A stretch of 64,000 nucleotides of DNA from Paenibacillus sp. JCM 18996. GTDB taxonomy: Bacteria > Bacillota > Bacilli > Paenibacillales > NBRC-103111. The notes beneath the pieces are model-generated. The model worked only from the letters and a program-made list of their open reading frames with translations, was not told the origin of the DNA and did no database searches. Made by a program: the position numbers and the translations under genes. Shown piece after piece: positions 1 to 64,000 of the stretch. The DNA lies in the NCBI GenBank assembly GCA_001313085.1, contig BBFE01000003.1, positions 1 through 64,000 on the forward strand. Direction: 5' to 3'. The stretch's first letter is position 1. The number at the start of each line of letters is the position of its first letter.

Positions 1-1
1 G

Positions 2-938
2 GATTGGTGGGTGCCGGTTTATATACTGGTTTATACGCTGGCGCATCTATGCAACGCGACGGGAGGGATCCTCTGGTCCTCGCTAATCAGCGATATGGTG
101 CCGAACAAGGTCATGGGCAAATATTTCGGAATAAGGAATACCGTGCATTTTGCGGCGGGGGCTCTGGCATTGTACGCGGGCGGCCAAATTCTGGACCATT
201 ATCCGAAAGGGGACGGCTTCTCGATCCTGTTTGCAGTGTGCGCGGTGTGTACAGTCATCAATGTCGTGGCCTACTGGTATTACCCCAATCTTCCGTTTGA
301 AAAAAATCCGAGAGCGGGCGCTTTTTTCATGATGCTTGGAAAGCCGTTTGCGGATTCCTCTTTTTTTTAAAAACGATCCTGTTCCTCTCAGTCTGGCTGT
401 TTCTCCAAGGTGTCGCGGTTCCGCTGTTCAGTTATGTCATGCTCGACGTGATGAAAATCGGCTATCAATGGGTATCCATCTACACGGTCGTGCAAACGGT
501 GGTCATGATGATTGGTTACTACGTGTGGGGAAATTTGAACGCCAAATATTCCTCGCAGACACTGCTCTTCTGGACTCTGCCGATTATTGCGCTCTCCTGC
601 GCGGTGTGGGGGGCCATGGCGGTGCTTCCGGCTTTTGTCGTGCTGACTTTGGCGCATGTGCTGCTGGGGGTGGGGACCGGCGGATTCAATCAATTGGTGT
701 TTAATTACATTATAGGGGATACTCCCAAAAGCGAGCGTCCCATGTATCTTGCCGTTTACGCCGCTTTGACCGGGTTTGCCGCATTTTTTTGGGGCCGATC
801 CTGGGAGGCTGGCTGTACAAGGCATTAAAGGACATGCCGCTGGAAATCCAGACATATGGGGTATCGCTCGGTATCGGGCTGCTGCTGCTGATCCTTTCTT
901 TTGCCGGACGGCCGATCTTTCTCGCGCGCTCCAGGTAG
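2..938 (+). CDS. MFS permease, 5' end outside window, two frame breaks
   Basis: Membrane transporter of the major facilitator superfamily; substrate not recognisable. The visible part has about eight hydrophobic segments and a cytoplasmic-loop-like stretch 'DMVPNKVMGKYFGIRN' typical of MFS proteins. The reading frame changes at the T9 run near 361-369 and again at the T8 run near 785, after which the last segment reads to a TAG at 936-938. The start is outside the window. The next gene begins 66 bp downstream with its own strong ribosome site, so the two need not be co-transcribed. Family assignment is firm, substrate is not. Confidence 0.8.
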
Positions 939-1004
939 CTTTGTTTTTGGGCAAAAGCATGGTAAAGTATGGGGGAAAAAAATAAAGCGCAGAGGAGGAA
1001 GCGA

Positions 1005-1594
1005 ATGATGTTGAATCAAGGCAAAGACACGCAGGACAGAGTGCCGCCCGGACAGACTTTGACACAGGGGTTTCCGGTGCTGCATTACGGGGATGTCCCT
1101 ATTACAGGGATATGGGCAAATGGGATTTGCGGATTTTCGGCCTAGTCGATGAAGAAGTGTCGATATCGTATAAAGAAATGATGTCGCTGCCGCGCCGGGA
1201 GTTTGCCAACGACATTCACTGCGTGACCACTTGGTCGAAGCTGGACAATGTATGGGAAGGCGTTGCGGTATCCACCGTCATGGAGCGGGTCAAGCTGAAG
1301 CCGGAGGCCAAGTATGTGATGCTCCACGCCGAGCAGGGCTGGGACACCAATCTGCCTTTGGAGGACTTTCTGGCGGAGACGAGTTTCTTCGGGATCAAGC
1401 ATAATGGAGAGCTTCTGAGCCCCGAGCACGGCTACCCGGTCAGGATGGTCGTGCCGCATCTCTACTTCTGGAAAAGCGCCAAGTGGCTGCGCGGGATCGA
1501 GTTTATGGAGAAGGACAGGCCGGGCTTTTGGGAGCGGAACGGGTACCATATGTACGGCGATCCGTGGAAAGAGCAGAGGTATGATTTTGATTGA
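1005..1594 (+). CDS. Sulfite-oxidase-type molybdopterin-binding protein (YuiH-like)
   Basis: Predicted cytoplasmic oxidoreductase of the sulfite oxidase/molybdopterin-binding fold, about 196 residues. The stretch around 'NDIHCVTTWSKLDNVWEGV' carries the conserved Cys that ligates molybdenum in this family, followed by the 'GWDTNLPLEDF' and 'HGYPVRMVVPHLYFWKSAKW' blocks. I chose ATG 1005 because AGAGGAGG lies just upstream and the family has about 35 residues before the visible block. One base appears lost near 1100 (a T in 'ccctatta'), so the N-terminal 31 codons are in another frame. Family is clear; the physiological substrate is unknown. Confidence 0.8.
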
Positions 1595-1615
1595 CGGGGC
1601 ACCAGTTCTAAAATG

Positions 1616-1652
1616 ACCGGCATATTGTAGCGACCAGGTGCCGGTTTTCCTT
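1616..1652 (+). terminator. Putative intrinsic terminator after the molybdopterin protein
   Basis: Arms ACCGGCA (1616-1622) and TGCCGGT (1639-1645) form a 7-bp stem with a 16-nt loop, followed by TTTTCCTTTT. It sits 22 bp after the stop codon. Confidence 0.5.
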
Positions 1653-2002
1653 TTGGCTGTTCAGCATAGCTTGCTCTAGCCTTCCGGAATGAATGGCCGG
1701 CATCTTGCATGTACCGGCATTCGCCCGGCAGTGCATCGGTAAAATCTCGCACCGCGGCTAAACCCTACCATCGCCTTGCCGCATCTTCCGCATTTGAGGA
1801 GGCCGGAAAAGGCATATATTGATCGGTCATCGTTTAACACGGCCATGGATCCAGTTTATAGCCCGGGTGCTGCCTCTGATTCCAAAGATCGACCTCTGCC
1901 TGGTCATTGAATAGCATAAAAAAAATCAGCAACGACCGGGAAAGGTACACCCCGTAAGGGATTCCCCATCTCCGCGGCAGGCGACGGATTCTCGCGCACC
2001 AA
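1653..2002. other. Intergenic stretch without recognisable gene
   Basis: About 350 bp between the terminator and the HTH gene. I see no open frame with a ribosome site, no RNA motif and no repeat that I can name. Confidence 0.4.
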
Positions 2003-2284
2003 TTGGCGACAGAATCCCTTTCGGAGAAAGAGGATTATTATACGGTACAAGAAGTAGCCGAGCGCTTTAAAGTTTCATATAAGGCTGTATATAAATGGAT
2101 TAACCAACACAAAATACAGTATGAGCGATCAAGTGAAAATAGTCGGGATATCCGGATCCCAAAGGCACCGTTCAGAAATCCCCCATCCAAAGAAACGGTT
2201 AATCGGCGGGAGCGCGAGTTGTTTGAAGGTGCTGTAGAAATGGAGCTCGTCCGCCGCAAAGACCTCTACCATGATGAGGAATAA
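2003..2284 (+). CDS. Small helix-turn-helix protein (excisionase/MerR-like N-terminus)
   Basis: A 93-residue protein whose first half, 'YTVQEVAERFKVSYKAVYKWI', is a typical winged HTH of the excisionase/AlpA type (start helix, turn, recognition helix with Tyr-Lys-Trp). The second half is charged and not recognised. The only plausible start I see is TTG 2003, with no clear Shine-Dalgarno site, so the true N-terminus may differ. It is intact, unlike most neighbours. It lies just upstream of an efflux pump gene and could regulate it, but this is inference from position only. Confidence 0.6.
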   Translation: MATESLSEKEDYYTVQEVAERFKVSYKAVYKWINQHKIQYERSSENSRDIRIPKAPFRNPPSKETVNRRERELFEGAVEMELVRRKDLYHDEE

Positions 2285-2376
2285 TAATGAACGAGCCCGT
2301 TAAAATCATCATATGGGACAGGTGCGTTTGAACTGAAAGATAGTTTATCCAAATAGCAGGGAGAGCCAAACTCAAA

Positions 2377-3854
2377 ATGAATACTCAAGCACTGACTCAG
2401 GCAACCTTGCGCTCAGGTCCGATTTTCGGCGTGATGTTTGTGGGAGCGTTTGTCGCTTTTCTAAACCAAACGTTGATCAACATCGCGCTTCCGCAAATAA
2501 TGGACCATTTAAAAAAATCTCGGCCGTTACCGCCAACTGGTTAACGACGGCTTTTATGCTGGTGAATGGAATTGTCATCCCCATCACCGCATTTCTGTTG
2601 GAGCGGTTCACGACCCGCCAGTTATACATAACCTCCATGGCACTTTTCGCGGCGGGGACGCTCATTTGCAGCCTGGCGGCGAATTTCCCGGTCCTCCTGG
2701 TGGGCCGTATCGTGCAAGCCGCGGGCGCGGGCATTCTTTTTTCCGCTCATTACCCATGTGATCTTCACCCTTTATCCTCCGGACAAGCGCGGCGCGGCGA
2801 TGGGAATGCTGGGAGTGGCCTTGAATTTTGCGCCTGCGATTGGCCCCACTTTATCGGGATGGACCGTGCAAACCTACTCTTGGCGGGTCCTGTTCTTCAT
2901 CATTTTTTCCCATCGCCTTTTTTTTCAATTTGGTCGTCGCCATCTTTTTTTTGGTGAAAAAATATTTCGGAGACCGCACGTCCCAAACTGGATGTGGCGG
3001 GCGTCATTCTTTCCACGATCGGTTTCGGCGGATTGTTATATGCCTTTGCTACCGTAGGGACTGCCGGTTGGGGCAGCACAACTGTAGTCGCAGCGTTCAC
3101 TGCAGGCGGGCTCGCGTTACTCTTGTTTATTTGGCGCAATTGGCGGTGAGACATCCGATTCTGGAATTTCGCATTTTTCGGTATCCCATGTTTACGCTGA
3201 CGACGATCATCAACGTCATCGTGACGATGGCCTTGTTCTCCGGCATGATCCTGATGCCTCTGTATATGCAGCATGTTCGCGGATTTACGCCTCTAATGTC
3301 GGGACTCACGCTTTTTTCCGGGCGGCATTATTATGGGGGTCATGTCCCCCATTACGGGAAGATTGTTCGATAAAATCGGTGCGAGATGGCTGGCCGTCGT
3401 CGGCCTGTTTATCACGGTAATCACCACTTATGAGCTCTCGCGTCTGGCAATTACGACATCCTTCACCTATGTCACTTCTATATTTACCGCCCGCATGTTC
3501 GGCATGTCGATTCTGATGATGCCCATTTTTTACTGCCGGATTGAATGCTTTGCCCCGCACCTTGAACCGGTACGGCAACGCAATGGTGAATACGCTGCGC
3601 ATGGTAGCCGGTGCCGTCGGCATGGCTTTTTTTCGTCTCCATCATGACGAGTAAAGCGGCTGCGCATCTTAAGGAGATCGCGGCGGCGCAACACATCCCG
3701 TTGGATGATCATGCCCGAATGGCGCCGGCGGCGAACGAAAGCATGGTGCTCGGGATCAATGACGCGTTTTATGTGGCCACGATGTTGACGGTCGTCGCAT
3801 TCGCGCTATCCTTTTTTTATCCGCAAAACGGAACCCCCGGAGGATCCGGCTTAA
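2377..3854 (+). CDS. DHA2-family (EmrB/QacA-type) MFS drug transporter, many frame breaks
   Basis: Proton-driven multidrug efflux permease with about 14 membrane segments. It begins at ATG 2377 with 'VMFVGAFVAFLNQTLINIALP', the DHA2 first helix. Later blocks include 'VNGIVIPITAFLLERFTTRQ' and 'VGRIVQAAGAGIL' (motif C region). The frame shifts roughly at 2511, 2740, 2908, 2968, 3145, 3320, 3525, 3630 and 3811, nearly all at A/T runs. Removing one T near 3811 gives a charged C-terminus ending 'RKTEPPEDPA' at TAA 3852-3854; as printed, the frame runs on to 3874. Length about 490 residues fits the family. Confidence 0.78.
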
Positions 3855-3999
3855 CTATTCCAGCTACCCTGTGACCATCTTTATCACCAATCGTCTGTAG
3901 TACATGAAAGTTCCACGGATCGAATTGGCTCACATCTTCCGGAGCTTCATTGGGATGATAGTGAGCATGAAATTCTTGAAGGACTTCCCCATTTTCCAT
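3817..3999 (-). CDS. Unrecognised ORF, possibly a gene remnant
   Basis: The minus strand reads about 80 codons without a stop from around 4063 to 3817, with a protein-like composition ('EFHAHYHPNEAPEDV', 'FDPWNFHVLQTIGDKDG'). The only ATG is at 3999 and there is no ribosome site, so this may be the tail of a deleted gene. It overlaps the end of the efflux gene. I do not recognise a family. Confidence 0.25.
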   Translation of the reverse strand: MENGEVLQEFHAHYHPNEAPEDVSQFDPWNFHVLQTIGDKDGHRVAGIVKPDPPGVPFCG

Positions 4000-4090
4000 G
4001 AAGATTTCGAAAATCCCCGCGTAAGAATAACGGAATTCATTTCCGCTATTTTTTTGGAAAATAGGCTATTTACCTGTCCAGACTAGCGTT

Positions 4091-4133
4091 TTGCCCGGAA
4101 TTTACGGAATCACAGTTCGTTAATTCCGGGCAA
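4091..4133. terminator. Strong hairpin, possible bidirectional terminator
   Basis: TTGCCCGGAATTTA (4091-4104) pairs with TAATTCCGGGCAA (4121-4133), a 12-13 bp stem with a 16-nt loop. No long T run follows on either side, so termination is uncertain. It separates the efflux gene from the lacI-type gene. Confidence 0.4.
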
Positions 4134-4244
4134 TAACCGGGAAATAGTCAGTGAACGGGAAGACATCCCGGAGTACAACCAAAAAACATAGGGTGGAAAC
4201 TGCAGGTAATAACAATTTGCGTAAGCATTTAAGTTAAGAAAGCG

Positions 4245-4289
4245 TTGACATATAATTTGGAAGCGGTTATAATTCAGGTAAACGTTTAC
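4245..4289 (+). promoter_or_regulatory. Consensus sigma-A promoter with LacI-type operator
   Basis: TTGACA at 4245-4250 and TATAAT at 4268-4273, spaced by exactly 17 bp, are a perfect vegetative promoter. The palindrome GTAAACGTTTAC (4278-4289) overlaps the expected transcription start. The same palindrome recurs at 5374 and 5485, so autoregulation by the LacI-family protein is likely. It lacks the TG...CA edges of a CcpA cre site. Confidence 0.75.
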
Positions 4290-4350
4290 GTAACTTCCTT
4301 TTACTAAGCTTCAATCTGCAGTATAACAAGTGTTTAAAGAAGGAATCGTT

Positions 4351-5356
4351 ATGAACCCAACGATCAAAGATGTGGCCAAGAAAGCCGATGTCTCCGTTGC
4401 AACCGTTTCCAGAATACTGAACAACCTGACAGGCTATTCGGACAAGACCCGTCAGAAAGTGATGCAAGCCATCCGGGAGCTGGGCTACCAGCCCAACGCA
4501 ATCGCACGCGGTCTGGTCAACAAACGCACCGAAACCATCGGCGTACTCGTTCCCGACCTGTCCGGCTCCTTTGCTTCCGAAGTGCTGTCCGGGGTTGAAG
4601 ATTTTGCCCAACTTCACGGCTACAGTGTAATCGTTTGCAACACGGATGAAGATGGCAAACGGACGATGAACTACCTGCAGGTACTGAGGGAAAAGCAGGT
4701 GGACGGAATTCTTCTCGTCAGCGAGCCGCTGAAGGAAGAATATTACCGTACGCTTCAGGATATGAGGACTCCCTTTGTGCTCATTTCCTCCTTATCCATC
4801 GTTACTCGGTGCCTTATGTGAAGGTCGATGACAGACAGGCCTCTTACCATGCGGTGGAATATCTGATCCGCCAAGGACACAGAGAAATCGCGATGATCAG
4901 CGGAACGAAGGATGACATCATCGCAGGTACGACGAGGGTGGAAGGTTATTTGCAGGCACTGCGGGATCACGGGATCGATCCTGTGCCGGAACGGCTGGTG
5001 TACGGCGATTTTCGCTTTCAGAGCGGACGTTTGGCTATGGAAACTCTGCTCGACACCGCTCCCGGCTTTACGGCGTTGTTTGCCGCCAGCGACGAAATGG
5101 CTTTAGGCGCGCTTTCCGCGGCAGCCAGACGGAACATCCGGGTACCGGATCAACTGTCGATCATCGGATACGACAACCTAAAACTTGCCGAAATGGCGAT
5201 TCCGCCTCTTACGACCGTTGCACAGCCGCTTTTTTTGAAATGGGAAGCAATGCATCGCAGAAGCTGATCGCCCTCATCGAGGGACGGGAGCTTGTCGGGG
5301 GGACGATCCTGCCGCACTCGGTGGTGGAAAGACAAACGGTCCAAGCCATCCGCTGA
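4351..5356 (+). CDS. LacI-family transcriptional repressor of the sugar locus
   Basis: DNA-binding repressor of about 335 residues. Residues 1-50 ('IKDVAKKADVSVATVSRIL', then the hinge 'NAIARGL') are the LacI headpiece; the rest is a periplasmic-binding-type effector domain with 'IGVLVPDLSGSFASEVLSG' and 'TALFAASDEMALGALSAA'. One C appears lost near 4795, and one T is in excess in the run near 5231; after correction the protein ends at TGA 5354-5356 with 'VERQTVQAIR'. It sits directly upstream of a binding protein, two permeases and a glucosidase, and identical palindromic sites lie before both it and that operon. The inducer is probably a maltose- or isomaltose-type sugar. Confidence 0.85.
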
Positions 5357-5373
5357 TTTTTTTTCACCTTAAC

Positions 5374-5385
5374 GTAAACGTTTAC
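5374..5385. promoter_or_regulatory. LacI-type operator, copy 2
   Basis: Perfect palindrome GTAAACGTTTAC between the repressor gene and the binding-protein gene, identical to 4278-4289. Confidence 0.7.
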
Positions 5386-5484
5386 TCTTTTTTTTCAAGA
5401 TTAACATAATATGGAAAACTTTGCGGCGGAGGTGTTGCGAGGAATAAAGGAATTCGACGGGCCATTATTTTTTTTATCCTCAGA

Positions 5485-5497
5485 GTAAACGTTTTAC
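5485..5497. promoter_or_regulatory. LacI-type operator, copy 3 (one extra T)
   Basis: GTAAACGTTTTAC matches the operator apart from one additional T in the central T run, which may be a run-length error. It is 39 bp upstream of the binding-protein start, so with copy 2 it could support looping. Confidence 0.6.
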
Positions 5498-5535
5498 TTT
5501 TTTTTCTACTAAAAATAATCTTAGGGGGATTTACC

Positions 5536-6814
5536 ATGTTGAGAAAATGGATGCCTGTAATGGCGGGTGTTATGACTGTCTCTCTCGTAGCGGCAGGATG
5601 CGGTTCTACTAAACAAGCGGGAGAACAGGGAAGCTCGAAAGACAGCTCTGCAAGCGGCAAAGTGAAGGTCGAGTTTTTCCAAAACAAGACGGAAGCAAAG
5701 GGCACTTTTGACAAGCTGATCAAAAAAATTCAATGACGCAAACCCTAACATCAATGTGGTACAAGTGAATCCGCCCGATGCGGAAACCGTTCTCAAGACA
5801 AGAGTTTCCAAAAAAATGACGTTCCCGACGTAGTCGGAATCGGCGCGGTGGATACTTTTACCCAGCTCGCTAAAAAACGGGACCTTCAAAGACTTCTCCA
5901 ACGATGCACTCGCCAAAAAACATTCAACCGCTTACCTTGATATGGTCAAAAAAGCAGGGCGGCACAGCCGAATTGAACGGCCTGCCTTTCGCAGCCAACG
6001 CGAACGGCGTCCTCTACAACAAAGCGATGTTCAAGGAACTGGGACTGACTGTACCGAAAACATGGGACGAGTTTGTGGCAACCGCCCAAAAAAGTGAAAG
6101 ACGCAGGCAAGATTCCGTTCTATTTCACCTTTAAAGATTCCTGGACCACGCTTCCGATGTTTAATGCTCTAGCCTCGAATATTCCGGGTGACAAGTTTAT
6201 GGACGACCGTACAGCCGGAACGACGACTTTCGCGCAGGGCTACAAAGAAGTGGCAGAAAAAAAACAATTGAAGCTGGTTGAGTTCGGCCATAAGGACAAC
6301 TTCGGCAAGGGCTATGCTGACGGCAACGCCGCTTTCGCCAAGGGCGAATCCGCGATGTACCTGCAAGGCGTATGGGCGATTCCTGAGATCAAAAAAAAGC
6401 AAATCCGAACGTGGAGCTTGGCTCCTTCGTGTTCCCGGCAACCAATGATCCGGCCAAGAACAAATTGATTTCCGCTGTTGACACTCTTCTGACAGTATCC
6501 AAATCCTCGAAGCATTCTGCAGAAGCGGCCAAATTTGTGGAATTTTTTTGCTTCAGCCGGAGAACATCAAAGCCTATATCGATGAACAAAAAAACAATTC
6601 TCCGCGGTGCAGGGCGTAACACAAGACGATCCAAGCCTGGCGGAGCTGAAACCGGCGTTCGACAGCGGATCCCTGGTTGACTTTGCTGACCACCGTATCC
6701 CTTCTGCCATGAAGGTGGACAAGATCGTCCAGGAGTTCCTGCAGAAGAAAAAATGTCGATAACTACTTGAGCACGCTTGATAAAGAATGGGACAAGGTCC
6801 AAACCCGCAAATAA
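5536..6814 (+). CDS. Sugar ABC transporter substrate-binding lipoprotein
   Basis: Extracellular solute-binding protein (family 1, maltose-type), about 425 residues. The signal peptide ends in the lipobox VAAGC with the lipidated Cys at residue 22, followed by a Ser/Gly/Lys linker. Recognisable blocks are 'AELNGLPFAANANGVLYNK' with 'VPKTWDEF', and 'GDPKFM'-like mid regions ending 'LSTLDKEWDKVQTRK'. The frame breaks at runs near 5730, 5813, 5875, 5950, 6090, 6395, 6545, 6590 and 6750. ATG 5536 is preceded by AGGGGGA. It lies under the LacI-type operators and before two permeases. No ATPase gene is present, so a shared MsmX-type ATPase elsewhere is likely. Confidence 0.85.
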
Positions 6815-6971
6815 CAAGAAAGACATGGGCAGTCCAGCTTTGAATGCACAGTTTTAGCGGAAATGAGGGAGGGACCAAGGGGGCTCACAGAGACTCCCCT
6901 TGTCCTTTCAGATTTTCGGTGAAACGTCGGTTCGATCTCGGGGCGCCCTGCTACAAAAGGAGGATGGCTGA

Positions 6972-7843
6972 ATGTCTAAGCGCCGGTCCGTTTATTACTT
7001 GATGACACTTCCGGCTTTGCTTTTGTTCTTCGCATTTCATACTTTGCCGACACTTCAGGGGATCTTTTATTCTTTTACGAACTGGGACGGCTTGGGCAAA
7101 AGCTATGATTTCGTCGGGCTCAAAAAATTACATCAATATTTTCAAAGACGATAACGTCCTGAATTCCTATGTTTTTTACGTTTAAATATGCAATCGTCTC
7201 TACAATTCTCGTTAACGTGCTGAGCTTGCTCATCGCACTCGGCCTGAACGCCAAGATCAAAGGAAAGAACTTTTTTCAGGGGCGTCTACTTTCTCCCCAA
7301 CATCCTTAGCGTGCTGATTGTCGGTTTTATCTTTAACTACCTGTTTTCCAACGTGGTCCCAATGCTCGGGACGAAGTGGGGGAGCGACCTGCTGTCCACC
7401 AACATTTTGGGGAATGAAAAAAATGGGCCTGGCTCGGAATCGTCCTGGTCGGCGTATGGCAGTCCATCGCTTATAATACCATCTTGTACCTCGCGGGTCT
7501 GCAGACGATTCCAGCAGATATGTACGAAGCTTCCAACCTGGACGGAGCAAGCAAGTGGAGGGAATTCTGGAGCATTACGTTTCCGCTCCTCGCCCCTTCC
7601 TTTACGATAAATATGGTACTGGCAATGAAAGGCTCCTTGATGGTCTTTGACCTTATCATGGCGATGACCGGAGGCGGCCCCGGACGTGCGACGGAGTCGA
7701 TTTCCCTGCTCATCTACACAGGCGGCTTCCAGGGCGGAGAATTCGCTTATCAATCCGCGAACTCGGTGATCTATTTTATCGTCATTGTCGTCATCTCTGT
7801 CCTCCAGATCAAATTCCTGCAGAAAAGGGAGTTGAGCCTGTAA
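6972..7843 (+). CDS. Sugar ABC transporter permease (MalF/UgpA type)
   Basis: Inner-membrane permease of about 290 residues with six hydrophobic segments. The EAA loop that contacts the ATPase is seen as 'EASNLDGASKWREFW' followed by 'ITFPLLAPSF'. The first helix is 'VYYLMTLPALLLFFAFHTLP'. Start ATG 6972 has AAGGAGG just upstream. Frames shift at A/T runs near 7125, 7172, 7272 and 7420. The stop TAA overlaps the next gene's ATG (TAATG at 7841-7845), so the two permeases are translationally coupled. Confidence 0.85.
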
Positions 7844-8664
7844 TGGATAAAAAAAACAAATTGGGTGTCCACCGTCCTTATCGCTCTTGGCTCCCTGCTT
7901 ATAATTTTGCCGCTGTACTTGACGGTAGCCATTGCCCTGAAGAATCCGGAGGAGATGGCCCAGTCGATATTTGCTCTGCCCACCGGGCTGCATTTTGAGA
8001 ACTTCTCCAAGGCCATCGAATTGACGAACTTCTGGCATGCCTTCTCCAACAGCGCCGTTATTACGGTAAGCACCGTGATTCTGACCCTGCTGTCCAACTC
8101 GATGGTGGCTTATGCCATTTCGCGGAATCTGGACCAGAAGTTTTTTCAAAGGGTTGTACTATTACTTTATCAGCGCCATGTTCATTCCGTTTCCGATCAT
8201 CATGCTCCCTATCGTAAAAGAAACTACAGCGCTGCACCTGAATAACACCTATGGCCTGATTTTTTTCTTTACATCGTTTACGGACTCTCTTTCAACATCT
8301 TTGTTACGTGGGCTTCCTGAAGTCGATTCCTAAAGAACTCGAAGAGGCGGCAGTCGTGGACGGGGCGACCATATTAGGAACGTTCTGGAGAATCATTTTC
8401 CCGCTGCTCGCTCCTATGAACGCTACGGTAGGAATTCTCACCTGCCTGTGGGCATGGAACGACTTTATGCTGCCGCTCATCATTCTGAACGATCAGGAGT
8501 CGTTTACGCTTCCTCTCGTGCAGTATGTATTCCAAGGGCAGTTCAGCACCGACTACAACACCGCATTCGCATCTTACCTGTTGGCGCTGCTGCCGATGGT
8601 TTTTATCTATCTGTTCGCGCAGCAATGGATCATCAAAGGCCTGACTCAAGGGGCGGTCAAATAA
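7843..8664 (+). CDS. Sugar ABC transporter permease (MalG type)
   Basis: Second inner-membrane permease of the pair, about 273 residues. The EAA loop reads 'PKELEEAAVVDGATILGTFW' and is followed by 'IIFPLLAPMNATVGIL'. The C-terminus 'QQWIIKGLTQGAVK' is the usual MalG-type ending. Frame breaks at the A8 run near 7850 and T runs near 8140, 8260 and 8305. It overlaps the stop of the first permease by one base. Confidence 0.85.
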
Positions 8665-8693
8665 TCCGGATATCCGGGCCAGAAGGAGGCAGC

Positions 8694-10382
<1,689 letters not shown>

Positions 10383-10387
10383 TGATC

Positions 10388-10441
10388 TGCGCAAAAAACG
10401 CTGCACTGGTGATTCCTCCAACAGTGGCAGGCGTTTTGCGT
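10388..10441. terminator. Hairpin after the glucosidase gene
   Basis: CGCAAAAAACGCTGCACT (from 10388) can pair imperfectly with AGTGGCAGGCGTTTTGCG (ending near 10440), a long stem directly after the stop codon. The 3' side lacks a clean T run, but it could serve both this operon and the convergent holin-like gene. Confidence 0.5.
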
Positions 10442-10457
10442 TTGATCTCTTTGCGCG

Positions 10458-10482
10458 GCTGGATAGCTGGATAGCTGGATAG
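10458..10482. repeat. Short 8-bp tandem repeat
   Basis: GGATAGCT repeats about three times between the glucosidase terminator and the holin-like gene. Function unknown. Confidence 0.5.
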
Positions 10483-10499
10483 AGGCAACATGCCTGCGG

Positions 10500-10683
10500 T
10501 CAGTGTGGGACTATACTTTTTTTTGTGGTTCATATAGACCCCGACAACAGTAGCTACAGCCGCTGCTCCATTGGCGATTGCGTTGATATCATTGTCTGTG
10601 ATGATATCTAATCCGAAGGAGTTCAGTATCAATTTCGAGGCACCTAATAAGCCTATAGCTAACGAGTAATAGTTAACTTGCAT
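10500..10683 (-). CDS. Small phage-type holin-like membrane protein
   Basis: About 60 residues: a hydrophobic N-terminal half ('YYSLAIGLLGASKLIL'), a polar turn 'DIITDNDINAIANGAA' and a second hydrophobic segment ending 'VGVYMNHKK'. This two-segment plan with a charged tail resembles small phage holins. ATG 10683 has GGGGGTGG upstream. As printed, the frame runs on into the glucosidase; removing one A from the A8 run near 10516 gives a stop at 10500-10502 after 'SIVPH'. No endolysin or other phage gene is nearby, so it is an orphan. Family is a guess from pattern. Confidence 0.55.
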
Positions 10684-11444
10684 TTTACCACCCCCGCTCT
10701 ATGGAGATAGTACAATGTATGAAAATGATGAATACGATGACAGATCAATATTCCTCAATATACACACCCTTTTTTTTAAAAAAACAGGTAAAGCAGAGTA
10801 CCAATATGCTATATTAAACGGAAAAGCTTTAACGGGGAGACTGTCACTGTGTTAAAAAAAGGACACGATGGTTATTGATTGCAAGCTTCATTGTGATGAT
10901 CGTATTTTTTATTTGCCGGCAAGTTCTTGGTAGTGAATGAGACCCCGGTAAAATCTGATGTGATAATCGTCCTCGGGGGCGGATCAGGTGAAAGGGAGCT
11001 GCAAGCAAGCAGGTTGTACAAGGAGCATTATGCGCCTTATATAATCGTATCGAATGGTGGAACAAGAGGAAAGCCGTCGACTGAAATGGCCGAGAAGGAG
11101 ATAGAATGGCTGAGGGGCTACGGAGTGCCCGACACAGCCATCATTCCGGAACTTCAATCGCAGAGTACATACGGAAATGCTGTATTTAGTGAAGTCACCA
11201 TGGAGAAGTATAACTTCCGGTCAGCGATTGTCGTATCGTCCTCTTACCATATGAGAAGAGGGCAGTACATTTTCAATAAAGTGTTCAAAGGATCCGGCAT
11301 CAGGCTGACCTATTGTGAGGCGAAAGTTCCAGATTACTCTCCCAATTTGTGGTGGACTACTCTGCGCGGATGGGGATTTACAATGAGCGAATATGAAAAG
11401 CTTGCAGGGTATTTGATTCTATATGGTGTATTTAACAACAAGGA

Positions 11445-12919
<1,475 letters not shown>

Positions 12920-13043
12920 ATCTTGTTTTCCCCCTGGGCCCCTTTGAGTTACGGGTGTGACCTGAAATATTTAATCTCCTTAAATAAAACATTACCCAAA
13001 GGAAGTCAGCGGTTAAACATCGGCTAAGTAAATGAAGGGTAGA

Positions 13044-13059
13044 AGCTGCCGCGGCAGCT
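13044..13059. repeat. Perfect palindrome AGCTGCCGCGGCAGCT
   Basis: 16-bp perfect inverted repeat just after the MntP-type gene, probably part of its terminator. A close relative (AGCTGCCGCAGCAGCT) follows the LD-carboxypeptidase gene at 19611-19626. Confidence 0.5.
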
Positions 13060-13061
13060 CT

Positions 13062-13601
13062 CTATTTGTGTATTGCTTCGAAAATAATCCATAATCCAAG
13101 CAGACCTAACACAACCCCCGCCATTTTTTCAGACCATTCACCTAACAAATATTTAAATTTCGATCCAAAGGTAAGCCCCAAAAAAAAGTGAATATAAAGG
13201 CTTGCAGGGCAATAAGGAAAATGGTTAAAGCAGTAGGGACTCCTACAAACCCCAGGGAAAATCCAACGGCCAGTTCATCTAAAGAAATGCTTACAGCAGT
13301 TGTAATAAGTGTCCATCCAACAAGGTTTCTTTCTAATTTCTCCTCTTGTTGATCTTCATTTTCAAAAAAATAATACCCATAGAGCAACGCCAATCAGCAG
13401 TATTCCTCCAACCATGGAAGTCCAGGAGCCAATGATCTGTCCAAGACCTTTGCCAATAAATAAACCGATAAGCGGCATAATAGCTTCTGCCAATGCAAAT
13501 ACAATGGCAATTTTCAATTTTCCCTTCGTTTGTAAAACGCCCAGGGATGTTGAAATCAAAAAAAACGTATCCACTCCTAACGATAAGACCAATACAATCA
13601 T
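13062..13601 (-). CDS. MntP-type manganese efflux pump
   Basis: Small membrane protein of about 180 residues with six hydrophobic segments in two homologous halves. The halves carry the acidic residues typical of MntP in 'LSLGVDTFFLISTSLG' and 'AVSISLDELAVGFSLG'. Frame breaks at runs near 13364 and 13181. The annotated start is ATG 13601; a better ribosome site (AAGGAAAAGG) lies before an ATG at about 13622, which would join in frame if the A7 run between them were two shorter or one longer. Export of Mn(II) is the known family role. Confidence 0.75.
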
Positions 13602-13772
13602 TTTTTTAAGAAAGTCGTCATCCTTTTCCTTCCCCCAACTTGTTCCTTGATAAATGGATCATATCAGAAGACACCCGTGCTTGTGGAAAGATTTTTTTTG
13701 GTCGTCGAAAACACTGGTTGTCCATATTGCCCACTTTAAAGCGGGACAACTCTCAGCGGAAAAGTTTGATAC

Positions 13773-13827
13773 TTTACAAATACTTAATATCACGTTTATC
13801 GCATGGTAACGATCTTTCCTTTAGAAT
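13773..13827 (+). promoter_or_regulatory. Pho-box-like hexamer array and -10 before the phosphoesterase gene
   Basis: Four hexamers at exact 11-bp steps: TTTACA (13773), TTAATA (13784), TTTATC (13795) and GTAACG (13806). This matches the direct-repeat plan of Bacillus PhoP boxes (TTAACA/TTTACA with about 5-bp spacers), though the third and fourth are degenerate. TAGAAT at 13822-13827 could be the -10. Phosphate-starvation control would suit the downstream secreted phosphoesterase. Confidence 0.5.
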
Positions 13828-13867
13828 AAAAGAAGATTCACATTAAAATCCAGAAAGAGGGATGGGA

Positions 13868-16800
13868 ATGGTGAGTTTTAAGATGAAAGGTTTCACCGCG
13901 GCGGCTGTTGCGGGTTCTCTGATCGTTGCACCGTTGTTCAACGGGCTTCGCACGGTGAACGCGGAACAAGCGGCTCCGACAACGACGCCAATCAAGCATG
14001 TCGTTGTGATTTTCCAGGAAAACGTATCCTTCGATCATTACTTCGGTACATACCTAATGCGGCTAATCCAGCCGGACAGCCCGTGTTCAAGGCAGCACCG
14101 GGTACGCCGTCCGTGAACGGATTGTCGCAGGATTTGCTGACGCACAACCCTAACCAGGCCAACCCGAAGCGTCTGGACCGGTCGCAGGCCATGACCGACG
14201 ATATGGACCATGAATACAAGGCGGAACAGCAGGCTTTTAACGGCGGCAAAATGGACAAGTTTATGGAGTACACCTCCGGTAAATCCAAAGATAAATCTCT
14301 CGTAATGAACTATTACGACGGCAATACGGTTACGGCTATGTGGAATTACGCACAGCAGTTTGCGATGAGCGACAACTCGTTCAACACCGTGTTCGGTCCT
14401 TCCACTCCGGGTGCGCTGAACCTGATTTCGGGCCAAACGCATGGAGCCGTCGGATACAAAAAACGGACAAAAAACTCGGCGACATTGAGACAACGTCGTC
14501 AATGGAACCGTAATTGGCGATCCGGATCCGTATTATGACAATTTTTTTCCGACCCTAAAAGAGCGCAGGCCGCCGTCACCGGCAAAAAACGTCGGTGATT
14601 TGCTTAATGCGAAGAACTTGACATGGGGCTGGTTCCAAGGCGGCTTCCGCGACAACACCAGTACGCACAAAAAACATGGCGGGCGTTTCGCAGAAAGACT
14701 ATAACGCCCATCACCAACCTTTCCAATATTACCAGTCGACGTCCAATCCGAAGCATCTGCCGCCAAGCTCCCCGGACATGATCGGCCGCACCGACCAGGC
14801 CAACCACCAGTATGATTTGGCGGATTTCTGGACTGCAGCCGATGCGGGGAATTTGCCGGCCGTCAGCTATCTGAAGGCGGCTAACTATCAGGATGGACAT
14901 GCCGGTTATTCGGATCCGCTGGATGAACAGCATTTCATCGTGGAAACGATCAATCACCTGCAAACACTTCCGAGCTGGAAAGATACTGCGGTCGTCATCG
15001 CCTATGATGATTCCGACGGCTGGTATGACCACGTAGCGGCTCCGATTGTGAACCATTCCAACGATCCGGAGAACGATGTCCTTACCTATCTGGGCAATCC
15101 GGATCTGGGCAGCTATCAGGATCGCGCCGGCTTTGGCCCGCGGCTTCCGCTGCTGGTCATTTCACCTTACGCCAAGAAGAACTTCGTCGACCATACGCTG
15201 ACCGACCAGACCTCGATCCTGCGGTTTATCGAAGATAACTGGAACCTGGGACGCATCGGCGATTTCTCGTTCGACGAACAAGCGGGAACGCTGAACAACA
15301 TGTTCGATTTCAAAAAAAAGAACCGGAGAATTCGAAACTTTACCTTGACCCTATTACGGGCATGAAAGTCAAGGAAGACGACGAGAAATCGGGAGTGAAG
15401 CGCGTCCTGATGGTCAGCGTCGACGGCCTGCATGCAAGCGACCTGGCGAATTACGTCAAAGCCAATCCCGACTCCGCATTGGCCGCAATGAGCCAGCACG
15501 GCGTTACCTATACGAATGCCACATCTTCCAAGCCTTCGGACTCGTTCCCGGGTCTTCTGGCTCTCGTCACCGGCGGAACGCCCAAATCGACAGGTGTGTT
15601 TTACGACAACAGCTATGACCGTAAGCTGCTTCCTCCCGTTTCCGCGAAAGCAGGGGATAAGCCGGGCACAAATGTGCTTTACGACGAGTCGATCGACAAG
15701 AATGCCGACAAGATTGACGGCGGCGGCGGAATCGATTCGGACAGCCTCCCTCGCGATCCGGCTACGAAGCAGCCTGTATATCCCCACTCTTTCTTAAAAG
15801 TGAACACCGTTTTCGAAGCGGCCAAAGCGGCTGGACTCTACACAGCATGGAGCGACAAGCATCTCGCGTACGACCTTGTTAACGGTCCTTCGGGAAAAGG
15901 CGTGGACGATCTGTATACGCCTGAGATTGCAGCTAACGGAGATGCCACCAAAGGGATCGCCACTACGGAAGCAAACGACGACTTGAAGGTAGCCGCCGTG
16001 ATGAATGAAATCGACGGCAAAACGCACGACGGAACAGCTTCCGCCCCTGTGCCAAACCTGTTCGGAATGAATTTCCAAGCTGTGAGCGTCGCTGAGAAGC
16101 TGCCTGGCAACGGCTATACCGATGCCAACGGAACATTCAGCAAAGGATTGGCCGAAGCACTGCAGCATACCGATCAATCGCTCGGCAAAATCCGCAACGA
16201 ATTGAAAAAAGCAAAACCTGCTGGACTCGACTTTGATCCTGATTACCGCCAAACACGGTCAATCTCCGATCGATCCGGCAAAACTGAAAATCACCGATGA
16301 AAAGAAGATAACAGCCGGCGTTGCGGACGGCATGATCGCCCAATTGACGACAGACGATGTCGCCTTGATCTGGCTGACCGATTCGACGAAAACCGGCGAA
16401 GTCGTCTCAGCTCTCCAAAAAAAATAAAGATGCGGCGAACATCAAAGATATTTATACCTCGGCAAGTCCTGAATGGCCCTTCAATAATCCGGCCACCGAT
16501 TCCCGGACTCCGGATATCGTAGTTCAGCCGCAGGATGGCGTCATCTACACAAAACCTGGCAAGAAAATCGCCGAACACGGCGGATTCAGCGCAGACGACA
16601 CGCATGTGGCGCTGCTGGCTCCTACAACGGACTTGAAAAAAAGCAAGTGTTAACAACGACGCCGTGCAAACGACGCAGGTTGCGCCAACGATGCTGCAGG
16701 CCCTTGGATTAGATCCCGCAGCGCTGCAAGCGGTGCAAGCCGAGCATACGCAGGTGCTGCCGGGCTTGATCTGACGAAGAAGAAACGTAATGAGCACGAA

Positions 16801-17267
16801 AAGAAAACACGCCAGAACGTGCTCGACCAATTGAAGAGCTTGCCCGCAGTAGACGAGTACTATAAGGAAGCTGCAGACATGTTCAAGGACGGCAAGGAAC
16901 TAGGAATCAAAGTCATTGCCAACGGCGAGTTGATCGATTTTTTTCAAAATTCAACAATGTCCAGCCGGCGTCCCGTAAAGGCAGAACATTCATTTCGGCA
17001 AAAGCGCTGGCAGATGCTTTGGGTGCGAAAGCGGACTGGAATGGAACGTCAACCGTTGCCCTCTCTCTGGATGGAAAAAAAACGATCGAATTTAAGGCGG
17101 ATGCATCGGAAGTGAAGGTAAGCGGGGTTTCCCAAACGTTAGAAGTTCCGGCCTCCCTCGATAACGGGGAGTGGATGGTGCCTCTACGGTTCGTTTCCGA
17201 AGTGTTTGGCAAAAGAGTGGGCTGGGTGCAGTCCGGCGATGTTCAAGTGATTTCGATCCACAACTGA
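13868..17267 (+). CDS. Large secreted protein: phospholipase C-type domain, type I phosphodiesterase domain and copper-amine-oxidase N-terminal-like stalk
   Basis: Secreted multidomain phosphoesterase, about 1,130 residues if the shifts are repaired. Signal peptide to about residue 37 ('FTAAAVAGSLIVAP'). Domain 1 (to about 500) is the PF04185 phospholipase C/acid phosphatase family: 'HVVVIFQENVSFDHYFGTY', 'VFGPSTPGALNLISGQTHG', 'AVVIAYDDSDGWYDHVAAP', 'PLLVISPYAKKNFVDHT'. Domain 2 is a type I phosphodiesterase/nucleotide pyrophosphatase: 'KRVLMVSVDGLHASDLANY', 'SSKPSDSFPGLLALVTGG', 'LITAKHGQSPID'. After a charged helix comes a stalk domain ('GRTFISAKALADALGAKADW', 'WMVPLRFVSEVFGKRVGWV'). About a dozen frame breaks, including 14053, 14465, 15312, 16235, 16420, 16640, 16758 and 16944. 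No start or ribosome site separates the domains. ATG 13868 chosen for spacing from AGAGG. Confidence 0.72.
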
Positions 17268-17299
17268 CCTTTCTTTGTATAACTTATCGTAACTATTAA

Positions 17300-17346
17300 G
17301 GGCTTTTCCCAACAGCAGACAGCTGCTTACGGGAAAAGCCCCTTTT
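17300..17346 (+). terminator. Intrinsic terminator
   Basis: GGGCTTTTCCC pairs with GGGAAAAGCCC across a 20-nt loop, followed by CTTTTAT. It ends the phosphoesterase transcript. Confidence 0.8.
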
Positions 17347-17478
17347 ATCGTTGTAAGGAAATTATGTATTTTTTTCGGCCGAAGAATGATTTTGCTATTT
17401 AAGGAGCTGTTATATTAGATTAACAAATAATCAACATCCATATTTTCATTTTATTTGGTAATATAAAACATATAAAAT

Positions 17479-17493
17479 GATACAAATTGTATC
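17479..17493. promoter_or_regulatory. GATAC-N5-GTATC operator, site 1
   Basis: GATACAAATTGTATC, directly after an AT-rich -10-like TATAAAAT and 8 bp before the ribosome site of the 51-codon gene. Part of the seven-copy family described in the findings. Confidence 0.7.
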
Positions 17494-17515
17494 TAAAAAA
17501 AGAGGAGGTAAAGAA

Positions 17516-17671
17516 GTGCCGTATTTATACTTTAAAGAGTCTTGGACGCCGCTTAAAATCATTGGGATTCGGTTTTTTACAGATGACGAAGGAGGTTTTT
17601 GGATCAAAATTTGGAATTTCCACAGACGACAGATCATAAAGAAATTACCAAGCTATCTTCGGCGGACGTAA
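17516..17671 (+). CDS. Small basic protein of unknown function
   Basis: 51 residues starting at GTG 17516 behind a very strong AGAGGAGGT. The product is rich in aromatic and basic residues ('YLYFKESWTPLKIIGIRFF', 'WIKIWNFHRRQIIKKLPSY'). No family recognised. A GATAC-N5-GTATC site overlaps its likely transcription start, so it probably belongs to the same regulon as the capsule genes. Confidence 0.6.
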   Translation: MPYLYFKESWTPLKIIGIRFFTDDEGGFWIKIWNFHRRQIIKKLPSYLRRT

Positions 17672-17751
17672 ACAGCAATCTTTAAATCATTTTCCTTATA
17701 CACAAAGCCAGGGACACAACAGGAGTGTCCTTTATGCGTGTCCCACCGCTG

Positions 17752-17913
17752 CTTCACAGCTTCATATATCCGCATAGGCGGCACAGTTTTGCGTGCCATA
17801 ATATGTTAGGCACTTGATCGCCTGTTCTTGCTCGTCTTTGGATTTCAGTTCATAGGCCCCCGGCGGGTTCCGTATCGCTATTTCACAGCTTCATAAATCC
17901 GCATAGGAGGCAC
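17752..17913. repeat. Imperfect 32-bp direct repeat flanking the methyltransferase 3' end
   Basis: 17752-17783 and 17882-17913 match at 30 of 32 positions. The second copy encodes the methyltransferase C-terminus (RIYEAVK, minus strand); the first would encode the same residues without the rest of the gene. This suggests a partial duplication of the gene end. Confidence 0.6.
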
Positions 17914-18464
17914 GTTCCAGAGATAATACTCATCTTTAGCCGTGGCGAATGTATCTCTCATATGATCGAGGAGATGGCGGTTGTGCTGGAAGAAGGTCTG
18001 ATAAGGCAAAAAAAATTTTCCTCCCTCGCGGAGAATGCGGTGTGTTTGACGGACGATATCTTGTCGCGTGGGTGTGTCCAAGAAAGAGAAAGGGATCCCC
18101 GAAAGCACATAATCGGCGCCCTCGTCAGTAACTCGCGATACAAGCTCGGCCACTCTCTCGGCACTGTCATGGTAAATCGTCAAGCGGTGATCGGAAAACG
18201 TCTCCCGCAGTATAGAAACAAAGTTCGGATTCCGCTCGATCACGATAATTTTGGAACCAGGAGTCATATTTTTTTCAGGATATAGCTTGTAAATACGCCC
18301 GTAGCCGGACCATACTCGACAAAAAGATTATCTTTGGAAAAGTCGATTTTGCTGCATACCTTTTGGACGCCCGACGCGGAAGTAGGCATGATCGACGCAA
18401 TATGCTTGTCTGTGATCACATTTTTTAAATATACAAAGGCACTCACCAGATTCTCCCCATTCAT
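17878..18464 (-). CDS. SAM-dependent methyltransferase (phospholipid/RsmA-like)
   Basis: About 195 residues with a class I methyltransferase core: the SAM-binding 'LFVEYGPATGVFTSYILKK', then 'KIIVIERNPNFVSILRETF' and 'ADYVLSGIPFSFLD'. The YGPATGVFT and SGIPFS motifs resemble PmtA-type phospholipid N-methyltransferases and the KsgA fold. One frame break at the run near 18270. ATG 18464 is the best start. Substrate is uncertain: phospholipid methylation is the known role of the nearest relatives. Confidence 0.7.
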
Positions 18465-18614
18465 ATACTGTCATATTTTGGACTCTAACTAATGTCCCCC
18501 GGCAGAAGAAACTTATTCGCTTGTATTGCAAAAAACCCCCGCCAAAAGAAAGCATAAAACACTCCCGCCGCGCATAAAAGCTACAAGAGCATTCCGCTAT
18601 TAAGGGGGAGTACC

Positions 18615-19536
18615 TTGCCTATAAAGCCCAAGGCTTTACGAAGTGGAGACACGATTGGATTGGTGACGTTAGGCAGTCCGCTCGACCGCTCGGTCATTGA
18701 TGAAAGGGTGGGCACTTTACAGGATATGGGATTCAAAGTCGTTATGGGCAAAACGGTCTACTTGGAGACAGGCTTCCTCGCAGGCACCGACGAAGAGCGC
18801 GCAGCCGACCTGATGAGCATGTTCCGCAATCCCGCTGTGAAAATGATTCTGCCCGTGCGTGGAGGCGTAGGAGTTGCCGGCATCCTGCCTTACCTTGATT
18901 ATAAGGTGATAGGGAAAAACCCTAAAATCATAACGGGGTACAGCGACATTACGATTCTGTTAAACGTCCTTTATGAATTAGTCGACCTGATCACCTTTCA
19001 CAGCTTGCTGCTGATCGACTTCAAACCGGAGACTCCGGACTACAGCTTCAACCAGTTTTTTTTCGGCGGTGTCGGTGGTTTCGCCTACCCGTACAATCGA
19101 AAATCCGCCGGGCATGCCATTGGCAGGAAGAGGAGGAGGCAGCGCAACAGGGCGTATCGTGGGAGGGAATATAACTTCTTTTGTGGGAATGCTCGGGACC
19201 CCTTACGAGATCGATACCCGGGGCAAAATCCTGCTGCTGGAAGAGACCCACGAGGCGATCAATACGGTGTACCGGTATCTGAACCATCTGAAGCTGGCCG
19301 GCAAGTTCAAGGGCTGCGCAGGCATCGTACTGGGGGAATGCACCAACTGCGTGCCAGCTTATGGGGTGGATTACGAGGAGCTGATCAGTACCTTCTTCGA
19401 ACCGATGGGCAAACCGCTTATCACCGGTCTCGCTTCGGGCCACGGCCGCTATAAGGCAGCGATTCCGATAGGCGCGAATGTGCATATGGATGCAGATGAA
19501 GGCACGCTCACGATCCTCGAACCCACGGTACAGTGA
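18615..19536 (+). CDS. LD-carboxypeptidase (peptidase S66, LdcA/MccF type)
   Basis: Serine peptidase of about 306 residues that trims murein tetrapeptides or inactivates microcin-like compounds. Triad motifs: nucleophile Ser in 'ITGYSDITILLN', Glu in 'LLLEETHEAINT', His in 'ITGLASGHGRYK'. N-terminal 'ALRSGDTIGLVTLGSPLD' and 'MILPVRGGVGVAGILPYLDY' are standard S66 blocks. The start is TTG 18615 behind AAGGGGGAG. One frame break in the T run near 19057. Cytoplasmic, no signal peptide. Confidence 0.85.
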
Positions 19537-19608
19537 AGGCAGCCTGTAAATTCTACATCTTTCGCCAAGGTTTACCCAGGAACTTAAAATATTTGTAAAA
19601 GGAAGAAA

Positions 19609-19628
19609 AGAGCTGCCGCAGCAGCTCT
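19609..19628. terminator. Short hairpin between convergent genes
   Basis: AGAGCTGC-CGCA-GCAGCTCT stem followed by CCTCT, placed between the LD-carboxypeptidase and a minus-strand small gene. Near-identical core to the palindrome at 13044. Confidence 0.5.
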
Positions 19629-19631
19629 CCT

Positions 19632-19814
19632 CTAGACGGATAATTTATTATTTACTACAGGCTTCGCAGCGGCAAGAGGAAATTGAAACGACGGTGGAGC
19701 CGAATCGGTTGGGGATAAACGGTTCTCGCCTTCCTGCCACTGCTTGAAGCTTTCCGGATCGATTCCCAACTGTGCGACGATAGTGCATAAGTCCAATTTC
19801 CTTCTGCTTAACAT
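19632..19814 (-). CDS. Small protein of unknown function
   Basis: 60 residues, intact, with ATG 19814 behind GGGAGGA. The N-terminal half 'RRKLDLCTIVAQLGIDPESF' looks like a short helical unit; the C-terminal half is Pro/Ala-rich. No family recognised. It lies on the same strand as the XRE regulator, about 430 bp downstream of its stop. Confidence 0.55.
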   Translation of the reverse strand: MLSRRKLDLCTIVAQLGIDPESFKQWQEGENRLSPTDSAPPSFQFPLAAAKPVVNNKLSV

Positions 19815-20204
19815 AAATCCATCCTCCCTTAGAAGACGGTCGGTTGCACTACTCGCTCCTTCGAATCCAAGTGCCCAGATACAGATTCAATATCATCGCT
19901 TCCAATTTTTTTTATTTACCCATAGTTTATCAGATAAATAGAGAGTAATTTGTCGAAACAGGTCGCCGAATCAATCATACTTTGTCTCAATTTTTTGTAT
20001 CAAGGGATTAAGGCTGTCTCACGGATACGGATGAACTATACATTTTTTCCCAAAGGCATAACCCAAGAACTTAACATATTCATTGAACAGCCAAAAGAGG
20101 CCCTTACTGTAAAGCGCTCCTTTTGGCTGTCATTATCAGACTGCTATGTATAGTATACCTTGTTAATTTTTTAGTCTCCTAAATGTAAATATCCGGTAAA
20201 ACCA
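19815..20204. other. Intergenic stretch with one hairpin
   Basis: No gene seen. CAGCCAAAAG (20088-20097) and CTTTTGGCTG (20120-20129) form a 10-bp stem with a partly pairing interior; it could terminate the XRE transcript on the minus strand. Confidence 0.45.
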
Positions 20205-20234
20205 TTGACACCGATACATTACGTATCGTAAATT
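20205..20234 (+). promoter_or_regulatory. Promoter with GATAC-N5-GTATC operator in its spacer, site 2
   Basis: TTGACA (20205-20210), operator GATACATTACGTATC (20213-20227), then TAAATT (20229-20234); spacer 18 bp. It points rightward, into the 3' end of the minus-strand XRE gene that ends at 20247, so its transcript would be antisense to that regulator. Confidence 0.6.
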
Positions 20235-20246
20235 AAGGGAAGTAAA

Positions 20247-20622
20247 TTACTTGTCCTGATGGAACGCTCGGCGCGGATGAATGCAATGAACCGCATAGCT
20301 TCCTCCGGAGTCAGCTTCTTGCCGTCAATGGTCAAATCAAACTTATTCAGAATCTCGCGGTCCGACAGTTCAAGGCTGTCAACGAACTCGCGCACATCCT
20401 CGTCCAGTTCCCTGTCGGGTTCATTCGTCCTTCCGATCAGGTAGTCGACGGAAACGTTGAACAGATTCGCTATTTTTTTTCAATCGTTCTGTAGTCGGGC
20501 TCTCTTCTGTTATTCTCGTAGTGGACAGAGAAGCCCGGGTGATACCCAGTTTATTGGATAAATCTTCTTGCGTAAGGGAATGTTTTTTCTCGAAGCTGAG
20601 CTATTCTCTCCCCGTATTTCAT
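20247..20622 (-). CDS. XRE-family transcriptional regulator
   Basis: About 125 residues. Residues 1-60 form an XRE/Cro HTH: 'MKYGERIAQLREK', 'SLTQEDLSNKLGITRASLS', 'YENNRREPDY', 'IANLFNVSVDYLIGR'. The C-terminal half is acidic ('DRELDEDVREFVDSLELSD') and resembles helical dimerisation tails. ATG 20622 follows GGGGGA. Three breaks: surplus A near 20590, a lost C near 20520 and an altered run near 20475. GATAC-type palindromes lie beyond its 3' end and over its own putative promoter, and more lie before the capsule operon, so it is the prime candidate for the protein that binds them (inference). Confidence 0.75.
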
Positions 20623-20721
20623 TGTTGTATTCCCCCAGTCACAAACAATATGCGGCTATCCGTTCTATTCATCATCGAAGCTGGTATACGGCCACAATAT
20701 AGTGACTTCTTTCGACATTAT

Positions 20722-20756
20722 GATACATAATTTATCTCATTCTTATACTCTGTCGA
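20722..20756 (-). promoter_or_regulatory. Putative promoter of the XRE gene with degenerate operator
   Basis: On the minus strand TCGACA (20756-20751), 16 bp, TAAATT (20734-20729). GATACATAATTTATC (20722-20736) differs from the operator consensus at one position of the right half and overlaps the -10, which suggests autoregulation. Confidence 0.4.
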
Positions 20757-20953
20757 ATTATTGTTTAACACAGCCTTATTTATTTTACCTAAAAAAAATG
20801 ATTATGGGAAGATGCCAAGTGGACCAAAAAAAATCTCAGCACTGAACTGCCTCGCCCGAGATCGGCAAACACATTCTATGTATCTTTCGGCCCACAATAT
20901 CATTGTCTCCCGCTTATAGATTTTAAAACCTGTGCCAGACGAGGAGAGTCAAT

Positions 20954-21121
20954 ATGAACAGAGAAGCGTCAAAGCCGATTAAGACGGTGATCAGCATGGA
21001 TAAAATTCTGTCACAATTGAAGTTGAACGATTATACTGCCAGCAACGATTCCGGCCGGAACGGCAGGTGCACTGCATCGGACCAACAGGACGGCAAAGGT
21101 AAAGAATTTATAAATCTATGA
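20954..21121 (+). CDS. Small hydrophilic protein of unknown function
   Basis: 55 residues from ATG 20954 behind GAGGAGAG. Short helical N-terminal part ('KTVISMDKILSQLKL') then a Ser/Gly/Asn/Asp-rich tail. No family recognised. It is placed between the XRE regulator and the operator-bearing promoter of the capsule operon, a position where small antagonist proteins are sometimes found, but nothing in the sequence proves that. Confidence 0.4.
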   Translation: MNREASKPIKTVISMDKILSQLKLNDYTASNDSGRNGRCTASDQQDGKGKEFINL

Positions 21122-21129
21122 AAATTACG

Positions 21130-21158
21130 TTGACATGATACGACTTGTATCGTAAAGT
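21130..21158 (+). promoter_or_regulatory. Capsule-operon promoter with operator in spacer, site 3
   Basis: TTGACA (21130-21135), operator GATACGACTTGTATC (21137-21151), TAAAGT (21153-21158), spacer 17 bp. A bound regulator would exclude RNA polymerase. Drives the fused Wzz/kinase gene 160 bp downstream. Confidence 0.7.
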
Positions 21159-21174
21159 GAACTCATGTGAAATT

Positions 21175-21189
21175 GATACATTGCGTATC
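21175..21189. promoter_or_regulatory. GATAC-N5-GTATC operator, site 4
   Basis: GATACATTGCGTATC, 38 bp (start to start) downstream of site 3, near the expected transcription start. Confidence 0.7.
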
Positions 21190-21267
21190 TGAGTATGGGG
21201 CTGATGTTCTCATGCAAGAACGAAAATCGGCAAAGGAGATCCAATTAGGAACTAATCTGCGCGCGAT

Positions 21268-21282
21268 GATACAAAATGTATC
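21268..21282. promoter_or_regulatory. GATAC-N5-GTATC operator, site 5
   Basis: GATACAAAATGTATC in the leader, 93 bp after site 4 and just before the GAGGAG upstream of the first capsule gene. Confidence 0.7.
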
Positions 21283-21320
21283 TTGCTCAATAACTTTCGA
21301 GGAGACGTGGAAAAAACGGT

Positions 21321-22751
21321 ATGGAATTAGAGTTGAAAGAATACTTCGGCATTATCAAGAAGCGCATATGGATGATAACGGCGATAGTGTTAGTTGCAAG
21401 TATCACGACAGGAATCATCAGTTTTTTATTATATGAAGCCGGTGTACTCCGCCAATACGAAGCTGATCGTCAGCAAATCAAGCGACAAGCAGATCGAAAA
21501 TTTAAATTCCGACTTCGTAAGGTCCAATATCATGCTGGTCAATACGTACAAGGAGATCATCAAGACTCCGGCCATCATGGATAAAGTGGCGGCCAAGTAT
21601 CCGGAGCTCGGGTTACCTACGGACCAGCTGATCAAGAAGGTAAATATTTCCTCAGTCAACGACACGCAGGTGATCACCCTCACTATAGAAGACAACTCTT
21701 ATGAGAAAGCCGTCAAGACCGTAAACGCCATATCGGAAGTGTTCAAGAACGAGATTCCTTCCATTATGAAAGTCGACAACGTAATGATCCTTAATGAAGC
21801 CCAAATGGTGGATAAGCCTTCACCGGTCAAGCCCAATAAGCAGCTCAATCTCGCCATTTCCTTCGTCGTTTCATTGATGGCTGCAGTCGGACTGGCCTTC
21901 CTGCTGGAGTACCTCGACGATACGATCAAAACCGAGGCTGATGTCTACGCGACTCTGCAGCTGCCCGTCCTGGTCACGATCCACCAAATCAAAGAAGAAG
22001 AGTTCAAGAATTCCAAAACAAGCAAGCAGAACAGCAAAGTAGGTGAAACGCAGTATGCGGCATCAGCCAATGATTACAGATTGATTACCAGCGAGAATCC
22101 TCGCTCCTTTATTTCAGAAGCATACCGGACATTAAGAACGAATATTCAGTTTTCATCTATCGATGAACCGATCCGAAGCATAGTCATCACCTCTCCCGAG
22201 CCGTCGGAAGGCAAATCGACCACCATCGTGAACCTCGCCGCAGTGTTTGCCCAAGAGGGAAAGAAAGTCTTAATCGTCGATGCCGACATGAGAAAGCCAA
22301 CCCTTCACAACTATTTTCAAAAAAATCGAACCGGGCCGGCTTATCCAATCTGCTGGCGAATCAGTTTCCGATAGCTCAGGGCATACAAGAAACCTCTATC
22401 GATAATCTGGCGATCATCACCTCGGGTCCCGTACCGCCCAACCCGGCGGAAATGCTCGCGTCCAGACATATGGATCAGCTGCTGAAGGAGCTTAAGGACA
22501 GTTACGATATGATCTTTCTGGACTCTCCGCCTACCTTGGCGGTAACCGACGCTCAAGTATTGAGCGCCAAAGCCGACGGGGTCATCCTCGTTCTCAATAG
22601 CGGCAAAGTGAAGAAGGAATCCGCGAGGAAAGCACTGGATCGTCTCGCACATGTCAACGCCAAAGTGCTTGGAGCCGTCCTGAACAACAAAGAGCGCCGG
22701 AAGAGCGAAGCGCCTTACTACTATTATTACGGAGCAAGCTCGGCAGAATAG
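21321..22751 (+). CDS. Fused Wzz-type modulator and bacterial tyrosine kinase
   Basis: Chain-length/export regulator and autophosphorylating BY-kinase in one chain, about 475 residues. Residues 1-230: two membrane helices flanking a Wzz domain ('[20 protein letters not shown]' and '[20 protein letters not shown]'). Residues 255-475: kinase with Walker A '[15 protein letters not shown]', A' '[11 protein letters not shown]', Walker B 'MIFLDSPP' and a C-terminal cluster of five Tyr. The junction is an intact open frame of 981 bp without an internal ribosome site in frame. Breaks near 21422 (surplus T) and 22320. In most Firmicutes these are two genes, as in the second locus here. Fits epsA plus epsB of Bacillus. 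Confidence 0.83.
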
Positions 22752-22773
22752 AGCAATTTGCAAGATCGGTTTT

Positions 22774-22888
22774 TTTGGTAATGTCTACCGCACCATTATC
22801 ACTGTAGGCACTCGTTCATGCCGTGGGCACAAGCTGCCTTAGACGTAGATCGTCAAGGGTGTGAAGTGAGGAAGGGTTTGATGCCCTG
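22774..22888 (+). ncRNA. EAR-like (epsC-motif) antitermination RNA, copy 1
   Basis: A roughly 112-nt block starting GGTAATGTCT and ending TTTGATGCCCT is repeated with about 80 percent identity at 53079-53187. Both follow a tyrosine-kinase gene directly. In Bacillus the eps-associated RNA lies between epsB and epsC and lets polymerase read through terminators; here the next gene is the epsC homologue and a terminator follows at once. Identity as EAR is by position and conservation, not by covariance search. Confidence 0.65.
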
Positions 22889-22905
22889 TTTGCACATAAA
22901 AGTGC

Positions 22906-22951
22906 AAGTTATGCCGTTTTTGGCAAAACGGTATAGCTTACATTTTTTATT
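22906..22951 (+). terminator. Intrinsic terminator inside the capsule operon
   Basis: AAGTTATGCCGTTTT pairs with AAAACGGTATAGCTT around a short loop, followed by ACATTTTTTATT. It would stop transcription before the epsC-type gene unless overridden, which fits the EAR-like RNA just upstream. Confidence 0.7.
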
Positions 22952-23010
22952 CGACAAACGAGTAATCATTTAATAGAAAAAATTAAAAAAAGAAGGATGT
23001 TGAGCAGGGG

Positions 23011-24906
23011 ATGTATGTAAAGCATAGTAGCACAGAAATAACCGGCGGAATTCGTGGATTGAACTTTTTTTAATTCACAAGCGGCTGTCTATTCTGATTG
23101 GAATGGATATGCTGATCGTATGGGTAAGCATCCTTTCGTCCTATTACTTGCGGTTCGAAGGTCACGTACCCGGCCTGTATATGCAGCAGATGCTGATTTA
23201 TTCCATTATCTCGACCGTTGTTTGTACCTGCTGCATGTTTTATTTCAAGCTGTATAATCGCATCTGGCAGTACGCCAGCGTTGGTGAAATGGTATCCATT
23301 TTCAAAGCGGTCTTGGCAGGGTGCTCCATCTCTTATGTAATCGGCCTTGTGCTCACAGGGTGGAGAATTCCGCTGCAAGTTTATATGCATTCCTTTGAAA
23401 CGATCTTGTTTCTGGAAGGCGGGTCCCGGTTCGTATGGAGAATAGTACGGGATCGGTATTCAAGGAATACCAATATGAGCAAAGCTCTCATTATCGGCGC
23501 CGGCGCCTGTGGGGCGAACATTGTCAAGGAGCTTAAACAGAATGCTTCAGCAACTATGTATCCTTTTGGATTTATAGACGACAATCCTATGAAGCACCGG
23601 CAGCAGGTGAACGGAATAACAGTACTCGGCGGCCGTGACCGGATTGTGCAAATAACGGAAGAGAATGACATTGAACATATTATTATTGCTATCCCCTCAC
23701 TTACCAGAAAAGAAACATCGGAAATCATTGAAATTTGCAAGCAAACCAAAGCCAAGCTGAAGCTGATCCCCAAACTGGATGAATTGATACAAGGAGAGGC
23801 TTTCCTCAATAAAATCAGAGATGTCCAGGTCGAAGATTTACTGGGAAGAGAGCCTGTCAAGATCGATCTGCACGGTGTAGCCGATTTCGTCGAAGACAAG
23901 GTTGTCCTTGTTACTGGAGCCGGAGGATCTATCGGTTCTGAGCTCTGCAGACAGATCAGCGGGTTTAAACCGCGGACGCTTCTTTTATTGGGGCATGGTG
24001 AGAACAGCATCTATACGATTGAGATGGAGTTAAGAGCCAAGTTCCCGAAGCTGCGATTAGAGACCATCATTGCTGATGTCCAGGACAGAAGCGGATTTTC
24101 CATGTGTTTGATACATTCAGACCGCAGATTGTATTTCATGCAGCAGCCCATAAGCACGTGCCGTTAATGGAAAGGAATCCATCGGAAGCCATTAAGAACA
24201 ATGTGTTTGGCACAAAGAATGTAGCTGACGCTTCAGATAAGTATAAAGTAGAAAGATTTGTGCTCATCTCGACGGATAAAGCGGTTAACCCGACAAGCAT
24301 CATGGGCGTAACCAAGAGGATCGCCGAGATGTTTATCCAATCGTTGGACAAGACTAGCAGCACTAAATTCGTAGCTGTCCGTTTCGGGAACGTGCTCGGA
24401 AGCAGAGGCAGCGTAATTCCAAGATTCAAACAGCAGATTGCCGCAGGCGGACCCGTCACCGTAACTCATCCCGACATGATCCGTTATTTTATGACCATTC
24501 CGGAGGCGGTACAGCTGGTCATCCAAGCCGGATCCTTCGCCCAAGGAGGAGAGGTATTCATCCTGGATATGGGAAGTCCGGTGAAGATTGTCGACCTCGC
24601 CACGGATTTGATCCGGCTTTCTGGCTTCGAGCCAGGCGAAGATATTGAGATTGAATTCTCCGGTATACGTCCGGGAGAGAAGCTGTTTGAGGAGCTGTTG
24701 ATGGACGAGGAAGGCATCACGGATACTTCGCATAACCGGATATTCATCGGAAAGCCGATGTTTATCAATCACAAGGAATTAGAGCTTGAAATCAAACGGT
24801 TAGAAAAAAGTAGTCGGCGAAGGACATGAAATGATCCGCGACATGGTAAAGCAGCTGGTGCCCGGGTTCCAACATGAATCTAAAAAAAGTGCTTGTTCAA
24901 GTGTAA
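23011..24906 (+). CDS. epsC: EpsC-type membrane nucleotide-sugar 4,6-dehydratase
   Basis: Membrane-bound UDP-GlcNAc 4,6-dehydratase-type enzyme of about 630 residues. Four N-terminal membrane helices ('LIVWVSILSSYYLRF', 'LIYSIISTVVCTCCMFYF'), a CoA-binding-like Rossmann fold ('ALIIGAGACGANIVKEL'), then the catalytic SDR domain ('VVLVTGAGGSIGSELCRQI'). The active site reads 'STDKAVNPTSIMGVTKRIAE', with Met in place of the usual Tyr as in PglF/WbpM enzymes. Breaks near 23065, 24092, 24803 and 24882; the corrected frame ends at TAA 24904-24906. With the EpsN- and EpsM-type genes it would make a bacillosamine-type sugar. Confidence 0.85.
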
Positions 24907-24967
24907 CAAGAGCATTGTGCAATGATGAAGATAGTACAAACCGGAATAAAAGGAGAAAAAATACGGA

Positions 24968-25852
24968 ATGAAGGTACGCAAAGCCATTATCCCGGCAGCT
25001 GGACTTGGAACAAGGTTTCTGCCTGCCACCAAAGCCATGCCTAAAGAGATGCTGCCTATCGTTGATAAACCGACTATCCAATACATCGTTGAAGAGGCAG
25101 TCGAATCGGGAATTGAAGATATCATCATCGTCACCGGTAAAGGCAAAAGAGCGATCGAAGACCACTTCGACAATTCCTTTGAATTGGAACAAAGCTTGCT
25201 GGAAAAAAGGAAAGCTTGAGCTGCTGAACGAAGTGCAGAAATCCTCCAAAATGGTAGACATTCATTATATCCGCCAAAAGGAAGCCAGAGGATTGGGCCA
25301 CGCCGTCTGGTGTGCACGAAAGTTTATAGGCAACGAACCATTCGCTGTGCTTCTGGGAGACGATATAGTACAAGCCGAAAAGCCTTGCTTAAGACAAATG
25401 ATTGAGCAATATCAACGTTACAAAGCATCGGTTATCGGGGTACAGCGTGTATCTGATGATGAGGTTTCACGTTATGGAATAGTTGACGCCCAACAATTAA
25501 ATGATCGCTTTTACAGCGTAAATAGTTTAGTAGAGAAACCGAAAAGAGAAGACGCCCCGTCTAATCTTGCTATCATGGGTCGCTACATTCTTAGCCCAAG
25601 AATTTTTTGAGATTCTTGATCATCAATCGCCTGGAGCAGGTGGAGAAATCCAACTGACTGATGCTATTGCGCAGCTGAATCAACATGAAGCTGTTTATGC
25701 TTACGATTTTGAAGGCGTTAGATATGATGTTGGTGAAAAAAATGGGTTTTATCAAAACGACTATTGAATTTGCATTACAACGTGAAGATTTAAGACACAG
25801 TATACTTGAGTATCTTTCGAAAGTAATGGAACAAGAATTAATAATAAAATAG
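24968..25852 (+). CDS. galU: UTP-glucose-1-phosphate uridylyltransferase
   Basis: Makes UDP-glucose from UTP and glucose-1-phosphate, about 293 residues. The nucleotide-binding loop '[20 protein letters not shown]' and 'LLGDDIV', 'GEIQLTDAI' and 'YDVGEKMGF' are standard for the family. ATG 24968 has AAAGGAG upstream. Breaks at runs near 25204, 25604 and 25738. Supplies UDP-glucose, from which GalE downstream makes UDP-galactose. Confidence 0.9.
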
Positions 25853-25963
25853 ATTTAACAGTTATATACCATAACTTGAAATGGGGACTAGATTTTATTA
25901 AACATTATTAAAAAAGTAGGTTTATTACTTGATTTTAAGTTAGTCAGGAAGGAACAATTTTGA

Positions 25964-27087
25964 ATGAAAATTTTATATGTATCCACGATAGCTAGTACCA
26001 TAAATGCATTTATGATTCCGCACATCAAACTGCTAATAGAGCAAGGTCATTATGTGGATATTGCATGTAATATCGATCGTGAGATAAGCAGTAGTTTGAC
26101 TGAACGTGGTTGTCAAGTCTTTAATATAGAATTTCAACGTTCACCGTTAAAAAAAAAGTAACTATATAGCTTACAAAAAAAACTTGAAAACAATTATAAA
26201 AAAAAGGCGGGTATGATACAGTCCATACCCATACCCCTGTTGCTTCAGCATGTGTAAGACTTGCGTGTAGAAAAAATGAAGAATGTGAAAGTCATATACA
26301 CTGCCCACGGATTTCATTTTTTATACAGGAGCTCCTCTTAAAAAATTGGTTAATATACTATCTTATTGAGCGCAATTTGGCAAAATATACTGATGTACTG
26401 ATTACCATTAATAAAGAGGATTATGAAAGAGCTAAGAATTCCTTCAATGCACGAAGAATTGAATATGTCCCTGGAGTTGGGCTAGATACTCGAAGATTTG
26501 ATGAATTAGTTGTCGATAAAGCAGCAAAGCGTAAAGAAATAGGAGTGCCGGAGGATGCTGTTGTTATACTTTCAGTTGGTGAACTTAATAAGAACAAAAA
26601 ACCATCAAACTGTTATTAGAGGAATAGCAAAGCTAAACCGTCCGAATATTTATTATGTCATATGTGGACGAGGAGAATTGGAAAATAGTTTAAGGAACTT
26701 ATCTAAAGAACTAGGAATAGAAGATCAAGTAAAATTGTTAGGCTACCGTACAGATATAGCTGAAATTTGCAAGGTAGCAGATATTTTTTGCCTTTCCTTC
26801 TTTCAGGGAAGGTTTACCTGTATCCTTGATGGAAGCCATGGCCTCAAAATTGCCAGTTGTTTGTTCTAACATTAGAGGAAACAATGATCTCATTCAGGAA
26901 GGAAAAGGCGGGTTTTTTAATTCATCCAATTAATGATGAGGGATTTGCTAAAGCAATTGATAAATTATTAGAGTCACGAGTAGCAATGGGTGAATATAAT
27001 TTCGAAAGAATACAATACTTTAGTTTAAATAATGTAAAAGAGAAGATGAAAGAAATTTATAAATTAGTTGGTAATGAGGCGCTGTGA
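25964..27087 (+). CDS. Glycosyltransferase, GT4/EpsD-like
   Basis: Cytoplasmic retaining glycosyltransferase of about 372 residues. N-terminal acceptor half starts 'MKILYVSTIASTINAFMIPH', with 'YTAHGFHFYTGAPL'. The donor half carries 'VVILSVGELNKNKNHQTVI' and the E-x7-E region restored as 'EGLPVSLMEAMASKLPVVCS'. The HGFHFY motif is typical of EpsD-type transferases. At least six frame breaks, for example near 26150, 26200, 26270, 26325, 26600 and 26795. The gene is visibly AT-richer than galU upstream. Confidence 0.78.
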
Positions 27088-27088
27088 T

Positions 27089-28233
27089 ATGAAAACTAGT
27101 GTTGTACTTTTAAGATCAAACCCTGTTGACCCTGATTCAAGGTTGAGAAGGAGGCTAGTAGTCTTATAAAGGCAGGATATGACGTTAACATACTGGCATG
27201 GGATAGAAGTTCGAAATATAACATTAAAGAATCTTTTATAGATTTTAGTCATGGAAGGGCAAAAATATACAGATTTGGTATCCCAGCTGCATATGGAGCA
27301 GGATTACTCAGCTTAAAACCCTTTATTTTATTTCAACTGCGCCTGCTGACGTGGCTTATGAAGAATAAAAAATCAATACCAAATCATTCATGCTTGTGAT
27401 TTTGATACTGCTTTCACTGCATATCATTGTTCTAAATTACTTAGAAAAAAAGTTAGTATTTGATATCTTTGATTATTTATTTACTGAAACAGACGGTAGA
27501 TTTGGTTTTCTAAAGAAGTATATTGTATATTGGCAACACAAAATAATTAATCATGCAGATGCCACTATTATCTGTACAGAGCATAGGATAAAACAGATAA
27601 AAGGGGCAAAACCGAAAAAAATTAATTATAATTCATAATAGTCCTCCTGAGTTAAATGAAAAAATTATCCATATTAGAAGTAAATGAAAATAAAGTGAAA
27701 ATTGTGTATGTTGGAATACTTCAAGACAAGAGATTTATAAAAGAATTAGCGGATATTGTTAAGGACAATAATGAATGTGAGTTGCACATAGGTGGGTTTG
27801 GAAAATTTGAAAATTATTTCCAATATATGGCATCAAAATATGAAAATATTAAATATTATGGAAAGCTGCCCTATCAAAAAAACATTAGAACTAGAAAAAA
27901 AGTTGTGACATTATGACTGCAATTTACGATCCAGCAGTCGGTAATCATTATTATGCTGCTCCTAATAAATTTTATGAGGCCTTAATGCTTGGAAAGCCAG
28001 TAATAATGGTAAAGAATACCGGCATGTCGGAAGTAGTTGCAAATAATAATATTGGAGAAGTAATTGACTTTAATACCGAAAGTCTGAAAGCAGCGATAGA
28101 AAATCTAATAAGAAGAAGAAGCCAATGGCAGGACATATCAAATAAAATGAAAAAAAATTTATATAAGAACGATTTTAGCTGGAATGAAATGGAAAGAAGG
28201 TTAATTGGAATATACAAAGGATTAGAACACTAG
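27089..28233 (+). CDS. Glycosyltransferase, group 1 family
   Basis: About 380 residues. Begins 'MKTSVVLLRSNPVDPDSR', a pattern seen in GT4-type enzymes of O-antigen loci, with 'LVFDIFDYLF' and 'INHADATIICTEHRIKQIKG' in the acceptor half and 'YYAAPNKFYEALMLGKPVIM' as the donor-binding E-x7-E block. Breaks near 27147, 27368, 27618, 27660 and 27885. Donor and acceptor sugars cannot be told from sequence. Confidence 0.75.
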
Positions 28234-28290
28234 ATTAAAGCAAGTTAGAAATTACAGACGTTATTGTGAAGTGATGAAGGGAAAAAAAGT

Positions 28291-29504
28291 ATGAAAATAT
28301 TATTTGTAGCACAAAACTTACAAATGGGTGGTATTCAAAAAAAGCACTAATAAACACGATTAAAGAGTTAAAAGAAGAGAGCGGACAAAAAAAGATTATC
28401 CTATTCCCGATATTGATATCTTTTTTTATTTGGAGACGGGATTCTTGTCAAAGAATTACCAGATAACATTAACGTATATCGAGGATCATTGTTACTAAGA
28501 TTAATTTCAACACCTTTTTTCAGTAGTAAAAGATCAAATGAATATACTTTATATATTACTTAGAATTTTTTTGTATGTTACTTGTCAGAATAATCGGCTC
28601 TGAAAAGTTTTATAGACTTCTTTTTTAAGATGCAAGAAAGATTAGATGGATATGATTATGCAATTTCTTATTTTAACGATGTGCAAGGCGGATATTTTAA
28701 CCGTGGAACTAACCAATATGTTGATGAATTTGTAGACGCCAAAAAAAGAAGATTGCATGGATCCACACAGATCCACTAAAAGCAGGATTTAACCGAGAAA
28801 CCGTATTAAATACTTACAAAAAAGTTTGATAATATTGTTTGTGTCTCAGCTGCTAACAGACAAAATTTAATTGAACTGGTGCCAGAATTTAAAAAAATAA
28901 AGTATGTGTTGTTAACAATTTTTTTCTCAATAGATGAATTAAAAGCAAAGGCAACTTGTTACACTCCTTTCGAGCCGAAAGGGGTTAGTATTGTTTCTGT
29001 GGGAAGAATAGATGATTCAACAAAGCGCTTCGATTTGATACCGAGGATATGCAAAATGCTAAAGGAGGATTCAATAACAAATTTTTATTGGAGAATCGTT
29101 GGTAACGGACCAGATTATGAGTCGAATAAACATCTTGCAGAATCTTTAGGTGTGTCAGATTTAGTTGAATTTGTTGGCGAAAAAAAAGACAATCCATATC
29201 CTTATATAAAAGAAAGTAAAATTTTTTGTTTTAACGTCTGCATACGAAGGCTATCCTATGGTAGTGTCAGAGTCATTAATGCTCGGAACACCAGTATTAA
29301 CAACTAGATACGCTGCCGTTTCCGAGCAGGTCATAGAGGATCATAACGCAATTGTTACTGGAATGGAAATAAATAATATTTATTTGGGACTCAAATATCT
29401 TTTAATTCATCCACATATCGTTGATAAGATGAAAGAAAACTTAAAATTAGATCACTTTTCGAATGATAAGGTTTTACATCAGTTTTTTTCAATTGTTTGT
29501 GTAG
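28291..29504 (+). CDS. Glycosyltransferase, group 1 family
   Basis: About 400 residues. Starts 'MKILFVAQNLQMGGIQK' (typical GT4 opening 'GG.ek'), with 'KIAWIHTDPLKAGFNRETV', 'VSIVSVGRIDDSTKRFDLI' and the donor motif restored as 'TSAYEGYPMVVSESLMLGTPV'. ATG 28291 follows GAAGGGAA. Breaks at more than eight A/T runs between 28338 and 29480; one T fewer near 29480 gives a stop at 29502-29504 after 'QFFQLFV'. Confidence 0.75.
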
Positions 29505-29570
29505 TTAATTTATATTTAAGCCCTCCAGCTTACTGGTAATTAACTCCACAAAACATAGGAGATGGATTTT

Positions 29571-30801
29571 GTGAATACGTTAGAAAAGGTACGAGAAAAG
29601 AAATTTACTATATTTTTTTTCTAGGGGTTTATATATTTTTTTATATCTCTTTTAGAGGGGTATTCTAATGATTCACATACTCCGATAGGAACGAAATATT
29701 TAGGTTTCTTTCTGGTGTTTATTTGGTTAATGGAAACGTTGATTAATACAAAAAAATTAGATTCAACAATAAAGTGATTTGTCTGTTATTATTTTGCGGC
29801 TGGAGTGCTTGTAGTATTTTATGGTCTGCAAATTACTCAGCATCTGTAATTTCGATAATGGGGTACTTCCAGGTATTTACTTTATATTTTCTTATATTTG
29901 ATGTGATTAAAATAAGAGAGACTCTTGTACGATTGATGTCCTCTTATGTCTTAGGTATTGCGATGTTGTCCGTTTCAGCTGTCATTAATATTTTTTACGG
30001 GTTCAGGTTTTAACGGATTTGAAAACCGATTTAGCGCTATGGGTATAGACCCTAATGATTTTGGCATTACTGTTACTTCTAGCATTCCAATCGCTTATTT
30101 TCTCTTTGTCGAGAAGAAGTCAAAATTAAGTATTCTGTACATCATACTAGCTATACCTATCGTTATCGCCACATCTTCAAGAGGCGCTGTTGTGGCGCTT
30201 TCCATCATAGCGATCGCTTACACTTTTATTTCTCTACAATCTGTAAAGAAAACAGTGTTTTTTGACTGTAACGATAGCAGGTTTAATATTACTAGTTGGA
30301 CAGTTCGTGCCTGAAACTGCTTTAATGCGAATAGGTCAAAGCTCGGCAGATGCTACAGGCTCAGGGCGGACATTGATATGGGAAGTAGCATGGAATTTAG
30401 GAAGTGCCTCTCCGTGGTTCGGCAACGGGGTCGGCACTTTTTATTTTTTTGTTTCGCCCACACAAACTCTTACTCACAATACATTTTTTTATCAAATTGG
30501 GCTGATCTTGGGATCATTGGATTCGGATTATGGAGTATTTTATGGATCTTACACTTCAAAAAAAATAATCACTATGAAATTGTCATATTTTAATGATTTA
30601 GCATTGAAAATGTCTTTATTCTTCTCCTTGACGGTGTTACTCGTTGGCTCTTTAACTCTAAACTGGGAAATCCACAAAGCTATCTTCATCATTTGGGGAT
30701 TTATATCAGTATTAGAACCAAATATGCCAAATGAATCGAATTACCATGCAAAGATATCGAGGAAAGAACAACTTAAAATAAAATCATTACAGACAACATG
30801 A
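29571..30801 (+). CDS. O-antigen ligase/polymerase-type membrane protein
   Basis: Polytopic membrane protein of about 405 residues with around ten hydrophobic segments. The Wzy_C-type core is 'IVIATSSRGAVVALSIIAIA' followed by the large outer loop 'GRTLIWEVAWNLGSASPWFG' and 'THNTFFYQIGLILG'. Such proteins polymerise or ligate repeat units outside the membrane. GTG 29571 is well spaced from AGGAGA; an in-frame ATG at 29562 abuts that site. Breaks near 29612, 29640, 29752, 29995, 30262, 30445, 30487 and 30562. Confidence 0.7.
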
Positions 30802-31173
30802 GTCAAGCAGAGATACACCACCGGGCGGTTTTTTGCCTTGTTATGTTGTAAAAGAAAGAAGACTATCTTAACTAACGAAGTTCTATGGTTCAATAATATA
30901 ACAGGTCCTTCGCTAAAAAAAGGAATATCCGCATGAACAGAAAATTCTATTTATTATTTAACATTCAACTGTTCTCTGAGGAGGAGTTGTTGATTCCGGC
31001 CTAAAAAACGTTCCTGCCGCCGAGAGCCGAACAGAAGTAACGGCAAAAAAATCACTACTGAACCTGAGAAACATGTGATATTGGTCTTAATACTATAGTT
31101 GCAATTTTTTTTGGATCAAATGGAATTTTGTATATTCCATAATAAATAAAATATAAGTAAGCGGGGCTAAATT
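30802..31173. other. Intergenic stretch, no gene recognised
   Basis: About 370 bp. A weak CG-rich turn followed by TTTTTT at 30817-30835 may terminate the polymerase gene. GAGGAGGAG near 30980 is not followed by an open frame. The 3' end presumably holds the promoter or leader of the GT2 gene. Confidence 0.35.
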
Positions 31174-32188
31174 ATGAATCCATATTTAAGTATAATTGTA
31201 CCAGTCTATAAAGTTGAACCTTATATCCACCAGTGTGTTGATAGCATATTAGCACAGACTTTTGCTGATTTTGAATTGATTTTAGTTGATGATGGTTCAC
31301 CTGATAACTGTCCACGAATTTGTGACGAATATGCGGAATTAGACCCAAGGGTAAAAGTCATACACAAAGCTAATGGAGGTCTTGTAAGTGCACGTAAAGC
31401 AGGGCTAAGAGCTGCTCGTGGAAAGTATATAGGTTATGTTGATAGCGATGATTGGGTTGAGGCAAAAAATGTTCGAGTTATTATGCAATGCAGCAAAGGA
31501 ATATGACACCGATATTGTTATGTGCGATGTAATACACAGTTATCCTGATCAAAACATTAGAAGTCAACAAATGATAGAGCCTGGGTTATACGACAAAAAA
31601 GGATATGACAAAAAAAGGTCTATCCCATCATGCTGTATTCAGGGAAATTTTATCAATTTGGTTTGTATCCAGCAGTTTGGAATAAAATATTTAAGAAGGA
31701 GTTATTAGAAAAAAAATCAATATAACGTTGATGACATAATAAAAAAATGGGAGAAGATGCAGCATGTACTTATCCTTGTTTATTAGATTCAAATTCAATT
31801 TATGTATTAGATAATAAATTCCTTTATCATTATCGTCAAATTGAATCTTCTATGACAAGAAAGTACGATGATAAATATTTAGAACGAGTTTTAGTTTTAA
31901 ATAATCTATTAAAAGAGAGAGTTAAGAAAAAAAACAGTGTATTCGACCTATCAGAACAGGTAAATTATTACCTTACTTTCTTAGTGATTGGGGCATTAAA
32001 TAATGAATTTAGTAAACAAAACACAAAGAGCAACGGTGAAAAAAAACGGAACTTTATTAAAAAAAATGCTTTTAAATGATGATATAAACGAAGCATTAAA
32101 TAATATTAAAATAAAAGGTATGTCTTTGAAATCAAAAGTATATATTACGTTATTAAGAAATCAAAATTTTTTTAATGAACTTTTTTGA
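31174..32188 (+). CDS. Family 2 glycosyltransferase
   Basis: Inverting GT-A glycosyltransferase of about 335 residues. 'LSIIVPVYKVEPYIHQCVDS' and 'LILVDDGSPDNCPRICDEY' bind the nucleotide, 'GYVDSDDW' is the metal-binding DXD region, and 'MGEDAACTYPCLLDS' holds the likely base. ATG 31174 follows AAGCGGGG. Frame breaks near 31464, 31604, 31712, 31742 and 32060. Comparable to EpsE/EpsH/EpsJ-type enzymes; sugar unknown. Confidence 0.8.
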
Positions 32189-32300
32189 TTATGTTTAAGA
32201 TGATTGCTAACAAAAAAAGAAAGTTTAATCTAAAAAAAATAAAAGAGAAAGAATTATAGCTCTGGTCCAATTCTTCTCCTTTGGAGTTAGGAGATCAAAC

Positions 32301-33834
32301 ATGAGAACAAAAAAAGAGCAATAATAAATCTTATTTCAAACCTTTTACTTCAAAGTGTATCTGTAATGATTGGTTTTATTTTACCCAGGTTTTTTTATTA
32401 CTAACTACGGATCATCTATATTTGGACTAACATCATCCATTAACCAGTTTTTGAGTTATTTAAAAAAATAATAGAAGCAGGTGTGGGTAATGCATCAGTT
32501 GCAGCATTATACAAACCCTTAAGTGTAGATGATCGGAGTAAGATCAACGGAATTCTGTCAGCGACAAACTACTTTTATAGGCGCTCAGGATATATATTTA
32601 TTGTTCTTGTATTTATTTTATCCTTTTGTTTTCCACTAATTGCTGCCGACAAGGTAGATGTTTCTTTAGCTTTTTTTTATTTGGTATTCATATTAGGGGT
32701 TAGTGGTATAGTTGAGTACTTTTTTTATTAGGCAAATACATAGTATTACTTACTGCTGATCAAAAAAAAGTTTTGTTATATTTTATATACGATCTGCTTT
32801 AAATATAATAAGTGCGATTTTTTTCAATATTATTTATTAAATTAGGTTTTTTCTATTGTCATGGTTATTGCTGTTTCAACTACTATCACAGTGTCAATCG
32901 TCCTCTTTTTTAAGAATTTATGTAAACAAGTTTTATCCATTCTTCAATATTAAAGTTAAGCCTGACACTGTTGCGATAAAGAGTAAATGGGATGCGTTAA
33001 TTCACCAAATTGCAGGTTTAGTTATATTTAATACTCCTATAATAATTATTACTATATTTGCTGGACTTGAGGAAGTCAGTGTATACACAATATACAATAT
33101 GGCATTTAATGCAATATTATTAATAATCTCAACTTTTTTTTCATCTGCAATGCTGGCCGCATTTGGAGATTTAATAGTTAGAGATGAAAAGGAAGTTTTG
33201 CATAGGCATTTTAGCAACTTTGAATATATATTTTATGCTGTTGTTGCAATTTTTTTTATACATGTGCAGCATTGTTAATATTGCCTTTTGTACAACTTTA
33301 TACTTCCGGGTTTCACGATGCAAATTATGTTAGACCGTTGCTAGCTACTTTGTTTATTTTAGTTGGAATTGCAAACGCAATACGTATTCCTGCAAGTATT
33401 TTAGTTAATTCTGCTGGGCACTTTAAAGAAACAAAGTGGCGTGCAATCATTGAAGCAGCAGTTAACATCGTTGCATCTCTAATTTTTTTGTCCACTATTT
33501 AGGTGTTGAAGGTATTCTTTTGGGTAGTCTATGTTCTTATGCATACCGTACCACTGATTTTATAATATATGTATCTCGTAATATCTTAAAGAACTCTCCA
33601 AGGCATACAGTAAATAAACTTTTTTCGTAATATGATTTTTTTCAATAATCGCTGCAGCTCCGTTTCTTATTTTTTGTTAAAGTTGAAGCACATAATTTTC
33701 TTGACTGGTTAAGTTGGGCGTTCCTTGTTGGATCATGGACATTAGTCGTTATTTTAATAGGTAATTCCATTGTGGACCCTAGGACAATGAGTGAAATCTG
33801 GAGACAAATTAAGAAAAAATACTTTGAAGCGTAA
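32301..33834 (+). CDS. Wzx-type polysaccharide flippase
   Basis: Membrane protein of about 505 residues with about 12-14 hydrophobic segments, which moves lipid-linked repeat units outward. 'LISNLLLQSVSVMIGFILPR' opens it, with 'INQFLSYL', 'IEAGVGNASVAALYKPLSVD' and 'IRIPASILVNSAGHFKETKW' as recognisable Wzx/MATE-like blocks. ATG 32301 follows TAGGAGAT. About ten breaks at A/T runs. C-terminus 'IWRQIKKKYFEA'. EpsK-like by context. Confidence 0.75.
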
Positions 33835-33879
33835 AGAATTAAATAAGGCAGTTTGAAAAAAGGTAAATGGAGATAAATT

Positions 33880-34437
33880 ATGAAAAAAAAACTAATGCTT
33901 TATTTTTTTATAAAGTTTTCGCAACTTATTTACCTAATTCCGATTCACGATTTATAGGTGAGCCAAGTAAAAAAAATAAGAGGTTTTTTTATTTAACCAT
34001 ATAACAGAGAGCAATAGTTTTAACATAAACATTCAAAGAAAGTCCGTATTTTCATCAAATGTGAAATTAGGAGATAATTCTGGAATTGGCCCAAGATGCT
34101 ATATTCAAGGACCAACAACAATAGGTAATAATGTAATGATGGCACCTGAGGTTTAATCTACACCACTAATCATGAGACATCTGATGTAGAAACTCCTATG
34201 TGCCAACAAGGGACAACGGTACCTAAAGAAGTGAAAATAGGAGATGATGTATGGATTGGCTCAAGAGTGATTATGTTACCTGGCGTCACAATTGGAAACG
34301 GATCAATTATTGCGGCAGGTTCTGTCGTGACAAAAGATGTACCTCCTCACTCTGTTGTAGGAGGAAACCCTGCTAAAGTATTAAAAAAAACAGAAAAGCT
34401 TAGTAATAAGGATTTTTTGTATAAATATATTTTTTAA
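33880..34437 (+). CDS. Hexapeptide-repeat O-acetyltransferase
   Basis: Left-handed beta-helix acyltransferase of about 185 residues (maltose/galactoside acetyltransferase-like). Hexapeptide rungs run from '[19 protein letters not shown]' to '[20 protein letters not shown]', ending with '[20 protein letters not shown]'. ATG 33880 follows AAATGGAG. Breaks near 33908, 33972 and 34157. Probably acetylates a sugar of the locus 1 repeat unit. Confidence 0.75.
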
Positions 34438-34470
34438 AGTAATAACTTATGAAATCGAATTGTATCATGC

Positions 34471-34502
34471 AATCTCGCCCTAATTTAGAGCGGGATTTTT
34501 TT
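34471..34502 (+). terminator. Intrinsic terminator
   Basis: AATCTCGC pairs with GCGGGATT (one G-U pair) across a short AT-rich loop and is followed by T7. It separates the acetyltransferase from galE. Confidence 0.7.
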
Positions 34503-34579
34503 GCTTTTCAAGGGGCTGTAGTTAATGTTTAAGCTTGGTAGATTGCTGTTTTGACACTTATTTCGGGAGGTGTATGCTC

Positions 34580-35639
<1,060 letters not shown>

Positions 35640-35709
35640 TATCTGTATTTTAGATATAATCTTATCTTTTTTTAATTTATAAAAAAAACCAAAGTGGGGC
35701 CGAATTAAC

Positions 35710-36310
35710 ATGAAAAGGTTTTGTGATCTGTTAGTTTCTACAGTTCTATTGCTTGTTTTATCCCCTGTGATCCTTATGGTTTATATTATGGTACGTTGGA
35801 AATTGGGAACTCCCGCCATATTTAAACAGCAACGTCCGGGGCTAAATGGACAACCATTCTATATATTGAAATTTCGTAGCATGACCGATCAACGAGATCA
35901 GGATAGTAACTTATTGCCTGACGAGGTTCGTTTAACACCCTTTGGAAAGATGTTAAGGAAATTCAGTCTAGATGAATTACCTCAGTTATTAAATGTAGTA
36001 CGGGGAGACATCAGTTTGGTGGGCCCCAGGCCATTACGAATGGAATATCTTCCGTTATACACGCCGGAACAAATTAGACGTCACACAGTAAAGCCGGGTA
36101 TAACGGGTTGGGCACAAGTAAACGGAAGAAATGCGATTACTTGGGAAGAGAAGTTTGCTCTAGATGTCTGGTATGTTGATAACCAATCCTTTTTTTATTA
36201 GACGTTAAGATTCTATGGTTAACCTTCTTAAAAGTAATTCGATCAGAAGATATTAATCAGAACGGGCATGCAACAATGCCCTTCTTTAAAGGAGTTGAAA
36301 AAAACAATGA
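35710..36310 (+). CDS. epsL: EpsL-type initiating sugar transferase
   Basis: Membrane phosphoglycosyl transferase of about 200 residues that loads the first sugar phosphate onto undecaprenyl phosphate. One N-terminal hydrophobic helix ('LLVSTVLLLVLSPVILMVY'), 'YILKFRSMTDQRD', the catalytic 'SLDELPQLLNVVRGDISLVG' with 'PRPL', and 'GITGWAQVNGRN'. Short monotopic form, like EpsL/PglC. Break at the T8 run near 36190; the exact end depends on the A7 run at 36299, with a likely overlap with the next ATG. Confidence 0.82.
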
Positions 36311-37298
36311 ATACACTAAACATATTATTTACAAGTGCGGGTAGAAGAGTCTCGTTGATTAAGCATTTCAAAAAAATACTTTGGATCAACTTGGAATAAG
36401 GGGACGCATAATTACTACAGATATTAAAAGAAATGCACCTGCTGCTTTCATATCGGATGTGCATGAATTAGTTCCAAGAGTAAATGATCTTAATTACATC
36501 TCTACATTAAAAGAGTTGTGCATTAAATATGAGATTGGCCTTTTAATCCCATTGATTGACACTGAACTTAACATATTGGCATCAAATAAGAAAGAATTTG
36601 AGGAAAGTGGTGTAGAAGTATTAATTTCTTCACCAGCAGTAAATGAAATTTGTTTTGATAAGAGAAATACATATAGCTTCTTTAGAGACATAGGAGTTGA
36701 TACGCCTGAAATTTTAAACCCAGATGTCATTTTAGGCGAATCTAACTCTAATTATCCTTTTCTCATTAAACCATCTAATGGCAGTTGTAGTGTTGGCGTT
36801 ACAAAAAAATTAATAACGAACGGGAATTACGTTTTTTTTAAAGATTATATTCCTAATGCAATCTTACAAGAGTTCATCACTGGTGAAGAATATACATTAG
36901 ATGTATTAGTGGACTTTGAAGGAAATGTTCGTTCTATAGTTCCCAGACTACGCTTAGAGACTAGAGCTGGGGAAGTGAGTAAAGGATTAACAGTTAAAAA
37001 ATTATGACATTATAAATGCTACAAAAAAAGGTAGTAGAAGCATTACCGGGAGCATTAGGATGTATAACTGTTCAGTGCTTTTTTAACAGCAAATAAAGAA
37101 ATTAAGTTCTTGGAGATTAACCCTAGATTTGGTGGTGGATTTCCTTTGTCCCTTGCAGCTGGAGCTGACTTTCCTTTATGGATCATTAAAATGCTGCTCA
37201 ATGAGGAAATTAATATTGCTCTTGATGAATGGAAAGAGGATGTTGCCATGTTAAGATTCGATGATGCCATCTTTACTACAAAGGATATGATAGTGTGA
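36307..37298 (+). CDS. ATP-grasp enzyme
   Basis: ATP-dependent carboxylate-amine/thiol ligase-type protein of about 330 residues. N-terminal 'LNILFTSAGRRVSLIKHF' is the pre-ATP-grasp fold of carbamoyl-phosphate-synthase-like members; 'PFLIKPSNGSCSVGVTK', 'LQEFITGEEYTLDVLVD' and 'FLEINPRFGGGFPLSLAAG' supply the ATP and metal sites. Breaks near 36370, 37000, 37024 and 37080. It overlaps the downstream HAD gene (TGTGA). Such pairs occur in surface-glycan loci, where they may add an amino acid or similar group; the substrate is unknown. Confidence 0.78.
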
Positions 37299-37968
37299 TC
37301 AATGTTGTCGTATTTGATTTGGATGATACATTATACCCCGAACATGACTATGTTCGCAGCGGATTTACAGCTGTTAATAGTTGGATAGAGGAAACTTACT
37401 CTACTATTGGATTTTATGATATAGCTTCCAGTCTGCTTAAATCTGGGCAGAGTGGCAACATATTTAATCAGACCCTTGATTATCTGGAAATTTCCTATGA
37501 CGGAGAACTTATTAATACACTCGTCAACATTTATAGACGACATTCACCCAAGATTAACCTATATGAAGACGCAACATGGGCTATTAATCATTTTAAGAAT
37601 AAAAAAAAGCGTCTGGCAATCATCACCGACGGTTATCTTGAGGCTCAGGAGAATAAAGTACGATCACTAGGTTTAGAAAGTTTGTTTGATTTAATCATCT
37701 GTACTGATAAGTTTGGACGCGGGAATTGGAAACCTAGTCCAATGCCGTATGAAAAGATTATGGAAACATTTGAATGTGAAGGCACTGATTGTATCTACAT
37801 TGGTGATAATCCTAGGAAGGATTTCATTGCAGCGAAAAAAAACTTGGATGGAAAACGATACAAATCAATCGACCTAACGGAGTATACAGCAATCTTGAAG
37901 TAGACATCACATATCGAGCGGACATTCAAATAAAATCGTTAATGGAATTAGATTATATAGTTAGTTGA
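37295..37968 (+). CDS. HAD-superfamily hydrolase
   Basis: Phosphatase-type protein of about 224 residues. All four HAD motifs are visible: 'FDLDDTLYPE' (nucleophile Asp), 'AIITDGY', Lys in 'NWKPSPMPY', and 'IGDNPRKDF'. GTG 37295 overlaps the ATP-grasp stop. As printed the frame ends at 37903; an A-run correction near 37836 plus one missing G near 37846 restore the usual 'KNLGWKTIQI' and extend the protein to TGA 37966-37968. Confidence 0.78.
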
Positions 37969-38001
37969 TTTTAAAGAAAAAAAATACTAGGAGTGGGTTT
38001 T

Positions 38002-39178
38002 ATGTCACTTAATCAGAAAAGAATCTATCTTTCATCTCCCCATATGGGCGGTGATGAGCAGCAATTTGTTTCCGAAGCCTTTGAAACCAACTGGATTGCG
38101 CCTCTTGGCCCAAACGTTAATGCTTTTGAGGCTGAGTTAGCGAATTATGTTGGAAGCAAAGGTGCTGTAGCCCTAAGCTCTGGAACTGCGGCTATTCACT
38201 TATCGCTTCGTTTGTTGGGTGTTGGACCGGGAGATTTAGTCTTTTGTTCATCGCTTACCTTTATCGCTAGTGCTAATCCAATTCTATATCAGATTGCCGA
38301 ACCTGTGTTTATAGACTCAGAACCAGAAAGCTGGAATATGTCGCCACAGGCACTGCAGCGGCATTTAATGAAGCCGAGAAGTCGGGCAAGCTGCCCAAGG
38401 CTGTCGTTATTGTTAATTTATATGGTCAGAGCGCTGACATGCAGCCATTGTTAGAAATCTGTGACCATTATAACGTGCCTGTTGTTGAGGATGCGGCTGA
38501 ATCATTAGGTGCTAACTATAAAGGTCAAGCAAGCGGCACCTTTGGCAAATTTGGCATTTATTCGTTTAACGGAAATAAAATTATTACAACATCCGGTGGT
38601 GGAATGTTAGTATCCGATGATTTGGAGGCTCTTAATAAGGCTCGATTCTGGGCTACGCAAGCTCGTGATACCGCCAGGCATTATGAACACAGCCAAATGG
38701 GCTATAATTACCGCTTAAGTAATATCCTTGCCGGAGTAGGTCGGGGACAATTACGGGTATTGAACGAACGCGTAGCGGCGCGCCGGGCTGTTTTTTTTGA
38801 CCGTTATTATGATGCGTTCAATCAGATTGAGGGTATTCGTTTTATGCCGGAACTTGATTGTGGTCAATCAACAAGGTGGCTTACGGCTTTGACCATAGAT
38901 CCGCAACATTGTGGGGTTAGCTCCATTGAAATTGTAGATTATTTAGCAGAGCAAAACATAGAAGCACGGCCTGTATGGAAGCCATTGCACTTACAACCTC
39001 TTTTCAAAAATAATCAATACTTCTCTCATACACCGGATTATAGTTTTTTTCAGATCAATTATTCCAATATGGAATGTGTCTTCCATCTGGCTCTAATATG
39101 ACCTTAGAAGAACAAGAACGAGTAATAGATTCTATGAGTAAGTGTTTAAAAAATAGCGGTGCTTTAATGAATGCTTAG
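38002..39178 (+). CDS. epsN: EpsN-type PLP aminotransferase (DegT/DnrJ/EryC1)
   Basis: Nucleotide-sugar aminotransferase of about 390 residues, probably converting the 4-keto product of the EpsC-type enzyme to a 4-amino sugar. 'KGAVALSSGTAAIHLSLRLL' binds PLP phosphate, 'PVVEDAAESLGANYKG' holds the ring-stacking Asp, and the Schiff-base Lys is in 'YSFNGNKIITTSGGG'. ATG 38002 follows TAGGAGTGG. Breaks: a lost G near 38361 and surplus T near 39047. Ends 'GALMNA'. Confidence 0.87.
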
Positions 39179-39378
39179 GGAAAAGGTTTATATTATTTCT
39201 CTCGTTTGTTTATTGCCTATAATTTTAGCGATGTTGTTTGCTGGGCGATTTTTTGGTATTAGATGAAAAAAACCCGAACGATCTGATTACAATTGATGAA
39301 TACATTAAACTTGCAGGAAATGCTTTTGGTTTTAATGGCCCGGATGCAAAGAGAGTGCTTAACAAAGTAAAACTATAA
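39171..39378 (+). CDS. Small single-pass membrane protein
   Basis: About 68 residues: one N-terminal hydrophobic helix ('VYIISLVCLLPIILAMLFAG') and a short soluble tail ('NPNDLITIDEYIKLAGNAF'). ATG 39171 overlaps the aminotransferase stop by 8 bp, so it is likely co-translated. Breaks at runs near 39253 and 39270. No family recognised. Confidence 0.5.
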
Positions 39379-39421
39379 TTATAAGCATAAAGGAAGCGTT
39401 AATTAAATAGGTGATTATCTT

Positions 39422-40088
39422 ATGAAATCAATTAAAAAAAAAGTGGATTTTTTTATTTGTTCAATACTGCTAATCATTCTTATTTCCGGATATTACGTAT
39501 TGGACAAGTCAGCCAATTACATTATTCATTCCTTTCTAATTCCCAAAAAAACACTTCAACACAGCAAAGTTTAAAGAAAGAAACATCCAAGGCTAAAGAG
39601 CTAACGCCAACCGAAGCTTCATCAGAAAGCCAATCTCAAGAGTCACCAACCACGATTTTGAAAACAAACAAAGATGTTGAGGCTCAAACACCAGCAGCAG
39701 ATGTCTCACCAAATAGCAGCCCAAAACAAGAACCTGGCACACTAAGTACATCCAACCCAGCTGCTAAACCACCAGAACAACCAAAACTTAAGTATGAAGC
39801 GGAGATCTCACCGGAGAAAGCTCAAAGTGCTGAAAACTCAGTGTCTGCTAAAGATAAAGCCAAGATAATGTCAATTTTACTTAGTAAATTATCCGTAGAG
39901 GAAATTAAGCTATTTACGCAATTAGCCGCAGGCGGTCTTTCGGTTGAGGATAAGAGGCAGGCCAAGAAGGTATTTTTTTAGTGAAGCTTTCAGAGAAGGA
40001 ATATAACGATCTCATTGCCATAGCATCCAAGTTAGGCTTGAGTGAAGGAAAGTCGTATCAAGATTCGCTGAAAGAAAATCTAAAATAA
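39422..40088 (+). CDS. Membrane-anchored protein with disordered linker and conserved C-terminal helices
   Basis: About 220 residues. One N-terminal membrane helix ('FFICSILLIILISGYYVL'), a long Ser/Thr/Pro/Glu-rich linker, then a C-terminal helical unit of about 75 residues ('SILLSKLSVEEIKLFTQLAA', 'LSVEDKRQAKKVFLVKLSEK'). The same unit closes the protein at 48102-48777. ATG 39422 follows AAGGAAG at a distance. Breaks near 39440, 39550 and 39976. No function known; position in the capsule locus suggests an envelope role. Confidence 0.6.
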
Positions 40089-40151
40089 CAACTGATCTTG
40101 AAAGAAGATTTCTGGATTGGGAAATATATTGAAGTATGTCATTTCATTGAG

Positions 40152-40219
40152 AAACCCCGCGATGAAGAAGCACATGCCTTGATTGAGGCAAATGCGCTTT
40201 GGAACAGCGGGGTTTTTTT
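40152..40219 (+). terminator. Intrinsic terminator
   Basis: AAACCCCGC pairs with GCGGGGTTT across a 45-nt loop that folds partly on itself (GCATTTGCCTC against ATGCCTTGATTGAGG), followed by T7. Ends the capsule locus 1 transcript. Confidence 0.75.
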
Positions 40220-40289
40220 GCATTCAAGCTGGATTATTTCATTAATGTGTTAATCAATAGAAAACTATTGATAAAGGGGATATATAGAA

Positions 40290-40650
40290 ATGGAGAAAAC
40301 AGAAATCGTAAATTTCACAAAATTAAATGAAGGGGAAGAAGTGCTGACCAGCGTTGTTAAAGTCCAAGCAGGCCATAACCTAAGTTATTCTATGCATAAA
40401 AAATCGCGATAAATGCTGGATTGTCGTGTCCGGCGTCGGGGAGTTCGTGTTAAACAACGGGTTTCTTCATGTCAAGGCAGGAGATGTGCTGCAGATCCCC
40501 TCAGGTTCGATTCACAGCATGAATGCTATTTGCGATATGGAGTGGATTGACATCCAGACCGGCAAAGATCTTGCGCTGGATGATAGCGTGTGCCTTCTCA
40601 AACAATGGGATGAGATCGTTAAGTACTGCCGCTTGGTGGGGGTTGGCTAA
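40290..40650 (+). CDS. Cupin-domain protein (mannose-6-phosphate isomerase-like)
   Basis: Single cupin of about 119 residues: 'VSGVGEFVLNNGFLHVKAGD', 'LQIPSGSIHSMNAI'. This is the barrel of type II mannose-6-phosphate isomerases/GDP-mannose enzymes without the transferase domain. ATG 40290 follows AAAGGGGA. One surplus A near 40400; restored as 'MHKNRDKCWIVVSG'. Possibly a sugar-phosphate isomerase. Confidence 0.7.
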
Positions 40651-40795
40651 AAGCCGAACATGAAGCATCAGACGTTTACTGTTCACCGAACACCGCTCTT
40701 TGCTGATGTCATTCTGGACACTTGTGGAGCGGCATTACGCATTATGTCTCTCTTTACTTGATCAAGCATTTTAAGAAGACGGACGGTGATTGTGT

Positions 40796-41673
40796 ATGAG
40801 TAAGAATTTCGATTCATCACAGAGTGGGGCGTGGTTGAAATGTGGCGGGATTGTCGTTCTCATCGGATGTATAGTTTTTTTTAAGCTATTTTTTTACTGG
40901 CAGCGTGAAAACATCACTGCGGCAGAGAATAGCATCAAGCTTGTGGACAATCACCAGCAGCACACCAAGGATATCAAGGAGCAAGGGGACCCGCAAAAAA
41001 ACAGCAAACTATAGTGGAGAAACCAATGCATAGCAAGACGGAAAATACGGCTACCTCTATTAGTACCCCAGTAAACCAGGGTCCGCCATCTGTGAAGGAT
41101 GAAAGCAGCACCACTAAGCAGACGAACTCTCCAGCAGTCCAACAGCAAGAGATTCAAACAGATAATCAGGCAGTAAACTCGGTCCAACCTAGCAATCCTG
41201 CTCCAACAGAAGAACCATCGCAGAACAATCCTGCTCCCGCATCAGCGTCTAAACCAGCGGCAGATTCAACTTCCAGTGGAACACCTAAGCCGGAAGCAGA
41301 TTCTACACCCAATAAACCCGCAGCAGCTAATCCGGATATAGAAGCAAAATACAGAGCGCAGCTGCTAAGCCTTAAAGGCCAGTGCGAAGCCCAGGCGAGC
41401 TCCATTGTCGGAGAGATTGCTGCCTACTTGTCCAGCCAGAATTCCACGGACGGCATTAATGGATCAAAATCAAAATACCTATCACGAATCTCGGCAGCCG
41501 AGGCTTCCTGCGACCGGCAGGTAGGCTCGATTATTGAGAAGGCTAAAGATGAGCTTCGTCAAGCGGGACTGGATGACTCCGGACCGGACGGCTGGCGTCA
41601 GGAGTATGAGGCGGTCAAAGGAGCTGCACAAGCAAGGGCTTTAACCGAATTGGAAAAACAACATCCCAAATAG
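40796..41673 (+). CDS. Membrane-anchored protein with long Pro/Ser linker and helical C-terminus
   Basis: About 290 residues. One hydrophobic helix near residues 14-32 ('GGIVVLIGCIVFFKLFF'), a Pro/Ala/Ser/Thr/Gln-rich linker of about 120 residues, and a helical C-terminal domain with two Cys ('LKGQCEAQASSIVGEIAAYL', 'AEASCDRQVGSIIEKAKDEL'). Same overall plan as the proteins at 39422 and 48102 but a different tail. Breaks near 40880 and 40995. ATG 40796 chosen; TTG 40790 is in frame. It lies 31 bp before the sinR-type gene and may share its transcript. Confidence 0.6.
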
Positions 41674-41704
41674 GGTCGATATTATATAAAATAAGGTGAT
41701 CTAA

Positions 41705-42007
41705 TTGATAGGCAACCGTATTCAAAAGCTGAGGCAGCAAAAGCGTTTATCCCTGACTGAATTATCACACCGCTCGGGTGTGGCTAAATCTTATTTGAGT
41801 TCGATTGAGCGCAATCTTCAGAGGAATCCGTCTATTGAAATTCTTCAAAAGCTGGCCCCCGAGCTTGGGGTCGATATACATAGTCTGGTTAGTGAAGAGT
41901 ATTCACCCGAATTTTTGAGTAAGGAATGGATTGAGCTGGTCCAAGAAGTGAAGGCTTCTGGAGTGAGCATTGAAGCCATACGTGGGTATCTGAAAAGCAA
42001 TAAATAA
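41705..42007 (+). CDS. sinR: SinR-type transcriptional regulator
   Basis: DNA-binding biofilm repressor homologue, 100 residues, intact. Residues 1-63 are the HTH: 'MIGNRIQKLRQQKRLSLTEL', 'SGVAKSYLSSIERNLQRNPS', almost the Bacillus SinR recognition helix. The tail 'KEWIELVQEVKASGVSIEAI' with 'RGYL' matches the SinI/SinR dimerisation hook. Start is TTG 41705 behind AAGGTGAT, which would keep expression low. No sinI-like gene lies next to it. In Bacillus, SinR represses the eps operon, so control of the neighbouring capsule loci is plausible. Confidence 0.85.
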   Translation: MIGNRIQKLRQQKRLSLTELSHRSGVAKSYLSSIERNLQRNPSIEILQKLAPELGVDIHSLVSEEYSPEFLSKEWIELVQEVKASGVSIEAIRGYLKSNK

Positions 42008-42048
42008 ATGCAAGCGCTTTAGTTATACCTAAAGATAAGGGTGGAAAT

Positions 42049-42270
42049 ATGGCGGCAATTAAAATGAAACTGGTTTGCAATCTCAGAGAGCTTTTGAAGC
42101 GGGAAGGAAAGTCGATGAACTGGCTCGCTAAAATTGCCGGTGCTTCTTCGCGTTCCCAGGCGCAGCGCTGGTGCAGCGGCGAAATTCCCCATCCCGGTTA
42201 TCTGCTTCGAATCAGTAAGGAAACCGGTTGGACGTTGGAAGAGATGCTAGAGGAAATAGTAGAATCTTGA
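42049..42270 (+). CDS. Small XRE-like HTH protein
   Basis: 73 residues, intact, ATG 42049 behind AAGGGTGG. 'LRELLKREGKSMNWLAKIAG' and 'RWCSGEIPHPGYLLRISKET' form a compact HTH, with 'GWTLEEMLEEIVES' as tail. Lies 41 bp after sinR and probably shares its transcript. No dimerisation hook of the SinR kind is seen; its partner or target is unknown. Confidence 0.65.
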   Translation: MAAIKMKLVCNLRELLKREGKSMNWLAKIAGASSRSQAQRWCSGEIPHPGYLLRISKETGWTLEEMLEEIVES

Positions 42271-42302
42271 CAGACTGGCGGTTAAGCGGTAAAGGCAGTA
42301 GT

Positions 42303-42650
42303 TTACAAGTAATGCATAGTAGCCTCGCTGCGGACTAGGAATCTGATGTTGATACCGGTTTGGCCCATTCCTTTTGAAATGTAATAAGTGCCATAGGGAG
42401 TGCTGTGCAGACCCGTGTAAAACGTGAATAAGCCTGCGGAGTTTTAGTTGCTGATGATCATGGTTGCCAAGTACGGCGTAGGTGGGGATTTGGGAGTCCC
42501 TAACAACGGCCAAATATTCTTTTAACCTCGGGAGTCTGCCCGGGAGCTTGGTAAAATCGCCAGTGATAAAGATATAGTCTGGTTTTTTTCTTTTCCAATG
42601 ACCGCTTGCAGTTTCTTCGTATTAATCCTCAGTCTTTCCTACCCGAAAAA
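42303..42650 (-). pseudogene. Metallophosphoesterase remnant with internal deletion
   Basis: The minus strand encodes the start of a calcineurin-like phosphoesterase ('PDYIFITGDFTKLPGRLP', 'IPTYAVLGNHDH') joined, with a frame change, to its C-terminus ('GLHSTPYGTYYISKGMGQTG' and 'INIRFLVRSEATMHYL'). The stretch that should hold the GHTHGG-type metal ligands is absent, so about 100 residues are deleted and the gene is probably dead. No start codon with ribosome site seen. Confidence 0.6.
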
Positions 42651-42790
42651 ATTCATTTATTTGATACGTAGTGTACCATATAAAGTAGCCCTCTGCCTGT
42701 AAGGCGGATAAGAAATAAATAAGGATTAACCGCTTTAATTATAACGGTTAATCCTTCATACATTTTTTTGAAAGATGAGTGTCACAAAAT

Positions 42791-43484
42791 TTAAGAAGTA
42801 ATGGCATTCAAAGATAGATTTGACTTTATAGGTTTTGCGGGTGATCCCACTGCCGTACAATTTGCAGGGATATTCTTAACGGCGGTAGAGCCCGCACCAA
42901 GGATTGAATTTGATCCTATCACCACGTGTGGTAATATGGCGGCACCCAATCCAATAAAGACCCCTTCTTGAATATGGACATAACCGCCTATATTGACGCC
43001 AGGAGATATTTGCGAATAATCTTCCAACAATGTATTATGGCCAATTGTCGCAGTTTTATTTATAGTTACATGACTTCCTATTTCAACTTCCGGATCAATA
43101 ATAGCGCCAGGTAGAATAATGTTGCCTGTTCCCATTTTAGAAAATGGAGAAATAATTGCTGTTGGGTGTATAGCATTAATAAAATTAAGATTTGAATATT
43201 TAGCAGAAATTCTCCTTCTTAAATTAGTATTCCCTACTGCAATGATAAACTTGTAATGTTGAAGTTCATTTGATGATAAATTATCAAGAAACGTTTCAAT
43301 TGGTCCATGAACCGGAATAGTGTGCTTATTTTTATTAATTAGATTTTCATTATCATCAATAAACGCGATATTTTTTAATATCTATTTGATTATCAATCAA
43401 GATATTAACTGTCATTAATCCGAGGCCGCCTGCTCCAATAATAAATATTTTTTCTGAGTTTGCGTTTACTTCTGTTTTGTTCAT
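42791..43484 (-). CDS. epsM: EpsM-type sugar O/N-acyltransferase (NeuD family)
   Basis: Acetyltransferase of about 230 residues. The N-terminal Rossmann-like half has 'KIFIIGAGGLGLMTVNILID'; the C-terminal half is a left-handed helix of hexapeptides ('VTINKTATIGHNTLLEDYSQ', 'GVFIGLGAAILPHVVIGSNS') ending 'IPANCTAVGSPAKPIKS'. ATG 43484 follows AAGGATGG. One break near 43378. With the EpsC- and EpsN-type enzymes it would complete a diacetamido (bacillosamine-type) sugar, although it lies on the opposite strand from them. Confidence 0.82.
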
Positions 43485-43606
43485 TAACTACCATCCTTTG
43501 ATTTCAAAATAGAAAAAAAATTATGAGACACTGGAAGAAGAAATGGAAAAAAATGTTAAATACTTGCTATTGTCCGAATATAAGATAAAAAATGTGGCAG
43601 AAATAT

Positions 43607-43621
43607 GATACAAACTGTATC
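43607..43621. promoter_or_regulatory. GATAC-N5-GTATC operator, site 6
   Basis: GATACAAACTGTATC, 139 bp before the response-regulator start. No convincing -35/-10 pair brackets it as at sites 2, 3 and 7. Confidence 0.65.
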
Positions 43622-43759
43622 ATCCAACATTTTCTAATCGTTTCCAGCGAGAATTTAAGACAATTTTGGTGTGCTCTGGTAATATTAAATTATGCAAAAA
43701 ATACAAGCTTGATAGTGCTGGTAGGATACGGAGTAAAAAAAGGATGTGCAGAATGCAAA

Positions 43760-44472
43760 ATGTCGACGCCTACAATAGCAATAGTTGAAGACGATACGAA
43801 TATTCGCAATCTGGTCGAATCGTATTTGCTTAAGGAAGGGTATGAAACGATTGGCTTAGTATCGGCGGAAGAGGCTGAGGATCTATGGCGGAAGGATCCG
43901 CCTGATCTATGGGTATTGGATATTATGCTGCCCGGAATGGATGGCTATGAATTCTGTCAACGGCTTAGAAAGAAATCGGAGAATCCGGTCATCATGATTT
44001 CCGCGCTGGATGAAGAGATGAGTAGAATTAAGGGGATTAAGTTAGGCAGTGACGATTATTTAACGAAACCTTTTAATCCGCAGGAATTGGTCGCAAGGGT
44101 AAATCGATTGTTATATCGCTGGAGAATGTTCAGTAAACACGAAGAGGTTTTATCGAAAGGACCAAGTCAAAACACGGGCGAAACTTCTGTTCCAGGACTC
44201 CAAATTTTTTTGAAGACGAACACCGGGTGGTTTGGAAAGGAAGCGAAATTGAGGTAACCACAAAGGAATTTCAATTCCTTCTTTACATGGTGCAGAATAT
44301 CAATCGTCCTTGTTCTCGGGAAGCTTTGCTGGATAAAGTGTGGGGATACGATTTTGCCGGCTCGGACCGGAATGTCGACCATTTTGTGAAGAGACTGCGT
44401 AAAAAAAAGATGGATGGACTTATTCTTGAAACCGTATGGGGATATGGCTATCGCTTGAGAGGCCAAGTATAA
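43760..44472 (+). CDS. OmpR-family response regulator
   Basis: Two-component regulator of about 237 residues. Receiver domain: acidic pocket 'IAIVEDDTNIRNLVESYL', phospho-acceptor Asp in 'WVLDIMLPGMDGYEF', Lys in 'DDYLTKPFNPQELVARV'. C-terminal winged helix: 'EVTTKEFQFLLYMVQNINRP', 'LLDKVWGYDF', 'VDHFVKRLRKK', 'ETVWGYGYRL'. Breaks in runs near 44207 and 44402. Start ATG 43760 opens the family's usual N-terminus, though its ribosome site is distant. The kinase gene follows 38 bp downstream. Confidence 0.85.
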
Positions 44473-44510
44473 ACGAGTGTGCGTGGGCATGTTGCTAAAA
44501 GGAGTACGAA

Positions 44511-45853
44511 ATGAAGGTGAAGCTTTATACGTCGAGAAATAAACTTTTTTTATTGGATTTGTCATTATTGTTTTCATTTGTATCCTTGTCATTCTCGCCA
44601 ATCAAACATTGAAAGATAAGCAGCTTCAAATGAAAAATGAACTGTTGGCGGAAAAAAAACATATTGATCGAGATACAGAAAATCAACCGTCTTGGTCTTG
44701 TAGCGGACAATGAAGGAGCTTATTACTTTTTTTAAGTACTGCTGCTCGGGACAAAAAACGGGCATCTGCAAAAGTATAAGAATAATGTAGAAGCGGTAAA
44801 TAAAGAGCTGGAGCGTTTTCGAGCTTTACTAAGTCGGCCAGAGAATATGCAGTCATTATCCGTCTTCGAGCAAAATTGGAACAACTACGTGCAGGATAAC
44901 GAGAGAGCGTTCCAATTCGAAAAAAGAAGGAAGGGTGGATGAATCAAGGGCTGCCTTTATTGAGATCAGTTTTAATGAAACCAGACAAAGCCTTAACAGC
45001 ATGAGAGAGCAGCAGAAGGAACTCGCTGACAAGAAAGAGCTTTATATTAATCGGACTAATTTTATTATCCAGCAGGTAGATACGGCTATCACGGTGGCTT
45101 TTATCTTATTTACGATTGCTTTGGGGTGGATTCTGTCGAGAAAAAAATTGAACTGGAACATCATATGAAAGCTCAAAAGCAGTTTTTTTCAAAACACGTC
45201 ACATGAACTTAAGACTCCGCTGATGTCGATTCAAGGCTATGCTCAAGCCATTCTTGATGGAACCATAGATGGTGAACAAGCGGGTGATTCTCTTAAGATT
45301 ATTATAAATGAGAGCGACAGGCTCAAAAAAAGATGGTCACCGACATGATTCTTCTTTCCAGGATAGAGAACGAAGAGAATAGCTTTGAATGGCAGGCTGT
45401 ACCTTTAGAATATTTACTGGAGGAATCGATATTCCGCATTAACCCGCTGCTTAAAGAAAAGGGAGTAAGGGTTGATATACATCAAACTTTTTTTAAATGG
45501 TACAAGGTCGCCTTTGGTTAAAGTGGACTCGGAAAAATGTTTGCAAGCGCTCCTGAACATATTAAGCAATGCCCTGCGGCACGCAGCTCATGCGATTGAT
45601 ATTTCTATATTGGAAAGAGAACGGCAGGTTTGGATTGACATCAAGGATGATGGTGAAGGAATTCCTGAAGAAGTGCTTCCAAATCTTTTCCAGCGGTTTT
45701 TTCAAGGGGAAGAATGGAGAGAATGGCTTGGGACTCGCTATCTCCCGCGCAATTATCGAACAGTCTGGTGGAAGTATTGCGGCTTGGAATGATCAGGATG
45801 GAGGCGCTGTTTTTCGGATTATGCTGCCGACCATTCATGAGAAAAGAAAGTGA
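44511..45853 (+). CDS. Sensor histidine kinase
   Basis: Membrane kinase partner of the preceding regulator, about 445 residues. Helix 1 near residues 12-31, an outer domain of about 170 residues predicted helical, helix 2 near 205-225 ('VDTAITVAFILFTIALGWIL'). H-box 'NTSHELKTPLMSIQGYAQAI', N-box 'LLNILSNALRHAAH', G1 'DIKDDGEGIPEE', G2 'GENGLGLAISRAIIEQSGGS'. ATG 44511 follows AAGGAG. Breaks at runs near 44548, 44655, 44732, 44925, 45143, 45186, 45328, 45490 and 45703. The sensed signal is unknown. Confidence 0.83.
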
Positions 45854-45870
45854 ACAAAGGAGTACACACG

Positions 45871-47187
45871 GTGCAAAAAATTCATTCGATCCCTTTTTTT
45901 TATCTTCATCTTTTTTATTTCCGTTTCTGATCTATCCCTGGGGAGCCGAAGTTTATTATGCGAACGCTAAAGCTTATTATTTTATTGGGATTCTCTTTAT
46001 AATATGTACCGCAAGTATATTCAACGGTAGGAGAAATGGACGATCCTTTCGTAAAGTAACCGGAATAGAGTGGCTCCTGCTTGTTTTTTCTATTACTCAA
46101 TGCTTTGTCTACTTTTTTTTTCGGTGAAAATGTCACTCGTAGGTTATCTAACCGAGCATCAAGGTTTTCTGGTCATGACTTCTTATGTGGCTTCATTTGT
46201 CTTTGTTTCCCGCACAAGTGCGTACATAGAACAGAGAAAGATCTTTTATTTCATGTCAGTATCCGCCTTCATTGCGTCGCTATATGGTATTCTTCAGCAT
46301 TTCCATAGGGGATTTTTTTGCTGCAAGATCATATGATGGAATTTGGCTCGAGGAATTTTTTTCCTTCTTTGATAATCCCGATTATTTCGGGTCTTATTTA
46401 GTCCTGATGCTTATTATAACGATGGGCTTATTCTTATCGGAGAAGGAGTGCAAAGGAATCGCCCTTTTATTGGTCATCCTGTGTGTTCTATATATTGCCT
46501 TGCTTGAATCCGAAACACGGAGCGCGTGGCTGGGAACTGGGGTCGGTTTGTTCATCCTAACCGTATTTACTGTAAGACAAAAAAAAGATATTTATGGAGA
46601 AGGTTGGGCGTTATGTTTCTGGCCTTCGGGTTAATCTTTACCCTAATGAATATCGTTCAGAAGCATGGATATGTTCAGCGTGCCGTTACGGTTGCAGACG
46701 ATGTACAAAAGATCGTAGTCAATCAAGACAGGGGTTCGGCAGGAGCAAGCCGTTGGTTTATTTGGCAGGAATCCATGCCGCTTATAGAGGAGCACTTTTG
46801 GCTAGGTACGGGTCCGAATACATTCCGGGAAGTGTTCAAACCGCACGATCTGCCTGCTTACAATAATTACATTGGGAACAGCATTATTTATGATGAAAAT
46901 AATGAGTATTTACAAATTGCTCTAACGATGGGAGTCCCTGCACTACTTATTTATTTGATGTTTCATTGGATGATTATTTACAGGGGATTTAAAAAAAAGG
47001 CACAAGAAGGGAATGGAGAAGCACAAATCTTGAAGTATAGTTTATTAGCCGCAGCAATTGGTTATATGGTACAGGCTTTTTTTCAATATTAGTGTTGTAT
47101 CTGTTGCCCCTTATTTCTGGGTTATTCTTGGTCTGCTTGCGAATAGGGAATATATCAAGACCAAAAAACGATACCATTGTTTCTTAG
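45871..47187 (+). CDS. O-antigen ligase-family membrane protein
   Basis: About 435 residues, around ten hydrophobic segments. The Wzy_C-type core is 'YIALLESETRSAWLGTGVGL', then the outer loop 'ASRWFIWQESMPLIEEHFWL' with 'GTGPNTFREVF' and 'YDENNEYLQIALTMG'. GTG 45871 lies 9 nt after AAAGGAG and only 17 bp after the kinase stop. Breaks near 45893, 46117, 46312, 46358, 46580 and 47085. One A fewer at 47162 gives a stop at 47185-47187 after 'KTKNDTIVS', overlapping the convergent phosphatase gene by 33 bp. Confidence 0.72.
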
Positions 47188-47924
47188 TCTTCTCCGGCTC
47201 CCGTATGGATAAAGGTACAGAATCAAGGATCTGCTGTGCATTGTTTTTTTATAGTAATCGGCGTAGTCGGGACCTAATCGAGTGCCGATCAAGTCAAAGG
47301 CTTGCTGCAGCCCATAATCTCGGGGGCCTGTATTGTGTACGTCTGAAGCAATCACATGCGCCAAATTTCTCTCACAAATATCTAAAGCCGCCCGCTGCAC
47401 CTTCTTGCCAAAAAAAAGGCCGTTAATTGAATGCGCCGTAACTTGGGATCTCGCCCCTGATTGCACTAATTCCCATAAACGATCCGGGTTATTCGCAAGT
47501 TCGAGATTGCGTTCCGGATGTGCCATAACCGGTGTAATGTTGAGAATCTGAAGCTCATATAATAAATTTTCTATATTTTGCGGTACACGATTGGAAGGAA
47601 ACTCCAAAAGTACATAATGAGAATTCGCCAGCGTCAGGAGTTTTCCCGCCTCGTAGTCTTCCAATAAATCCGCATATACTCGAATTTCCTGGCCGGTCCG
47701 CACAGAGAGCTCTATGTTGTTTATCTGCAGCTGTTCCTGCAGGGACAGCACCTGATTATTCACTAACTCAGCTTCATTGTAGTATTGTCCGTTCGCATGG
47801 TGAGGGGTTGCAATTATTGTGGTAATGCCTCTGTAACCGCCATTTCCGCGAGTCGAAGCGATTCTTCCATGTCCCGCGAGCCATCATCCAAGAATGGGAG
47901 AATGTGTGAATGAATGTCAATCAT
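47155..47924 (-). CDS. Tyrosine-protein phosphatase of the CpsB/YwqE PHP family
   Basis: Metal-dependent phosphatase of about 255 residues that reverses BY-kinase phosphorylation. 'MIDIHSHILPFLDDGSRDME' is the PHP metal site; 'GQEIRVYADLL', 'VMAHPERN' and 'HVIASDVHNTGPR' are the other ligand motifs. ATG 47924 follows AAGGGGGAGA. Breaks near 47830, 47420 and 47245. It lies on the opposite strand between the two capsule loci and could act on both kinases encoded here. Confidence 0.85.
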
Positions 47925-48101
47925 GAAGTCTCCCCCTTTAATACCGCCTCTTGCTCATTGTAAACTATTCCCGCCTGACTTTCATTATTTATTTTTTTTA
48001 GATTTTCGACATTTAATTTGAGATTTTGACGAATCTTGTCGACAGTTTGTTCGCTGTCAAGAATTATGATAAAATTACCTGCACTGGAAGGAGGAATAAT
48101 A

Positions 48102-48777
48102 ATGAGAAAATTTACAAAAAAATTGGTATTATTGTAACTTCCCTTGTCGTCCTTGGCGGCGCAGCGTGGGGAGCAAAGATCTATGTTTCTAACAAAATCT
48201 ATTCGACGATAACCAGTGCAGCTTCATCGCCGGATTTTCAGAAGCAATTAAATTCAGCAGTGGACTCTCTTAAGAGTGACCCGTCGGTGGAGAGTATGAT
48301 CAATAATGCAGCTGTCGGCGATTTATCTAAATCGCTCCCGAATTCAGCCGATAAATCAGTTCAAGGCGGCTCCAATTCGACTGATAAATCAAGTCAAGAA
48401 GCTGCTTCTGCTCCAGCAACAACAGGAACCGCTAACGCACAACGAACGGACGACGCTCCGCGTTCAACCCAAGAACAGACGGACAAAGCTCAGAATTCAA
48501 CCCAACCGAATGCAGCAGGAAAAAAAACGTCTCCTTCCAACTCAACTGCACAGAATGAAAGCCCCAAACCAGTCCCGCAGTTTAAAAAAACCAGAACGAT
48601 GCCATGAATTACGCGATAAAGAAATTCAATGCCCAAGAATTGACACATTACATGGCAAGCTATTCAAACAAAAAAATGAGCTAAGCGCGAAAGAAAAGGA
48701 ACAAATTAAATCAGAGGTTCTTTCCCGTTTTTTCTGCAGAGGAACTAAAGGCGCTTATGAAGGCAGCCAATAAATAA
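48102..48777 (+). CDS. Membrane-anchored protein with disordered linker and conserved C-terminal helices
   Basis: About 222 residues. Helix near residues 8-26 ('IGIIVTSLVVLGGAAWGAK'), an Asn/Ser/Gln/Thr-rich linker of about 100 residues, then a helical tail 'YAIKKFNAQELTHYMASYSN', 'LSAKEKEQIKSEVLSRFSAE', 'ELKALMKAANK' that parallels the tail of the protein at 39422-40088. ATG 48102 follows GGAAGGAGG. Breaks at A runs near 48117, 48524, 48584 and 48670 and a T run near 48727. Function unknown. Confidence 0.6.
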
Positions 48778-48802
48778 ACCGGATTTTCTCCCAACCCCTA
48801 AT

Positions 48803-48856
48803 AAAAGTGCAAGCTGCACCGTTATTGTGAAAACGGCAGAGCTTGCACTTTTTTTT
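48803..48856 (+). terminator. Intrinsic terminator
   Basis: AAAAGTGCAAGCT pairs with AGCTTGCACTTTT (via GAGCTTGCAC) around an inner CCGTT/AACGG helix, followed by T8. Ends the 48102 transcript. Confidence 0.85.
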
Positions 48857-48887
48857 GGTATCAGGGCAGCCCTTTCTTGCTTCAGAT

Positions 48888-48937
48888 CGGACAGATACTG
48901 TATGTATCATTAAACTTTTAATAATACAAAACGTATC
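48888..48937 (+). promoter_or_regulatory. SLH-gene promoter with operator in spacer (site 7) and a second, one-mismatch site
   Basis: CGGACA (48888-48893), operator GATACTGTATGTATC (48894-48908), TAAACT (48911-48916), spacer 17 bp: the same layout as at 21130. A second site AATACAAAACGTATC (48923-48937, one mismatch) lies over the expected start of transcription. Confidence 0.65.
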
Positions 48938-49052
48938 TTGTTCTACTTTTTTCTAGCTATGGTATTATTTGCAAGGAAGTTAATTCGATTAAGTATTACA
49001 TATTTGATGTTTATAAATATACTTACCACAGCAAAGGAGAGATTAAGAAATA

Positions 49053-51480
49053 ATGAAGAACAAGATTATCAAATCGACACTGGCAGCAAGCTTGGTGTTC
49101 GGTTCATTGGCGGGCCTTCCTTTAAGCGCCAAAGGTTTTGGTGAAAAGCTAGGTCTCGTATCGACTGCATCCGCAGCAGCATCGGATTACGGCTCAACCA
49201 AGGGATTAGTAAACTCTGTTGCCGGCAAACTGTGGGAGGAACAAGCTGCGGTTGACGCTGCTCTCACAAAATTGAGTTCGGTTGACGAAAACGATTATCT
49301 TCTGATCGATGCTGTTTCCGGCAAGATATTTAACAAAAAAAGGTTTCAGCTCCACTAAATACCCTGATGTTACCCATCAGAAAATGATCAAATTCATCAA
49401 AGCAATGGGTGCGGGCTATGATACCGACTTCACGAAGTGGGATCAACTGCGAGTGGATCCAACCTTTAGACCGATGCTGCAACAATTGTCACAATTTGCA
49501 GGTACAGGCGACATCACATTTAATGATCTTGCCGAGTTCCAGCTGCTTACCAGACTGCCGTAACGAGCGAGCTTCAGAAAAAAAACACATCGATCACGGA
49601 TCTCCTGGCGCTTGCCAATGGAACCGGCATGACAACCGTCTCTAAAAAAAATGCGTTGGATAAAGTCCTCACCGATAATAAAACAAAATTTGCCCAGTTC
49701 TTAAATTTCTTCTCGATAACTTCCACTGATATCATCACTGTCAAAAAAATAACTTCGCCGCAAAAGTAGATACTCAGGATCGCGCTGCTCAGAAGGCTTT
49801 GGCTCTTGCTTTCGTGCGTTCACAAACAACCGCCGTTGCGCCTGTTGTATCTTCGAATGGACGCATCATGACTCCACCGGCATTGAAAGTATTGGGCTAC
49901 GATGTACCTGCTGAAGTTGTAAAATGGGAAACGGTAAACAACTCCAATATCTCGGTTGATAGCTCCGGCAAAGTCACATTGAACAATACCGCAACTTCCG
50001 GCTCCGGAACTTTGCAGGCGAGAATATTGAACAAGCTGATTTACAAACAAGACATTTCGCTGAAAGCAGTTGACGGCGGAACTTCCAGCGGCAGCGGAAG
50101 TGTAACTCCTTCTTCTGGCAGTGTTGGGGGCGGAGCCGTAATTCCTTCTTCTGGTGCAACTCCTGCTTTGGATGTAACCAAGTCTGTTGAGAAATTGAAT
50201 AGTGTAACTCAAAAATTGGCAGATCTTCTGAAGGATAATTCGAACAGCGGTCTTGCCAAAGTGGTTGAAACTGTTACCGCAGCACTCCGCGAAGCGGCAG
50301 TCATCGATCTTTCGAAGACCGTTATTGTGCAAGGCGATGTGCCAAACCTGCTATTGATGTGAACAAGATGGCAGATGTCTTTAAGAACGTGAAAGATCTT
50401 GCGCAAAAAAGCGAATGAACTGCTAAAGGGTTCTGTACCTGATGCTAAACCAGTCAAGGTTATCGCGACATTGGACTTGGGAACCGTTAATGCCAAGACC
50501 TCTGAAATACCGATTTCCAAAGATTTGTTGAACAAGGCGAAGGAGAACGGGATCGATGCACTTGCAATCCAGGTGAATGGAGTTTCCCTTACTGTTGATG
50601 TCGACCAATTAGCATCGGATACCACACTGACTGTTACCAAGCAAGATAAATCCGTTGCTTCGAGCGTAACCAATAAGACCGTAGCTTCGGACGTGTTTGA
50701 ATTTGATTTCACATCAGGCGGACAGAAAATCAATAACTTCAGCAAACCGGTTGAAGTTCGTTTGCCGGTCACTAACGCCAATCTGGTGGATACTGAATTA
50801 CTAGTGTTAACCAAGATTGATAAGGGCAGCCTTATTTTTTAAGGGCGGTAAATATAACCAGGCCAGCAATGAATTTATCGCACCGAACAAATCTTTTTTC
50901 AACTTACGCGATTATTGAAAATAAAGTGCAGTTTGCGGACACTGCAAGTGTGAATGACTGGGCAGGGCGGCAAATCACCGTTTCCGCAGCCAAAGGAATT
51001 CTTGAAGGTCGGGCTGACGGGGTATTTGTGCCAAATGCACAAGTAACCCGTGCGGAATTTGCGAAAATGATCGTCAAAGTATTCAATCTTGAGGATGCTT
51101 CAGCTACTCAGAGTTTCTCTGATGTGAAAACTTCTGATTGGTTCCAAACTTATGTTGCTGCTGCGGTGAAGGCCGGGATTGTAGACGGACGCTCTGCTGA
51201 CAAATTCGAACCAAACGCTTATATCTCACGCGCCGAGATGGCTACAATGGCCTCCAGGGCATTGGTGAAAATTCGTGACTTTAAGAAACCGCAGAACCTG
51301 GAAGCGGCTTTGAAAAGCTTTGTGGATGCAGGCGTAATCCATTCTTCGCTTAAGGAAGGCGTGGCTCAGGCCGCTGCAGAAGGAATCGTAGTTGGCGAAG
51401 AAAACAACAAATTCAATCCAAATGCAGATTCGACCCGTGCTCAAGCAGCGGTTGTGATTTACCGGTTACTAAATAAATAA
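49053..51480 (+). CDS. S-layer-homology domain protein
   Basis: Secreted cell-surface protein of about 805 residues. Signal peptide to about residue 45 ('SLVFGSLAGLPLSA'... 'STASAAA'). A long unrecognised region with a Gly/Ser-rich hinge near residue 350 ('GTSSGSGSVTPSSGS'), a beta-rich central part, then three SLH repeats in the last 180 residues ('FADTASVNDWAGRQI', 'FSDVKTSDWFQTYVAAAVKA', 'FVDAGVIHSSLKEG', the third degenerate). SLH repeats bind pyruvylated secondary wall polymer. Breaks near 49336, 49550, 49580, 49645, 49745, 50342, 50405 and 50835. Directly behind the GATAC-type promoter and before capsule locus 2. Confidence 0.82.
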
Positions 51481-51498
51481 TACAAACACCCAGACATG

Positions 51499-51538
51499 TC
51501 CTCCTCTCACATTCGCGGTTGGGAGGAGGATTTTATAT
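51499..51538 (+). terminator. Intrinsic terminator after the SLH gene
   Basis: TCCTCCTC and GAGGAGGA form the stem base with further pairing inward, followed by TTTTATATTT. Confidence 0.75.
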
Positions 51539-51578
51539 TTACTAACTTTGGGACTTACTTCAAGAGTGGAGGATCATA

Positions 51579-52332
51579 ATGGAATCAGATTTAAAGGATT
51601 ATCTTCAAGTAATCCGTAAAAGATTGTGGCTTATTGTTAGTTTGGTGCTAATTTCCACTGTAACATCCGGGGTAGTGAGCTTTTTTTGTTATCCAACCTG
51701 TGTATGAAGCCAGTACCAAATTAATTGTGAACAAGTCTAATGATCAAGTAGGAGTTAATCAATTGAATAGTGACCTTATCAACACCCAGATTCGATTGAT
51801 TGAAACGTATAAAGAAATAATTAAAACTCCGGCAATAATGGACATTGTAACTAAAGAGCATCCCGAGTTTAACCTTACTTCAGATCAATTAAGCAGTTTA
51901 GTGAAGGTTAGCACCGTGAACAATACACAAGTAATGACACTGTCCGTACAAGGTAAAGACCAGGCGAAAGCAGCAAATATCGCCAACGCCATCTCCAATA
52001 CTTTTAAGCAGGAAATACCGAAGATTATGAAGGTAGATAATGTCTCGATATTGAACGAAGCGAAGATTGAGAAACAGCCAGAGCCCGTTAAGCCAAATAA
52101 AACATTAAATATCGCGATAGCATTTGTCGTTTCCTTAATGGTCGCTGTCGGATTAGTCTTCTTGCTTGAATATTTGGATGACACAATTAAAACCGAAGCG
52201 GATGTCGAACGTATTCTCGAATTGCCAACCTTAGCCGCTATAACAAAGATGAAACCGGAAGACCTACAGGCAGCAAGAAGCACACAAGCAAAGCAGATCA
52301 GGGGAGAAAATCATGTCACAATCAACAGTTAA
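51579..52332 (+). CDS. Wzz-type tyrosine-kinase modulator (locus 2)
   Basis: Membrane activator of the BY-kinase and chain-length regulator, about 250 residues. Two helices ('RLWLIVSLVLISTVTSG' and 'LNIAIAFVVSLMVAVGLVFL') flank the Wzz domain; '[20 protein letters not shown]' closely parallels the modulator half at 21321. ATG 51579 follows GTGGAGGA. One surplus T near 51683. Unlike locus 1 it is a separate gene that overlaps the kinase by 20 bp. Confidence 0.87.
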
Positions 52333-53007
52333 AAGGCCGATCATTACGCACGAGAATCCAAAGTCCCCAATTTCCGAAGCTTATCGCACTTTAAGGACGA
52401 ATATTGACTTTTCATCTATTGATGATCAGCTGCAGGTATTAATGTTAACCTCAGCCGGACCAGGGGAAGGCAAATCGACGACTGCGGCCAATCTGGCTGT
52501 GGCCTACTCGCAATCAGAAAAGAAAGTCGTCTTGTTGGATGCCGATTTAAGGAAGCCAACGATGCACCATACCTTCCAAAGGTCTAATCGGCAAGGACTA
52601 ACCAACATATTAGCAGGTCAATCGGACTGGCAGGACGTGATCACAGCCACGGATGTCGATCGACTGGAAATTATACCCTCAGGCCCTATCCCGCCGAATC
52701 CTTCCGAAATGTTATCTTCCAATAGAATGACTATGCTGCTTAACTCTCTGAAAGAAAATTACGATGTAATCATCATAGACACACCACCCGCTTTAGCTGT
52801 GACCGATGCGCAGGTTGTGGCTACTAAATGTGATGGCGTTATTCTGGTCATCGATTCGGGTTCAGTGAAAAAAAGAAGCTCTGCTGAAAGTAAAAGCGAA
52901 TCTAGAGCATGTCAAAGCACGAATTCTAGGTGTCGTTCTCAATAACCTGGATCGTAAAAAATAGTGGAGCTTATTACTACTATTATTACGGCAATAGAGA
53001 GAATTGA
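52313..53007 (+). CDS. Bacterial tyrosine kinase (locus 2)
   Basis: Cytoplasmic BY-kinase of about 230 residues. Walker A 'GPGEGKSTTAANLAVAYSQ', A' 'VVLLDADLRKPTMHH', Walker B 'VIIIDTPPALAVTDA', and a C-terminal run of six Tyr before 'GNREN' that is the autophosphorylation site. ATG 52313 follows AGGGGAGA inside the modulator gene. Breaks at A runs near 52870 and 52960. The CpsB-type phosphatase upstream is the likely antagonist. Confidence 0.87.
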
Positions 53008-53075
53008 TTTTTTTGGTGAACTATTGGGGATCGGTTCCCGAAAATATTTTACTAATTCCTCAAAATATTTACTTT

Positions 53076-53187
53076 TATGGTAATGTCTGCTGCACCTTTA
53101 TCACTGCGGGCACTCGATCAAGCTGTGGGTGAATCACCTTAGACGTTAATCGTCAAGGGTTTGATGTGAGGATGGGTTTGATGCCCT
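53076..53187 (+). ncRNA. EAR-like (epsC-motif) antitermination RNA, copy 2
   Basis: Starts GGTAATGTCT (53079) and ends TTTGATGCCCT, aligning along its whole length with 22777-22887; shared blocks include TTATCACTG, GGCACTCG and CCTTAGACGT. It lies 70 bp after the second tyrosine-kinase gene and before the initiating sugar transferase. Only a weak hairpin with T8 follows near 53205-53240. Confidence 0.65.
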
Positions 53188-53436
53188 TTAATAATTAACC
53201 ATTTAATAATAGTTTGAAACACTCAAATGTTATTTTTTTTAGAATTACACGTATAGACACACTAAGTGAGCTAATTTTAAAACCTGTGGTCTTCTGTTCT
53301 AGGGATTTTAAAATTAACTCATTTAGGGGATCATTTAGGGGAGTGTCTAATCAAGACAAATGTTGATTAGTTCTATTATTTACTAAAATCAAACCAATAG
53401 AACTAAAACTTTAATAAATAGGGGCTGGAGGTATGG

Positions 53437-54125
53437 GTGGAAATGTTGGCTCAAAAAATTGAGGGAAATTTCTATAGTGATTATGCTGCTATAATGGAGC
53501 AATCAAATGTACACAATGGAATTGGAAAAGTAGGATTTTACCCATACATAAAAAAGGACCATGGATATTTTTTTATGGCTTTAACTGGGTTATTTCTATG
53601 TTTACCTGCATTAATATTTTTTTATCATAGCTATCAAGTTAGAAACTCCAGGTCCAGCTTTTTTACTTACAAGAGAGAGTTGGACTTAATGGCAAATATT
53701 TTAAAGTGATTAAACTGAGATCCATGCTTATTGATGCGGAAAAAAAATGGTGCCCAATGGGCTACAAAAAAAACGATAAAAGAGTAACAAAAAAATTGGT
53801 TCTTTTATTAGAAAAAAACTAGAATTGATGAAATCCCGCAGCTAATTAATGTGCTTAAAGGTGAAATGAGTTTAGTTGGACCACGTCCAGAAAGGCCGGT
53901 GTTTACTGCTCAATTTAATGAGGAGATCCCGGGTTTTATAAATCGTTTATTGGTGAAACCTGGGCTGACTGGATGGGCTCAAGTTAACGGTGGGTATGAG
54001 ATCACACCTAAGGAAAAAAATTAGAACTTGATTTATACTACATTAGAGAGCTTTCCGTTTGGTTAGATTTAAAGATTATTATGAAGACGGTTAATGTTGT
54101 TTTAACAGGGGATGGAGCGAGATAA
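53437..54125 (+). CDS. Initiating sugar transferase (locus 2)
   Basis: Membrane phosphoglycosyl transferase of about 230 residues. Restored hydrophobic helix near residues 38-60 ('MALTGLFLCLPALIFF'), then 'FKVIKLRSMLIDAEKNGAQW', 'IDEIPQLINVLKGEMSLVG' with 'PRPERP', and 'GLTGWAQVNGGYEITP'. The PRPERP form is typical of glucose/galactose-phosphate transferases, unlike the PRPL form of locus 1. GTG 53437 or ATG 53443 follow GGCTGGAGGT. At least seven frame breaks between 53450 and 54017. Confidence 0.8.
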
Positions 54126-54516
54126 AAGGGCAATATACATATTCGAACTTTTTATGTTGGTGCTTCTCGAAAGATTAGTGACGGTAGACTATTTGATTGA
54201 GTGATAAATTTTTAGAATAGTTTTAAGTTAAACTAATAAGGCTACCTTCAAATGCAAAGGCGATAGATGATATTTATTAGATTTTAAATAAAGTTATCAA
54301 TGAAGGCTTGAACTTTTTTTACGGATCTCTGAGGTGATATCGTGCGACAAACGCTGAGTTTTCCCGTACTTTAAACACGTTTTAACTTCTTGTAACTGTT
54401 GAATCATTGTTTCGATGACACTTTATCCATCCACAGGTGATCATAACATATCAGACGAGTGATAAGTAGGAATCCTTTCAGATGCAAATAGATAATCAGT
54501 TATAGGGTGTGGGAAT
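54126..54516. other. Intergenic stretch, no gene recognised
   Basis: About 390 AT-rich bp between the sugar transferase and the flippase. I see no protein-like frame, RNA motif or insertion-sequence end. Confidence 0.35.
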
Positions 54517-55836
54517 ATGTTTTTTACATATTACAAAGAGTAAATTATTGATCAGATTTATAGATGGTGTAAAGTGGAGTTTTCTCGCTTCTGTGATATC
54601 TCAAGGAAGTGTATTTGCCAGTTCTATTATTGTCGCACGATTACTTGGGACAAAGTTATTTGGAGAAATTGGAATAATTCAAAGTACAGTTGGGATGTTA
54701 AGCGCAGTTGCTGGTGTAGGATTAGGTTCAACTGCTACTAAATATGTTTCTCAATTTAGAATCAGTGATCCTAAAAAAACAGGAAAAATCATTGGATTGT
54801 GTTCTACAATAGCTTGGGTAACTAGTTTGTTATTCTCAGTAGGATTATTATTCTTTGCACCTTTATTAGCTACACATAGTTTAAATAATCCAGACATCAC
54901 TAACCAACTTCGTATAGCTTCAATATATGTTTTATTCTTTACGATTAATGGTTATCAATTAGGAGCATTAATTGGGTTTGAATGTTTTTTTCATCAATTG
55001 CAAAAAATTGGCGTTTTTTTCAAGGTGTTACTTCATTAATTATCACCTATATATTTACGTCGTCATTTGGTTTAACGGGGGCTTCTATTGCATTGGGGAT
55101 TTCAGCATTTGTAAGTTGGATTTTATATCTAGTAAAGTTACGAAACGCATGTAATTACTACCGTATAAAAAATACAATATAACCGTTTGTGGTCCGAAAG
55201 TTCTATATTTACTACTTTTGCTATACCATCCGCAATTTCAGGAATTATTGGAGGAATTGCAATTTGGGAAACAAATGCACTTCTTGTACAACAAACTGAT
55301 GGATTTTTTACAAATGGCAATTTATAATGCAGCAAATAACTTTCGAATCATTATCTTATTTGTTCCAGGACTTATATCACGTGTTGCCTCACCTATTTTG
55401 TCAAATCTTATCGGTCAAAAAAAATAATGCTGATTATCAGAATATGTTTTGGATGAATTTGTGTGTCACGGCTGGGATATCTTTAATAGTTGCTATTTTA
55501 ATTTCAATTGGTGCACCTTTTCTATTAAACATCTATGGACGAGATTTTGTGGGTGGTAGGACATTAGTAATGCTTTTATCTTTCTCAACATTTATAGAAG
55601 TTATTGCTACAGCTTTGTTCCAGACACTATTCGTACATGGAAAGATTTGGTGGCAAGCATTGATTTCTTTTATTTGGAGTATGATACTTGTTGGTTTTAC
55701 CATAGTAACTATAAAAAACAATGGGTGCAATGGGATTGGGATTTGCCTTTTTTTACTAGCACATATGTTTAGTGCAGCATCATATTATTCAGCTTCATTG
55801 CTTATTAATAAGAAGGAGAAAATTAAATGCAGTTAA
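54517..55836 (+). CDS. Wzx-type polysaccharide flippase (locus 2)
   Basis: Membrane protein of about 440 residues with 12 or more hydrophobic segments. 'GVKWSFLASVISQGSVFASS' and 'IVARLLGTKLFGEIGIIQST' are a standard flippase start, with 'SRVASPILSNLIGQKNNADY' and 'LLNIYGRDFVGGRTLVMLLS' later. ATG 54517 joins the frame if one T is dropped; GTG 54509 is open as printed. Breaks near 54985, 55010, 55180, 55305, 55425 and 55715. Overlaps the next gene's start. Confidence 0.75.
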
Positions 55837-56694
55837 TAGAGGAGTCTAATGATTTAAAAAAACTTACTTTAGTATTATTATACCAATGTACAATCGTGAA
55901 AAGGAGATAAAGCGTGCAATTCAAAGTTGTTTAACACAAACTTTTAGGGATTTCGAAATTATCATCGTTGATGATGCTTCCTCAGACAATTCTATACTAG
56001 AAGTAAATAACTTTGATGATCCCAGAATTAAACTTATAAGGCATGATGTAAATAAAGGTGTATGCCCTGCAAGAAATACTGGAATAGAACATGCTAGTGC
56101 AGATTGGATTATATTTTTTAGACAGCGATGATGAATTTCTACCTGGTGCTCTTGAGAATATAAGTACAAAAAAACAAAGGAAGTTTCCGATGATATTGAC
56201 CGAATAGGCTTTATGTATCAATGGATGATGGAAGAGTTTCTCCTGATCCAATACCTAATAATGAGATTTTTGATTATGAGGGGTATATGAGATGGACTGA
56301 AAGTATTGGTTTGTCGGATTTTAATAATTGTATAAGAAAGAAAACATTTACCCATGTTAAATTACCTGAGGATCGAAGTTATGAGAGTATATATCATTTG
56401 GATTTTGCAAAAAAAATTATAAGACACTTATGGTACCTGAAATAGTTGCTATTGAGCATACAGATGCAATAAATCGGACAAGTAATCTAAATAAAAGGAA
56501 ATTAGTTGACAAAACGTTGCTTGATGCTCCGGATAGCGCGAAAGGGATTGAACTATTACTTTTAAGACATGGAGATGCTCTGAAAAAAAGTAGCTCCGGT
56601 TAGGTATAAAACGTTTTGTAAGATGAGAATTTTGTTTTATTTGTTAGCAGGGGATAGGTTGAAAGGGATAAAATTTTTTTTATCAAACAGTTAA
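55827..56694 (+). CDS. Family 2 glycosyltransferase (locus 2)
   Basis: GT-A enzyme of about 288 residues: 'YFSIIIPMYNREKEIKRAIQ', 'EIIIVDDASSDNSI', 'NKGVCPARNTGIEHASADW', then the DXD-like 'DSDDEF'. ATG 55827 overlaps the flippase stop by 10 bp and follows AGAAGGAGA. Breaks near 55856, 56115, 56168, 56408 and 56585; the restored frame ends at TAA 56692-56694 after 'FLSNS'. Confidence 0.77.
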
Positions 56695-56797
56695 CCTTTA
56701 ATCCCTTCTCGTTATCGGTATGGATAATATTAATATCGGGGCTAATAAGTTCTAGATTATTGGCATGGGTTTTGGTAATAAAAAAGGGGCTGATGAA

Positions 56798-57460
56798 TTG
56801 TTAATTAAAGATTTGATTCCCAATGGAATAAAAGAATATATTAAGCTTCTCAAGCTCAAAAGAAAATATATTGGTAGAAATATTGAATCTCACTTGATAG
56901 AGGGAAATGTTAAATTAGGGTTAAATGTTTCGATCTCTAGGGGGGTCGAAATAAATGAGGGGGTAAGTATAGGAGAGTGTTCTTATATAAATAGGGGATC
57001 TATTATTGCATCAGGTATAATAGGTAAATTCTGTTCTGTAGGATATTATTGCCAAATCGGACTCCCAGAACACCCTATAAATTATATATCGACCTCTCCG
57101 TATACTTACGGAAAAAAAAGAATATATTTAAGATGCATCAGCTTTATGATGATTATAACTCCCCGCCAATTATTGAAAATGATGTATGGGTGGGAAGTCA
57201 ATCAGTAATACTACAGGGAGTAAAAAATAGGTAATGGGGCAATTATTGCTGCAGGGGCAGTTGTAACTAAAGACGTTACACCGTATACAATAGTGGGAGG
57301 AGTCCCCGCAAAAGTTATTAGAAGTAGATTTAATGATGAAGAGATAGAGTATTTACGAACGTTGAATTGGTGGGATAATCCATGTGATAAAGAAAAAAAA
57401 TTACTTAAAGATTTGCTTACTTCAAAAGAAAAGTGGTTTTCTAAAATTAAAATACAATAA
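56798..57460 (+). CDS. Hexapeptide-repeat acetyltransferase (locus 2)
   Basis: About 220 residues. Helical N-terminus, then hexapeptide rungs ('[20 protein letters not shown]'), the acceptor loop '[14 protein letters not shown]', and '[20 protein letters not shown]' with '[20 protein letters not shown]', as in CatB/VatD-like enzymes. TTG 56798 lies 7 nt after AAGGGGC and is the best start. Breaks near 57113 and 57228. Likely acetylates a repeat-unit sugar. Confidence 0.75.
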
Positions 57461-57985
57461 TTTTTTTTCACCAAATTCTTAGGGATAATCGCGGATTTTT
57501 TTATTTGCTTTTAACGAGGAAATTAAATACTTTAGGACTTGGGTTACTGTCTTTCTATATGGCTATAATAACAAGTTATTAAAATATTTACCTACGCTCA
57601 GGGGATAAAGTTTATGATAACTCGAATTAATTATATTTAAAAAAACCAATTGGCTCAGTATGTTGTTGCAGTGCTAACTTTTAAGAGAAATGATGATTTG
57701 AATCATCAGGCTACGAAGATAAGTTCCAGATTTATTGGTAAATGGTTTTTTGTTGCACCCAAGCGAGTATTATTACGAGTTTTAGGTTGTAATAATAGTG
57801 TGTTCACCGTGGATAATCCTCTAAATGGTTGATATAACATAACTGAGAATTAATGGATTTTTTCATATGGTAATAATGCGAAGATCCTTATTTTTATAGG
57901 CAAGTTTGAATATAATATAACAACAGCAGTCGACCATTATCAAGATTTCTTGATAATGAAAATATGTTAATAATGGAGTAATGGA
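57461..57985. other. Intergenic stretch with a possible glycosyltransferase remnant
   Basis: About 520 AT-rich bp. From 57614 a frame interrupted by one TAA reads 'YVVAVLTFKRNDDLNHQ', which resembles the first strand of family 2 glycosyltransferases, then loses similarity and stops at 57832. I take it as a decayed fragment at best. Confidence 0.3.
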
Positions 57986-59160
57986 GTGAAGATATTGAAG
58001 AATAATTGCGTTCGAATTCTTCATGTTGTAAGTGCCATGAATCGTGGCGGTGCAGAGACATTAATTATGAATTTATATCGCAATATTGATCGGAGTCAAG
58101 TTCAATTTGACTTTGCAGTGAATAGCAACCAGCCTTGTGATTTTGATAATGAAATTTATAAACTTGGAGGCAGGATTTTTTTTCCGCATTCTAGTCCTAC
58201 CGATGTTGGATTAATTGCTTATGGAAAAGTTTTAGCACATATTATAAATGAATATGGACCTTTCGCTGGTGTACACAGTCATGTACATCATTTTAGTGGA
58301 TATGTTTTAAATATTGCGAATAAATCGGGTATATCGCTTCGTTTGGCTCATAGCCATACAACTCAAGATGATAAGAAAGATACATTGCTACGAAAAGTTT
58401 ATCGATGGTATATGACTAATATGATATTAAAAAAAATGCTACTCATTTACTAGGATGTTCTCAAAATGCCTGTGAATCATTGTATGGTATTAATTGCCGG
58501 AATGATCTTCGTACCAAGGTATTAAATAACGCAATTGATTTAATTCCCTATAACATATCTCCCCCTGAGAAAAAAAAGTATTACGAGAAAAAAACTTAAT
58601 CTTCCAATAGACGTTCCTTTAATTGGGCATGTTGGTCGTTTTAATTCAGTTAAAAAAATCATCGCTTTTTTAATTAATATTTTTTTTAAAAATCTTTTAA
58701 GAAAGTTACCTAACGCACAGTTAATATTAGTAGGAGACGGACCATTGAGAAATGAAATTGAAGATCTAGTGAAAGACAATGAAATATGTTCAAATGTTCA
58801 CATGCTTGGTGTCCGTACTGACATTCCACAAATCATGCATTGCTTCGATGTATTTGTATTTCCGTCTCTGTATGAGGGAATTCCATTAGTTACTATTGAA
58901 GCGCAGGCGGCAGGAGTACCTTGTGTGATAGCAAGTACAGTTAGTAGAGATGTAGATATTAACATTGGTCTAGTACAGTTTGTTGATTTGCAGAGTAATA
59001 TTGACTTTTGGGTTAATCAAATTTTAAAAAAAGCCTTGAAACAGATCGACCAAATTGGTCTGTTCGACAATTTGCTTTAAAAGCAGCGGGTTATGATATT
59101 ACCGAAGTATCGCTGAAGATGCAAAGTATTTATACTAATGAAATTAGCTATCAAAGATAA
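57986..59160 (+). CDS. Glycosyltransferase, EpsF-like
   Basis: GT4-type enzyme of about 390 residues. 'RILHVVSAMNRGGAETLIMN' is the EpsF-type opening; 'FAGVHSHVHHFSGYVLNIAN', 'RLAHSHTTQDDKKDTLLRKV', 'IDVPLIGHVGRFNSVKNH', 'QLILVGDGPLRNEIEDLV' and 'FPSLYEGIPLVTIEAQAAGV' follow in order. GTG 57986 behind GGAG. Breaks near 58430, 58575, 58590, 58650, 58690, 59030 and 59050. Confidence 0.82.
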
Positions 59161-59207
59161 TAGATCAAGTTAAGAAATTTTATTTGCATTCAATTGGAGG
59201 CTTTTTT

Positions 59208-60685
59208 ATGCTCGATAATAAGAAGTACGAAACAACAATAGACAATAATTTTAATAATCCATCCAATATTAATAATATTTTCCGGTCAAATTTTGCTTTT
59301 TTCAATTCTATGTAGGTCATCATGTTTAAAATGGGGATCTGCTTTAACTACATTGAGTATAGTGATTGCATTGATTAGTTTATGGTTATCAAACATAATC
59401 CAATCAAGTGGTGTTTTGGCAATAAGTTTCATCCTTACAATTGTAAACCTATATATCATATATGTAAACGTAAGGAAGAATGCTACCGGATCTATATTCA
59501 CAAACCTTCTCGTATTGTTTATTTTGTCTTTTACACTATACATGATGACAACACCACTTGATTTTGTAACCGGGGCCTTAACAAACACTTCAAAATCAGA
59601 TTTACTCAGTGCACTCACGCTATATTGTGTAGCGGACGTTTCACTTATTGCGTCGATATGGCTCTTCGGAAACATAAGTATGTCTCAATTAAAAGAACAA
59701 AACATAGAGTTTACGCCAAAACCTAATAGTTCGCGAAAAGTTGCAATATTTTTTTCATTGTCCTCGGATTAGTATTGATGATTTACACCCAAATGATGAC
59801 AGGAGGTCTAGCTACATTTGGAATAACCAATCGTCTGAAAGCAATTTCCGATTCTCTCCAAACGTCTGGCACCTATTTATGGGTCCCCTGGCAAGCAGTT
59901 TTAGAAGTAGGACTGTTTTTTATTAGCCTTTACAGTTAACAATAAAAAAAGATACACGACGGTTCTTGCTATTGTTAGCAATGTTAGCCGCATTTTTTTC
60001 TTTTTTGGGTTTTGGAAGTCGGTCAACTATTTTACTAGTTTGTTTTCCTGCTGTCGCCCTACTAATTGATCGTGGAGTTGTTCGTATAAATAAAATATGG
60101 ACAGTTATCGTTGTTGTTCTGATACTTGTCACAGTTTCGCCAGTAATGACCAATTTTCGGGATGCACTTATGTCGGGTCAATCCCTTTCAACGTTTCCGG
60201 CGAGTGCTTGGGCATTTTCTAGTGGAGAGACCGGCGGTGCATTTCAAGTCACAGAACAAATCGCCCAAAGTAACGACTATTATGGCTCATATCCGTCATA
60301 TATCCACGCGATTCTGTATGTGATTCCATCATCGATTTATACGTTTTTTCTTTGGTCATGAAAAAAAACGCCTACATTGGAATTGTGGTACGTCGCACAC
60401 TATTTCTATAGTATATTTATCAGCGGAGGCGGGCTTGGCTTTTCTCCAGTAGCTCAGGCTTGGATGAATGGAGGGTATGGTGGAATCATCGTAGTGTTCG
60501 CACTCATTGGTTTTATCTTGACCAAGTTACGCTCGAATTCACCAATGAAGTATTTTGCACTTCCGGTGATCATGATATTTCAGCGTGACTCATTGTCTCA
60601 AGTCGCAAATAACATCATATTTGCTTTAGTGTTCTATTGGATTGCTCTGTTGATAATCACACTGATTAATCGTCCGATACGGTGA
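59208..60685 (+). CDS. Oligosaccharide repeat-unit polymerase-type membrane protein
   Basis: About 490 residues with around eleven hydrophobic segments and a polar N-terminus. Recognisable features are 'LLAMLAAFFSFLGFGSRSTI' and the late outer loop 'GGLGFSPVAQAWMNGGYGGI', which match the O-antigen polymerase (Wzy/EpsG-like) plan of the oligosaccharide repeat-unit polymerase family. ATG 59208 follows TTGGAGG. Breaks near 59300, 59748, 59920 and 60365. Third polymerase/ligase-type protein in the window. Confidence 0.7.
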
Positions 60686-61146
60686 CAACAGTAGTTAAAT
60701 GAATTCGAATGGCTTACATTGTTAATTCAGCCGATTAATGCAATATGTAAAAAAAACATTGAACTATCGCTAACGGGCGCCCTTGCAACAAGTGAAAGAG
60801 GATCTTTAAACGCAAAAGACAGAGATACACCAACAGGAATAAAATAATCCAATAGTTGGAAGTATTTTTTTTATATATCCGGTTCAAGTATTTTCTGATT
60901 AAAAAAAAGTGATAAATTTTTTAATTATTATATAGATCTTAATCTCTTGTACATCATTAATTTCCTCATTATACATTAATAAATCTATATTATTTTCTAT
61001 ATTGTTCTCAAATTTAAAATCCATTTTTTAATAATCTTGATTACCTTCAAAGACGATAATCTTTGCAACAAAAGCTAATTTTAAAAAAAATGTAATATTT
61101 CATAATAGAGAGGAGTAGAACTTTAATAAATAAAGTTCTTAATAAA
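60686..61146. other. Intergenic stretch, no gene recognised
   Basis: About 460 bp, very AT-rich. No protein-like frame or RNA motif seen. An imperfect inverted repeat near 61035-61070 (TCTTGATTACC, CGATAATC) is too weak to call. Confidence 0.35.
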
Positions 61147-62272
61147 ATGAAAAAAATATAAGACTCTTAGTTATTGTTCTGAATTCAAGTTTCGGTGGAA
61201 CAGAAAAAAACACGTGATTGATATTATTAGAAATATTGATAAAACTTTATTCGAGCTTAATGTTGTTATCCCCAGTCATTCGGAGATCTGTACAAGGCTA
61301 AAATCAATTAGTGGAATAAATGTGTTCGAAATTGATAGAGGTATAAGTTCGATATTTAAGATAAAAAAAATAATAAAAAATGATAGAACCCGATATCGTA
61401 CATCTACATAGTCCTAGAGCAACTTTTTTTAGGTGGTATAGCGAGTTTCTTAGCTGGGAAGAAATTTAAAATAATGTCTACTGCACATGGTTGGATTCCT
61501 GAAAGATTGAAGTTAAAACGTCTCTATCAGTTTTTATATATTAATCTTCTCAAATATAATGATAAGATTATCGCAGTGTCTAATAATGTAAAAGAACAGA
61601 TCATCTCAACAGGTGTTAATAATGAAAATGTTGTTGTGATATATAATGGTATTCCAATAGACGGTGAAACAACTCTTACTATAAAGAGAAACGATCCCAA
61701 AAAAAATTCATTTTCCTTGGAAGGTTTATTGAAGAAAAAAAAGGATTAGTTTACTTGATTGAGGCAATAAAATATTTAAATAACAATTATAATAATAAGT
61801 ATTATGTTGATTTGTACGGTGATGGACCTTTAATTGATGATATTAGAAGTTTAGTAAATTCATACAAATTACGGAATGTTAATTTAAAAGGCTTTGTGGA
61901 GCCTAAAAAAAATGTTTTTAGCATTCTAAAAGAGTATGATTCATTTTTAATGCCATCCATTCAGGAAGGTTTTCCATATACCTTAATAGAGGGATTCTCT
62001 GCAGGGTTAATAGTAATAGCAAGTGAAGTTGGAGGTATTCCTGAAGCTTTAATAGATGGTGTGAATGGTTATTTAATTAAACCTAAGGATTCGCTTGATT
62101 TAGCTGCTAAAATGGAAAACGTTATAAATTTAACAGAACTTAAATATGACCAACTAATAATGAATTCAATAGAAAGTAGCAAAAAAAGTATAGTATAAAA
62201 AAAATGATTGAATCTTTAGAGAATCAGTATATAGAGATGTTAGGGATAAAACTTAATTTAATTAATCAATAA
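61147..62272 (+). CDS. Glycosyltransferase, group 1 family (locus 2)
   Basis: GT4-type enzyme of about 370 residues. Restored opening 'RLLVIVLNSSFGGTEKHVID', then 'DIVHLHSPRATF', 'IMSTAHGWIPERLKLKRLYQ', 'NVVVIYNGIPID', 'YYVDLYGDGPLIDDIRSLV' and the donor motif 'PSIQEGFPYTLIEGFSAGLI'. Breaks near 61155, 61207, 61378, 61428, 61705, 61738, 62185 and 62200. Confidence 0.77.
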
Positions 62273-62684
62273 ATCCCATGTTTGAATGCAAATCAAATTT
62301 TTTGAGTCTTATCTCGAGTTTGGAACCATATATACCAGGTCCTTTAGCTATCTTATTTGATAATTGAGCGGATAATGTAGATAAAATTTCGTTCAACACT
62401 ATAAGTATATTTGCAAATTCTATTTTGGTAACGATTATAATCCTAAGGCGTTATACATGGTAGATTGTGTATCAATGTCCTGTAATTGTAGATTCTCAAT
62501 TGTTGTTTTCATTAAACATTACCTGTCCATATATTCTGCCACAATATACTTGATGTGTGATGCTGGTTAAAAAAATTATTTCTAGTAGCTGTTTACTTTA
62601 GTATTCAACAAATAAATTAAAACAAATTAAAAAAAAGTTTCATAGATTACATATATTCAAAAAAATATTAATGGAGGAAAATAT
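62273..62684. other. Intergenic stretch, no gene recognised
   Basis: About 410 AT-rich bp before galE. I see nothing protein-like; the promoter of galE is presumably here. Confidence 0.35.
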
Positions 62685-63779
<1,095 letters not shown>

Positions 63780-64000
63780 GTTAATATAGTTACTACATTG
63801 TGATGTGCTGTGTTTAACATCTATAGGATCTTCATTGTGAGGAACGCAGCTTTTATCGTAAGCGCACATCGCATATGGCAACTATTTGATCATAGTAAAG
63901 AGAAGAGATTATAATTAATATGAGAAACCATATATATATGGAGCAATTCCTGTAATGAAGTAATTTGGGCTTTGAACGAAAAAAAGCGCCTCTAGTATAC
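63780..64000. other. Window end, no gene recognised
   Basis: About 220 bp after galE without a clear terminator or start of a further gene. Confidence 0.3.

Follow-up and report, generated by a model that had tools for sequence, protein, structure and literature searches.

The window analyzed here, the whole 64,000-nucleotide stretch of Paenibacillus sp. JCM 18996 DNA, contains the gene of an XRE-family protein that is probably a phage-type repressor keeping capsule promoters off through GATAC-N5-GTATC sites, with a small protein encoded behind a c-di-GMP-II riboswitch as its antirepressor. XRE likely binds these palindromes in the manner of phage repressors, and its binding is predicted to silence both capsule and other cell-surface promoters; the small protein, of about 50 residues, would bind XRE and lift the repression, and c-di-GMP, acting through the riboswitch, would set the level of the small protein. 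The model draws on features present in the genomes themselves: the sites, their positions in promoter spacers, their concentration around XRE genes and 5′ of capsule genes, the joint presence of the XRE gene with the sites and the small-protein gene, and the placement of the latter after the riboswitch. It comprises one protein family, one operator, one small partner, and a predicted c-di-GMP input, and is testable in a laboratory strain; if true, a phage operator code has been reused across a bacterial order for surface control. The literature searched contained little on the control of capsule or exopolysaccharide synthesis in Paenibacillales, and no description of this regulon or of the literal GATAC-N5-GTATC motif was found in it.

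All seven perfect palindromes reported in the earlier note are present where it placed them. The first, GATAC-AAATT-GTATC (17479..17493), lies just upstream of a 51-codon ORF (17516-17671, + strand), which was rejected as a conserved partner since it had only a chance match among the XRE loci of relatives and no Pfam family. The others are located at the 3′ end of the XRE gene (20213..20227), in the wzz upstream region, where the motif scan found three copies (21137..21151, 21175..21189, and 21268..21282), 5′ of a response-regulator gene (43607..43621; ORF 43592-44257, + strand; Pfam Response_reg, E 1.2e-28), and 5′ of the gene for an SLH protein (48894..48908; Pfam SLH domains at 50869-51480). 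The palindromes have no strand. Three one-mismatch sites had also been listed and were recovered, at 20722..20736, 42663..42677 (weak), and 48923..48937, the last 29 bases from the 48894 operator; two more were found at 12740 and 25439. Together, sites with at most one mismatch numbered 12, whereas 100 dinucleotide-shuffled versions of the sequence averaged 1.43 and always stayed below 12. Operators filling promoter spacers, another proposal of the note, were seen in TTGACA-18-TAAATT (20205..20234, + strand), which holds the 20213 site and reads antisense into the XRE gene and onward to wzz, in TTGACA-17-TAAAGT (21130..21158, + strand), which holds the 21137-21151 site, and, by reading, in CGGACA-17-TAAACT around the 48894 site.

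The XRE gene (20219..20622, − strand) does not form one continuous ORF as deposited; frame reading places its pieces in three different frames. Many other genes of the window are likewise frameshifted in the deposited sequence. The 85-aa C-terminal piece of the XRE protein had 36 database matches, of which one was the window's own protein and the other 35 were 61-81% identical to it. Precomputed Pfam HTH domains were present in all 35 relatives, consistent with an N-terminal HTH_XRE domain, and the window's own piece falls below the Pfam cut-off because its reading frame is broken. The gene is a member of a conserved Paenibacillales family. The operators said to flank it do occupy both ends, but they are not a perfect pair: the 20213 site is perfect and the 20722 site, in the autoregulatory position about 100 bases 5′ of the XRE start, carries one mismatch. 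An operator with at most one mismatch was found within 350 bases upstream of the XRE gene in 69 of 79 relatives, and a perfect one in 33 of 79. No site with at most one mismatch was found in the roughly 3.4 kb examined at the XRE orthologue in genomes G164, G255, G291, G341, G343, and G333, and none in 14 kb at that of G027.

The 79 loci of XRE relatives contained 220 operator sites, compared to a mean of 5.5 over 60 half-site arrangements (GATAC included), the next best of which had 9; other spacer lengths, from 0 to 11, gave at most 8 sites in the same loci. Nearly all sites (207/220) were located outside ORFs longer than 300 nt, vs 22% of random positions, and at 63 of 217 distinct sites the first operator base lay 7-8 bases beyond the point where a TTGACA-like −35 element begins. 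In the 392 genomes sampled, two or more refined sites (GATACRWWWYGTATC) were present in 239 of 259 XRE-positive genomes, as defined with the full-length XRE profile, and in 3 of 122 XRE-negative ones, with 11 genomes whose XRE match was weak (E above 1e-40) kept apart from both classes; 20 of the 259 XRE-positive genomes had fewer than two. One of the weak-match genomes, G057, carried 13 sites, and its XRE gene is broken into two parts. A small, underpowered phylogenetic control on an rpoB tree gave five independent contrasts, two of them on well-supported branches, where the sites were as predicted or equal; the genomes for this tree and for the wzz and riboswitch comparisons below were chosen by hand from lists, not randomly. 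The co-occurrence of motif and XRE protein, which the earlier note had suggested checking, is strong across these genomes. That the palindromes are a product of chance or a structural, non-transcriptional repeat is extremely improbable: nothing was found in its favor, and it is refuted by the shuffles, the spacer and half-site controls, and the non-ORF and co-occurrence counts.

The concentration of sites around XRE genes and the genome co-occurrence also point to the XRE protein as the likely binder, as the note had inferred. Another XRE protein of the same loci could be the main binder instead, either a short HTH-only protein or a SinR-like one. HTH-only relatives of about 70 aa with a similar recognition helix and an operator site of their own exist in some genomes (L256, L269), and in 31 of 74 loci of relatives XRE has a mixed XRE/SinR-like cluster in its neighborhood. 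The window itself has a second, intact XRE gene of the SinR type (41705-42004), absent from the earlier note. However, its recognition helix differs from that of XRE, the SinR site differs from GATAC-N5-GTATC, and the co-occurrence stated above was obtained with the full-length profile, so this explanation appears improbable.

The operator had been regarded as one of an undescribed type, but phages carry this palindrome in tandem next to their XRE repressor genes, and a brand-new operator type was therefore ruled out. A scan yielded at least 120 phage stretches, 80 of which were examined; tandem copies adjoined XRE genes in 72 of these 80 loci (random expectation 6.3%) and XRE starts were found on both strands in 42, many of the phage contigs being near copies of each other. 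Among phage loci with a single spacer-type site, an XRE gene was near in only 2 of 15. The 30-kb contigs among these loci are presumably of the PBSX type. The PBSX repressor is said to bind sites of this type in the 1994 papers of McDonnell and McConnell; here the assignment comes from sequence loci only. Many Firmicutes phage XRE (CI-like) repressors, of the PBSX and A500 types, share with the window family the recognition-helix region [IV][ST]RAxxSHxExxRxEPD, the 15-base operator itself, whose preferred central bases (RWWWY) are almost unchanged, and the autoregulatory position. In contrast to them, the window gene lies in a capsule locus, its family is present in 259 of the order's 392 sampled genomes, and the sites extend across capsule operons. 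No divergent cro-like HTH gene was found beside the window XRE, a six-frame profile search yielding only XRE pieces and the SinR-like gene 21 kb away, and the neighbors of XRE in relatives were capsule, PilZ, and other chromosomal-type genes. XRE is thus predicted to work like a phage-type repressor, yet we do not class it as a lysogeny repressor. Its nearest full-length solved relative is the phi106 phage repressor in complex with AimX (9sf2, arbitrium; profile residues 2-120, E 2.2e-16), although the two folds superpose loosely when compared over their whole length (TM about 0.5). The phi106 system resembles the proposed one in a repressor similar over its full length and in a small-protein partner, but it controls lysogeny, whereas the putative XRE regulon consists of surface genes.

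Co-occurrence and position alone give no sign to the regulation, and XRE could in principle activate the capsule promoters rather than repress them. This is even less probable than a different binder, since in 63/217 cases the operator fills the promoter spacer and a dimer bound there would stand in the way of polymerase, the window sites have spacers of near-normal length (17-18), and the same operator stands at phage repressor genes.

In the window, a presumed target is a capsule operon beginning with Wzz/tyrosine-kinase genes, present as frameshifted pieces (21321..22751, + strand; Pfam Wzz, GNVR, and AAA_31), with an epsC (EAR) RNA within it (22776..22887, + strand; RF01735, 102.3 bits). 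Genes downstream of operators in relatives encoded XRE, PilZ, Wzz, CpsB/CapC, LytR-CpsA-Psr, epimerase, and glycosyltransferase proteins. The wzz genes carried an operator in 11 of 30 cases in XRE-positive genomes vs 0 of 30 in XRE-negative ones (of the 41 and 33 wzz matches, respectively, 30 each were examined), and the first figure may be low, because the wrong overlapping frame was taken at a few loci. The remaining 19 of 30 wzz genes of XRE-positive genomes had none. These upstream sites in relatives support the earlier reading of a capsule and cell-surface regulon.

The idea that these loci generally carry an antisense promoter, repressed by XRE, where the XRE gene ends was considered and rejected: a site with at most one mismatch lay near the XRE stop in only 21 of 79 loci, and a matching antisense −35 element was present in 7 of these 21. 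One locus (L008) had a promoter arrangement like that at 20205..20234, with a one-mismatch site. In six of the seven loci with the antisense −35 element, the site stands before a gene for a small protein, which led to the small-protein family. This unannotated family of about 50 residues, absent from Pfam and NCBIfam, appears to be new, and the proposed mechanism offers a possible function for it. The set comprised 117 members (111 distinct sequences), 98 of them in loci L001-L079. Matches to the small protein occurred in 224 of the 259 XRE-positive genomes, leaving 35 without one, and in 0 of the 122 that were XRE-negative. From 150 listed places, 105 were in genomes with a listed XRE place; of these 105 matches, 104 shared a contig with XRE, the distance being at most 1 kb for 70 and at most 10 kb for 100. 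Half of the family members counted in XRE loci (49 of 98) had an operator in the 250 bases before the gene, vs 218 of 3000 control small ORFs.

The inventory of the earlier note missed the small-protein gene and riboswitch of the window at 19632-19912. The family member (19632..19814, − strand), a 60-aa protein and the proposed antirepressor, was the best of 564 small ORFs of the window (E 3.3e-6) when scored by an HMM from which it had been left out; since the iterated model included it, this search is the independent test, and the E-values of the family and riboswitch-locus searches refer to small local sets. The gene is preceded by a c-di-GMP-II riboswitch aptamer (RF01786; 19829..19912, − strand) scoring 66.6 bits against a gathering score of 53.5 and lying 14 bases 5′ of the start codon. 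The ribosome-binding sequence GGGAGG directly follows the aptamer, and a terminator-like hairpin, read by eye, comes after the gene (19606..19628, − strand). The window aptamer thus reaches the gathering score of a known riboswitch class, and the gene it would regulate here encodes an unannotated small protein. The literature listing searched contained no papers on a c-di-GMP-II riboswitch with this small protein.

Across XRE-positive genomes, 21 of the 40 riboswitch loci examined had a family member after the c-di-GMP-II aptamer, vs 1 of 13 in XRE-negative ones; the 40 were taken from 53 places, the others being for the most part additional copies from the same genome or a close one. A stricter HMM recognized 11 of 40 at E 0.01 and 16 of 40 at 0.05, with a further two, L389 and L398, counted as lying elsewhere since the mechanical start lies upstream. 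A riboswitch within every XRE locus was rejected, as none was found in any of the 21 other loci examined, and 27 of 60 XRE-positive genomes examined had no c-di-GMP-II riboswitch; therefore, the link is often located elsewhere in the genome or absent.

SinR of Bacillus subtilis is described as an XRE repressor of extracellular polysaccharide genes (PMC7911366). The proposed system resembles it in combining an XRE repressor with a small partner, Pfam describing SinI as an anti-repressor. It differs in that the SinI model (PF08671) matched 0 of 35 small-family members at E 0.01 and SinR-like genes are separate in relatives and in the window; no family was matched by more than one member of the small family. 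The SlrR equivalog model gave XRE 16.7 bits against a cut-off of 250 and was listed for one of three XRE proteins scanned.

In Bacillus subtilis, SinI is the small antirepressor of SinR. In one XRE-negative genome, SinI, a known antirepressor family, occupies the slot after a c-di-GMP-II riboswitch, and the known small partners (the arbitrium protein of 9iaq/9sf2 and SinI) are called antirepressors. Both facts speak against the reading that accepts the regulon and XRE as its binder but casts the small protein as a corepressor, or gives it a different role, with c-di-GMP then tightening repression instead of lifting it. We consider this reading unlikely, though the least so of the alternatives: the predicted structure of the small protein consists of two short helices at moderate confidence (pLDDT 78.3, pTM 0.39), and an operator on half of the counted small-protein genes would fit negative feedback equally. 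With an antirepressor, the same operators would close a double-negative loop, which might behave as an on/off switch. More tentatively, and somewhat short of an even chance, a surface switch may operate across the order, in which c-di-GMP acts via the riboswitch on the unnamed antirepressor, the co-opted phage repressor is released from capsule-promoter operators, and operators at antirepressor genes together with the antisense promoter make the system bistable.

A 55-aa ORF between XRE and wzz (20954..21121, + strand) could be a second family member in the window; it ranked second of the 564 ORFs with a non-significant E of 0.64 and was 43% identical over 23 residues to the family member of locus L009 (E 7e-4).

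All seven perfect GATAC-N5-GTATC palindromes (operators) claimed in the earlier note were found by a window scan where it had placed them, together with five sites carrying one mismatch. Among 100 dinucleotide shuffles, the mean number of sites with no more than one mismatch was 1.43, and 12 was never reached. The location of the operator between -35-like and -10-like hexamers at 20213, 21137, and 48894 was borne out by sequence reading and a promoter scan of 19900-21400. One such operator-containing promoter (20205-20234, plus strand) lies at the XRE 3' end; it points into the gene in antisense and onward to the genes next to it, in an excludon-like layout; the related locus L008 has an operator promoter laid out much like it at about 10400 on the minus strand.

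The XRE gene of the window (20219-20622, minus strand) is divided among three reading frames. Frameshifts break many other window genes (e.g., 14676-16427 and 21321-22751), and since much of the window is frameshifted likewise, low-quality assembly is a likely cause of the broken genes, XRE included. The XRE pieces were used as separate queries. The C-terminal piece had 36 database matches, including the window's own fragment; the others were 107-130 amino acids long with HTH domains, and those with a named organism were from Paenibacillus. The recognition-helix region was near-invariant in an alignment of 23 sequences, and the AlphaFold model had a pLDDT of 82.5 and a pTM of 0.53. Scanning of genome contigs with the XRE alignment yielded 79 loci, mostly from Paenibacillus and a few from Cohnella, which stem from the best 80 of 216 relatives. 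When the frames of the window were searched with a profile, the XRE pieces matched, as did a second, intact XRE gene, SinR-like, at 41705-42004 (plus strand), about 20 kb away, encoding HTH_3 together with a SinI-like dimerisation stretch that falls just short of the Pfam cut-off.

The 79 loci contained 220 perfect sites, while 60 distinct letter arrangements of the half-site, GATAC included, averaged 5.5 with a next best of 9, and spacer lengths of 0-11 other than 5 gave at most 8 sites each. Of the 220 sites, 207 lie outside ORFs longer than 300 nt, the value for random positions being 22%. The refined consensus is GATAC-RWWWY-GTATC. For 63 of 217 distinct sites, a TTGACA-like hexamer begins 7 or 8 bases ahead of the operator, and a -10 follows it. 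A site with at most one mismatch lay no more than 350 bases upstream of XRE in 69 of the 79 loci, and a perfect one in 33; two or more upstream sites were present in 25 loci, and 20 of 29 spacings were 32-41 bases.

To define targets in the 79 loci, genes encoding 90 aa or more with a start no farther than 500 bases from a site were clustered; 169 of 207 sites had one. Besides XRE, cluster representatives included Wzz, LytR-CpsA-Psr, CpsB/CapC, epimerase, glycosyltransferase, asparagine synthase, metallophosphoesterase, hydrolase, and a short tyrosine recombinase, as well as PilZ with a score just below the Pfam cut-off. Distal sites in further genomes, read from sequence without a family scan, precede additional Wzz-like operons, a sugar transferase-like gene, genes resembling glycosyltransferases, and genes for secreted proteins; a few fall within ORFs. 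In a direct comparison, a site with at most one mismatch occurred within 400 bases upstream of 11 of 30 fetched wzz genes of XRE-positive genomes (8 perfect) and of 0 of 30 from XRE-negative genomes. Three loci (L011, L008, and L009) are partly collinear with the window, and there too the wzz operon neighbours XRE. The window has a second Wzz/kinase operon starting near 51700, and each of the two operons contains one epsC (EAR) RNA (22776-22887 and 53078-53187, plus strand).

XRE matches were strong in 259 of 392 genomes of the order, weak (E above 1e-40) in 11, and absent from 122. The proposed co-occurrence of XRE and sites was evident, as at least two refined sites were present in 239 of 259, 2 of 11, and 3 of 122 genomes, respectively. 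Looser sites lie beside XRE in two XRE-positive genomes without a refined site (G109 and G211); six XRE orthologues had no looser site within the neighbouring DNA examined, and one further orthologue had no site in 14 kb. An rpoB phylogeny covering 27 of the 30 genomes chosen requires XRE presence to have changed five times, at least twice on well-supported branches, and therefore the link is not an effect of one clade; significance is out of reach with so few independent contrasts.

Following the sites behind the XRE stop revealed a small conserved ORF on the opposite strand. A hidden Markov model started from five seeds collected 117 members in the loci scanned (111 distinct sequences), and 69 of 79 loci had one within 3 kb of XRE. 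Of 98 members, 49 had a site with at most one mismatch in the 250 bases upstream; in the control set of ORFs, 218 of 3000 did. Neither Pfam nor NCBIfam had a family matching more than one of 35 members; of 18 database relatives, the named ones are annotated as hypothetical or uncharacterized, with one UniRef name DUF4025. Of the 392 genomes, 224 of the 259 XRE-positive ones encoded the protein, as did 1 of the 11 with a weak XRE match and none of the 122 XRE-negative ones. Among the listed matches, 105 fell in genomes that also had an XRE place listed; 104 of these shared a contig with XRE, and one was on another contig. The distance to XRE was at most 1 kb for 70 of them, 5 kb for 91, and 10 kb for 100.

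The clearest member in the window (19632-19814, minus strand) was the best of 564 small ORFs under a model built without it. It is preceded by a c-di-GMP-II riboswitch (19829-19912); a ribosome-binding sequence comes immediately after the aptamer, and 3' of the gene there is a terminator-like hairpin. Of 60 XRE-positive genomes chosen, 33 had such riboswitches; a member lay directly downstream at 21 of 40 fetched places (of 53) with the iterated model, and at 11 (E 0.01) or 16 (E 0.05) with a stricter one. XRE-negative genomes had the riboswitch in 9 of 60, with a member at 1 of 13 places, in G084, which may be incomplete because it is small (4.3 Mb) and lacks an rpoB match. At one of 13 places, in a genome lacking the XRE family, the same slot holds a SinI antirepressor gene (L419:1323-1484, minus strand; 32.2 bits, cut-off 31.4). 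The riboswitch was absent from all 21 other XRE loci examined; it is not a fixed component of the XRE locus. Riboswitch-controlled small proteins starting MKQPIDCQLLIEQLEIPLEKFEAWKKEQ form a distinct subgroup (L369, L374, L377, L379, and L383).

In IMG/VR the same palindrome also occurs in tandem, and XRE genes adjoin 72 of 80 fetched tandem loci, 42 of these having XRE starts on both strands; the figure for random positions was 6.3%. Base frequencies at the central five positions are nearly equal to those in host loci. Single phage sites that have TTGACA one base ahead were less telling, with an XRE gene near in 2 of 15 loci. The six viral loci closest by protein had no perfect site near the gene, so full-length protein likeness and operator type are not strictly coupled. 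Of the solved structures, that of the phi106 phage repressor in complex with AimX is the closest full-length relative. AimX is an antirepressor of a phage repressor according to the titles of 9iaq and 9sf2, and a 51-aa small protein acting on other partners according to PMC11323111.

The XRE protein is probably a co-opted phage-type repressor that would block capsule promoters and its own gene, and the small protein its predicted antirepressor, which would be governed by c-di-GMP where a riboswitch controls its gene and by XRE itself where an operator does. The promoter at 20205-20234 would drive transcription antisense to XRE toward the capsule operon and reinforce the on state. Site positions, co-occurrence, promoter geometry, and gene order are direct observations; XRE binding and its sign, antirepression, and the c-di-GMP effect we infer. 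SinR controls eps in B. subtilis, and P. polymyxa has an eps cluster (PMC7911366), for which the search of that paper yielded no XRE regulator. Neither the XRE/site regulon nor the small-protein family was described in the largely open-access literature searched.

The short tyrosine recombinase (about 172 aa, Phage_integrase domain; L026:10738-11256, minus strand, and related) occurs close to XRE in 22 of 74 loci; in 8 loci an operator lies no more than 500 bases away. It is possibly an inversion switch. HTH-only relatives of about 64-72 aa with an upstream site (L256:2213-2425, plus; L269:9734-9952, minus; L108:4401-4592, plus) are perhaps Cro-like second players in some genomes. In one group of relatives (L001, L003, L005, and L006), cobalamin riboswitches lie a few kb away from XRE.
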